From Lamellibrachia columna (lineage: Eukaryota > Annelida > Polychaeta > Sabellida > Siboglinidae), in assembly GCA_963662155.1 (NCBI GenBank), contig OY759263.1:39990544-40054543 (forward strand): a stretch of DNA of 64,000 nucleotides, read 5' to 3'. The notes beneath the pieces are model-generated. The model did no database searches. It was not told the DNA's origin and saw only the letters and a program-made list of their open reading frames with translations. Each line of letters begins with the position of its first letter. Position 1 is the first letter of the stretch. Of the stretch, positions 1 through 64,000 are shown one piece after another. Position numbers and translations under genes: made by a program.

Positions 1-3000
1 AGTGTTACCTGACACAAACAGCTGAGAGACTGTTACCTGACTCAAACAGCTGAGAGGCTGTTACCTGACACAAACAGCTGAGAGAGTGTTACCTGACACA
101 AACAGCTGAGAGGCTGTTACCTGACTCAAACAGCTGAGAGACTGTTACCTGACTCAAACAGCTGAGAGGCTGTTACCTGACACAAACAGCTGAGAGACTG
201 TTACCTGACATAAACAGCTGAGAGGCTGTTACCTGACACAAACAGTTGAGAGGCTGTTACCTGACTCAAACAGCTGAGAGACTGTTACCTGACTCAAACA
301 GTTGAGAGGCTGTTACCTGACACAAACAGCTGAGAAACTGTTACCTGACATAAACAGCTGAGAGGCTGTTACATGACTCAAACAGCTGAGAGACTGTTAC
401 CTGACTCAAACAGCTGAGAGGCTGTTACCTGACACAAACAGCTGAGAGACTGTTACCTGACATAAACAGCTGAGAGGCTGTTACCTGACTCAAACAGCTG
501 AGAGACTGTTACCTGAATCAAACAGCTGAGAGGCTGTTACCTGACACAAACAGCTGAGAGATTGTTACCTGACATAAACAGCTGAGAGGCTGTTACCTGA
601 CTCAAACAGCTGAGAGACTGTAACCTGACACAAACAGCTGAGAGACTGTTACCTGACACAAACAGCTGAGAGGCTGTTACCTGACTCAAACAGCTGAGAG
701 ACTGTTACCTGACTCAAACAGCTGAGAGGCTGTTACCTGACACAAACAGCTGAGAAACTGTTACCTGACTCAAACAGTTGAGAGACTGTTACCCGACTCA
801 AACAGCTGAGAGATTGTTACCTGACACAAACAGCTGAGAGAGTGTTACCTGACACAAACAGCTGAGAGAGTGTTAACTGATATAAACAGCTGAGAGACTG
901 TTACCTGACACAAACAGCTGAGAGAGTGTTACCTGACACAAACAGCTGAGAGGCTGTTACCTGACTCAAACAGCTGAGACGCTGTTACCTGACTCAAACA
1001 GCTGAGAGACTGTTACCTGACTCAAACAGCTGAGAGGCTGTTACCTGACACAAACAGCTGAGAAACTGTTACCTGACTCAAACAGCTGACAGAGTGTTAC
1101 CTGACACAAACAGCTGAGAGGCTGTTACCTGACTCAAACAGCTGAGAGGCTTTTACCTGACTCAAACAGCTGAGAGACTGTTACCTGATTCAAACAGCTG
1201 AGAGGCTGTTACCTGACACAAACAGCTGAGAAACTGTTACCTGAGTCAAACAGCTGAGAGAGTGTTACCTGACACAAACAGCTGAGAGAGTGTTACCTGA
1301 TATAAACAGCTGAGAGACTGTTACCTGACACAAACAGCTGAGAGAGTGTTACCTGATATAAACAGCTGAGAGAGTGTTACCTGACACAAACAGCTGAGAG
1401 AGTGTTACCTGATATAAACAGCTGAGAGACTGTTACCTGACATAAACAGCTGAGAGACTGTTACCTGATATAAACAGTTGAGAGACTGTTACCTGACACA
1501 AACAGATGAGAGAGTGTTACCTGATATAAACAGCTGAGAAAGTGTTAACTGATATAAATAGCTGAGAGACTGTTACCTGACACAAACAGATGAGAGAGTG
1601 TTACCTGATATAAACAGATGAGAGAGTGTTACCTGATATAAATAGCTGAGAGACTGTTACCTGACATAAACAGCTGAGAGAGTGTTACCTGACATAAACA
1701 GCTGAGAGAGTGTTACCTGACACAAACAGTTGAGAGAGTGTTACCTGACACAAACAGATGAGAGAGTGTTACCTGATATAAACAGCTGAGAGAGTGTTAC
1801 CTGACATAAACAGATGAGAGAGTGTTACCTGATATAAACAGCTGAGAGAGTGTTACCTGACATAAACAGATGAGAGAGTGTTACCTAACACAAACAGCTG
1901 AGAGAGTGTTACCTGACATAAACAGATGAGAGAGTGTTACCTGATATAAACAGCTGAGAGAGTGTTACCTGACATAAACAGATGAGAGAGTGTTACCTAA
2001 CACAAACAGTTGAGAGAGTGTTACCTGACACAAACAGATGAGAGAGTGTTACCTGATATAAACAGCTGAGAGAGTGTTACCTGACATAAACAGATGAGAG
2101 ACTGTTACTTGACACAAACAGCTGAGAGGCTGTTACATGACTCAAACAGCTGAGAGACTGTTACCTGACTCAAACAGCTGAGAGGCTGTTACTTGACACA
2201 AACAGCTGAGAGACTGTTACCTGACATAAACAGCTGAGAGGCTGTTACCTGACTCAAACAGCTGAGAGACTGTTACCTGAATCAAACAGCTGAGAGGCTG
2301 TTACCTGACACAAACAGCTGAGAGATTGTTACCTGACATAAACAGCTGAGAGGCTGTTACCTGACTCAAACAGCTGAGAGACTGTAACCTGACACAAACA
2401 GCTGAGAGACTGTTACCTGACACAAACAGCTGAGAGGCTGTTACCTGACTCAAACAGCTGAGAGACTGTTACCTGACTCAAACAGCTGAGAGGCTGTTAC
2501 CTGACACAAACAGCTGAGAAACTGTTACCTGACTCAAACAGTTGAGAGACTGTTACCCGACTCAAACAGCTGAGAGAGTGTTACCTGACACAAACAGCTG
2601 AGAGAGTGTTACCTGACACAAACAGCTGAGAGAGTGTTAACTGATATAAACAGCTGAGAGACTGTTACCTGACACAAACAGCTGAGAGAGTGTTACCTGA
2701 CACAAACAGCTGAGAGGCTGTTACCTGACTCAAACAGCTGAGACGCTGTTACCTGACTCAAACAGCTGAGAGACTGTTACCTGACTCAAACAGCTGAGAG
2801 GCTGTTACCTGACACAAACAGCTGAGAAACTGTTACCTGACTCAAACAGCTGACAGAGTGTTACCTGACACAAACAGCTGAGAGGCTGTTACCTGACTCA
2901 AACAGCTGAGAGGCTTTTACCTGACTCAAACAGCTGAGAGACTGTTACCTGATTCAAACAGCTGAGAGGCTGTTACCTGACACAAACAGCTGAGAAACTG

Positions 3001-6000
3001 TTACCTGAGTCAAACAGCTGAGAGAGTGTTACCTGACACAAACAGCTGAGAGAGTGTTACCTGATATAAACAGCTGAGAGACTGTTACCTGACACAAACA
3101 GCTGAGAGAGTGTTACCTGATATAAACAGCTGAGAGAGTGTTACCTGACACAAACAGCTGAGAGAGTGTTACCTGATATAAACAGCTGAGAGACTGTTAC
3201 CTGACATAAACAGCTGAGAGACTGTTACCTGATATAAACAGTTGAGAGACTGTTACCTGACACAAACAGATGAGAGAGTGTTACCTGATATAAACAGCTG
3301 AGAAAGTGTTAACTGATATAAATAGCTGAGAGACTGTTACCTGACACAAACAGATGAGAGAGTGTTACCTGATATAAACAGATGAGAGAGTGTTACCTGA
3401 TATAAATAGCTGAGAGACTGTTACCTGACATAAACAGCTGAGAGAGTGTTACCTGACATAAACAGCTGAGAGAGTGTTACCTGACACAAACAGTTGAGAG
3501 AGTGTTACCTGACACAAACAGATGAGAGAGTGTTACCTGATATAAACAGCTGAGAGAGTGTTACCTGACATAAACAGATGAGAGAGTGTTACCTGATATA
3601 AACAGCTGAGAGAGTGTTACCTGACATAAACAGATGAGAGAGTGTTACCTAACACAAACAGCTGAGAGAGTGTTACCTGACATAAACAGATGAGAGAGTG
3701 TTACCTGATATAAACAGCTGAGAGAGTGTTACCTGACATAAACAGATGAGAGAGTGTTACCTGATATAAACAGCTGAGAGAGTGTTACCTGACATAAACA
3801 GATGAGAGAGTGTTACCTAACACAAACAGCTGAGAGAGTGTTACCTGACATAAACAGATGAGAGAGTGTTACCTGATATAAACAGCTGAGAGAGTGTTAC
3901 CTGACATAAACAGATGAGAGAGTGTTACCTAACACAAACAGTTGAGAGAGTGTTACCTGACACAAACAGATGAGAGAGTGTTACCTGATATAAACAGCTG
4001 AGAGAGTGTTACCTGACATAAACAGATGAGAGACTGTTACTTGACACAAACAGATGAGAGACTGTTACCTGATATAAACAGCTGAGAGGCTGTTACCTGA
4101 CTCAAACAGCTGAGAGACTGTAACCTGACACAAACAGCTGAGAGACTGTTACCTGACACAAACAGCTGAGAGGCAGTTACCTGACACAAACAGCTGAGAG
4201 GCTGTTACCTGACTCAAACAGCTGAGAGACTGTTACCTGACTCAAACAGCTGAGAGGCTGTTACCTGACTCAAACAGCTGAGAGACTGTAACCTGACTCA
4301 AACAGCTGAGAGACTGTAACCTGACACAAACAGCTGAGAGGCTGTTACCTGACACAAACAGCTGAGAGGCTGTTACCTGACTCAAACAGCTGAGAGACTG
4401 TTACCTGACTCAAACAGCTGAGAGGCTGTTACCTGACACAAACAGCTGAGAAACTGTTACCTGACTCAAACAGCTGAGAAACTGTTACCTGACTCAAACA
4501 GCTGAGAGAGTGTTACCTGACACAAACAGCTGAGAGAGTGTTACCTGACACAAACAGCCGAGAGACTGTTACCTGACTCAAACAGCTGAGAGGCTGTTAC
4601 CTGACACAAACAGCTGAGAGAGTGTTACCTGACACAAACAGCTGAGAGGCTGTTACCTGACTCAAACAGCTGAGAGACTGTTACCTGACTCAAACAGCTG
4701 AGAGGCTGTTACCTGACACAAACAGCTGAGAGACTGTTACCTGACATAAACAGCTGAGAGGCTGTTACCTGACACAAACAGTTGAGAGGCTGTTACCTGA
4801 CTCAAACAGCTGAGAGACTGTTACCTGACTCAAACAGTTGAGAGGCTGTTACCTGACACAAACAGCTGAGAAACTGTTACCTGACATAAACAGCTGAGAG
4901 GCTGTTACATGACTCAAACAGCTGAGAGACTGTTACCTGACTCAAACAGCTGAGAGGCTGTTACCTGACACAAACAGCTGAGAGACTGTTACCTGACATA
5001 AACAGCTGAGAGGCTGTTACCTGACTCAAACAGCTGAGAGACTGTTACCTGACTCAAACAGCTGAGAGGCTGTTACTTGACACAAACAGCTGAGAGATTG
5101 TTACCTGACATAAACAGCTGAGAGGCTGTTACCTGACTCAAACAGCTGAGAGACTGTAACCTGAAACAAACAGCTGAGAGACTGTTACCTGACACAAACA
5201 GCTGAGAGGCTGTTACCTGACTCAAACAGCTGAGAGACTGTTACCTGACTCAAACAGCTGAGAGGCTGTTACCTGACACAAACAGCTGAGAAACTGTTAC
5301 CTGACTCAAACAGTTGAGAGACTGTTACCCGACTCAAACAGCTGAGAGAGTGTTACCTGACACAAACAGCTGAGAGAGTGTTACCTGACACAAACAGCTG
5401 AGAGAGTGTTAACTGATATAAACAGCTGAGAGACTGTTACCTGACACAAACAGCTGAGAGAGTGTTACCTGACACAAACAGCTGAGAGGCTGTTACCTGA
5501 CTCAAACAGCTGAGACGCTGTTACCTGACTCAAACAGCTGAGAGACTGTTACCTGACTCAAACAGCTGAGAGGCTGTTACCTGACACAAACAGCTGAGAA
5601 ACTGTTACCTGACTCAAACAGCTGACAGAGTGTTACCTGACACAAACAGCTGAGAGGCTGTTACCTGACTCAAACAGCTGAGAGGCTTTTACCTGACTCA
5701 AACAGCTGAGAGACTGTTACCTGATTCAAACAGCTGAGAGGCTGTTACCTGACACAAACAGCTGAGAAACTGTTACCTGACTCAAACAGCTGAGAGAGTG
5801 TTACCTGACACAAACAGCTGAGAGAGTGTTACCTGATATAAACAGCTGAGAGACTGTTACCTGACACAAACAGCTGAGAGAGTGTTACCTGATATAAACA
5901 GCTGAGAGAGTGTTACCTGACACAAACAGCTGAGAGAGTGTTACCTGATATAAACAGCTGAGAGACTGTTACCTGACATAAACAGCTGAGAGACTGTTAC

Positions 6001-9000
6001 CTGATATAAACAGTTGAGAGACTGTTACCTGACACAAACAGATGAGAGAGTGTTACCTGATATAAACAGCTGAGAAAGTGTTAACTGATATAAATAGCTG
6101 AGAGACTGTTACCTGACACAAACAGATGAGAGAGTGTTACCTGATATAAACAGATGAGAGAGTGTTACCTGATATAAATAGCTGAGAGACTGTTACCTGA
6201 CATAAACAGCTGAGAGAGTGTTACCTGACATAAACAGCTGAGAGAGTGTTACCTGACACAAACAGTTGAGAGAGTGTTACCTGACACAAACAGATGAGAG
6301 AGTGTTACCTGATATAAACAGCTGAGAGAGTGTTACCTGACATAAACAGATGAGAGAGTGTTACCTGACACAAACAGATGAGAGAGTGTTACCTGATATA
6401 AACAGCTGAGAGAGTGTTACCTGACACAAACAGCTGAGAGAGTGTTACCTGACACAAACAGATGAGAGAATGTTACCTGACATAAACAGCTGATAGAGTG
6501 TTACCTGACACAAACAGATGAGAGAGTGTTACCTGATATAAACAGATGAGAGAGTGTTACCTGTTATAAACAGCTGAGAGATTGTTACCTGACATAAACA
6601 GCTGAGAGACTGTTACCTGACATAAACAGCTGAGAGAGTGTTACCTGATTCAAACAACTGAGAGAGTGTTACCTGATATAAACAGCTGAGAGAGTGTTAC
6701 CTGACACAAACAGCTGAGATAGTGTTACCTGATATAAACAGATGAGAGAGTGTTACTTGATATAAATATCTGAGAGAGGGTTACCTGACATAAACAGCTG
6801 AGAGAGTGTTACCTGACACAAATAGATGAGAGAATGTTACCTGACATAAACAGCTGAGAGAGTGTTACCTGATATAAACAGTTGAGAGATTGTTACCTGA
6901 TACAAACAGATGAGAGAGTGTTACCTGATATAAACAGATGAGAGAGTGTTACCTGATATAAACAGCTGGGAGACTGTTACCTGACATAAACAGCTGAGAG
7001 ATTGTTACCTGACATAAACAGCTGAGAGAGTGTTACCTGATATAAACAGCTGAGAGAGTGTTACCTGATATAAACAGCTGAGAGACTGTTACCTGACATA
7101 AACACCTGAGAGAGTGTTACCTGATATAAACAGCTGAGAGAGTGTTACCTGACACAAACAGCTGAGAGAGTGTTACCTGACATAAACAGCTGAGAGAGTG
7201 TTACCTGATATAAACAGTTGAGAGATTGTTACCTGACACAAACAGATGAGAGAGTGTTACCTGATATAAACAGATGAGAGAGTATTACCTGATATAAACA
7301 GCTGAAAGAATGTTACCTGACATAAACAGCTGAGAGACTGTTACCTGACATAAACAGCTGAGAGAGTGTTACCTGATTTAAACAACTGAGAGAGTGTTAC
7401 CTGATATAAACAGCTGAGAGAGTGTTACCTGACACAAACAGCTGAGAGAGTGTTACCTGATATAAACAGATGAGAGAGTGTTACCTGATATAAACATCTG
7501 AGAGAGTGTTACCTGACACAAACAGCTGAGAGAGTGTTACCTGATATAAACAGCTGAGAGAGTGTTACCTGACACAAACAGCTGAGAGAGTGTTACCTGA
7601 TATAAACAGCTGAGAGACTGTTACCTGACATAAACAGCTGAGAGACTGTTACCTGATATAAACAGTTGAGAGACTGTTACCTGACACAAACAGATGAGAG
7701 AGTGTTACCTGATATAAACAGCTGAGAAAGTGTTAACTGATATAAATAGCTGAGAGACTGTTACCTGACACAAACAGATGAGAGAGTGTTACCTGATATA
7801 AACAGATGAGAGAGTGTTACCTGATATAAATAGCTGAGAGACTGTTACCTGACATAAACAGCTGAGAGAGTGTTACCTGACATAAACAGCTGAGAGAGTG
7901 TTACCTGACACAAACAGTTGAGAGAGTGTTACCTGACACAAACAGATGAGAGAGTGTTACCTGATATAAACAGCTGAGAGAGTGTTACCTGACATAAACA
8001 GATGAGAGAGTGTTACCTGACACAAACAGATGAGAGAGTGTTACCTGATATAAACAGCTGAGAGAGTGTTACCTGACACAAACAGCTGAGAGAGTGTTAC
8101 CTGACACAAACAGATGAGAGAATGTTACCTGACATAAACAGCTGATAGAGTGTTACCTGACACAAACAGATGAGAGAGTGTTACTTGACATAAACAGCTG
8201 AGAGAGTGTTACCTGATATAAACAGCTGAGAGAGTGTTACCTGATATAAACAGCTGAGAGACTGTTACCTGACATAAACAGCTGAGAGAGTGTTACCTGA
8301 TATAAACAGCTGAGAGAGTGTTACCTGACACAAACAGCTGAGAGAGTGTTACCTGACATAAACAGCTGAGAGAGTGTTACCTGATATAAACACTTGAGAG
8401 ATTGTTACTTGACACAAACAGATGAGAGAGTGTTACCTGATATAAACAGATGAGAGAGTGTTACCTGTTATAAACAGCTGAGAGATTGTTACCTGACATA
8501 AACAGCTGAGAGACTGTTACCTGACATAAACAGCTGAGAGAGTGTTACCTGATTCAAACAACTGAGAGAGTGTTACCTGATATAAACAGCTGAGAGAGTG
8601 TTACCTGACACAAATAGATGAGAGAATGTTACCTGACATAAACAGCTGAGAGAGTGTTACCTGATATAAACAGTTGAGAGATTGTTACCTGACACAAACA
8701 GATGAGAGAGTGTTACCTGATATAAACAGATGAGAGAGTGTTACCTGATATAAACAGCTGGGAGACTGTTACCTGACATAAACAGCTGAGAGATTGTTAC
8801 CTGACATAAACAGCTGAGAGAGTGTTACCTGATATAAACAGCTGAGAGAGTGTTACCTGATATAAACAGCTGAGAGACTGTTACCTGACATAAACACCTG
8901 AGAGAGTGTTACCTGATATAAACAGCTGAGAGAGTGTTACCTGACACAAACAGCTGAGAGAGTGTTACCTGACATAAACAGCTGAGAGAGTGTTACCTGA

Positions 9001-12000
9001 TATAAACAGTTGAGAGATTGTTACCTGACACAAACAGATGAGAGAGTGTTACCTGATATAAACAGATGAGAGAGTATTACCTGATATAAACAGCTGAAAG
9101 ACTGTTACCTGACATAAACAGCTGAGAGACTGTTACCTGACATAAACAGCTGAGAGAGTGTTACCTGATTTAAACAACTGAGAGAGTGTTACCTGATATA
9201 AACAGCTGAGAGAGTGTTACCTGACACAAACAGCTGAGAGAGTGTTACCTGATATAAACAGATGAGAGAGTGTTACCTGATATAAACATCTGAGAGAGTG
9301 TTACCTGACACAAACAGCTGAGAGAGTATTACCTGACACAAACAGATGAGAGAATGTTACCTGGCATAAACAGCTGAGAGAGTGTTACCTGATATAAACA
9401 GTTGAGAGACTGTTACCTGACACAAACAGATGAGAGAGTGTTACCTGATATAAACAGCTGAGAGAGTTTTACCTGACTCAAACAGATGAGAGAGTGTTAC
9501 CTGATATAAACAGCTAAGAGAGTGTTACCTGATACAAACAGCTGAGAGAATGTTACCTGATATAAACAGATGAGAGAGTGTTACCTGATATAAACAGTTG
9601 AGAGACTGTTACCTGACACAAACAGATGAGAGAGTATTACCTAATATAAACAGCTGAGAGAGCATTACCTGACTCAAACAGCTGAGAGAGTATTACCTGA
9701 CACAAACAGATGAGAGAGTGTTACCTGACACAAACAGCTGAGAGAGTGTTACCTGATACAAACAGCTGAGAGAGTGTTACCTGACACAAACAGCTGAGAG
9801 AGTGTTACCTGACATAAACAGCTGAGAGAGTGTTACTTGATATAAACAGTTAAGATATTGTTACCTGACACAAACAGATGAGAGAGTGTTACCTGATATA
9901 AACAGCTGAGAGAGTGTTACCTGACACAAACAGCTGAGAGAGTGTTACCTGACATAAACATATAAGAGAGTGTTACCTGACATAAACAGCTGAGAGAGTG
10001 TTACCTGATATAAACAGTTGAGAGACTGTTACCTGACACAAACAGATGAGAGAATGTTACCTGATATAAACAGCTGAGAGAGTATTACCTGACACAAACA
10101 GATGAGAGAGTGTTACCTGATATAAACAGCTGAGAGAGTGTTACCTGACTCAAACAGCTGAGAGACTGTTACCTGACATAAACAGCTGAGAGAGTGTTAC
10201 CTGATATAAACAGCTGAGAGAGTGTTACCTGACACAAACAGCTGAGAGAGTGTTACCTGACATAAACAGCTGAGAGAGTGTTACCTGATATAAACAGTTG
10301 AGAGATTGTTACCTGACACAAACAGATGAGAGAGTGTTACCTGACACAAACAGATGAGAGAGTATTACCTGATATAAACAGCTGAGAGAGTGTTACCTGA
10401 CTCAAACAGCTGAGAGAGTGTTACCTGACACAAACAGATGAGAGAGTATTACCTGATATAAACAGCTGAGAGAGTGTTACTGATACAAACAGCTAAGAGA
10501 GTGTTACCTGATACAAACAGCTAAGAGAGTGTTACTGATACAAACAGATGAGAGAGTGTTACCTGATATAAACAGCTAAGAGAGTGTTACCTGATACAAA
10601 CAGCTAAGAGAGTGTTACCTGATACAAACAGATGAGAGACTGTTACCTGATACAAACAGCTAAGAGAGTGTTACCTGATATAAACAGCTGAGAGACTGTT
10701 ACCTGACATAAACAGCTGAGAGACTGTTACCTGACATAAACAGCTGAGAGAGTGTTATCTGATTCAAACAGCTGAGAGAGTGTTACCTGATAAAAACAGC
10801 TGAGAGAGTGTTACCTGACACAAACAGCTGAGAGAGTGTTACCTGATATAAACAGATGAGAGAGTGTTACCTGATATAAACAGCTGAGAGAGTGTTACCT
10901 GATACAAATAGCTGAGAGACTGTTACCTGATATAAACAGCTCAGAGAGTGTTACCTGACATAAACAGCTGAGACAGTGTTACCTGACATAAACAGCTAAG
11001 AGACTGTTACCTGACATAAACAGCTGAGAGAGTGTTACCTGACTCAAACAGCTGAGAGAGGGTTACCTGACTCAAACAGATGAGAGAGTGTTACCTGATA
11101 TAAACAGCTAAGAGAGTGTTACCTGATACAAACAGCTGAGAGAATGTTACCTGATATAAACAGATGAGAGAGTGTTACCTGATATAAACAGCTGAGAGAG
11201 AGTTACCTGACTCAAACAGCTGAGAGAGTATTACCTGACACAAACAGATGAGAGATTGTTACCTGACACAAACAGATGAGAGAGTGTTACCTGATATAAA
11301 CAGATGAGAGAGTGTTACCTGATATAAACAGCTGAGAGACTGTTACCTGACATAAACAGCTGAGAGACTGTTACCTGACATAAACAGCTGAGAGAGTGTT
11401 ACCTGATTCAAACAACTGAGAGAGTGTTACCTGATATAAACAGCTGAGAGAGTGTTACCTGACACAAACAGCTGAGAGAGTGTTACCTGATATAAATAGA
11501 TGAGAGAGTGTTACCTGATATAAACATCTGAGAGAGTGTTACCTGACACAAACAGCTGAGAGAGTATTACTTGACACAAACAGATGAGAGAATGTTACCT
11601 GACATAAACAGCTGAGAGAGTGTTACCTGATATAAACAGTTGAGAGACTGTTACCTGACACAAACAGATGAGAGAGTGTTACCTGATATAAACAGGTGTG
11701 AGAGTTTTACCTGACTCAAACAGATGAGAGAGTGTTACCTGATATAAACAGCTAAGAGAGTGTTACCTGATACAAACAGTTGAGAGACTGTTACCTGACA
11801 CAAACAGATGAGAGAGTATTACCTTATATAAACAGCTGAGAGAGCATTACCTGACTCAAACAGCTGAGAGAGTATTACCTGACACAAACAGATGAGAGAG
11901 TGTTACCTGACACAAACAGCTGAGAGAGTGTTACCTGACACAAACAGCTGAGAGAGTGTTACCTGACACACACAGCTGAGAGAGTGTTACCTGACATAAA

Positions 12001-15000
12001 CAGATAAGAGAGTGTTACCTGACATAAACAGCTGAGAGAGTGTTACCTGATATAAACAGTTGACAGACTGTTACCTGACACAAACAGATGAGAGAGTGTT
12101 ACCTGATATAAACAGCTGAGAGAGTGTTACCTGACTCAAACAGCTGAGAGACTGTTACTTGACACAAACAGATAAGAGAGTGTTACCTGACATAAACAGC
12201 TGAGAGAGTGTTACCTGATATAAACAGTTGAGAGACTGTTACATGACACAAACAGATGAGAGAGTGTTACCTGATATAAACAGCTGAGAGAGTATTACCT
12301 GACACAAACAGATGAGAGAGTGTTACCTGATATAAACAGCTGAGAGAGTGTTACCTGACTCAAACAGCTGAGAGACTGTTACCTGACATAAACAGCTGAG
12401 AGAGTGTTACCTGATATAAACAGCTGAGAGAGTGTTACCTGACACAAACAGCTGAGAGAGTGTTACCTGACATAAACAGCTGAGAGAGTGTTACCTTATA
12501 TAAACAGTTGAGAGATTGTTACCTGAAACAAACAGATGAGAGAGTGTTACCTGACACAAACAGATGAGAGAGTATTACCTGATATAAACAGCTGAGAGAG
12601 TGTTACCTGATTCAAACAGCTGAGAGAGTATTACCTGATATAAACAGCTAAGAGAGTGTTACCTGATACAAACAGCTAAGAGAGTGTTACCTGATATAAA
12701 CAGATGAGAGAGTGTTACCTGATATAAACAGCTGAGAGAGTGTTACCTGATACAAACAGCTAAGAGAGTGTTACCTGATACAAACAGCTAAGAGAGTGTT
12801 ACCTGATACAAACAGATGAGAGAATGTTACCTGATATAAACAGCTAAGAGAGTGTTACCTGATACAAACAGCTAAGAAAGTGTTACCTGATACAAACAGA
12901 TGAGAGAGTGTTACCTGATATAAACAGCTGAGAGACTGTTACCTGACATAAACAGCTGAGAGACTGTTACCTGACATAAACAGCTGAGAGAGTGTTATCT
13001 GATTCAAACAGCTGAAAGAGTGTTACCTGATAAAAACAGCTGAGAGAGTGTTACCTGACACAAACAGCTGAGAGAGTGTTACATGATATAAACAGATGAG
13101 AGAGTGTTACCTGATATAAACAGCTGAGAGAGTGTTACCCGACATAAATAGCTGAGAGATTGTTACCTGATATAAACAGCTGAGAGAGTGTTACCTGACA
13201 TAAACAGCTGAGACAGTGTTACCTGATATAAACAGCTGAGAGACTGTTACCTGACATAAACAGCTAAGAGACTGTTACCTGACATAAACTGCTGAGAGAG
13301 TGTTACCTGACTCAAACAGCTGAGAGAGTGTTACCTGATATAAACAGCTGAGAGAGTTTTACCTGACTCAAACAGATGAGAGAGTGTTACCTGATATAAA
13401 CAGCTAAGAGAGTGTTACCTGATACAAACAGCTGAGAGAATGTTACCTGATATAAACAGATGAGTGTTACCTGATATAAACAGTTGAGGGACTGTTACCT
13501 GACACAAACAGATGAGAGAGTATTACCTGACACAAACAGATGAGAGAGTGTTACCTGACACAAACAGCTGAGAGAGTGTTACCTTACACAAACAGCTGAG
13601 AGAATGTTACCTGATATAAACAGCTGAGAGAGTGTTACTTGATATAAACAGTTGAGATATTGTTACCTGACACAACCAGATGAGAGAGTGTTACCTGATA
13701 TAAACAGCTGAGAGAGTGTTACCTGACACAAACAGCTGAGAGAGTGGTACCTGACACAAACAGATGAGAGAGTGTTACCTGACATAAACAGCTGAGAGTG
13801 TTACCTGATATAAACAGTTGAGAGACTGTTACCTGACACAAACAGCTGAGAGAGTGTTACCTGATATAAACAGCTGAGAGAGTATTACCTGACACAAACA
13901 GCTGAGATACTGTTACCTGACACAAACAGATGAGAGAGTGTTACCTGATATAAACAGCTGAGAGAGTGTTACCTGACTCAAACAGCTGAGATACTGTTAC
14001 CTGACATAAACAGCTGAGAGAGTGTTACCTGATATAAACAGCTGAGAGAGTGTTACCTGACACAAACAGCTGAGAGAGTGTTATCTGACAAAAACAGCTG
14101 AGAGAGTGTTACCTGACATAAACAGCTGAGAGAGTGTTACCTGATATAAACAGTTGAGAGACTGTTACCTGACACAAACAGATGAGAGAGGGTTACCTGA
14201 TATAAACAGCTGAGAGAGTGTTACCTGACTCAAACAGCTGAGAGTGTTACCTGACACAAACAGCTGAGAGAGTGTTACCTGATATAAACAGATGAGAGAG
14301 TGTTACCTGATATAAACAGATGAGAGAGTGTTACCTGATATAAACAGCTGAGAGAGTGTTACCTGACATAAACAGCTGAGATACTGTTACCTGATATAAA
14401 CAGCTGAGAGAGTGTTACCTGATATAAACAGCTGAGAGAGTGTTACCTGACATAAACAGCTGAGAGACTGATACTTGACATAAAAAGCTGAGATAGTGTT
14501 ACCTGATTCAAACAGCTGAGAGAGTGTTACTTGACATAAACAGCTGAGAGAGTGTTACCTGACATAAACAGCTGAGAGAGTGTTACCTGACATAAACAGC
14601 TGAGAGACTGTTACCTGACACAAACAGCTGAGAGACTGTTACCTGACATAAACAGCTGAGAGAGTGTTACCTGACTCAAACAGCTGAGACAGTTTTACCT
14701 GACTCAAACAGCTGAGAGAGTGTTACCTGACATAAACAGCTGAGAGAGTGTTACCTGACACAAACAGCTGAGAGAGTGTTACCTGATATAAACAGCTGAG
14801 AGACTGTTACCTGACATAAACAGCTGAGAGACTGTTACCTGACATAAACAGCTGAGAGAGTGTTACCTGATATAAACAGCTGAGAGATTGTTACCTGACA
14901 TAAACAGCTGAGAGACTGTTACATGACATAAACAGCTGAGAGAGTGGTACCTGACTGAAACAGCTGAGAGAGTGTTACCTGATATATAAACAGCTGAGAG

Positions 15001-18000
15001 ATTGTTACCTGACACAAACAGATGAGAGAGTGTTACCTGATATAAACAGATGAGAGAGTGTTACCTGATATAAACAGCTGAGAGACTGTTACCTGAAATA
15101 AACAGCTGAGAGACTGCTACCTGACATAAACAGCTGAGAGAGTGTTACCTGATTCAAACAACTGAGAGAGTGTTACCTGATATAAACAGCTGAGAGAGTG
15201 TTACTTGACACAAACAGCTGAGAGAGTGTTACCTGATATAAACAGATGAGAGAGTGTTACCTGATATAAACATCTGAGAGAGTGTTACCTGACACAAACA
15301 GCTGAGAGAGTGTTACCTGACACAAACAGATGAGAGAATGTTACCTGACATAAACAGCTGAGAGAGTGTTACCTGATATAAACATCTGAGAGAGTGTTAC
15401 CTGACATATACAGCTGAGAGAGTGTTACCTGATACAAATAGATGAGAGAATGTTACCTGACATAAACAGCTGAGAGAGTGTTACCTGATATAAACAGTTG
15501 AGAGATTGTTACCTGACACAAACAGATGAGAGAGTGTTACCTGATATAAACAGATAAGAGAGTGTTACCTGATATAAACAGCTGAGAGACTGTTACCTGA
15601 CATAAACAGCTGAGAGATTGTTACCTGACATAAACAGCTGAGAGAGTGTTACCTGATATAAACAGCTGAGAGAGTGTTACGTGATATAAACAGCTGAGAG
15701 ACTGTTATCTGACATAAACAGCTGAGAGAGTGTTACCTGATATAAACAGCTGAGAGAGTGTTACCTGACACAAACAGCTGAGAGAGTGTTACCTGACATA
15801 AACAGCTGAGAGAGTGTTACCTGATATAAACAGTTGAAAGATTGTTACCTGACACAAACAGATGAGAGAGTGTTACCTGATATAAACAGATGAGAGAGTA
15901 TTACCTGATATAAACAGCTGAGAGACTGTTACCTGACATAAACAGCTGAGAGACTGTTACCTGACATAAACAGCTGAGAGGGTGTTACCTTATTCAAACA
16001 ACTGAGAGAGTGTTACCTGATATAAACAGCTGAGAGAGTGTTACCTGACACAAACAGCTGAGAGAGTGTTACCTGATATAAACAGATGAGAGAGTGTTAC
16101 CTGATATAAACATCTGAGAGAGTGTTACCTGACACAAACAGCTGAGAGAGTATTACCTGACACAAACAGATGAGAGAATGTTACCTGGCATAAACAGCTG
16201 AGAGAGTGTTACCTGATATAAACAGTTGAGAGACTGTTACCTGACACAAACAGATGAGAGAGTGTTACCTGATATAAACAGCTGAGAGAGTTTTACCTGA
16301 CTCAAACAGATGAGAGAGTGTTACCTGATATAAACAGCTAAGAGAGTGTTACCTGATACAAACAGCTGAGAGAATGTTACCTGATATAAACAGATGAGAG
16401 AGTGTTACCTGATATAAACAGTTGAGAGACTGTTACCTGACATAAACAGCTGAGAGACTGTTACCTGACATAAACAGCTGAGAGAGTGTTATCTGATTCA
16501 AACAGCTGAGAGAGTGTTACCTGATAAAAACAGCTGAGAGAGTGTTACCTGATATAAACAGCTCAGAGAGTGTTACATGATATAAACAGATGAAAGAGTG
16601 TTACCTGATATAAACAGCTGAGAGAGTGTTACCTGACATAAATAGCTGAGAGACTGTTACCTGATATAAACAGCTGAGAGAGTGTTACCTGACATAAACA
16701 GCTGAGACAGTGTTACCTGATATAAACAGCTGAGAGACTGTTACCTGACATAAACAGCTAAGAGACTGTTACCTGACATAAACAGCTGAGAGAGTGTTAC
16801 CTGACTCAAACAGCTGAGAGAGGGTTACCTGACTCAAACAGATGAGAGAGTGTTACCTGATATAAACAGCTAAGAGAGTGTTACCTGATACAAACAGCTG
16901 AGAAAATGTTACCTGATATAAACAGATGAGAGAGTGTTACCTGATATAAACAGCTGAGAGAGTGTTACCTGACTCAAACAGCTGAGAGAGTATTACCTGA
17001 CACAAACAGATGAGAGATTGTTACCTGACACAAACAGATGAGAGAGTGTTACCTGATATAAACAGATGAGAGAGTGTTACCTGATATAAACAGCTGAGAG
17101 ACTGTTACTTGACATAAACAGCTGAGAGACTGTTACCTGACATAAACAGCTGAGAGAGTGTTACCTGATTCAAACAACTGAGAGAGTGTTACCTGATATA
17201 AACAGCTGAGAGAGTGTTACCTGACACAAACAGCTGAGAGAGTGTTACCTGATATAAACATCTGAGAGAGTGTTACCTGATATAAACATCTGAGAGAGTG
17301 TTACCTGACACAAACAGCTGAGAGAGTATTACCTGACACAAACAGATGAGAGAATGTTACCTGACATAAACAGCTGAGAGAGTGTTACCTGATATAAACA
17401 GTTGAGAGACTGTTACCTGACACAAACAGATGAGAGAGTGTTACCTGATATAAACAGGTGTGAGAGTTTTACCTGACTCAAACAGATGAGAGAGTGTTAC
17501 CTGATATAAACAGCTAAGAGAGTGTTACCTGATACAAACAGTTGAGAGACTCTTACCTGACACAAACAGATGAGAGAGTATTACCTGATATAAACAGCTG
17601 AGAGAGCATTACCTGACTCAAACAGCTGAGAGAGTATTACCTGACACAAACAGATGAGAGAGTGTTACCTGACACAAACAGCTGAGAGAGTGTTACCTGA
17701 CACAAACAGCTAAGAGAGTGTTACCTGACATAAACAGCTGAGAGAGTGTTACCTGATATAAACAGTTGAGAGATTGTTACCTGACACAAACAGATGAGAG
17801 AGTGTTACCTGATATAAACAGATGAGAGAGTATTACCTGATATAAACAGCTGAGAGACTGTTACCTGACACAAACAGATGAGAGAGTGTTACCTGATATA
17901 AACAGATGAGAAAGTGTTACCTGATATAAACAGCTGAGATGCTGTTACCTGACATAAACAGCTGAGAGACTGTTACCTGACATAAACAGCTGAGAGAGTG

Positions 18001-21000
18001 TTACCTTATTCAAACAACTGAGACAGTGTTACCTGATATAAACAGCTGAGAGAGTGTTACCTGACACAAACAGCTGAGAGAGTGTTACCTGATATAAACA
18101 GATGAGAGAGTGTTACCTGATATAAACATCTGAGAGAGTGTTACCTGACACAAACAGCTGAGAGAGTATTACCTGACACAAACAGATGAGAGAATGTTAC
18201 CTGGCATAAACAGCTGAGAGAGTGTTACCTGATATAAACAGTTGAGAGACTGTTACCTGACACAAACAGATGAGAGAGTGTTACCTGATATAAACAGCTG
18301 AGAGAGTTTTACCTGACTCAAACAGATGAGAGAGTGTTACCTGATATAAACAGCTAAGAGAGTGTTACCTGATACAAACAGCTGAGAGAATGTTACCTGA
18401 TATAAACAGATGAGAGAGTGTTACCTGATATAAACAGTTGAGAGACTGTTACCTGACATAAACAGCTGAGAGACTGTTACCTGACATAAACAGCTGAGAG
18501 AGTGTTATCTGATTCAAACAGCTGAGAGAGTGTTACCTGATAAAAACAGCTGAGAGAGTGTTACTTGACACAAACAGCTGAGAGAGTGTTACCTGATATA
18601 AACATCTGAGAGAGTGTTACCTGATATAAACATCTGAGAGAGTGTTACCTGACACAAACAGCTGAGAGAGTGTTACCTGACACAAACAGATGAGAGAATG
18701 TTACCTGACATAAACAGCTGAGAGAGTGTTACCTGATATAAACATCTGAGAGAGTGTTACCTGACATAAACAGCTGAGAGAGTGTTACCTGATATAAACA
18801 GCTGAGAGATTGTTACCTGACATAAACAGCTGAGAGAGTGTTACGTGATATAAACAGCTGAGAGAGTGTTACCTGACACAAACAGCTGAGAGAGTGTTAC
18901 CTGACATAAACAGCTGAGAGAGTGTTACCTGATATAAACAGTTGAGAGATTGTTACCTGACACAAACAGATGAGAGAGTGTTACCTGATATAAACAGATG
19001 AGAGAGTATTACCTGATATAAACAGCTGAGAGACTGTTACCTGACATAAACAGCTGAGAGACTGTTACCTGACATAAACAGCTGAGAGAGTGTTACCTTA
19101 TTCAAACAACTGAGAGAGTGTTACCTGATATAAACAGCTGAGAGAGTGTTACCTGACACAAACAGCTGAGAGAGTGTTACCTGATATAAACAGATGAGAG
19201 AGTGTTACCTGATATAAACATCTGAGAGAGTGTTACCTGACACAAACAGCTGAGAGAGTATTACCTGACACAAACAGATGAGAGAATGTTACCTGGCATA
19301 AACAGCTGAGAGAGTGTTACCTGATATAAACAGTTGAGAGACTGTTACCTGACACAAACAGATGAGAGAGTGTTACCTGATATAAACAGCTGAGAGAGTT
19401 TTACCTGACTCAAACAGATGAGAGAGTGTTACCTGATATAAACAGCTAAGAGAGTGTTACCTGATACAAACAGCTGAGAGAATGTTACCTGATATAAACA
19501 GATGAGAGAGTGTTACCTGATATAAACAGTTGAGAGACTGTTACCTGACATAAACAGCTGAGAGACTGTTACCTGACATAAACAGCTGAGAGAGTGTTAT
19601 CTGATTCAAACAGCTGAGAGAGTGTTACCTGATAAAAACAGCTGAGAGAGTGTTACCTGATATAAACAGCTCAGAGAGTGTTACATGATATAAACAGATG
19701 AAAGAGTGTTACCTGATATAAACAGCTGAGAGAGTGTTACCTGACATAAATAGCTGAGAGACTGTTACCTGATATAAACAGCTGAGAGAGTGTTACCTGA
19801 CATAAACAGCTGAGACAGTGTTACCTGATATAAACAGCTGAGAGACTGTTACCTGACATAAACAGCTAAGAGACTGTTACCTGACATAAACAGCTGAGAG
19901 AGTGTTACCTGACTCAAACAGCTGAGAGAGGGTTACCTGACTCAAACAGATGAGAGAGTGTTACCTGATATAAACAGCTAAGAGAGTGTTACCTGATACA
20001 AACAGCTGAGAGAATGTTACCTGATATAAACAGATGAGAGAGTGTTACCTGATATAAACAGCTGAGAGAGTGTTACCTGACTCAAACAGCTGAGAGAGTA
20101 TTACCTGACACAAACAGATGAGAGATTGTTACCTGACACAAACAGATGAGAGAGTGTTACCTGATATAAACAGATGAGAGAGTGTTACCTGATATAAACA
20201 GCTGAGAGACTGTTACCTGACATAAACAGCTGAGAGAGTGTTACCTGATTCAAACAACTGAGAGAGTGTTACCTGATATAAACAGCTGAGAGAGTGTTAC
20301 CTGACACAAACAGCTGAGAGAGTGTTACCTGACACAAACAGCTGAGAGAGTGTTACCTGATATAAACATCTGAGAGAGTGTTACCTGATATAAACATCTG
20401 AGAGTGTGTTACCTGACACAAACAGCTGAGAGAGTATTACCTGACACAAACAGATGAGAGAATGTTACCTGACATAAACAGCTGAGAGAGTGTTACCTGA
20501 TATAAACAGTTGAGAGACTGTTACCTGACACAAACAGATGAGAGAGTGTTACCTGATATAAACAGGTGTGAGAGTTTTACCTGACTCAAACAGATGAGAG
20601 AGTTTTACCTGATATAAACAGCTAAGAGAGTGTTACCTGATACAAACAGTTGAGAGACTCTTACCTGACACAAACAGATGAGAGAGTATTACCTGATATA
20701 AACAGCTGAGAGAGCATTACCTGACTCAAACAGCTGAGAGAGTATTACCTGACACAAACAGATGAGAGAGTGTTACCTGACACAAACAGCTGAGAGAGTG
20801 TTACCTGACACAAACAGCTAAGAGAGTGTTACCTGACATAAACAGCTGAGAGAGTGTTACCTGATATAAACAGTTGAGAGATTGTTACCTGACACAAACA
20901 GATGAGAGAGTGTTACCTGATATAAACAGATGAGAGAGTATTACCTGATATAAACAGCTGAGAGACTGTTACCTGACATAAACAGCTGAGAGACTGTTAC

Positions 21001-24000
21001 CTGACATAAACAGCTGAGAGAGTGTTACCTTATTCAAACAACTGAGAGAGTGTTACCTGATATAAACAGCTGAGAGAGTGTTACCTGACACAAACAGCTG
21101 AGAGAGTGTTACCTGATATAAACAGATGAGAGAGTGTTACTTGATATAAACATCTGAGAGAGTGTTACCTGACACAAACAGCTGAGAGAGTATTACCTGA
21201 CACAAACAGATGAGAGAATGTTACCTGGCATAAACAGCTGAGAGAGTGTTACCTGATATAAACAGTTGAGAGACTGTTACCTGACACAAACAGATGAGAG
21301 AGTGTTACCTGATATAAACAGCTGAGAGAGTTTTACCTGACTCAAACAGATGAGAGAGTGTTACCTGATATAAACAGCTAAGAGAGTGTTACCTGATACA
21401 AACAGCTGAGAGAATGTTACCTGATATAAACAGATGAGAGAGTGTTACCTGATATAAACAGTTGAGAGACTGTTACCTGACATAAACAGCTGAGAGACTG
21501 TTACCTGACATAAACAGCTGAGAGAGTGTTATCTGATTCAAACAGCTGAGAGAGTGTTACCTGATAAAAACAGCTGAGAGAGTGTTACCTGATATAAACA
21601 GCTCAGAGAGTGTTACCTGATATAAACAGATGAAAGAGTGTTACCTGATATAAACAGCTGAGAGAGTGTTACCTGACATAAATAGCTGAGAGACTGTTAC
21701 CTGATATAAACAGCTGAGAGAGTGTTACCTGACATAAACAGCTGAGACAGTGTTACCTGATATAAACAGCTGAGAGACTGTTTCCTGACATAAACAGCTA
21801 AGAGACTGTTACCTGACATAAACAGCTGAGAGAGTGTTACCTGACTCAAACAGCTGAGAGAGGGTTACCTGACTCAAACAGATGAGAGAGTGTTACCTGA
21901 TATAAACAGCTAAGAGAGTGTTACCTGATACAAACAGCTGAGAGAATGTTACCTGATATAAACAGATGAGAGAGTGTTACCTGATATAAACAGCTGAGAG
22001 AGTGTTACCTGACTCAAACAGCTGAGAGAGTATTACCTGACACAAACAGATGAGAGATTGTTACCTGACACAAACAGATGAGAGAGTGTTACCTGATATA
22101 AACAGATGAGAGAGTGTTACCTGATATAAACAGCTGAGAGACTGTTACCTGACATAAACAACTGAGAGACTGTTACCTGACATAAACAGCTGAGAGAGTG
22201 TTACCTGATTCAAACAACTGAGAGAGTGTTACCTGATATAAACAGCTGAGAGAGTGTTACCTGACACAAACAGCTGAGAGAGTGTTACCTGATATAAACA
22301 TCTGAGAGAGTGTTACCTGATATAAACATCTGAGAGAGTGTTACCTGACACAAACAGCTGAGAGAGTATTACCTGACACAAACAGATGAGAGAATGTTAC
22401 CTGACATAAACAGCTGAGAGAGTGTTACCTGATATAAACAGTTGAGAGACTGTTACTTGACACAAACAGATGAGAGAGTGTTACCTGATATAAACAGGTG
22501 TGAGAGTTTTACCTGACTCAAACAGATGAGAGAGTGTTACCTGATATAAACAGCTAAGAGAGTGTTACCTGATACAAACAGTTGAGAGACTCTTACCTGA
22601 CACAAACAGATGAGAGAGTATTACCTGATATAAACAGCTGAGAGAGTGTTACCTGACATAAACAACTGAGAGACTGTTACCTGACTTAAACAGCTGAGAG
22701 AGTGTTACCTGATTCAAACAACTGAGAGAGTGTTACCTGATATAAACATCTGAGAGAGTGTTACCTGACACAAACAGCTGAGAGAGTATTACCTGACACA
22801 AACAGATGAGAGACTCTTACCTGACACAAACAGATGAGAGAATGTTACCTGACATAAACAGCTGAGAGAGTGTTACCTGATATAAACAGCTGAGAGAGTG
22901 TTACCTGACACAAACAGCTGAGAGAGTGTTACCTGATATAAACATCTGAGAGAGTGTTACCTGATATAAACATCTGAGAGAGTGTTACCTGACACAAACA
23001 GCTGAGAGAGTATTACCTGACACAAACAGATGAGAGAATGTTACCTGACATAAACAGCTGAGAGAGTGTTACCTGATATAAACAGTTGAGAGACTGTTAC
23101 CTGACACAAACAGATGAGAGAGTTTTACCTGATATAAACAGGTGTGAGAGTTTTACCTGACTCAAACAGATGAGAGAGTGTTACCTGATATAAACAGCTA
23201 AGAGAGTGTTACCTGATACAAACAGTTGAGAGACTCTTACCTGACACAAACAGATGAGAGAGTATTACCTGATATAAACAGCTGAGAGAGCATTACCTGA
23301 CTCAAACAGCTGAGAGAGTATTACCTGACACAAACAGAAGAGAGAGTGTTACCTGACAAAAACAGATGAGAGAGTGTTACCTGATATAAACAGCTGAGAG
23401 AGTGTTACCTGATATAAACAGCTGAGAGAGTGTTACCTGATATAAACAGCTGAGAGAGTTTTCCCTGACACAAACAGCTGAGAGAGTGTTACCTGACACA
23501 AACAGATGAGAGAATGTTACCTGACATAAACAGCTGAGAGAGTGTTACCTGACACAAACAGATGAGAGAGAATTACCTGATATAAACAGCTGAGAGATTG
23601 TTACCTGACTCAAACAGCTGAGAGAGTGTTACCTGACACAAACAGATGAGAGAGTGTTACCTGATATAAACAGCTGAGAGAGTGTTACCTGACACAAACA
23701 GCTGAGAGAGTGTTACCTGACACAAACAGCTGAGAGAGTGTTACCTGACATAAACAGCTGAGAGAGTGTTACCTGATATAAACAGCTGATAGAGTGTTAC
23801 CTGATATAAATAGCTGAGAGAGTGTTACCTGACTCAAACAGCTGAGAGAGTGTTACCTGATATAAACAGATGAGAGAGTGTTACCTGACTCAAACAGCTG
23901 AGAGACTGTTACCTGACACAAACAGCTGAGAGAGTGTTACCTGATATAAACAGATGAGAGAGTGTTACCTGACACAAACAGATGAGAGACTGTTACCTGA

Positions 24001-24435
24001 CACAAACAGCTGAGAGAGTGTTACCTGACACAAACAGTTGAGAGAGTGTTACCTGACACAAACAGCTGAGAGACTGTTACCTGACATAAACAGCTGAGAG
24101 AGTGTTACCTGACACAAACAGTTGAGAGAGTGTTACCTGACACAAACAGCTGAGAGACTGTTACCTGACATAAACAGCTGAGAGACTGTAACCTGACACA
24201 AACAGCTGAGAGAGTGTTATCTGACATAAACAGCTGAGAGAGTGTTACCTGACATAAACAGCTGAGAGACTGTAACCTGACAGAAACAGCTGAGAGAGTA
24301 TTACCTGACACAAACAGCTGAGAGAGTATTACCTGACACAAACAGCTGAGAGACTTACCTGACACAAACAGCTGAGAGAGTGTTACCTGACACAAACAGC
24401 TGAGAGACTTACCTGACACAAACAGCTGAGAGAGT
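1..24435 (-). repeat. 28-bp tandem array (about 870 copies) made from the exon 6 donor junction; fills intron 6 and runs off the window
   Basis: The period is exactly 28 bp over most of the 24.4 kb. A typical plus-strand unit begins agtgttacctgacacaaac and ends agctgagag. Read on the transcribed minus strand, each unit is a copy of the last 23 nt of SLC12A8 exon 6 followed by GTAAC, so nearly every unit carries CAG|GTAACA, a candidate 5' splice site. The array joins the real exon end at 24413 without a break in periodicity. Common variants sit in the exon-derived part (gacacaaac, gactcaaac, gacataaac, gatataaac) and in the hexamer CAGCTG, CAGATG, CAGTTG or CAGCTA. A few units are shortened, for example near 24350-24410. 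The left edge is open at position 1, so intron 6 exceeds 24.4 kb. Long blocks recur at multiples of 28 bp. I found no other gene inside the array. Confidence 0.98.
24407..24412 (-). promoter_or_regulatory. Authentic 5' splice site of SLC12A8 exon 6 (CAG|GTAAGT)
   Basis: The minus strand reads GTCAG|GTAAGT, with the exon ending at 24413. This is a full-consensus donor, unlike the GTAACA donors of most array units. Read-through meets TAA at once, because the split codon becomes AGG followed by TAA. A second CAG|GTAAGT lies 54 bp downstream (GTAAGT at 24353-24358). Using it would include the same stop codon. The full consensus is the visible sequence difference that could favour the true site over the array copies. 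Confidence 0.9.
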
Positions 24436-24614
24436 GCCAAATGGGATGCTTCGTGAAGGCTTTTTGAGGTCGCCACTCATGTTGATGCCAGCAAACACCC
24501 CTGTTGCCGTGGGGAAGAACACCCCAAACACAGTGAAGAACGACTCTCCTTCTATGTAACTCGGCCCTGAGTTATTGGCAAACATCTTACTGCTATAGCC
24601 AACAAACCCATTCT
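24413..24614 (-). CDS. SLC12A8: SLC12A8 exon 6: extracellular loop and sixth membrane segment
   Basis: This 202-nt exon encodes residues 252 (split codon) to 318 plus two bases of codon 319. It enters in phase 1 and leaves in phase 2. The translation includes [17 protein letters not shown] and then [14 protein letters not shown] and [20 protein letters not shown]. This matches the TM5-TM6 loop and TM6 of SLC12 member 8, including the family block A-G-x-N-x-x-G-D-L followed by S-I-P. An N-N-S glycosylation sequon near residue 265 sits where vertebrate SLC12A8 has N-N-T. The acceptor is TTGCAG|AG and the donor is CAG|GTAAGT. The oddity is the surroundings: the first 36 nt of this exon is the seed of the 47-bp array upstream in the transcript, and the last 23 nt is the seed of the 28-bp array downstream. 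The family assignment is from recognition of conserved residues, not a search. Confidence 0.96.
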
Positions 24615-24630
24615 CTGCAACACAAAAAAA
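24615..24630 (-). promoter_or_regulatory. Authentic 3' splice site of SLC12A8 exon 6 (TTGTGTTGCAG|AG)
   Basis: The minus strand reads TTTTTTTGTGTTGCAG, with the exon beginning at 24614. A run of seven T lies just upstream of TGTGTTGCAG. Most array units instead carry TTGTGGTTCAG or TTGTGTTGTAG in the same position. The T run is a feature of this copy and may help it be chosen over the roughly 220 upstream copies. That preference is inference. Confidence 0.88.
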
Positions 24631-27600
24631 TGTTTTACTGCCATAGCCAATAAACCCATTCTCTGAACCCCAACAACCATCTTACTTTCATAGCCAACAA
24701 ACCCATTCTCTGAACCACAACAACCATCTTACTGTCATAGCCAACAAACCCATTCTCTGAACCACAACAAACATCTTACTGTCATAGCCAACAAACCCAT
24801 TCTCTGAACCACAACAAACGTCTTACTGCCATAGCCAACAAACCCATTTTCTACAACACAACAAACATCTTACTGCCATAGCCAACAAACCCATTCTGTA
24901 CAACACAACAAACATGTTACTGCATAGCCAACAAACCCATTCTCTGAACCACAACAAACGTCTGACTGCCATAGCCAACAAACCCATTCTCTGAACCACA
25001 ACAAACGTCTTACTGCCATAGCCAACAAACCCATTCTCTACAACACAACAAACATCTTACTGCCATAGCCAACAAACCCATTATGTACAACACAACAAAC
25101 ATCTTACTGCCATAGCCAACAAACCCATTCTCTACAACACAACAAACATCTTACTGCCATAGCCAACAAACCCATTCTCTACAACACAACAAACATCTTA
25201 CTGCCATAACCAACAAACCCATTCTCTACAACACAACAAACATCTTACTGCCATAGCCAACAAATCCATTCTCTACAACACAACAAACATCTTACTGCCA
25301 TAGCCAACAAACCCATTCTCTACAACACAACAAATGTTTTACTGCCATAGCCAACAAACCCATTCTCTACAACACAACAAACATCTTACTGCCATAGCCA
25401 ACAAACCCATTCTCTACAACACAACAAACATCTTACTGCCATAGCCAACAAACCCATTCTCTACAACACAACAAACGTCTTACTGCCATAGCCAACAAAC
25501 CCATTCTCTACAACACAACAAACATCTTACTGCCATAGCCAACAAACCCATTCTCTACAACACAACAAACATCTTACTTCCATAGCCAACAAACCCATTC
25601 TCTACAACACAACAAACATCTTACTGCCATAGCCAACAAACCCATTCTCTACAACACAACAAACATCTTACTGCCATAGCCAACAAACCCATTCTCTACA
25701 ACACAACAAACTTCTTACTGCCATAGCCAACAAACCCATTCTCTACAACACAACACATGTTTTACTGCCATAGCCAATAAACCCATTCTCTACAACACAA
25801 CAAACGTCTTACTGCCATAGCCATTCTCTGAACCTAAACAAACGTCTTACTACCATAGCCAACAAACCCATTCTATACAACACAACAAACATCTTACTGC
25901 CATAGCCAACAAACCCATTCTCTGAACCACAACAAACGTCTTACTGCCATAGCCAACAAACCCATTCTCTGAACCAAAACAAACATCTTACTGCCATAGC
26001 CAACAAACCCATTCTCTGAACCTAAACAAACGTCTTACTGCCATAGCCAACAAACCCATTCTATACAACACAACAAACATCTTACTGCCATAGCCAACAA
26101 ACCCATTCTCAGAACCACAACAAACATCTTACTGCCACAGCCAACAAACCCATTCTCTGAACCACAACAAACATCTTACTGCCACAGCCAACAAACCCAT
26201 TCTCTGAACCACAACAAACATCTTACTGCCATAGCCAACAAACCCATTCTCTGAACCACAACAAACATCTTACTGTCATAGCCAACAAACCCATTCTCTG
26301 AAACACAACAAACATCTTACTGCCACAGCCAACAAACCCATTCTCTGAACCACAACAAACATCTTACTGCCATAGCCAACAAACTCATTCTCTACAACAC
26401 AACAAACATCTTACTGCCATAGCCAACAAACCCATTCTCTACAACACAACAAACGTCTTACTGCCATTGCTAACAAACCCATTTTCTGAACCACAACAAA
26501 CATCTTACTACCATAGCTAACAAACCCATTCTCTGAACCACAACAAACATCTTACTGCCATAGTCAACAAACCCATACTCTGAACCACAACAAACGTCTT
26601 GCTGCCATAGCGAACAAGCCCATTCTCTGAACCACAATAAATGTCTTACTGCCATAGTCAACAAACCCATTCTCTTAACCACAACAAATGCCTTACTGCC
26701 ATTGCTAACAAACCCATTTTCTGAACCACAACAAACATCTTACTGCCATAGCCAACAAACCCATTCTCTGAACCACAACAAACATCTTACTGCCATTGCT
26801 AACAAACCCATTTTCTGAACCACAACAAACATCTTACTGCCATAGCCAACAAATCCATTCTCTGAACCACAACAAACATCTTACTTCCATTGCTAACAAA
26901 CCCATTTTCTGAACCACAACAAACATCTTACTACCATAGCTAACAAACCCATTCTCTGAACCACAACAAACATCTTACTGTCATAGCCAACAAACCCGTT
27001 CTTTGAACCACAACAAACATCTTACTGCCATAGCCAACAAACCCATTCTCTGAACCACAGCAAACATCTTACTGCCACAGCCAACAAACCCATTCTTTGA
27101 ACCACAACAAACATCTTACTGTCACAGCCAACAAACCCATTCTTTGAACCACAACAAACATCTTACTGTCATAGCCAACAAACCCGTTCTCTGAACCTCA
27201 ACAAACATCTTACTGCCATAGCCAACAAACCCATTCTCTGAACCACAACAAACATCTTACTGCCACAGCCAACAAACCCATTCTCTGAACCACAACAAAT
27301 GTCTTACTGTCATAGCCAACAAACTCATTCTCTGAACCACAACAAACGTCTTACCACCGTAGCCAACAAATCCATTCTCTGAACCACAACAAACATCTTA
27401 CTGCCATAGCCAACAAACCCATTCTATGAAGCACAGCAAACGTCTTACTGCCATAGCCAACAAACCCATTCTATGAAGCACAGCAAACGTCTTACGGCCA
27501 TAGCCAAGAAACCCATTCAATACAACGCAACAAACGTCTTACTGCCACAGCCAAGAAACCCATTCTCTACAACACAACAAACGACTTACTGCCACAGCCA

Positions 27601-30600
27601 AGAAACCCATTCTCTACAACACAACAAACGACTTACTGCCATAGCCAACAAACCCATTCTCTACAACACAACAAACATCTTACTGCCATAGCCAACAAAC
27701 CCATTCTCTACAACACAACAAACATCTTACTGCCATAACCAACAAACCCATTCTCTACAACACAACAAACATCTTACTGCCATAGCCAACAAATCCATTC
27801 TCTACAACACAACAAACATCTTACTGCCATAGCCAACAAACCCATTCTCTACAACACAACAAATGTTTTACTGCCATAGCCAACAAACCCATTCTCTACA
27901 ACACAACAAACATCTTACTGCCATAGCCAACAAACCCATTCTCTACAACACAACAAACGTCTTACTGCCATAGCCAACAAACCCATTCTCTACAACACAA
28001 CAAACATCTTACTGCCATAGCCAACAAACCCATTCTCTACAACACAACAAACATCTTACTGCCATAGCCAACAAACCCATTCTCTACAACACAACAAACA
28101 TCTTACTGCCATAGCCAACAAACCCATTCTCTACAACACAACAAACATCTTACTGCCATAGCCAACAAACCCATTCTCTACAACACAACAAATGTTTTAC
28201 TGCCATAGCTAATAAACCCATTCTCTACAACACAACAAACGTCTTACTTCCATAGCCATTCTCTGAACCTAAACAAACGTCTTACTGCCATAGCCAACAA
28301 ACCCATTCTATACAACACAACAAACATTTTACTGCCATAGCCAACAAACCCATTCTCTGAACCAAAACAAACATCTTACTGCCATAGCCAACAAACCCAT
28401 TCTTTGAACCTAAACAAACGTCTTACTGCCATAGCCAACAAACCCATTCTATACAACACAACAAACATCTTACTGCCATAGCCAACAAACCCATTCTCAG
28501 AACCACAACAAACATCTTACTGCCACAGCCAACAAACCCATTCTCTGAACCACAACAAACATCTTACTGCCATAGTCAACAAACCCATACTCTGAACCAC
28601 AACAAACGTCTTGCTGCCATAGCGAACAAGCCCATTCTCTGAACCACAATAAATGTCTTACTGCCATAGTCAACAAACCCATTCTCTTAACCACAACAAA
28701 TGCCTTACTGCCATTGCTAACAAACCCATTTTCTGAACCACAACAAACATCTTACTGCCATAGCCAACAAACCCATTCTCTGAACCACAACAAACATCTT
28801 ACTGCCATTGCTAACAAACCCATTTTCTGAACCACAACAAACATCTTACTGCCATAGCCAACAAATCCATTCTCTGAACCACAACAAACATCTTACTGCC
28901 ATTGCTAACAAACCCATTTTCTGAACCACAACAAACATCTTACTACCATAGCTAACAAACCCATTCTCTGAACCACAACAAACATCTTACTGCCTTAGCC
29001 AACAAACCCATTCTCTGAACCACAACAAACATCTTACTGTCATAGCCAACAAACCCGTTCTCTGAACCACAACAAACATCTTACTGCCATAGCCAACAAA
29101 TCCATTCTCTACAACACAACAAATGTTTTACTGCCATAGCCAACAAACCCATTCTCTACAACACAACAAACATCTTACTGCCACAGCCAACAAACCCATT
29201 CTCTACAACACAACAAACGTCTTACTGCCATAGCCAACAAACCCATTCTCTACAACACAACAAACATCTTACTGCCATAGCCAACAAACCCATTCTCTAC
29301 AACACAACAAACATCTTACTGCCATAGCCAACAAACCCATTCTCTACAACACAACAAACATCTTACTGCCATAGCCAACAAACCCATTCTCTACAACACA
29401 ACAAACATCTTACTGCCATAGCCAACAAACCCATTCTCTACAACACAACAAATGTTTTACTGCCATAGCCAATAAACCCATTCTCTGATCCTAAACAAAC
29501 GTCTTACTGCCATAGCCAACAAACCCATTCTATACAACACAACAAACATCTTACTGCCATAGCCAACAAACCCATTCTCAGAACCACAACAAACATCTTA
29601 CTGCCACAGCCAACAAACCCATTCTCTGAACCACAACAAACATCTTACTGCCATAGTCAACAAACCCATACTCTGAACCACAACAAACGTCTTGCTGCCA
29701 TAGCGAACAAGCCCATTCTCTGAACCACAATAAATGTCTTACTGCCATAGTCAACAAACCCATTCTCTTAACCACAACAAATGCCTTACTGCCATTGCTA
29801 ACAAACCCATTTTCTGAACCACAACAAACATCTTACTGCCATAGCCAACAAACCCATTCTCTGAACCACAACAAACATCTTACTGCCATTGCTAACAAAC
29901 CCATTTTCTGAACCACAACAAACATCTTACTGCCACAGCCAACAAACCCATTCTTTGAAACACAACAAACATCTTACTGCCACAGCCAACAAACCCATTC
30001 TCTGAACCACAACAAACATCTTACTGCCATAGCCAACAAACCCATTCTCTGAACCACAACAAACATCTTACTGCCATAGCCAACAAATCCATTCTCTGAA
30101 CCACAACAAACATCTTACTGCCATAGCCAACAAACCCAATCTCTGAACCACAACAAACATCTTACTGCCATAGCCAACAAATCCATTCTCTGAACCACAA
30201 CAAACATCTTACTGTCATAGCCAACAAACCCGTTCTTTGAACCACAACAAACATCTTACTGCCACAGCCAACAAACCCATTCTCTGAACCACAATAAACA
30301 TCTTACTGCCATAGCCAACAAACCCATTCTCTGAACCACAACAAACATCTTACTGTCATAGCCAACAAACCCATTCTCTGAACCACAACAAACATCTTAC
30401 TGCAACAGCCAACAAACCCATTATTTGAACCACAACAAACATCTTACTGTCATAGCCAACAAACCCATTCTCTGAACCACAACAAACATCTTACTGCCAT
30501 AGCCAACAAACCCATTCTCTGAACCACAACAAACATCTTACTGCCATAGCCAACAAATCCATTCTCTGAACCACAACAAACATCTTACTGCCATTGCTAA

Positions 30601-33600
30601 CAAACCCATTTTCTGAACCACAACAAACATCTTACTACCATAGCTAACAAACCCATTCTCTGAACCACAACAAACATCTTACTGCCTTAGCCAACAAATC
30701 CATTCTCTGAACCACAACAAACATCTTACTGCCATTGCTAACAAACCCATTTTCTGAACCACAACAAACATCTTACTACCATAGCTAACAAACCCATTCT
30801 CTGAACCACAACAAACATCTTACTGCCTTAGCCAACAAACCCATTCTCTGAACCACAACAAACATCTTACTGTCATAGCCAACAAACCTGTTCTCTGAAC
30901 CACAACAAACATCTTACTGCCATAGCAAACAAACCCATTCTCTGAACCACAACAAACATCTTATTGCCACAGCCAACAAACCCATTCTTTGAACCACAAC
31001 AAACATCTTACTGTCACAGCCAACAAACCCATTCTTTGAACCACAACAAACATCTTACTGTCATAGCCAACAAACCCGTTCTCTGAACCTCAACAAACAT
31101 CTTACTGCCATAGCCAACAAACCCATTCTCTGAACCACAACAAACATCTTACTGCCATAGCCAACAAACCCATTCTCTGAACCACAACAAACATCTTACT
31201 GTCATAGCCAACAAACCCATTCTCTGAAACACAACAAACATCTTACTGCCACAGCCAACAAACCCATTCTCTGAACCACAACAAACATCTTACTGCCATA
31301 GCCAACAAACTCATTCTCTACAACACAACAAACATCTTACTGCCATAGCCAACAAACCCATTCTCTACAACACAACAAACGTCTTACTGCCATTGCTAAC
31401 AAACCCATTTTCTGAACCACAACAAACATCTTACTACCATAGCTAACAAACCCATTCTCTGAACCACAACAAACATCTTACTGCCATTGCTAACAAACCC
31501 ATTTTCTAAACCACAACAAACATCTTACTACCATAGCCAACAAACCCATTCTCTGAACCACAACAAATGTCTTACTGTCATAGCCAACAAACTCATTCTC
31601 TGAACCACAACAAACATCTTACCACCGTAGCCAACAAATCCATTCTCTGAACCACAACAAACATCTTACTGCCATAGCCAACAAACCCATTCTATGAAGC
31701 ACAGCAAACGTCTTTCTGCCATAGCCAACAAATCCATTCTATGAAGCACAGCAAACGTCTTACTGCCATAGCCAACAAACCCATTCACTACAACGCAACA
31801 AACGTCTTACTGCCACAGCCAACAAACCCATTCTCTGAACCACAACAAATGTCTTACTGTCATAGCCAACAAACTCATTCTCTGAACCACAACAAACGTC
31901 TTACCACCGTAGCCAACAAATCCATTCTCTGAACCACAACAAACATCTTACTGCCATAGCCAACAAACCCATTCTATGAAGCACAGCAAACGTCTTACTG
32001 CCATAGCCAACAAACCCATTCTATGAAGCACAGCAAAAGTCTTACTGCCATAGCCAACAAACCCATTCTATGAAGCACAGCAAACGTCTTACGGCCATAG
32101 CCAAGAAACCCATTCACTACAACGCAACAAACGTCTTACTGCCACAGCCAAGAAACCCATTCTCTACAACACAACAAACGACTTACTGCCATAGCGAACA
32201 AATACATTCTCTACAACACAACAAACATCTTACTGCCATAGCCAACAATCCCATTCTCTACAACACAACAAACACCTTACTGCCATAACCAACAAACCCA
32301 TTCTCTACAACACAACAAACATCTTACTGCCATAGCCAACAAATCCATTCTCTACAACACAACAAACGACTTACTGCCATAGCCAACAAACCCATTCTCT
32401 ACAACACAACAAATGTTTTACTGCCATAGCCAACAAACCCATTCTCTACAACACAACAAACATCTTACTGCCATAGCCAACAAACCCATTCTCTACAACA
32501 CAACAAACGTCTTACTGCCATAGCCAACAAACCCATTCTCTACAACACAACAAACATCTTACTGCCATAGCCAACAAACCCATTCTCTACAACACAACAA
32601 ACATCTTACTGCCATAGCCAACAAACCCATTCTCTACAACACAACAAACATCTTACTGCCATAGCCAACAAACCCATTCTCTACAACACAACAAACATCT
32701 TACTGCCATAGCCAACAAACCCATTCTCTACAACACAACAAATGTTTTACTGCCATAGCTAATAAACCCATTCTCTACAACACAACAAACGTCTTACTTC
32801 CATAGCCATTCTCTGAACCTAAACAAACGTCTTACTGCCATAGCCAACAAACCCATTCTATACAACACAACAAACATTTTACTGCCATAGCCAACAAACC
32901 CATTCTCTGAACCAAAACAAACATCTTACTGCCATAGCCAACAAACCCATTCTTTGAACCTAAACAAACGTCTTACTGCCATAGCCAACAAACCCATTCT
33001 ATACAACACAACAAACATCTTACTGCCATAGCCAACAAACCCATTCTCAGAACCACAACAAATATCTTACTGCCACAGCCAACAAACCCATTCTCTGAAC
33101 CACAACAAACATCTTACTGCCATAGTCAACAAACCCATACTCTGAACCACAACAAACGTCTTGCTGCCATAGCGAACAAGCCCATTCTCTGAACCACAAT
33201 AAATGTCTTACTGCCATAGTCAACAAACCCATTCTCTTAACCACAACAAATGCCTTACTGCCATTGCTAACAAACCCATTTTCTGAACCACAACAAACAT
33301 CTTACTGCCATAGCCAACAAACCCATTCTCTGAACCACAACAAACATCTTACTGCCATTGCTAACAAACCCATTTTCTGAACCACAACAAACATCTTACT
33401 GCCATAGCCAACAAATCCATTCTCTGAACCACAACAAACATCTTACTGCCATTGCTAACAAACCCATTTTCTGAACCACAACAAACATCTTACTACCATA
33501 GCTAACAAACCCATTCTCTGAACCACAACAAACATCTTACTGCCTTAGCCAACAAACCCATTCTCTGAACCACAACAAACATCTTACTGCCATTGCTAAC

Positions 33601-35066
33601 AAACCCATTTTCTGAACCACAACAAACATCTTACTGCCATAGCCAACAAATCCATTCTCTGAACCACAACAAACATCTTACTGCCATTGCTAACAAACCC
33701 ATTTTCTGAACCACAACAAACATCTTACTACCATAGCTAACAAACCCATTCTCTGAACCACAACAAACATCTTACTGCCTTAGCCAACAAACCCATTCTC
33801 TGAACCACAACAAACATCTTACTGTCATAGCCAACAAACCCGTTCTCTGAACCACAACAAACATCTTACTGCCATAGCCAACAAATCCATTCTCTACAAC
33901 ACAACAAATGTTTTACTGCCATAGCCAACAAACCCATTCTCTACAACACAACAAACATCTTACTGCCATAGCCAACAAACCCATTCTCTGAACCACAACA
34001 AACATCTTACTGTCATAGCCAACAAACCCGTTCTCTGAACCACAACAAACATCTTACTGCCATAGCCAACAAATCCATTCTCTACAACACAACAAATGTT
34101 TTACTGCCATAGCCAACAAACCCATTCTCTACAACACAACAAACATCTTACTGCCATAGCCAACAAACCCATTCTCTACAACACAACAAACATCTTACTG
34201 CCATAGCCAACAAACCCATTCTCTACAACACAACAAACATCTTACTGCCATAGCCAACAAACCCATTCTCTACAACACAACAAATGTTTTACTGCCATAG
34301 CCAATAAACCCATTCTCTGATCCTAAACAAACGTCTTACTGCCATAGCCAACAAACCCATTCTATACAACACAACAAACATCTTACTGCCATAGCCAACA
34401 AACCCATTCTCAGAACCACAACAAACATCTTACTGCCACAGCCAACAAACCCATTCTCTGAACCACAACAAACATCTTACTGCCATAGTCAACAAACCCA
34501 TACTCTGAACCACAACAAACGTCTTGCTGCCATAGCGAACAAGCCCATTCTCTGAACCACAATAAATGTCTTACTGCCATAGTCAACAAACCCATTCTCT
34601 TAACCACAACAAATGCCTTACTGCCATTGCTAACAAACCCATTTTCTGAACCACAACAAACATCTTACTGCCATAGCCAACAAACCCATTCTCTGAACCA
34701 CAACAAACATCTTACTGCCATTGCTAACAAACCCATTTTCTGAACCACAACAAACATCTTACTGCCACAGCCAACAAACCCATTCTTTGAACCACAACAA
34801 ACATCTTACTGCCACAGCCAACAAACCCATTCTCTGAACCACAACAAACATCTTACTGCCATAGCCAACAAACCCATTCTCTGAACCACAACAAACATCT
34901 TACTGCCATAGCCAACAAATCCATTCTCTGAACCACAACAAACATCTTACTGCCATAGCCAACAAACCCAATCTCTGAACCACAACAAACATCTTACTGC
35001 CATAGCCAACAAACCCACTCTCTGAACCACAATAAACATCTTACTGTCATAGCCAACAAACTCATT
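24615..35066 (-). repeat. 47-bp tandem array (about 220 copies) made from the exon 6 acceptor junction; fills 98% of intron 5
   Basis: On the plus strand the unit runs catcttactgccatagccaa, caaacccattctctgaacca, caacaaa (47 bp). On the transcribed strand this is 36 nt matching the start of exon 6 (AGAATGGGTTTGTTGGC through AAGATGTTTG) plus 11 nt ending in TTCAG or TTGTAG, a candidate acceptor. The real exon 6 start is the last unit of the array. Three unit families are visible: ctctgaaccac, ctctacaacac and ctatgaagcac. Some units are shorter, for example where ccatagccattctctgaacc lacks about 16 bp. The distal end is a unit at about 35040-35066, followed by only about 157 bp of unique intron before exon 5. 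Short open frames of 60 to 97 codons inside the array are translations of the repeat. Confidence 0.98.
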
Positions 35067-35223
35067 CTCAGTACAAAACTTAAGTGTTGAATAATTAGAA
35101 ATCATACGCATGTTAGTCTGGATCTTGAGAATAAACAATAACATAAAAAACATTAGTAAATACTAAAAATATATTTATTTAAATGCGAGCATACACAACT
35201 GTATTAGAGGGAAGGAGACTCAC
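35067..35223 (-). other. Unique 5' remainder of SLC12A8 intron 5
   Basis: About 157 bp of AT-rich single-copy sequence lies between the exon 5 donor and the first 47-bp unit. Without the array, intron 5 would be about 170 bp, in line with the short introns 2 to 4. I see no other element in it. Confidence 0.7.
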
Positions 35224-35337
35224 CTGGGTCTGTGTGGATGAAGGACCCAACAAGGAAGTCTAGCATCGCCACAAACAGGATCATGAGTAGGACAAGTTGC
35301 AGTCGAATCACCCACTTCACGCCCGCCACATTGATGC
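35224..35337 (-). CDS. SLC12A8: SLC12A8 exon 5: fifth membrane segment
   Basis: The exon is 114 nt, entering and leaving in phase 1. It completes Gly214, encodes residues 215-251 and leaves G for Glu252. The translation [13 protein letters not shown], then [19 protein letters not shown], then IHTDP matches the SLC12A8 TM4-TM5 region, which has the pattern GVKW-IRLQ followed by LDFVVGSFTHLDP in vertebrates. The acceptor is GTTTCAG|GC and the donor is CCCAG|GTGAGT, both strong. The split codons at both ends give the conserved Gly and Glu, which supports the boundaries. The next exon in the transcript lies 10.6 kb away across the 47-bp array. Confidence 0.96.
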
Positions 35338-35956
35338 CTGAAACACAGGGGGGAGGGGGGCAATAACATGTCTGTGTGAAATCATCATCAGTACATTACA
35401 TCAATAATACAATATCTTCTCATCTTCTCATCTTCCGGTTACGAGTTTTCCATCTCTGCGAGGCTTGTAAAGGCTTTTTTAGAGTGTCCTGATCTAGAAT
35501 TAGTGAGGCCACTATATACAGGTTACACATTAACCCTGTGTGGGAACTTTTTACTCCCCTGGCATAGAGACCCAGTGGAAGGAACCAACAGCTTTTAGTG
35601 CCTCTTCTGATAGACACAGGCAAAGTAGAACAAAGTTGTGCAAGTTTGGAAAGGTGGAAAGCAGGTGAACTCAAACCCTGCTCTACTGAACAGTCTGGCA
35701 TTATACTGCCAAGCTAACAATTATTATGTAATAATTTGGAACATATATGAACATTGTATTTACACTGCTTGTATGTTTTAGTTTAATATATATATATACA
35801 TGTGTAGGGCTCTTTCATTTCTATGAAACTGTTTAGCTTCTGTGGAGAGTTCTCTGATCCCAGGTAGCGGAACTCAAACATTCAAGGCATACCAGACAGT
35901 AGCTGAAACAAGTAGAGAAAGCCTGTGGGAAGATAGGATGGACTGAGAGGACAAAC
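35338..35956 (-). other. SLC12A8 intron 4 (619 bp)
   Basis: The intron runs between the phase-1 donor CTAG|GTTTGT and the acceptor TTTCAG. It contains a 94-codon open stretch on the minus strand at 35420-35701 with no family I recognise, a short G-run near 35347-35360 and a short TA tract near 35788. Nothing else is supported. Confidence 0.75.
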
Positions 35957-36074
35957 CTAGAAGGAGGAGGACAATGCCAGCCCCGATGCCCCGGGCCATC
36001 CACACACTGTCCTGGTGGAGTAGGGCTGTCAGAGACTCGCCAAACCCAACAACATACAGTGAGCAGGCGACCGC
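35957..36074 (-). CDS. SLC12A8: SLC12A8 exon 4: third and fourth membrane segments
   Basis: The exon is 118 nt, entering in phase 0 and leaving in phase 1. It encodes residues 175-213 plus one base of Gly214. The translation AVACSLYVVGFGESLTALL, then HQDSVWMARGIGAGIVLLLL corresponds to vertebrate SLC12A8 C-V-A-G-A-x-Y-x-x-G-F-A-E-S and the A-V-R-G-I segment that starts TM4. The acceptor is TATTGCAG|GC and the donor is CTAG|GTTTGT, a weaker donor than the others. Chaining with exon 3 (ending FGQ) and exon 5 (starting in the shared Gly) keeps one frame and no stop. Confidence 0.95.
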
Positions 36075-36709
36075 CTGCAATACACACAACACACACATCA
36101 TTGTCTGAGCATGTTTCCTCTACCATTAACTACCACCAAAGAGAATGTTAAAGTTCTAGTCTGACAGGGAAAAGACAACAAATGCTACACAGAAAAGCAT
36201 ATTTTTAATTGTCAGATGGCAAATACGTTGAATATCAATAAGATTTTCATGATATGTATGTGGTTTAAGTTAACATTATGTGTCATGGTATATCTTTACT
36301 AGTGGCTGACATAATTAGAATAATAAATTTCTGATTGCCTTGCCATGCACCAAGATAATTGCACATCTATGCTAACACGTGCTCAGTCGCATTCAACATT
36401 ATTCAAATGTCACATTGACCTATTTTTGCGTTCTGAAGTTAGCGTCATGATTTTCATTACACATAAGCAAGTGTTATTGTTGGTACAATGCAGTCTTTGC
36501 TGACATGACAAATTATTAAATATTTGTAGACAAGGTTCAGTCACGCATTGTTGTGGATACACCACTGTTCTGACTCTCTAAACATTAAGTATGGTTTGTC
36601 ATGTCATGCACCAGAGGTGCTACTGGTTATTTTTGGCACTTACTTATTCTCTTCACACCCCAGTTGGTGCATTTTAATGATAAAGTATAAACTATAAACT
36701 ACAGCTCAC
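36075..36709 (-). other. SLC12A8 intron 3 (635 bp)
   Basis: AT-rich unique sequence between CAG|GTGAGC and TTGCAG. A TG/GT-rich pyrimidine stretch precedes the acceptor near 36085. I see no repeat array, gene or mobile element here, so it serves as an ordinary comparison for the array-filled introns. Confidence 0.75.
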
Positions 36710-36901
36710 CTGACCGAAGCAGTAGAGAATGCCAATGGCGGCTCCCACCCTCGCCCCGAGGACGTGGGACACAAGAAAGTAGATGCCCCCACTCTCCATG
36801 TGACAGCGCTCACACACCCCGATGGCACTCATCGCTGCCACCAGAGCCACACTGATGGTCAACAGGATGATGACAACCGACAGACCAATCCCTGCATTGC
36901 C
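36710..36901 (-). CDS. SLC12A8: SLC12A8 exon 3: second and start of third membrane segment
   Basis: The exon is 192 nt, exactly 64 codons, phase 0 at both ends, residues 111-174. The translation begins GNAGIGLSVVIILLTISVAL, continues AAMSAIGVCERCHMESGGIY and ends GAAIGILYCFGQ. This matches SLC12A8 (G-N-T-G start, S-G-I-G-V-x-E-R, S-G-G-V-Y, then G-L-L-Y-x-F-G-Q). The donor is CAG|GTGAGC. The acceptor TGTGTAG|GGC is repeated: the first 23 nt of the exon plus 7 nt of intron form a 30-bp tandem repeat just upstream. Only the most exon-proximal acceptor gives an open frame, because each upstream copy is followed 30 nt later by an in-frame TAG. Confidence 0.95.
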
Positions 36902-37044
36902 CTACACAGACAGACCAATCCCTGCATTGCCCTACACAGACAGACCAATCCCTGCATTGCACTACACAGACAGACCAATCCCTGCATTGCCCTACACAGA
37001 CAGATCAATCCCTGCATTGCCCTACACAGACAGACCAATTCCTT
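36881..37044 (-). repeat. 30-bp tandem array (5.5 copies) made from the exon 3 acceptor junction
   Basis: The plus-strand unit cagaccaatccctgcattgc plus cctacacaga repeats from 36881, with the first copy overlapping the coding start of exon 3. In transcript orientation each unit is the TGTGTAG acceptor followed by the first 23 nt of the exon. Acceptor-like junctions fall at 36901 (authentic), 36931, 36961 (one base changed), 36991 and 37021. A separate copy at 37112-37139 lies beyond a (CA)n and (GCAC)n tract, so the array was probably longer or was interrupted. Confidence 0.95.
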
Positions 37045-37051
37045 GTCCCCG

Positions 37052-37079
37052 CCCCCATACACACACACAAACACGCACA

Positions 37080-37111
<32 letters not shown>
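37052..37111. repeat. (CA)n / (GCAC)n microsatellite in SLC12A8 intron 2
   Basis: Alternating acacacac, acgcac and gcacgcac blocks separate the 5.5-copy 30-bp array from an isolated copy of the same unit at 37112-37139. The position suggests the microsatellite expanded within the array. It is wholly intronic. Confidence 0.93.
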
Positions 37112-37248
37112 AACCAATCCCTGCATTGCCCTACACACGAGATACAGCTACTGATACTGATGATACAGTGACATTGATGGCATTAGTTAACCCACTGTGA
37201 TACATTGACACTGACATCTTTAGTGACATGGTGACACAGTTTACTGAC

Positions 37249-37389
37249 CACCATCCAGCCAGTTCTGAGGAAGATGACGACTCCAAAGATGTTGATCATG
37301 CAGGACGTGAAGACACCATCCCACGTGCCAAACAGGAGAGGCTCTGACACAAAGAAGTTGCTCTTCCACCATGGCTGACTGTGGGCCGA
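37249..37389 (-). CDS. SLC12A8: SLC12A8 exon 2: N-terminal W-W motif and first membrane segment
   Basis: The exon is 141 nt, 47 codons, phase 0 at both ends, residues 64-110. The translation [18 protein letters not shown] followed by [20 protein letters not shown] and IFLRTGWMV is the most diagnostic part of the gene. The Q-P-W-W-K block and the [19 protein letters not shown] run are characteristic of SLC12A8 and place TM1 at about residues 88-108. The acceptor is GTTTCAG|TCG. The donor chosen is GTG|GTCAGT, because it gives the conserved G-W-x-V/G-N junction with exon 3. The sequence continues open past this donor, but the conserved alignment stops there. A 25-bp array starts about 8 bp upstream of the acceptor. 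Confidence 0.95.
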
Positions 37390-37395
37390 CTGAAA

Positions 37396-37862
37396 CATAT
37401 ACATCACATATGTCACACAACATACATGTCACATTTGTCACACAACATACATGTCATATGTGTCACACAACACACATGTCATATGTGTCACACAACATAC
37501 TTGTCATATGTGTCACACAACATACATGTCATGTGTCACACAACTTACACATCATAATGTGTCACACAACATACATGTCATATGTGTCACACAACATTCA
37601 TGTCATATGTGTCACACAACATACACGTCATATGTGTCATACAATATACATGTCATATGTGTCACACAACATACATGTCATATGTGTCACACAACATTCA
37701 TGTCATATGTGTCACACAACATACATGTCAGGTGTCACAAAACATACATGTCATATGTGTCACATTACATACATATCATGTGTTACACAATATACATATC
37801 ATGTGTCACACAACATACTCATCACATGTGTCACACAACACAGACGTGACACGTGTCACACA
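37396..37862. repeat. 25-bp tandem array (about 18 copies) abutting the exon 2 acceptor
   Basis: The plus-strand unit is tcatatgtgtcacacaacat followed by acatg, with units shortened to about 22 bp where tatg is lost (for example near 37525 and 37730). The array lies wholly in intron 1 and begins within about 8 bp of exon 2. Unlike the exon 3 and exon 6 arrays it contains no exon sequence. Open frames of 95 to 197 codons on the plus strand here are repeat translations. Confidence 0.93.
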
Positions 37863-38408
37863 GATCTAAAGCTGTCTAAGTCTAACAGTTGTCACCAATT
37901 AGTTTGTTCTCTGCCTTGTAGACTTAGAGTTCATAAACATGCAGCAGAAACGTCAAATGTGTAACTATTAACTGCCATTTCACTGCAACTGACAACTGGC
38001 CCACTTTCTGAACAATGCCACACACAATTGGTAAGTTCATTTATTGTTCTCAGTGAGAACATCCAATCTATAATGTTGTTTTACTAATGCTTCACTTTGC
38101 TCTCTAGTTTGACTACCGTCCTGAAGTTAGTCGAGTGAACAGACAGAGGGAAGTAGAAATGAAGAAGGTGCCAGACAGGGTGTGGAAGCCCAGGAGAGAC
38201 ACACCTGCCACATGTAACATCACTTGTAGATAGTTCTCTTACAGTGAGAGATCATCCATCTTACCAAAAGTTATCATAAAATATTAATGCCAAACATGGT
38301 CAATGATGAAACAATTGAAAAATTAGTTCACATCTACACAAAGTGCCATGGAAAGAACATTGCTGAACCATCAAGCTCAGAAAGAAGAAAAGAGTAAGAG
38401 GGAGACTG
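37863..38408 (-). other. Unique middle part of SLC12A8 intron 1
   Basis: About 550 bp between the 25-bp and 51-bp arrays. I see no exon, mobile element or clear regulatory motif in it. Confidence 0.6.
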
Positions 38409-38410
38409 AC

Positions 38411-39165
38411 TAGAGGTGTGCTACGTCCTGCAGTGGATGGACAAGGTCTGGGTGAAAGGTCTGGAGGTGTGCTACGTCCTGCAGTGGATGGACAAGGTCT
38501 GGGTGAAAGGTCTAGAGGTGTGCTACGTCCTGCAGTGGATGGACAAGGTCTGGGTGAAAGGTCTAGAGGTGTGCTACGTCCTGCAGTGGATGGACAAGGT
38601 CTGGGTGAAAGGTCTAGAGGTGTGCTATATCCTGCAGTGGATGGACAAGGTCTGGGTGAAAGGTCTAGATGTGTGCTACGTCCTGCAGTGTATGGACAAG
38701 GTCTGGGTGAAAGGTCTAGAGGTGTGCTATGTCCTGCAGTGGATGGACAAGGTCTGGGTGAAAGGTCTAGAGGTGTGCTACGTCCTGCAGTGGATGGACA
38801 AGGTCTGGGTGAAAGGTCTAGAGGTGTGCTATGTCCTGCAGTGGATGGACAAGGTCTGGGTGAAAGGTCTAGAGGTGTGCTACATCCTGCAGTGGATGGA
38901 CAAGGCCTGGGTGAAAGGTCTAGAGGTGTGCTACATCCTGCAGTGGATGGACAAGGCCTGGGTGAAAGGTCTAGAGGTGTGCTTATGTCCTGCAGTGGAT
39001 GGACAAGGTCTGGGTGAAAGGTCTAGAGGTGTGCTACGTCCTGCAGTGGATGGACAAGGCCTGGGTGAAAGGTCTAGAAGAGGACTAAATCCTGTAGTTG
39101 ATGGACAAGTCGTGGGTGAAAGGTCTAGAGGTGTGCTATTTTTGCAGTGGATGGACAAGGCCCCA
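38411..39165. repeat. 51-bp tandem array (about 15 copies) in SLC12A8 intron 1
   Basis: The unit is gaggtgtgctacgtcctgca, gtggatggacaaggtctggg, tgaaaggtcta (51 bp). Copies are nearly identical for the first 12 and more divergent from about 38980. Because 51 is 17 codons, several frames stay open and give 17-residue repeats, such as a 253-codon plus-strand frame at 38416-39177. The position inside an intron of a minus-strand gene, the absence of any family signature and the openness of more than one frame argue that it is non-coding. The origin of the unit is not apparent. Confidence 0.95.
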
Positions 39166-39286
39166 TATGTTAGGTGATGAAAAGATGAGAGAAAAAATCA
39201 AAAGTGACTGTAAACTACAGGGACATTTCTAATTCAAACGGACCCACAACAAATAAGGAAACAAGTGAGGTATGGACTCCACCCAC

Positions 39287-39475
39287 CTGGTCCTCTCTAA
39301 ATAGCTCGTTCTTCTCTGTGGAGCTGTGCTGCTCAAAGACCTCATCTGGGTCGGCCTGTAGCTGCTCTGTGTTTCGCTGCTGCTCCGAACTAAGGCCAAA
39401 CCGGTTCCAGTCTGGTTTCTTCTTCTCCACCTGACCACCCACCAGGGCCGCCTGCTCAGCTCCCCCCTGGTCCAT
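39287..39475 (-). CDS. SLC12A8: SLC12A8 exon 1 (first coding exon): cytoplasmic N-terminus
   Basis: The exon is 189 nt, 63 codons, ending in phase 0 at GACCAG|GTGGGT. The translation MDQGGAEQAALVGGQVEKKK continues through DWNRFGLSSEQQ and ends DEVFEQHSSTEKNELFREDQ. It is hydrophilic, as expected for the cytoplasmic N-terminus. The V-F-E-Q-H stretch resembles the vertebrate segment Q-E-L-F-H-E before the W-W motif. The ATG at 39475 has G at -3 and G at +4, and an in-frame TGA lies 18 nt upstream, which supports this start. It is less certain than the other exons because N-termini in this family are poorly conserved. A non-coding 5' exon further upstream is possible. Confidence 0.78.
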
Positions 39476-42228
39476 CGCACAGGCCAGAGGTCACAGGTTA
39501 GAGTGATGTCATCAGCTCTATTGAACAGAATGGTAATGTTATGTGAAGTGACATACACTACACGCACAAGTAAAGGGCTGTGACCATAACATAATGATCA
39601 TCCACAATGTGACGGTAACCTAGAAACATATCACTGAAGATGACACTTACATATCTTCTTGGTGCTGTGGGTCGCTGTAAGACAATCAGATTGATTATAA
39701 TAGACTGTGCATGAACTGGTGGATGTGACTGAGTGACGCCACTGAGCTCACACATGGCAGTGTTCCACGCCGACTGTTTGTCTCCCAGCATCAGCCACAT
39801 CAACACGGGATCATGACATTTAACGCTAATATAAATCTGAATGTCAACCGCAGTCGCCCGTATCAGCATATATGCTAATGTGGCCATCTCTCAATGTCTG
39901 CCATTAGCTTTCTCTACAGCTCCAGCTGCAAAAGATATTCAGCAAGATTTCCTGCACTGACATTTCTCACCTGATGTGCTGTAGCCTAGCCCTGACCACT
40001 GGGAAGACAGTCACCCCTCAGATGGGGATTAGACACAGTCCCTGGTCCCTGGCTCAACCCACAATGGACACTGGACAGGTGATGGTGACTGGTCAAGCTA
40101 GGAGTAGCCCTACAATCATATTATTATTATTACCTTGAGGGACTCATCTATACTCTTTCCACGAAATGCTGTCACAGATGTTTATCAGCTACAGAGTTGT
40201 GAAGGCTGAGTGCTTGTGACAATGGAAGCACTGTGTCGCCATGGCAACCAATAAGCATCACAAATTACTTGGGCTATTACACAAATGCAGTGCACAACAT
40301 ATATGTTTATAACTGTACCTACTCTCATGACGAAACGTGTTAAAATATGCATTATACACCTATGGGCAGACGTCCAGTAACTCATTTCACTGGGTATAAA
40401 CATCTGATATGGTAGCTATACTTCCTTTAACATCTGATATGAACATTCTGGCCAGAGGCAACTCTTTCAAAGCCTAGTTTTTCCATACATCATTATGGTA
40501 AATCAAGATAAAACAGGAATATCGTTACGTATTATTATATACCCGGTAGTTGAATTGTTTCCCTCTGGTAATGATGTGTAACAATGCGAATGCTCTGATA
40601 AAATTCTGATAAACTTACAAGCATCACATCGCTTAATATTAGCCAACATGAGCTGAAATGCATACATTCATTTCAGGTATTGTGTAACAATGCGAATGCT
40701 CTGATAAAATTCTGATAAACTTACAAGCATCACATCGCTTAATATTAGCCAACATGAGCTGAAATGCATACATTCATTTCAGGGTATACCATGAAGTGCA
40801 TAACAGAAGATTAGGCGCTAATGAAGTAATACTACAAATACATGTTTATATGTCTACCTACAGGAAAAATCATTTCACTAGCATTTATTTTGATAGAAAT
40901 AAAATCCAAACTACCTGTCCATTCCTTGCATAGTCAGGTAGCAACATCTGATGAGTGTTAAGTGCACAATGGATACATTTGATATAACCCTGTTGAAGGT
41001 GTGTTAAACAATATGGTATATAGTCAGGGCACGTAGCAAAATTACAGTTACTAGGCAGACAAAAGTATCACATCGTATTTTCTATGTGGCTTCTTGGAAT
41101 CAAACATACTACTTAAAAGGGAATAAATAATTTGAATAGATGCTTGGTGGTCAAGATCGGAACTCTTGAAATTGCTGTGGATCAGAATCCGTGTGTAGGA
41201 AATTTGTACAGAACTCTGATATTCAATAGAATTCAATCAAATGTAATTCCTGCAACAGCTATCAAAAGTAACACTGAAAACAATTGTAATTGTAAAACAA
41301 CTTTCATGAAAAAAAAATGGGGGTCATATTGTCATCGGCTCAATATAGCAAAAATTTGAGCGCCCAGTGGGGGTCGGAAAATATTTATTTTGCATGGCTC
41401 CCCTTTTAAAATCAATAAGCATGACGCCAAGAAGCCCCATGAAAAATGTGGTACATTCGTTTGCTAAGTAACTGTGATTGAAAAAGTGACCTAACCACCC
41501 TGACTAGTAGCTGTGTAACTGTCAGCGCTAAATATCACAAGAAAAAGTAACTGAACGTATCAATAAAAGGTTACAGAGTATTTATAGTGCTAATGAATAG
41601 TATTATATCTTGTATTCTGGTAATGTTTCTTGTAGTTGGGTTATCCTTCTAGTACGCATCATCTCAACCCTTCATCTCAAATTGATTGAGTAAAAACGAA
41701 CTAGCTGTTTACTATACTATGTTTTCTTAACTATTTAGTGATATAGAACATAAATAGTCATGGTTTTATATTTTCCAGAGAAATCCATCTATCCCAGTCA
41801 TCCAGGATCAATATTGTACTGCAGCGTGAGGCTAGCCCAGTCCAAAACTAAGGTGGCATATCTTGACATCTCTACAGTCATTTGGTGACGAACACTGGAA
41901 AAATCAATATCTGACAACCTGTGAACCCATGCCACATTGCAAACGGAAACAGTCCTTCTACATAATTCATGTCTGGCTCGCATTCTCAACATGCACAATT
42001 ACCGTTAGTGCTCTTGACCAGCTTTCTGCAACATGGTATAGCCAAGTAAACACCCATGTCCATTTCACAAACACCTCCATATAAATTAGAAATGTCTTTA
42101 GAAAATGGCTAGCTTTGCAACTGACACTCATGTCAAATTAGCCTGTTGACAACCATTTGATTTACTGTTTACCACTAGGATTGTAAAAGACTGTTCACAT
42201 GTGCATATCTAGTAAAAGTAAGATATAA
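39476..42228. other. 5' flank or 5' intron of SLC12A8, mostly featureless
   Basis: About 2.75 kb of unique AT-rich sequence. Open frames of up to 109 codons on either strand show no family I know. The only structure I see is a 103-bp direct duplication at 40575-40783. I could not identify a promoter. Confidence 0.5.
40575..40783. repeat. 103-bp direct tandem duplication
   Basis: Positions 40575-40677 recur at 40681-40783 with a 3-bp spacer (tat), a 106-bp period. Both copies run from tgtgtaacaatgcgaatgct to cattcatttcagg and look identical. The duplication contains tttcagg, which reads as an acceptor only on the plus strand, opposite to the gene. Confidence 0.95.
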
Positions 42229-42235
42229 TTATATA

Positions 42236-42280
<45 letters not shown>
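42229..42280. repeat. (TA)n microsatellite
   Basis: An almost pure TA run of about 45 bp starting after atatatctat. Sequence on either side is unique and AT-rich. Confidence 0.95.
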
Positions 42281-42281
<1 letters not shown>

Positions 42282-42522
42282 GAACCAGTAAGCCAGACAT
42301 GGGTTGCAATAATACTTGATAACAGTCACAACTCCCCCTCAACCTTCAACTGATTTAGCTCAACGTGAATCAGGTTTGCTGACGTTCAAATCTGCAGCGT
42401 GAGAAAACATGCACAGTCAGTTTAATAAAATAGAGCATGCTTTTGTTTAGATCATCAAAAGAATTGATTTTGCTTGTTAGTTTGGGTAACTTGAGAAAAT
42501 GTGAATAGCCTTAAATGTCATA

Positions 42523-42620
<98 letters not shown>

Positions 42621-42651
42621 CCAGATTACCAGCCATATTACTTATGTCATA

Positions 42652-42697
<46 letters not shown>
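42523..42697. repeat. Two (TA)n microsatellites with a duplicated flank
   Basis: TA runs at about 42523-42620 and 42652-42696 are separated by about 31 bp of unique sequence. Both runs are preceded by tgtcatagtatata, so the second tract is probably a local duplication of the first. They lie just downstream, in the sense of the minus strand, of the hAT remnant. Confidence 0.93.
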
Positions 42698-42699
<2 letters not shown>

Positions 42700-42886
42700 G
42701 CCCTTCACCAAAAGTGGGGGCCAAGAAATAGTTGCATAAAAAAGCCATAATGTAACTTTGTTCAACAAAACTTTGTTTATTTGTACACAATGCACATGAG
42801 GCGAATATGGCTTTGTGGAAGCCTGATTAATAATTATCATATGCACAAAAGCATGGAGTTCAAGGGTGTGTTTCTTGTTTTAATGG

Positions 42887-43273
42887 TCATCCTCCTCCTC
42901 TGACTTGGGCTGCCTGGGTTTGTAGGTGGCAACACCAGGTCGTATCTTCCTCGCCCCCTGCACACCCACAGCTTGAGTGAGTCGGATCCCTCCCCATGAC
43001 TGAGCTGCTGTCAACAACAATTCTCATGAGATCGACCAGGGAGCCGTTGGTCAGACGGGACCTCCAGTCTGTCTTCACCTTCTTCATTTTACTGAACCCT
43101 TGTTCACAAACTGCAGAACTTGCAGGGAGGGTCAGGAGGAGATCGAAGGAAGCTGCAATATTTGATATTTGGTGCCCACTAGCCTGTGGATGTCTGGCCA
43201 GGACAGTGATGTGATAGATGACCCATGCGTACAATGTAACAATATTCTGTAACAGAGCTGTAGGTAGCACCAT
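42887..43273 (-). pseudogene. hAT-family transposase remnant, C-terminal dimerisation region
   Basis: The 128-codon frame contains LLLTLPASSAVCEQGFSKMK followed by KVKTDWRSRLTNGSL and DLMRI. This is the hATC block: a hydrophobic L-P-A-S-S, C-E-(R/Q)-x-F-S, K-T-x-x-R-x-R-L and a closing L-M-x-I. It resembles hAT transposases and the ZNF862-like proteins derived from them. Only the last part of the roughly 600-residue family is present. The DDE-like catalytic part and BED finger are not visible upstream. A different minus frame at 43179-43469 overlaps its start, so a frameshift may separate an upstream piece, but I cannot recognise that piece. No terminal inverted repeats were found by eye. It is most likely a dead fragment; a domesticated exon is a less likely alternative. 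Confidence 0.75.
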
Positions 43274-43469
43274 CTGAACTGAAGCCGGATTCTTTATACT
43301 TCTGCATCAACTTCTTTCTCTCCACCTCTGCCATGTAATGACAAAACTCATGACACTTCTTGTCAGATATGTAGCTTGACAGACATGCTATTTGGGTTTG
43401 AAGCCTTATAATTAATATAGCATAAACATTCCGATCTAGTGCCGATCTATCAGACTGCAAAATATGCAT

Positions 43470-46230
43470 AAGGCGTTATCTGGTTGGTGTCGCCAATTAT
43501 ATCTGCATAGCGTTTTTCTTAAAGGTTTTGAAAAATTCTGTATTAAAAAACTGAATTTAGCCATGTCTAAAAAAAATCTCTAGCATCCGTTTAGAATATG
43601 GGTAATCCGTAAGATATGGCATGGCTGCAAATGCACTTAGTTATATATGATTAAGTCTTACCTGGCTTCACTACGTCAGCTAAGTGTTTCTCTCAACACT
43701 TCATGCGGCTGTTGCTGCTTTCGTGCTGTTTGACCGCAATAATGTTGATGTTGTCACATCCACTTTCCACCGCGAGCCGTCCTGACTGATCAGCTAATTT
43801 TGGGTATTTTACTCATACGCTGCAGCACATAACGTCATGAACCAGCCGCGGTCGGCCATCCAGCCACGAATCAAGTAAAACTCTCTTTATTAAACGTTTT
43901 GTCAGTCATATACTTGAGAATATTGACCACTATGATTGAAAAAAATCAAAGACGCTTTCCCACAATTTTCAAGTCTTGGCCGGACTAGTTCATAATTTGT
44001 CCACCAGTAGCGTATGAACATCCCCCTGGCGAATACAGCGATGACTCAGACTAACTTTCCGCAGAAACGAATCGATATTAAAATGGTGGAACTTCTAGAT
44101 GTTCGTTAGTGTTCGCTAGGGTGGAGAAATGAAGTAGGAACTAGGATAGGTCGGTAGCGGTAGTGCCTCGTAAAATATGACATTATATCTGTTTTGTGCC
44201 TTTGAGATGCAAAGATATCATAGTATTATTTATAACGCAAAATTCTGGGAGCCAGCCAGGCCCTCAAAGTTGGAACTTTTGAGGACCCAACAGTAAATCT
44301 AGGGGCCACTGGGCCCTCACTAAATTCAAACCCTGATTACTATTACATTTTCCCATTGCAACTATTTGCTTTCGATTAAACATTTTGGAGTGTGTACAGA
44401 CGTATTATGCTACATATTTTAACTTTCCATTCAGTAGTACAGTAGTTCTCAACGACGACAACTCGTTAAACAAGTAATCATCAATGACATTGACAGTAGA
44501 ATTTCATCTGAATATACACAACAACATGCCAGCCAGTATTATAGGGACACAAGGACTCATTTCAGATTTGTTGAAACCAGATACCCTTTCATCATGTGTG
44601 GGTCTTCATATAGCTTCACTGTTGCAGTGCATCATATTTGACATGTTAACCAATCATGATTGGATGGTAGGATCTAGTTTGGTGGCTCCCAACTGTAGTC
44701 AACTGGAGCTACAAGAAGGTCATGTCCTGCAAATTTAGTGGTGGTTTTTACCATTTGGTTTAATTGTGATGACCACTTTATCGCTCGCCTTGTTTTTTTT
44801 GACATGAAGTATTGCCACTGCCCTACAACTAGAGAGTGGGTATGAATCACAGAGCAGCTATATGCTAATATGCAGTTGGCTTATGTACAGGTCAACAAGA
44901 GTGGAATTTTGGTTTCGTCAATTAATTACCACCATGATGCCTCAGTTTACTCCATGATGCCTCAGTTTACTCCATGATGCCTCAGTTTACTCCATGATGC
45001 CTCAGTTTACTCAACACATAAATGAGAACCAGGCTATCGACAATGGTGGAAAAAAATTAATTAGATGTTTTGTGTAGTAATTGCAGCATGGCTGAATGCT
45101 TACCAGAGAAGTCAAGTTGGTGTTCAAATGACCAGGGGGTTAACTGAAAAGTGCTTTGAATGGTCCTAAGTACTGGACATTATGGATACAGTGCTATATG
45201 GGGAAGACAGTGTTAGTTGAGCCACTGGGTTAGTTGAGCCTTCCATGTTTCACAGGAAACTACAGCAGCGACAGTTACATAGTACCATCCAATGGTTGAA
45301 CACGTTATTAGAACACAGTTAACAGTTAGCTACACTGATTACCATTGGCCTATAAGTCTATATTAATTAAGTGTGTTGACTTATTAATTAAGCATGTAGA
45401 CTTGTCCGACGTGTTGTACCCATTAAAACAAATGAAAAATTGCTCAACTAACACGGCCTTGCCCTAAGGATGTAACTCTCAGATGGCTGAACTATCATAC
45501 ATGTATAATTATATAATGTTAAAGGCATAAAAAGCTACAATAACAAACCAAGATGGTTTTACATACATCTGTCGGCAACAATTCTATGACTAGTAATAAT
45601 TATTTCTTGCTGAATGTGTGTATGTGATTGCATTTGTGTGGATAAATATTTACATCGCTTTATTATTATTGGCTAATGTTGTGGTGGAGCAGCACCCACC
45701 TTACTTTCTCGCTAAAAATTATGGCAGACAAAGCACAACAATTATGGCGATTGGTGTACAATGGCGAGTGCATGGTGACTTGGGACTTGACTTGGAATTC
45801 AGAGAGATGATTCGAGACTTGACTTGTCAATGAGTTGATACTTGACAGTTAATTTGTGACTTGCCAACAAGTAAAACTAAAAAATAAGGAAGTGGCCGTG
45901 CCTGTAGCTGCATGTGGTGCATTTTAATTGATCAAGATTTAGCTTAGTTATGATCAGCTGTTTAGTATCCCATCATTCATTGTCACTGATATGGTCATGG
46001 ACCAATATAAATTATAAAAATGTCACGATATCATTTTCTAAAAAAAGACAAAATCTAATATAACACTAACAGGAATCATTAAACATTACATACTATGTAA
46101 ATGTTAATTAAAATGACTGTATATATGTGTGTTTGTGCGTATATGTGTTAAATGCGTCTGGGTGAGTGTGTATTGACTATTGCACTTGTGAACCTGCATC
46201 AGTGCGTGTACGATTTATACAGTCATTCAG
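43470..46230. other. Unique intergenic or 5'-intronic sequence
   Basis: About 2.8 kb without a gene I can recognise. It holds a four-copy 20-bp repeat at 44932-45011 and otherwise AT-rich unique sequence. Open frames of 71 to 96 codons show no conserved motif. Confidence 0.45.
44932..45011. repeat. 20-bp tandem repeat, four perfect copies
   Basis: The unit ccatgatgcctcagtttact occurs four times head to tail with no mismatches, ending at tcaacac. No coding frame is involved. Confidence 0.97.
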
Positions 46231-46680
46231 ATTTTAGTTCATGCTTCGCGAACGCGTAATTTAATTACAACCGAACACCTCAATTTCAAACAAACAGTGA
46301 GTTCACATACCACGTAGTCGAGTCGACACGCCCGCGCACTCTATACGGATATAAAGTCGCTCGACCGCAAGGATTCTGATCACGGTTCTTTGGTTGTTAA
46401 TTATCGACGCGCAAACAAATCTTTCTCCAATTATCGCTCACGACTGGCCAATCACGGTATCGTGCACATATTTACGTCACACTTGGGTGAGACTGACGGA
46501 CAACAACAACACGGCCATTGTCAACAGTATCGATTTCCTCGTCGACAATAATCACTTCCAACGGGACCCGACAGGCGGCAGTATTTTATTCTGGATAGTT
46601 TGCTTTGGTTGGTGCCCGCTCCACCATGTGGCGACACTATTTTTCGTGCCATGCCCGAAAAGTTCGTTTTATTAGCAAGC
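46230..46680. promoter_or_regulatory. CpG-dense segment with a TATA-like motif, candidate promoter (orientation unknown)
   Basis: This stretch stands out from the AT-rich flanks by many CpG dinucleotides (ttcgcgaacgcgtaat, gtcgagtcgacacgcccgcg). It holds gatataaag near 46349 on the plus strand. A 93-codon plus-strand frame (46394-46675) overlaps it but has no family signature. It could be the start region of the minus-strand SLC12A8 transcript with an upstream untranslated exon, or of an unknown plus-strand transcript. The evidence is compositional only. Confidence 0.22.
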
Positions 46681-46938
46681 CACACTAACTATTTTCTATG
46701 GAAATGGACCTAGCTATTTAACAACATATGATAATACATTTTTAACAGGATTAAGCACAGTTGCCATGATAAATATAGGCATAAAGGCACATAGTCCAGT
46801 ATGGAACTTGGAAGCAGAAGAAGCAGCTGGTAGTGAAAGAAGTGTATAACATTTCAAAAACCACCATTAGTAACAAACGTGAGACAGCAAATGCAGGGAA
46901 GGACAAGCGGGCAGTTTTACTTTGCTGTAGGCGTTTAA

Positions 46939-46940
46939 CT

Positions 46941-47023
<83 letters not shown>

Positions 47024-47060
47024 CTTTGGGTATTAGATAACGATATATATATATATATTG
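46939..47060. repeat. (TA)n microsatellites
   Basis: TA runs with single-base interruptions at about 46939-47021, then gctttgggtattagataacg, then a short run to 47060. They lie about 80 bp before the 61-bp array. Confidence 0.95.
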
Positions 47061-47138
47061 GCATGTCATCAGCACATAGGCTTACGTGTGATAACTAACA
47101 CCGTGTCTCTGAAATATGCGATTCAACGGAGCAGTTTA

Positions 47139-50100
47139 CATCGTGAATAGAATGTGTCCAAGAACAGAACCATGTGGCAGTCCACACCACCGAGGAACAT
47201 ATCGTGAATAGAATGTGTCCAAGAACAGAACCGTGTGGCAGTCCACACCACCGATGAACACATCGTGAATAGAATGTGTCAAAGAACAGAACCGTGTGGC
47301 AGTCCACACTACCAAGGAACACATCGTGAATAGAATGTGTACAAGAACAGAACCGTGTGGCAGTCCACACCACCGAGGAACACATCGTGAATAGAATGTG
47401 AACAAGAACAGAACCGTGTGGCAGTCCACACCACGGAGGAACACATCGTGAATAGAATGTGTCAAAGAACAGAACCGTGTGGCAGTCCACACCACCGAGG
47501 AACACATCGTGAATAGAATGTGAACAAGAACAGAACCGTGTGGCAGTCCACACCACGGAGGAACACATCGTGAATAGAATGTGTCAAAGAACAGAACCGT
47601 GTGGCAGTCCACACTACCAAGGAACACATCGTGAATAGAATGTGTACAAGAACAGAACCGTGTGGCAGTCCACACCACGGAGGAACACATCGTGAATAGA
47701 ATGTGTCCAAGAACAGAACCGTGTGGCAGTCCACACCACCGAGGAACACATTGTGAATAGAATGTGTACAAGAACAGAACCGTGTGGCAGTCCACACCAC
47801 CGAGGAACACATCGTGAATAGAATGTGTACAAGAACAGAACCGTGTGGCAGTCCACACCACCGATGAACACATCGTGAATAGAATGTGTCAAAGAACAGA
47901 ACCGTGTGGCAGTCCACACCACCGAGGAACACATCGTGAAGAGAATGTGTCCAAGAACAGAACCGTGTGGCAGTCCACACCACCGAGGAACACATTGTGA
48001 ATAGAATGTGTACAAGAACAGAACCGTGTGGCAGTCCACACCACCGAGGAACACATTGTGAATAGAATGTGTCCAAGAACAGAACCGTGTGGCAGTCCAC
48101 ACCACCGAGGAACACATTGTGAATAGAATGTGTCCAAGAACAGAACCGTGTGGCAGTCCACACCACCGAGGAACACATTGTGAATAGAATGTGTCCAAGA
48201 ACAGAACCGTGTGGCAGTCCACACCACCGAGGAACACATTGTGAATAGAATGTGTCCAAGAACAGAACCGTGTGGCAGTCCACACCACCGAGGAACACAT
48301 CGTGAAGAGAATGTGTCCAAGAACAGAACCGTGTGGCAGTCCACACCACCGAGGAGCACATTGTGAATAGAATGTGTCCAAGAACAGAACCGTGTGGCAG
48401 TCCACACCACCGAGGAACACATCGTGAAGAGAATGTGTCCAAGAACAGAACCGTGTGGCAGTCCACACCACCGAGGAGCACATTGTGAATAGAATGTGTC
48501 AAAGAACAGAACCGTGTGGCAGTCCACACCACCGAGGAACACATCGTGAAGAGAATGTGTCCAAGAACAGAACCGTGTGGCAGTCCACACCACCGAGGAA
48601 CACATTGTGAATAGAATGTGTACAAGAACAGAACCGTGTGGCAGTCCACACCACCGAGGAACACATTGTGAATAGAATGTGTCCAAGAACAGAACCGTGT
48701 GGCAGTCCACACCACCGAGGAACACATTGTGAATAGAATGTGTCCAAGAACAGAACCGTGTGGCAGTCCACACCACCGAGGAACACATCGTGAATATAAT
48801 GTGTACAAGAACAGAACCGTGTGGCAGTCCACACCACCGAGGAACACATCGTGAATAGAATGTGTACAAGAACAGAACCGTGTGGCAGTCCACACCACCG
48901 AGGAACACATTGTGCATAGAATGTGTATAAGAACAGAACCGTGTGGCAGTCCACACACCATCGAGGAACACATCGTGAATATAATGTGTCCAAGAACAGA
49001 ACCCTGTGGCAGTCCACACCACCGAGGAACACATCGTGAATAGAATGTGTACAAGAACAGAACCGTGTGGCAGTCCACACCACCGAGGAACACATCGTGA
49101 AAAGAATGTGTCCAAGAACAGAACCGTGTGGCAGTACACACTACCGAGGAACACATCGTGAATAGAATGTGTACAAGAACAGAACCGTGTGGCAGTCCAC
49201 ACCACCGAGGAACACATCGTGAATAGAATGTGTACAAGAACAGAACCCTGTATCAGTCCACACCACCGATGAACACATCGTGAATAGAATGTGTCCAAGA
49301 ACAGAACCCTGTAGCAGTCCACACCACCGAGGAACACATCGTGAATAGAATGTGTACAAGAACAGAACCGTGTGGCAGTCCACACCACCGATTAACACAT
49401 CGTGAATAGAATGTGTCAAAGAACAGAACCGTGTGGCAGTCCACACCACCGAGGAACACATCGTGAATAGAATGTGTACAAGAACAGAACCGTGTGGCAG
49501 TCCACACCACCGAGAAACACATCGTGAATAGAATGTGTACAAGAACAGAACCGTGTGGCAGTCCACACCACCGAGGAACACATCGTGAATAGAATGTGTA
49601 TAAGAACAGACCCGTTTGGCAGTCCACACCATCGAGGAACACATCGTGAATAGAATGTGTACAAGAACAGAACCGTGTGGCAGTCCACACCACCGAGAAA
49701 CACATCATGAATAGAATGTGTATAAGAACAGAACCGTGTGGCAGTCCACATCACCGAGGAACACATCGTGAATAGAATGTGTACAAGAACAGAACCGTGT
49801 GGCAGTCTCCACCACCGAGAAACACATCGTGAATAGAATGTGTACAAGAACAGAACCGTGTGGCAGTCCACACCACCGAGGAACACATCGTGAATAGAAT
49901 GTGTATAAGAACAGACCCGTGTGGCAGTCCACACCATCGAGGAACACATCGTGAATAAAATGTGTAGAAGAACAGAACCGTGTGGCAGTCCACACCACCG
50001 AGGAACACATCGTGAATATAATGTGTACAAGAACAGAACCGTGTGGCAGTCCACACCATCGAGGAACACATCGTGAATAGAATGTGTATAAGAACAGAAC

Positions 50101-53100
50101 CGTGTGGCAGTCCACACCACCGAGAAACACATCGTGAATAGAATGTGTCCAAAAACCGAACCCTGTAGCAGTCCACACCACCGAGGAACACATCGTGAAT
50201 AGAATGTGTACAAGAACAGAACCGTGTGGCAGTCCACACCACCGAGGAACACATTGTGAATAGAATGTGTACAAGAACAGAACCGTGTGGTAGTCCACAC
50301 CATTGAGGAACACATCGTGAATAGAATGTGTCCAAGAACAGAACCCTGTAGCAGTCCACACCACCGAGGAACACATCGTGAATAGAATGTGTACAAGAAC
50401 AGAACCGTGTGGCAGTCCACACCATCGAGGAACACATCGTGAATAGAATGTGTACAAGAACAGAACCGTGTGGCAGTCCACACCACCGAGGAACACATTG
50501 TGCATAGAATGTGTATAAGAACAGAACCGTGTGGCAGTCCACACCACCGAGGAACACATCGTGAATATAATGTGTCCAAGAACAGAACCCTGTGGCAGTC
50601 CACACCACCGAGGAACACATCGTGAATAGAATGTGTACAAGAACAGAACCGTGTGGCAGTCCACACCACCGAGGAACACATCGTGAATAGAATGTGTCCA
50701 AAAACCGAACCCTGTAGCAGTCCACACCACCGAGGAACACATCGTGAATAGAATGTGTACAAGAACAGAACCGTGTGGCAGTCCACACCACCGAGGAACA
50801 CATCGTGAATAGAATGTGTCCAAGAACAGAACCGTGTGGCAGTACACACTACCGAGGAACACATCGTGAATATAATGTGTATAAGAACAGAACCGTGTGG
50901 CAGTCCACACCACCGAGGAACACATCGTGAATAGAATGTGTCCAAGAACAGAACCGTGTGGCAGTACACACTACCGAGGAACACATCGTGAATAGAATGT
51001 GTACAAGAACAGAACCGTGTGGCAGTCCACACCACCGAGGAACACATCATGAATAGAATGTGTACAAGAACAGAACCGTGTGGCAGTCCACACCACGGAG
51101 GAACACATCGTGAATAGAATGTGTACAAGAACAGAACCGTGTGGCAGTCCACACCACCGAGGAACACATCGTGAATATAATGTGTACAAGAACAGAACCG
51201 TGTGGCAGTCCACACCATCGAGGAACACATCGTGAATAGAATGTGTATAAGAACAGAACCGTGTGGCAGTCCACACCACCGAGGAACACATCGTGAATAG
51301 AATGTGTCCAAAAACCGAACCCTGTAGCAGTCCACACCACCGAGGAACACATCGTGAATAGAATGTGTACAAGAACAGAACCGTGTGGCGGTCCACACCA
51401 CCGAGGAACACATCGTGAATATAATGTGTCCAAGAACAGAACCCTGTAGCAGTCCACACCACCGAGGAACACATCGTGAATAGAATGTGTACAAGAACAG
51501 AACCGTGTGGCAGTCCACACCACCGAGAAACACATCGTGAATAGAATGTGTACAAGAACAGAACCGTGTGGCAGTCCACACCACCGAGGAACACATCGTG
51601 AATAGAATGTGTATAAGAACAGACCCGTGTGGCAGTCCACACCATCGAGGAACACATCGTTAATAAAATGTGTAGAAGAACAGAACCGTGTGGCAGTCCA
51701 CACCACCGAGGAACACATCGTGAATAGAATGTGTCCAAGAACAGAACCGTGTGGCAGTCCACACCACCGAGGAACACATCGTGAATAGAATGTGTACAAG
51801 AACAGAACCGTGTGGCAGTCCACACCACCGAGGAACACATCGTGAATAGAATGTGTACAAGAACAGAACCGTGTGGTAGTCCACACCATTGAGGAACACA
51901 TCGTGAATAGAATGTGTACAAGAACAGAACCGTGTGGTAGTCCACACCACCGAGGAACACATCGTGAATAGAATGTGTACAAGAACAGAACCGTGTGGCA
52001 GTCCACACCACCGAGGAACACATCGTGAATATAATGTGTACAAGAACAGAACCGTGTGGCAGTCCACACCACCGAGGAACACATCGTGAATAGAATGTGT
52101 CCAAAAACCGAACCCTGTAGCAGTCCACACCAACGAGGAACACATCGTGAATAGAATGTGTACAAGAACAGAACCGTGTGGCAGTCCACACCACCGAGGA
52201 ACACATCGTGAATATAATGTGTACAAGAACAGAACCGTGTGGCAGTCCACACCACCGAGGAACACATCGTGAATAGAATGTGTACAAGAACAGAACCGTG
52301 TGGCAGTCCACACCACCGAGGAACACATTGTGCTTAGAATGTGTGTAAGAACAGAACCGTGTGGCAGTCCACACCACCGAGGAACACATCGTGAATAGAA
52401 TGTGTCCAAAAACCGAACCCTGTAGCAGTCCACACCACCGAGGAACACATCGTGAATAGAATGTGTACAAGAACAGAACCGTGTGGCAGTCCACACCACC
52501 GAGGAACACATTGTGCATAGAATGTGTATAAGAACAGAACCGTGTGGCAGTCCACACCACCGAGGAACACATCGTGAATATAATGTGTCCAAGAACAGAA
52601 CCCTGTGGCAGTCCACACCACCGAGGAACACATCATGAATAGAATGTGTACAAGAACAGAACCGTGTGGCAGTCCACACCACGGAGGAACACATCGTGAA
52701 TAGAATGTGTACAAGAACAGAACCGTGTGGCAGTCCACACCACCGAGGAACACATCGTGAATATAATGTGTACAAGAACAGAACCGTGTGGCAGTCCACA
52801 CCATCGAGGAACACATCGTGAATAGAATGTGTATAAGAACAGAACCGTGTGGCAGTCCACACCACCGAGGAACACATCGTGAATAGAATGTGTCCAAAAA
52901 CCGAACCCTGTAGCAGTCCACACCACCGAGGAACACATCGTGAATAGAATGTGTACAAGAACAGAACCGTGTGGCGGTCCACACCACCGAGGAACACATC
53001 GTGAATATAATGTGTCCAAGAACAGAACCCTGTAGCAGTCCACACCACCGAGGAACACATCGTGAATAGAATGTGTACAAGAACAGAACCGTGTGGCAGT

Positions 53101-54585
53101 CCACACCACCGAGAAACACATCGTGAATAGAATGTGTACAAGAACAGAACCGTGTGGCAGTCCACACCACCGAGGAACACATCGTGAATAGAATGTGTAT
53201 AAGAACAGACCCGTGTGGCAGTCCACACCATCGAGGAACACATCGTTAATAAAATGTGTAGAAGAACAGAACCGTGTGGCAGTCCACACCACCGAGGAAC
53301 ACATCGTGAATAGAATGTGTCCAAGAACAGAACCGTGTGGCAGTCCACACCACCGAGGAACACATCGTGAATAGAATGTGTACAAGAACAGAACCGTGTG
53401 GCAGTCCACACCACCGAGGAACACATCGTGAATAGAATGTGTACAAGAACAGAACCGTGTGGTAGTCCACACCATTGAGGAACACATCGTGAATAGAATG
53501 TGTACAAGAACAGAACCGTGTGGTAGTCCACACCACCGAGGAACACATCGTGAATAGAATGTGTACAAGAACAGAACCGTGTGGCAGTCCACACCACCGA
53601 GGAACACATCGTGAATATAATGTGTACAAGAACAGAACCGTGTGGCAGTCCACACCACCGAGGAACACATCGTGAATAGAATGTGTCCAAAAACCGAACC
53701 CTGTAGCAGTCCACACCACCGAGGAACACATCGTGAATAGAATGTGTACAAGAACAGAACCGTGTGGCAGTCCACACCACCGAGGAACACATCGTGAATA
53801 TAATGTGTACAAGAACAGAACCGTGTGGCAGTCCACACCACCGAGGAACACATCGTGAATAGAATGTGTACAAGAACAGAACCGTGTGGCAGTCCACACC
53901 ACCGAGGAACACATTGTGCTTAGAATGTGTGTAAGAACAGAACCGTGTGGCAGTCCACACCACCGAGGAACACATCGTGAATAGAATGTGTCCAAAAACC
54001 GAACCCTGTAGCAGTCCACACCACCGAGGAACACATCGTGAATAGAATGTGTACAAGAACAGAACCGTGTGGCAGTCCACACCACCGAGGAACACATTGT
54101 GCATAGAATGTGTATAAGAACAGAACCGTGTGGCAGTCCACACCACCGAGGAACACATCGTGAATATAATGTGTCCAAGAACAGAACCCTGTGGCAGTCC
54201 ACACCACCGAGGAACACATCGTGAATAGAATGTGTACAAGAACCGAACACTGTGGCAGTCCACACCACCGAGGAACACATCGTGAATAGAATGTGTCCAA
54301 GAACAGAACCGTGTGGCAGTCCACACCACCGAGGAACACATCGTGAATAGAATGTGTACAAGAACAGAACCGTGTGGCAGTCCACACCACGGAGGAACAC
54401 ATCGTGAATAGAATGTGTACAAGAACAGAACCGTGTGGCAGTCCACACCACCGAGGAACACATCGTGAATAGAATGTGTACAAGAACAGAACCGTGTGGC
54501 AGTCCACACCACCGAGGAACACATCGTGAATAGAATGTGTCCAAGAACAGAACCGTGTGGCAGTCCACACCACCGAGGAACACAT
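47139..54585 (-). repeat. 61-bp tandem array (about 122 copies), probably derived from a reverse-transcriptase motif
   Basis: The plus-strand unit aagaacagaaccgtgtggca, gtccacaccaccgaggaaca, catcgtgaatagaatgtgta, c has a 61-bp period. One minus-strand frame of a unit reads GLPHGSVLGHILFTMCSS. Units with ccctgtggcag instead of ccgtgtggcag read GLPQGSVLGHI. This closely resembles the non-LTR retrotransposon RT block (L-P-Q-G-S-V-L-G-P-x-L-F-x-x-Y). The unit has no stop in the minus frames, and 61 is not a multiple of 3, so a reading frame passes through all three phases in turn. This gives open frames of up to 954 codons that are by-products. Internal blocks of 1586 bp (26 units) are repeated almost exactly. 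Confidence 0.97.
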
Positions 54586-55500
54586 TCAGATGATGCATCA
54601 TCAATTTGAACAGCTTAGTGTGCAGATGAATGATATGTTCTGTACAGGACGGTACAGGACGGTACAGGACGGTACAGGACGGTACAGGACGGTACAGGAC
54701 GGTACAGGACGGTAGTTCTCCGGTTCATTCTCACATGCAAGCGTCGTTACTGCCGGTTGTACTTTAGTCAAGTGATCGTGTGGTCGACTCTGATTGGCTG
54801 TCGTATGAAAAAAAAACAGTCGCCAACTGTCGGTGTATATTTAGCTGTGACATATGTCCACCGACTGGTCGGCGGCTGGCAAACAGTGTCTGCCGGGCTT
54901 TATATAACAAAACTTACCAAGGTTGATGCCTGTCAGTCATAGCTGCACACAAAACTAATTGTCCGTAAAGCGTTTAAATGTGTTTTAAAAGTGTGAGAAT
55001 CTGGTTAAATCTTAGTTTTCCTGGCGGCTGACATGTTGACCAGGGCGACCGATAAGCGCCTGGCAGTTCGTCGAAATCGATGCAGCTAGACTTCCGCTGC
55101 GACGCGTTCAGTACCTTCGACCGAGAACGACGCGCAGACGGGTATACACTTAAGCAACGCAAACTCTCAACCATAAAAGCTGCTAAGTGAGAACGGGAGA
55201 GGCTTGGTAAACAAATATGTTGTATAAGTTGAGCTTAGTCGCAAATAGCATGGTCATATCCCATTGGCAAGTATAGGAATAGGTGTTTACAAATATAAAT
55301 ACAATTTCACGTAGGATTAAAAAATAAAGATGCTGTGTGTTCAACAAGGATTTCCAAGTAAATCGCTGACATGGTATTCTTATTTCTAGTTGCAAATGGT
55401 TATGCTTTATTAACTGTTATAGGTGAATAGGCCCAACGCCATGACTTTTATTTCGCTTTAACTTCAGAGGTGACGGACATTTTGCTTAAAGTTCAGGGTC
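54586..55500. other. Unique sequence with a 10-bp repeat and a CCAAT/TATA-like pair
   Basis: It contains the ggtacaggac repeat (54642-54714). It also has gattggct near 54792 and tttatataac near 54899 on the plus strand, roughly 100 bp apart. These two motifs could be core promoter elements but nothing recognisable is encoded downstream. Frames of 61 to 70 codons here have no signature. Confidence 0.35.
54642..54714. repeat. 10-bp tandem repeat (about 7 copies)
   Basis: The unit ggtacaggac is repeated about seven times without error, shortly after the 61-bp array ends. Confidence 0.97.
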
Positions 55501-55669
55501 TCAAGATGACGTGATACAAGAAAGATAATCTTCCAGACGATCTTCGAAGATACATTCACACGCGTGAATTGTATGCTCCTAAAGCGGCTGCTACACTGTA
55601 CGAGAAACTCGGGTGAAACTAAATGATTGCAACGCAAAAGATCACATTGTTATTTTCTTACTGATATCT

Positions 55670-56420
55670 TGTTTTGGATGGAATCAAGTAAGCTAAAGCT
55701 TAATTCATATAAAACAAACCTTATTATTATTATATAAATTCCGGTTAAACTGCTGCGGCAGTGCTACATTCCCATCAGATACTGTTCGTAATCTAGGTGC
55801 TGTCTTTCATAGTGTCTTCAACTTTCGCCAGTATAGTTCTCAAGTACGTAAATCCTGTTTCTATCATATACGTGATCTCCGTCGAATTCGGCGTCACATA
55901 TCTATATCTACTGCAAAAAATATCAACGGTATTACTTAGTAGCCGCCTTGAGGCCCCTGACTAATGTAATTCACTACTAAATAACACTGCTAAAAGAGAC
56001 TTGGCTAAACTCCACCGAGTACAAAATTGTCTGGCACGTGTAGTACTCAGGGTGCCTCGGTTTTTACCATCACTACCACTACTTAAACAGTTACACTGGC
56101 TTCCTGTTACTTATCAAATTAATTTTAAACTGTCCACTCTTACATATCGTGCTGTATCTACACAACAACCACCCTACTTGGCTAGTCTCCTGCATCTTTC
56201 AAATATCCCTTAGGCAACTCAGATCATCAATTTCACAACAACTTATTGTGCCTAAAACAAAACTCGGGCAAAGGTGCTTTCTCTGTCGCTGCGCCTAGGG
56301 TTTGGAATGAACTCCATATCACTTTGAAAACATCTTAAACTACAGCTATCTTCCGAAAAAAAAAAACTCAAGACATATTTATTCCAAATTGCATTTCCAC
56401 CATAAATATTCGGTTGTAAC
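55670..56420 (+). pseudogene. Decayed non-LTR retrotransposon fragment, C-terminal part of reverse transcriptase ORF
   Basis: Several frames together show the order typical of the region after the RT palm. MESSKLKLNSYKTNLI comes first near 55685, then a segment with F-P-S-D-T-V-R-N-L-G and F-N-F-R-Q, then R-D-L-R-R-I-R-R-H. The longest open part (56001-56213) reads LAKLHRVQNCLARVVLRVPR, LPLLKQLHWLPVTYQINFKL and AVSTQQPPYLASLLHL. The end resembles L-K-T-Y-L-F-Q-I-A-F. The fragment has several in-frame stops and frame changes, so it is inactive. The clade is probably within the CR1/L2/Jockey group. It is on the opposite strand to, and different from, the CR1-like element next to it. Confidence 0.85.
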
Positions 56421-56814
56421 TCGTTCTGATAATGACTTTTGCACGTCCCTGTTCATGACTATGCTTAATGATTCTGTTTTGTTGCGCCATAGAAGTTAAT
56501 TATAATTATTATAATTATCATACCAGTTTCTCTAATACGAGTCACTCGTGCGATGCCGAGTTTAGGACATGTTTGAAATTAGCTCCGACCAATCAGAGCA
56601 CAGCATGGCTAGCCTTTCGACCTTGATTAAAGCGTCGGAAGCATCGATTCGGCTATCGTCCTCATTAATTACTGATTACTTAATTACTGATCGACCTTTA
56701 TTATTAAGTCTGAGTCAAATACCAGTATTGTGAGAAAGCCAGTCTTACGAGACACGCTGGAAACACTAGGCTTTCACAGTTAGATAATGGCGGCGGCAAA
56801 AGTGTACTGCGAAT
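56421..56814. other. Unique AT-rich spacer between two retrotransposon remnants
   Basis: About 390 bp with short tandem words (taattatta, ttacttaattactgat). No gene or element end is clear. Confidence 0.4.
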
Positions 56815-56922
56815 CAAGATTTTAACAAGATTTAACAAGATTGCCACCCCAAACAACAAGTTCCAGATGGCAAAGTGGACAAGGAAGCCATTGGCTTATC
56901 GAGAGTCCAACAATTTTCTCAT

Positions 56923-57936
56923 CTATGTGTAGCCCACCCTTATCAAATATCTGTCAATTCTATTTTTAAACATATTCACACTACTAGCATTAACACAATC
57001 ATTTGGCAGATTGGTTAGACATGACCTTGCTTTTAGGAACCCATGTTGAGGTGTATTTATTAAATTATGTTTTACAAGGAATTCCACCATGTGGTCTCTA
57101 ATTAATGTTTCGAGTAATTTACATATAACTGATGTTAAATTCACTGGTCTGTAATTTTCTGGCTTTTTCCTCGATCCCTTCTTAAATAGTGGCGTAATGT
57201 TTGCTTCTTTCCATTCTGATGGAACTATTCCTTCTTCTAGTGACAAGTTAAACAATTTTGCAAGTGGTGTACTAATTTGATCAACAATTTCCTTAAGCAG
57301 TTTTGGTGGTATCCCATCAACTCCAGGTGATTTATTGTCTTTCATCTTCTTGATTTTGTTTGCTATCATTACAGGAGTTACAAATAACTGCCCTAAATGT
57401 TCTGATTTATTACCCTCAAATTTTGTAAATGGAACTGGAAGTGAGCTGATATCTTCTGTGGTAAATACTGAGCTGAAATACTCATTCAGGACCTCTGCCA
57501 TTTGAAACCCCTCTGAAATTATGTTTCCCCTGTTGTTTTCCAGTGGTCCGACCTTATCTCGAACGTTCTGTTTACTCCTTACATAAGCATAGAAACTCTT
57601 GCTGTCATTTTTTGTATTACCTGCCAATTTTTTTTCAAAGCTTCTTTTAGATTTTCTAATTTCAGTTGTAGCTAGGTTAAGTGCCTCTTTGTAATTTGCA
57701 TAGTCTTCATCCTTTCTGGTACGCCTATAAACCCTCCACATAGTTTGCTTAAACACTATTTTTCTAATAGCTTCTTTTGACAAGTGTTTCTTTCTAGACT
57801 GTTTTCCTTGTTTTTTCAAGGGAACAAATTTATCGATGATACTCTCAATTTCATATTTTAGAATATTCCAACATTCAATTGCGGTCTTATTCATCAGCAT
57901 GTTATTCCAATCTTGCTTTGCTAAGTATTTTCTCAT
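56923..57936 (-). pseudogene. CR1-like ORF2, 3' part: reverse transcriptase lacking its catalytic core
   Basis: The 337-codon frame starts MRKYLAKQDW, has the linker K-S-F-Y-A-Y-V-R-S-K, then the RT fingers DNKSPGVDGIPPKLLKEI and WKEANITPLFKKGSRKKPEN followed by YRPVNLTSV, then HGFLKARSCLTNL. At that point it jumps to LPNDCVNASSVNMFKNRIDR, which is the very end of CR1 ORF2 (normally V-N-x-F-K-N-R-L-D). The palm motifs, including the F-x-x-x-D, Q-G-S-V-L-G-P and Y-x-D-D blocks, are absent. The junction at about 57006-57012 keeps the frame open. CTG at the join is shared by the expected sequences on both sides, consistent with a microhomology deletion. The reading overlaps the endonuclease frame by 4 bp through a frameshift, not through a natural overlap. 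Confidence 0.88.
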
Positions 57937-58724
57937 ATCTTTATAGTTACCTTTGTGGAAGTTTCTCCTATACGTTTTTTATTTTTACTTTCTGATTTTA
58001 CGTTGATGTCAAAATGTATTTGATTGTGGTCACTGTTACCCAATGGTTCATGTATTTTTACATTGTCGACTAATTCTTTTTGTGATGATAAAACTATATC
58101 TAATACATTTTCTCCCCTGGTTGGTTCTAGCACGTGCTGAGTAAGGAAGCTCTCCTGAATTAAAAATAAAAATTGTTGGTCATCACCCCCTGTACTCTCT
58201 AGAGATTTCCATTGTATGTGTCCATGGTTAAAATCTCCCAGTATGATACATTCCCCTTTACTAACTTCCTTTATAGCATTTTGTATTTTTGTGTTATCCG
58301 CTTCGTTTATGTGTGGACTTCGGTAAACTAATCCAATAGTTAATTTTGAATTTCCTGAAACTATTTTGCACCAAACAGCTTCATCGTAATCTGCTTCGCT
58401 TTCTAATTTTATTTCATAAGCCTGAATCGATTCTTTAACATATAAAATAACTCCCCTTCCCCTTCTTCCTATTCGAGCTCTCCTAAACATTACGTATCCT
58501 GTAAATCCTAATTCAGCATCTGTAATGTCTGTGTTGGCCCATGATTCGGTTATACCAATTATGTGAGGGTCAATATCTTCTACCATAATGTTTAATTCGT
58601 TTTTCTTATTTATTATACTCCTAGCATTTAAACACACGCATCTATAACCTGCTTCAGACATGTTTTTCGGACATTTTGTTATTGGCTTATCTGTACTAGC
58701 GGCCTCTTGTCCTGCTCGAGGCAT
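57933..58724 (-). pseudogene. CR1-like ORF2, 5' part: AP-type endonuclease domain
   Basis: The frame is 263 codons. It shows the AP-endonuclease landmarks in order: CLNARSIINKKNEL (catalytic Asn block), GITESWAN (catalytic Glu), GRGVILYVKES, IGLVYRSPH, GDFNHGHIQWKS (Asp/Asn pair), NVLDIVLSS and LGNSDHNQIHFDI (Ser-Asp-His). All catalytic landmarks I expect are present. The frame then ends within the linker after K-N-K-K-R-I-G, where the A-rich run near 57970 marks a one-base frame change. Without it the frame would continue into the RT part. The ORF begins 24 bp after ORF1 stops. Confidence 0.88.
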
Positions 58725-58747
58725 CTCTAAGTAACCCCCCTGCGTTT

Positions 58748-59494
58748 CTAGTTTAAATAGTGTTGACTACCAAAAATATTCGTTATGCTACCCATGCCAC
58801 TGTCTACTGCTGCTGCTAGCCCTTCCGCAAATACTGCTGCCCCCTTTCCACTTAGATGCAGCCCGTCCTTCATGTACATATCAGCCCTTCCAACAAAACT
58901 TCCCCACAAATCCACAAAACCCACTTCCTCTTCTCTACATAGCTTCTCGACTAGCATGTTAATTGCCATCCCCCGGCAATTTCGATATCTATGACCCCTC
59001 CTTCCTATAACTGGTAGAATCCCTGACAGCATTACCTGCTCAACCCGCGTCTGCTTTAGTGTTCTGACCAAATTCCTGTATTTCCTAACTATGGCAGTTG
59101 TACCCTCCCTCTCTACGTTATTTGTCCCTACGTGTACTAAAACAGATCCACCCTTGCCCAAACCCACAATGTTTTCTACCCTCTCAGTTATTGCCTCTAT
59201 TTTGGCCCCAGGCAAGCAAACTACAACGTCCTCTCCCTTGTTTAAGACTCTGTCGGTCTTCCTAACTATTGAGTCCCCCACAAACACCCTCGCTCTCTTT
59301 CTCACCCCCTCTATCACTGCCTCGGAATAGCTCTTCCGATGGATCCTCTCCATCACAGTCTGTACTGCAGCCTTGTCACTTGGTGGCAGACTGTTATCAG
59401 GATCTCTCTCACGCATCAACATTTCACCTTTCCCTCCTGTCTCCTGGCTAACTTGTGCTCCCGTCGCCTTCCCTCCCGTCTCCCTCACTCCCAT
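58748..59494 (-). pseudogene. CR1-like ORF1, SGNH/GDSL esterase-like domain
   Basis: The 248-codon frame contains VFVGDSIVRKTDRVL (block I, nucleophile Ser in G-D-S), VHVGTNNVEREG (block III, G-x-N) and MYMKDGLHLSGKGAAVFAEG (block V, Asp and His). These are the diagnostic blocks of SGNH hydrolases, which are known in ORF1 proteins of some CR1-clade elements. All three catalytic-type residues are present. The true ORF1 start lies further upstream in another frame, because a C12 tract at 59515-59526 breaks the reading. Antisense open frames on the plus strand here (58785-59713) are shadows. Confidence 0.87.
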
Positions 59495-59498
59495 CGCC

Positions 59499-59849
59499 TT
59501 AACTATCGTCTCCTCCCCCCCCCCCCGACTCCTTCGCTACTGTCTCCCCCACTCCCCTTTCCTTCGATCCACTTGTCTTCCCTCCCATTTCTTTCCTTCT
59601 CGTCTCCTTTCGTCCTGTCTCCCTATGTCCCGTCTCCTTCCGTCCTGTCTCCCTACGACCGGTCACCTTACCTCCTCTCAACCTCCTCCCAGGCTGAGGT
59701 GAGTTCACCCTAACATCTCTCTCGTCGTCTTCCCCCACTTTATCCACTGTCCCCTCACCAGAACCACTGGCACAAACCACCTGCTCCCTTCCCACCACTG
59801 CCACAACGAGCAGCCTCAGCTGTTCTAACTCCACTTCAAGCTCCTTCAT
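59499..59849 (-). pseudogene. CR1-like ORF1, N-terminal part (coiled coil and charged repeats)
   Basis: The sequence begins MKELEVELEQLRLLVVAVVG, a heptad-like coiled coil. It is preceded, still in frame, by codons reading F-G-F-E-C-R-G-C-T-R, a C-x-x-C pair typical of CR1 ORF1 starts. The middle is a run of R-E-T-G-R-K-E-T-G type repeats of about 15 bp. The frame ends in a Gly run encoded by the C12 tract, after which the esterase part continues in another frame. The tract length could be a real mutation or a sequencing error. Confidence 0.75.
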
Positions 59850-59890
59850 CCTCGTACATCCCCTACACTCAAAACCAAAACTATCCGCCT

Positions 59891-60978
59891 AAACCTCAGC
59901 CCAGGACTTCTCACATCCGGACTTGACGAAGTCCACCCAGTTGCTGTAACTACTGCATATTAAATGCCTAGTGGCCTTTAAATGCCGTTTGCACGGCGCC
60001 ATCACAACATTTATACTTAATCTAATTGCTGCGTTAGCCTTGAATAAGGCTGTTTTTGTGTTCAAAAGAACACTTTAGACTAATATACTTGCTAACTATG
60101 TCTTTTCTACAGAGCTCGCACGAGCAAAAAAGCCTGCCACCTAGCGAATACGGAGAACACTGTGTAAACAAAACAACGAAGTCAGTGTAAACAAACTTAC
60201 GTTAAAATCCTGCTGTTAATTTCTTTTTACCGAAATCGTTTACTACAACTATGTCAGATATTACCTTATGTATGTAATTTATGTAAATGTATCACTTTAT
60301 CTAATATATATTTAACAATGTATACGATAGTTTGGTACACCAGTTTAATTTACGACCTGTAAACAAACTCCCAATTATTGCTCGATGAATTTGAGTTCAG
60401 GAAAAATACTGCCTCAGTTAACCAGAACACTTTCTTTATATATGTCTATAAGAAGTTTGTGTATATAGTATATGTGTAATAGTAATACTTATTCTAACCA
60501 ATATTCCACTGTTTCTGACTATTCACTATGCTATCTAAATTTTCGAATGGTAAACAACCCTATTAACGCTCACTGACTTCCCTGTCGGAGTCCGGAACTA
60601 ACTTACTCTAAAATCCTGCCTCTGACTAATAATTAACAAAAACTGTTTTCTAATATATGTCTATGATATGTTTATGTATAATATATATGCAATAGTAATC
60701 GATCCCGTACAGCTTTGCACGACAGGGCTTCCCCAGCGAATGACGTAATAGTGCTACCAGTTTATTAATCTCGTGACGCCTGGAGCACAAAATATCACAC
60801 GTCATTAATAAACAGTCTACACAACCACGTGACCGATCGACGCCGCATAACGACGACCTTTCACAAATATTCTGAACTCTACACGAAAGTGATATATTAC
60901 ATATACAATGGGAACGAGTATGTGCATAACGACAGTTGATTGTGAGTAGATAGTTAATTATAATATACTATACAATAT
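59891..60978. other. Unique AT-rich sequence upstream of the CR1-like element
   Basis: The first 100-250 bp may be 5' UTR of the element but I cannot find its edge. The remainder holds no recognisable gene, array or regulatory motif. Confidence 0.4.

Positions 60979-61069
<91 letters not shown>
60979..61069. repeat. (TA)n microsatellite
   Basis: A TA run of about 75 bp, then c, then another short TA run to 61069. It abuts a GC-rich degenerate minisatellite. Confidence 0.95.
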
Positions 61070-61099
61070 GCGCCTCTCGATCCGACCACCAGAAGCGGA

Positions 61100-61345
61100 G
61101 ATCCGACCCCGTGTCCCAGCCACTGGGTAGCCATTCTGACTGTCCAACCACTGGGTAGCTGTTCTGACGGTCCAACCACTGGGTAGCCGCTCTCGACGGT
61201 ACATCCACCGGAGATATGCTCTCGACGGTACATCCACAGGGAGCCGTTCTCGACGGTTCAGCCACCGGGAGTCGCTCTCGAGGGTCCAGCCTCCGAGGAG
61301 CCGCTCGCAATGGTCCAGCCTCCCGGAAGCTGCTATCGACCGGAG
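61100..61345. repeat. Degenerate GC-rich minisatellite of about 28-30 bp (about 8 copies)
   Basis: Units resemble ccaaccactgggtagctgtt followed by ctgacggt. They diverge progressively to forms such as ccagcctccgaggagccgct. The first three are clear and the later ones need indels. Minus-strand open frames here are by-products. Confidence 0.85.
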
Positions 61346-61632
61346 ATAAAATGCTGGAGATAAGTAAGAGAATTTGGGGATTTTAATTATACGAAACCCC
61401 CAGTAGCTTCGTATCTGTTAACCAAAGAAAATCGTTGTTTATTCTATATAAATAATGCCCCATGTATGCCACATCGCCGTCTAGTGTGTGGTAAGTCCGG
61501 GACTAAGGGCCGTTTTTGTCCGTGTATTGGCCACGTGTAGACGTGTGTGCTCCAGAGGATCATAGCTACATGCTATGGGCACTCGCTAGGACACCCCATG
61601 TTGTCAACACCGTTGGCTATTTTTTAATAGCT
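61346..61632. other. Unique spacer
   Basis: About 290 bp of single-copy sequence between two arrays. A plus-strand open frame that starts at 61516 runs on into the 38-bp array but shows no known motif. Confidence 0.4.
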
Positions 61633-61956
61633 CACTCCACTGTTCAAGACGATTGTCCAACCAGGGGACCCACTCCACTGTTCAAGACGATTGTCCAACC
61701 AGGGGACCCACTCCACTGCTCAAGACGATTGTCCAACCAGGGGACCCACTCCACTGTTCAAGACGATTGTCCAACCAGCGGACCCACTCCACTGCTCAAG
61801 ACGATTGTCCAACCAGGGGACCCACTCCACTGTTCAAGACGATTGTCCAACCAGGGGACCCACTCCACTGTTCAAGACGATTGTCCAACCAGGGGACCCA
61901 CTCCACTGTTCAAGACGATTGTCCAACCAGGGGACACACTCCCCTGCTCAAGACGG
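61633..61956. repeat. 38-bp tandem array (about 8.5 copies)
   Basis: The unit is cactccactgttcaagacga followed by ttgtccaaccaggggacc (38 bp). Copies differ by one or two bases, and the last has more changes. 38 is not a multiple of 3, and three plus-strand frames remain open through it, giving overlapping frames of 103 to 168 codons that I do not regard as genes. Confidence 0.96.
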
Positions 61957-62018
61957 TCGTCTGATGGGGGATTGCTGGCACTTTCACTTTCACGAGAATG
62001 TACAGTATTCCGGTACCG

Positions 62019-62195
62019 CTGAACATTCGGGTTTCCTTAAACACTACGGTTGTTTAGTTCACTGAACATTCGGGTTTCCTTAAATACTACGGTTGTTTAG
62101 TTCACTGAACATTCGGGTTTCCTTAAACACTACGGTTGTTTAGTTCACTGAACATTCGGGTTTCCTTAAATACTACGGTTGTTTAGTTCACTGAA
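62019..62195. repeat. 43-bp tandem array (four copies)
   Basis: The unit ctgaacattcgggtttcctt, aaacactacggttgtttagt, tca repeats four times, with aaacac and aaatac forms alternating. The alternation suggests an 86-bp dimer was duplicated. Confidence 0.96.
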
Positions 62196-62450
62196 AATAT
62201 ATCTGTCCTGTTGTGTGATGTTCAAGGCTATAGTTCTTGGATAAATACATGATGATGGCCCCAGTTCCCTTCTATGTGATTTTGGAGTTTACCTTCTCCT
62301 TGACTAGTTGCTCGTCACAGCTCGAGAACCCGTCCTTGCTAGTTGTTCACAGTTGGGCACTGGAATAGTGAATGTCGGGAAATGTCCACACATTGGTGGA
62401 CCATGTACACTATATCTATATCTGTAGTGCAGATCGGGTAGGTTAGCCTA
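62196..62450. other. Unique spacer
   Basis: About 250 bp of single-copy sequence with no recognisable feature. Confidence 0.4.
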
Positions 62451-62454
62451 ATGT

Positions 62455-62862
62455 CTATGGAGAGGCTTTGTAAAAGCAGCTGATGCATGTGCACCCATCA
62501 TAGAGTCTTGTTTACTGAGAGACTTTGTACCAGCAGGTGAGGCATGTGCACCCACGAGCATAGAGTCTTGTCTATTGAGATACGTTGTACCAGCAGGTGC
62601 GGCATGTGCACCCACGAGCATAGAGTCTTGTCTATTGAGATACGTTGTACCAGCAGGTGAGGCATGTGCACCCACGAGCATAGAGTCTTGTCTATTGAGA
62701 TACGTTGTACCAGCAGGTGAGGCATGTGCACCCACGAGCATAGAGTCTTGTCTATTGAGATACGTTGTACCAGCAGGTGAGGCATGTGCACCCACGAGCA
62801 TAGAGTCTTGTCTATTGAGATACGTTGTACCAGCAGGTGAGGCATGTGCACCGCTGAGCCGT
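62455..62862. repeat. 60-bp tandem array (about 6.8 copies)
   Basis: The unit is gagatacgttgtaccagcag, gtgaggcatgtgcacccacg, agcatagagtcttgtctatt (60 bp). Inner copies are nearly identical, and the first two and the last are diverged. Because 60 is 20 codons, frames on both strands stay open with 20-residue repeats, for example HASPAGTTYLNRQDSMLVGA on the minus strand. No signal peptide or family motif is seen. Confidence 0.96.
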
Positions 62863-63102
62863 TTCACTCTCAAAGAGGGAGCTAGTTGACAGGTAACACC
62901 AGACCGGAGAGGTCAGCACATTTGAGAAGGACTGATCGAGGATTAGTTGTGGCGAAGCTCATGTTGTGTGCTGTGTTGTCCCCAGGATTAACGAAGACGT
63001 CACCGGCAAGCAGGAGGATATAGAACAGATTGAATGATGGGCCACGCTATGATTTTTAAAGCCATTTTCGATGCGTGCACAGACGAAGACAAGACAGACG
63101 CA

Positions 63103-63207
63103 CAACTGATCGTGTTGTTGTTTGTAGGCATTGCCGACACACGGCCGCACTCAACTGATCGTGTTGTTGTTTGTAGGCATTGCCGACACACGGCCGCACT
63201 CAACTGC
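63103..63207. repeat. 49-bp direct repeat (2.2 copies)
   Basis: caactgatcgtgttgttgtt through cggccgcact occurs at 63103 and again at 63152, with a partial third start. Copies look identical. Confidence 0.95.
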
Positions 63208-63603
63208 CACCAAAGTAATTTTTTTTAGTTCGTTTTATTTATCTCAGCAAATTAGATGCTGGAGTTAGTGGACATATCTCTGTCATATCAAAACTACTAC
63301 GGAAATATCTATGGAAATATCTATGCCTATCCGAGATTAGATATGTTTAACGAACACCTCTCGCTATTTCAACTGACCTCATATACGGGGTTAGTTGAAA
63401 CACTTGTAGTATATCACTGAAGTATTCCAGTTGTGTCGATATACATATATCTGTTATCAACATATCGTTTGATAGATATGTCTTTCCCCAATTTGGATAT
63501 CTGAGATTATGTAGTAACAAAAAAAATATAAATACTTACCAATGCTATTAACACCGACATAACACAAATTAACTAACAAGATGTATATAACAACTGACAA
63601 CAC

Positions 63604-63636
<33 letters not shown>

Positions 63637-64000
63637 GCTAACTAACAACTAACACCACTTAGTTGTTACTTAATATGAAATGTGCGTCTCAATAACTAAA
63701 TAGTGCGTCTCCAATGGTGCACGCATCGTTCGCCTACTGATGGCCTATGTGTACGTATGTTTAACTCACCCCGGTGACAATGTTTCAACAAACCGCGCCA
63801 CGGTCGCCGCAATTCAAGACTTGCGTGACGCTATTACATTTCTTTTATTGTAAAGGTGTCCTGGATACCATTACACAACTTTGATAATCTAATCTACATA
63901 TGACTCCAGGCCTAGTATGAATAAGAAGACAACGTTCACAGGCGACGTTTTGTGTAACTCAATCCTAAACAAATAACCTGTGTAGTTTTATGCGTTCACG
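63208..64000. other. Unique sequence with a small hairpin and a (CTAA)n tract
   Basis: No gene is recognised. An inverted repeat of 12 nt with one mismatch lies at 63367-63378 and 63389-63400 (tttcaactgacc and ggttagttgaaa). A (CTAA)n microsatellite of about 45 bp lies at 63604-63648. Confidence 0.5.
63604..63648. repeat. (CTAA)n microsatellite
   Basis: About eleven near-perfect tetranucleotide units with one g interruption (ctagctaa). Confidence 0.95.

What the first reader, a model, noticed from the sequence alone, without database searches (positions are those of the whole stretch)
1..35066. One 202-nt exon embedded between giant arrays of its own acceptor and its own donor
The two arrays are on opposite sides of one exon, have different periods (47 and 28 bp) and come from its opposite ends, so they are independent events. 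With the exon 3 array this makes three junction-derived arrays in one gene. All share a design: 23-36 nt of exon plus 5-11 nt of intron, always including the AG or GT. This suggests splice junctions here are preferred seeds for tandem duplication, or that such duplications are tolerated because the spliceosome can still choose one copy. I propose the term splice-junction minisatellite. I cannot tell by myself whether it has been described.
Basis: inference. Interest (0 to 1): 0.95.

Follow-up and report, generated by a model that had tools for sequence, protein, structure and literature searches.

The report
Giant splice-junction repeats ("mirages") in annelid
One exon of a transporter gene in a marine-worm genome sits between two huge tandem arrays copied from its own two splice sites; such splice-junction repeats were already known from lancelets ("mirages") and a few human genes, but here they are very large and turned up at about one in twelve of the exon ends sampled.

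Summary
A 202-nt exon (24413-24614, minus strand) of an SLC12A8-like gene lies between a 47-bp array spanning its acceptor (24579-35069, ~224 copies) and a 28-bp array spanning its donor, which runs past the window to -12777 (37.2 kb, ~1,329 copies). Exon 3 carries a small third one. COX1 shows an annelid, nearest Siboglinidae. The class is known: "mirages" in amphioxus, and the human CBS VNTR is similar; these are new, extreme members. Only exon-proximal sites gave the full reading frame, one in-frame neighbour apart, among those tested; no RNA was available.

In 119 other exons (238 ends; myosin and kinase domains) I counted 20 junction-spanning arrays; one kinase exon has both. About 5.9 were expected from array density around this gene (Poisson P 4e-6); a within-sample test gives P 1e-4 to 0.03. 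So "junctions are preferred seeds" is supported, not proven: size limits were set after the first batch and only two gene families were sampled.

The parts
24413..24614 (-). exon 6 of the SLC12A8-like gene, 202 nt, phase 1 in / phase 2 out
   Evidence: joins in frame to exons 5 and 7; joined protein aligns to hagfish SLC12A8 (P0010) at 64% over 335 aa without a gap
24579..35069 (-). acceptor-derived array: 47-bp unit = 11 nt intron end + 36 nt exon start; 24579-24614 is the exon's own start (exon-proximal copy)
   Evidence: TRF, 223.8 copies, 91% matches; 219 copies in register, AG intact in 185; the T7 tract and the GCAG acceptor occur once in the array, at the exon-proximal copy
1..24436 (-). 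donor-derived array: 28-bp unit = 23 nt exon end + 5 nt intron; 24413-24436 is the exon's own end. Continues left of the window to -12777 (37,214 bp, ~1,329 copies)
   Evidence: 1,328 copies in register (the exon's own included), GT intact in 1,299, +5G in 7 (bulk GTAACA; exon-proximal GTAAGT)
36710..36901 (-). exon 3 (192 nt)
36879..37043 (-). exon 3 acceptor array, 30-bp unit = 7 nt intron + 23 nt exon
35224..35337 (-). exon 5 (114 nt); no array spans its junctions
35957..36074 (-). exon 4 (118 nt); no array spans its junctions
37250..37390 (-). exon 2 (141 nt); the 25-bp array 37404-37862 lies close by in the intron and does not span the junction
39287..39475 (-). exon 1 from its ATG (189 nt)

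Best explanation
These are splice-junction minisatellites of the kind called 'mirages'. Step 1 (inferred): a short tandem duplication once covered the junction, copying some exon and some intron. Step 2 (supported by reading frame, not by RNA): the copy next to the exon body remains the working splice site, so every further copy is removed as intron and the mRNA is unchanged. Step 3 (inferred; partly supported): the array then grew by slippage or unequal exchange; in the acceptor array near copies are slightly more alike than distant ones and a block about 96 units (4.5 kb) long recurs, while the donor array is almost evenly alike throughout. Step 4 (statistical, two gene families): in this annelid genome such duplications are several times commoner at splice junctions than uniform seeding predicts, because splicing hides them from selection and probably also because junctions are favoured sites of duplication. 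In exon 6 the bulk copies are weaker splice sites than the exon-proximal one, which probably helped these two arrays grow so large.
For: Unit spans the junction on both sides. Exon-proximal joins give a gapless 335-aa alignment with hagfish SLC12A8; the four next donors tested (of about 1,327 further copies) all give a stop at codon 319, right after exon 6; of nine further acceptors tested (taken from 125 exact matches in the array, the exon's own included) eight give a stop 15-71 codons on, one (+48 nt) stays open. Donor bulk GTAACA vs exon-proximal GTAAGT; exon-proximal acceptor scores 12.5 against at most 8.7 in the 25 copies compared, and alone has the T7 tract. In-register copy identity: acceptor 0.920 at one unit, 0.886 at 15, peak 0.924 at 96; donor 0.913 at one unit, 0.900 at 1,200. 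Independent sample: 20 spanning arrays in 238 exon ends (10 of 120 myosin; 7 of 80 and 3 of 38 kinase) against 5.9 expected (P 3.9e-6). Sliding the junction into the intron: 20 at 0 nt, then 18, 17, 11, 8 at 10-40 nt (units of the same arrays still overlap), 4, 1, 3, 2, 0, 2 at 50-100 nt; long periods are harder to see there. Kinase exon L117 has both an acceptor and a donor array.
Against: No transcript data. The exon-proximal site is not generally the stronger one: in 20 cases (17 sampled arrays of the first two batches, exon 6 twice, exon 3) its score is above the copies' mean in 10, equal in 5, below in 5 (sign test P 0.30; the Wilcoxon P 0.02 of the same call is inflated because both exon 6 arrays lost register there). 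51 of 60 further copies in the small arrays keep AG/GT, so how the spliceosome chooses is open. The size limits (period 18-110, at least 2 copies, at least 5 nt exon) were fixed after the first batch. The within-sample test weakens to P 0.017-0.03 if the usable flank is taken 40 nt shorter. Background density comes from one 254-kb neighbourhood. An earlier reading, smooth decay of identity with distance, was an artefact of lost register and is withdrawn; confidence lowered slightly for that.
Confidence: 0.72

Rival explanations
1. Coincidence in a minisatellite-rich genome: arrays are seeded uniformly, and those that happen to cover a junction survive because splicing hides them; junctions are not special.
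For: 158 minisatellite loci cover 112.6 of 254 kb around the gene, so about 2.5% of exon ends should carry one by chance. The within-sample test is only P 0.017-0.03 under the most cautious flank used.
Against: 20 seen against 5.9 expected in 238 ends (P 3.9e-6); 20 at the junction against 0-4 at points 50-100 nt into the intron.
Confidence: 0.22
2. The copies do something: decoy splice sites tune exon 6 inclusion or send mis-spliced mRNA to decay, as the human CBS VNTR is reported to go with lower enzyme activity at higher repeat number.
For: Most copies keep the core dinucleotide (1,299 of 1,328 donors, 185 of 219 acceptors); the four alternative donors tested make an immediate stop; CBS activity falls with repeat number according to a passage of PMC5188458.
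Against: 34 of 219 acceptor copies have lost AG, and the acceptor's last G (0.868) is among the less conserved columns; in L062 the three further copies compared have all lost GT.
Confidence: 0.08
3. An older intronic array invaded the exon, or the exon boundary moved into the array.
For: None found.
Against: The exonic part of the unit is coding sequence shared with other animals for SLC12A8; in the sample it lies within matches to the kinase or myosin domain models.
Confidence: 0.03
4. Assembly artefact.
For: Long arrays are where assemblies fail; copy number may be wrong, and the 96-unit block repeat in the acceptor array could be an assembly duplication.
Against: Copies differ from one another (89-91% matches), and short arrays of the same kind, a few copies visible, occur in 19 other sampled exons.
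Confidence: 0.04

Closest known systems
Amphioxus 'mirages' (minisatellite-like tandem duplications of exon-intron boundaries; Adh3, globins BflGb6 and BflGb9, troponin C; similar duplications in PGBD5)
   Same: Tandem units spanning an acceptor or a donor; AG/GT in many but not all copies; regular splicing reported for Adh3 and the globins (passages of PMC3087553; PMC3902484).
   Different: Lancelets, not annelids; units of 150-160 bp in 3 or 6 copies (two haplotypes) in BflGb6 and 10-72 bp in Adh3. Here about 224 and 1,329 copies, both ends of one exon, and a measured frequency of 20 in 238 sampled exon ends.
Human CBS 31-bp VNTR at the exon 13-intron 13 boundary
   Same: Minisatellite at an exon-intron boundary (passages of PMC5188458 and PMC1395315).
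   Different: One short VNTR, described there as non-coding and linked to lower activity; the original paper was not read.
Human internal tandem repeats at exon-intron boundaries in segmental duplications (PMC2812944, passages)
   Same: Units of 30 bp on average, some at exon-intron boundaries, changing intron structure.
   Different: Half lie in coding exons; about 4 copies; the boundary cases are described as forming new introns.
Intron gain by duplication of AG/GT sites (Rogers model, as cited in PMC3087553)
   Same: Tandem duplication carrying splice signals.
   Different: Here introns have grown from their edges; no new intron position is shown.
Earthworm metallothionein first-intron minisatellites (PMC12783039, passages)
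   Same: Annelid; large minisatellite arrays in an intron.
   Different: The passages seen do not say that the repeats cross a splice junction.

Membership tests
mirage minisatellite | tandem repeat whose unit crosses an exon-intron boundary | tested here: met
mirage minisatellite | the authentic boundary lies next to the exon body, duplicates outside it (my wording of the figure legends) | tested here: met
mirage minisatellite | occurs at 5' and 3' boundaries | tested here: met
   sample 12 acceptor, 8 donor
mirage minisatellite | regular mRNA splicing not disturbed | not testable with these tools
   no RNA; reading frame agrees with exon-proximal use
mirage minisatellite | copy-number instability, allelic or somatic | not testable with these tools
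   one assembly, no reads
mirage minisatellite | reported host: cephalochordate (not strictly defining) | tested here: not met
   COX1 of contig C30: best named hit Siboglinidae 86%. ORFs that I read by eye as nad3, nad2, cox1 stand in this order; that this order is annelid-like is recalled
Rogers-type intron gain | a new intron at a new position within an exon | tested here: inconclusive
   gapless protein alignment; ancestral intron positions not compared
chromosomal satellite DNA | same unit found at unrelated places | not tested
   only a 143-nt piece of the exon outside the units was searched genome-wide, one hit; the units were not searched

The most novel reading that the evidence does not exclude
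In this annelid lineage splice junctions are true hotspots for tandem duplication: roughly one exon end in twelve carries an array seeded across it, several-fold above neutral expectation, so introns grow from their edges by copying their own splice sites, and the spliceosome picks the exon-proximal site by position rather than by strength.
Probability: 0.45. Interest if true: 0.82.

Novelty: new member of a known kind. Interest (0 to 1): 0.62.

Why it matters
It shows that boundary-spanning minisatellites are not a lancelet oddity: here they fill nearly all of two introns (about 48 kb) and, in an annelid genome, sit at about 8% of the exon ends sampled. If the excess at junctions holds genome-wide it points to a mutational process tied to splice junctions and gives a natural test of how a spliceosome chooses among hundreds of near-identical sites.

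Tried and rejected
Amphioxus as the source organism: considered after finding the mirage papers, rejected by COX1. 'The exon-proximal site is always the strongest' looked significant at first (P 0.008), but two junction positions were wrong (exon 3 and L048) and L071 was included; corrected it is 10 above, 5 equal, 5 below, so dropped as a rule. In one search the two exon 6 arrays lost register; their figures come. Batch three (L130, L136, L141) was not scored. Smooth decay of copy identity and absence of higher-order repeats were artefacts of fixed offsets; one search shows an almost flat donor array and a block repeat at 96 (and 138) units in the acceptor array. Searches missed most copies; redone. 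In-frame bias of acceptor periods: 8 of 11 multiples of three at first, 8 of 14 with the last batch (my arithmetic), dropped. Annotating the neighbourhood by coding score was started and not pursued. Rows not used: 17 of 77 myosin rows; 77 of 136 kinase rows (outside the interior-of-domain rule, or lower in rank; one more was dropped to shorten the request). Dropped before the within-sample test: L031 (18 bp, simple-sequence-like) and L071 (5 nt of exon, neither spanning nor not). In the automatic count 27 of 238 ends had no junction call, so the arrays of L114 and L131 fall out; L071 is in and L092 out; four junctions (L040, L048, L092, L116) were set by hand.

Full report
What is there. Two arrays flank one 202-nt exon, as reported. 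TRF gives 28 bp x 873 at 1-24436 and 47 bp x 224 at 24579-35069. Read on the minus strand, the 47-bp unit is 11 nt of intron end plus the first 36 nt of the exon, and the 28-bp unit is the last 23 nt of the exon plus GTAAC. Exon 3 has a small acceptor array, 7 nt intron plus 23 nt exon, 36879-37043. The left flank shows the donor array ending at -12777: 37,214 bp, about 1,329 copies. Exon 7 begins about 0.9 kb further, so some 37.2 of 38 kb of that intron, and about 10.45 of 10.6 kb of the upstream one, are array.

The gene. Translated exons match SLC12A8 of many animals (best named hit Bugula neritina, 58%). tblastn placed further exons left of the window. Nine exons joined at the exon-proximal sites give a protein that aligns to hagfish SLC12A8 at 64% over 335 aa with no gap.

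Which copy works. With each of the four next donors tested, of about 1,327 further copies, the frame hits a stop at codon 319, right after the exon. Of nine further acceptors tested, eight give a stop 15-71 codons on; the nearest (+48 nt) keeps an open frame and would add 16 residues. The exon-proximal donor is GTAAGT, the bulk GTAACA; G at +5 occurs in 7 of 1,328 copies, the exon's own included, and GT is intact in 1,299. Among 219 acceptor copies AG is intact in 185. The T7 tract and the GCAG acceptor occur once, at the exon-proximal copy. No RNA was available, so use of these sites is inferred.

Turnover. With copies kept in register, the acceptor array is 0.920 identical at one unit, 0.886 at 15, and peaks again at 96 units (0.924), a block repeat of about 4.5 kb; the donor array is almost flat, 0.913 at one unit and 0.900 at 1,200. 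This replaces an earlier fixed-offset result.

Organism. The genome has 879.7 Mb in 30 contigs. Contig C30 is the mitochondrial genome. Its COX1 is 86% identical to a Siboglinidae cluster and 94% to an unnamed ENA protein; most of the following named hits are annelids, with gastropods further down. So an annelid, probably siboglinid; the species is not known.

Already known. PMC3087553 (2010; [quoted passage not shown] PMC3902484 (passage) adds PGBD5 and troponin C. The 2002 Adh paper was not held. The human CBS 31-bp VNTR sits at an exon-intron boundary (passages), and human tandem repeats at exon-intron boundaries were surveyed in PMC2812944 (passages). Eight searches of the open library (listings seen) showed me no report of junction-spanning arrays in annelids; an earthworm paper has intronic minisatellites (PMC12783039, passages), and passages of the Ridgeia and Amynthas genome papers do not mention them. 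Subscription journals are mostly missing, so this is weak.

Are junctions special? Around the gene, 158 minisatellite loci cover 112.6 of 254 kb. Uniform seeding then predicts 0.0247 spanning arrays (period 18-110, at least 2 copies, at least 5 nt of exon) per exon end. I took exon matches by rank: the first 60 of 77 myosin-head rows, and 59 of 136 kinase rows, those interior to the domain. In 238 ends I counted 20 spanning arrays by eye: myosin 10 of 120 (donor L036, L041, L044, L047, L062, L064, L078; acceptor L040, L042, L048), kinase 7 of 80 (acceptor L090, L092, L102, L116, L117, L118; donor L117) and 3 of 38 (acceptor L130, L136, L141). In three donor cases (L041, L044, L047) the exonic part is only 5-7 nt. 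Not every match end is a junction; 211 of 238 had a junction call. Thirteen non-spanning arrays of the same size class lay in the same flanks. Expected 5.9, Poisson P 3.9e-6; a within-sample test correcting for visibility gives P 1e-4 over all periods, 6.8e-4 and 2.2e-3 for periods up to 60 and 45, and 0.017, 0.019 and 0.03 if flanks are taken 40 nt shorter. An automatic count found 20 spanning arrays, and 4, 1, 3, 2, 0, 2 at points 50, 60, 70, 80, 90, 100 nt into the intron. The size limits were set after the first batch, which gave 5 in 40 ends (P 0.0035 against the neighbourhood density); the remaining ends gave 15 in 198 (P 1.8e-4).

Mechanism. A duplication that covers a junction leaves the message unchanged if the exon-proximal copy is used, so it is hidden from selection; one wholly inside an exon is not. 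This explains survival but not an excess over ordinary intronic arrays, which are hidden too. The excess, if real, suggests that junctions are favoured places for the first duplication; which process (stalled replication or transcription, shared splice motifs as microhomology) is unknown. The idea that the working copy must be the strongest did not hold in the sample, although it fits exon 6.

Verdict. Observation confirmed; interpretation partly supported; known kind, new and extreme members; the frequency in this genome is the new part.

Noticed in passing
window -15128..-14762 (left of the window, in L006): SLC12A8 exon 8 (147 nt) is followed after 73 nt by a second exon of the same length and phase, 34-41% identical to the same stretch of other animals' proteins: a candidate pair of mutually exclusive exons.
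   Followed up: partly
L117 (G000:C9:2960105-2960603): A kinase exon with both a 105-bp acceptor-derived and a 35-bp donor-derived array: a second case of the window's design.
   Followed up: yes
L062 (G000:C1:70266832-70267297): Donor array in which the three further copies compared read GG instead of GT while the exon-proximal copy keeps GT.
   Followed up: partly
24579-35069: Within the acceptor array a block of about 96 units (4.5 kb) recurs: internal duplication or assembly repeat.
   Followed up: partly
window -39588..-24773: Three neighbouring arrays (32, 71, 59 bp) recur in the same order 8.3 kb away: a segmental duplication or an assembly repeat.
   Followed up: no
window -199999..64000: Minisatellites make up about 44% of the readable sequence.
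   Followed up: partly
47138-54585: A 7.4-kb, 61-bp array (122 copies) upstream of the gene, not linked to any exon I identified.
   Followed up: no
38410-39160: A 51-bp (17-codon) array in intron 1, open in one plus-strand frame.
   Followed up: no
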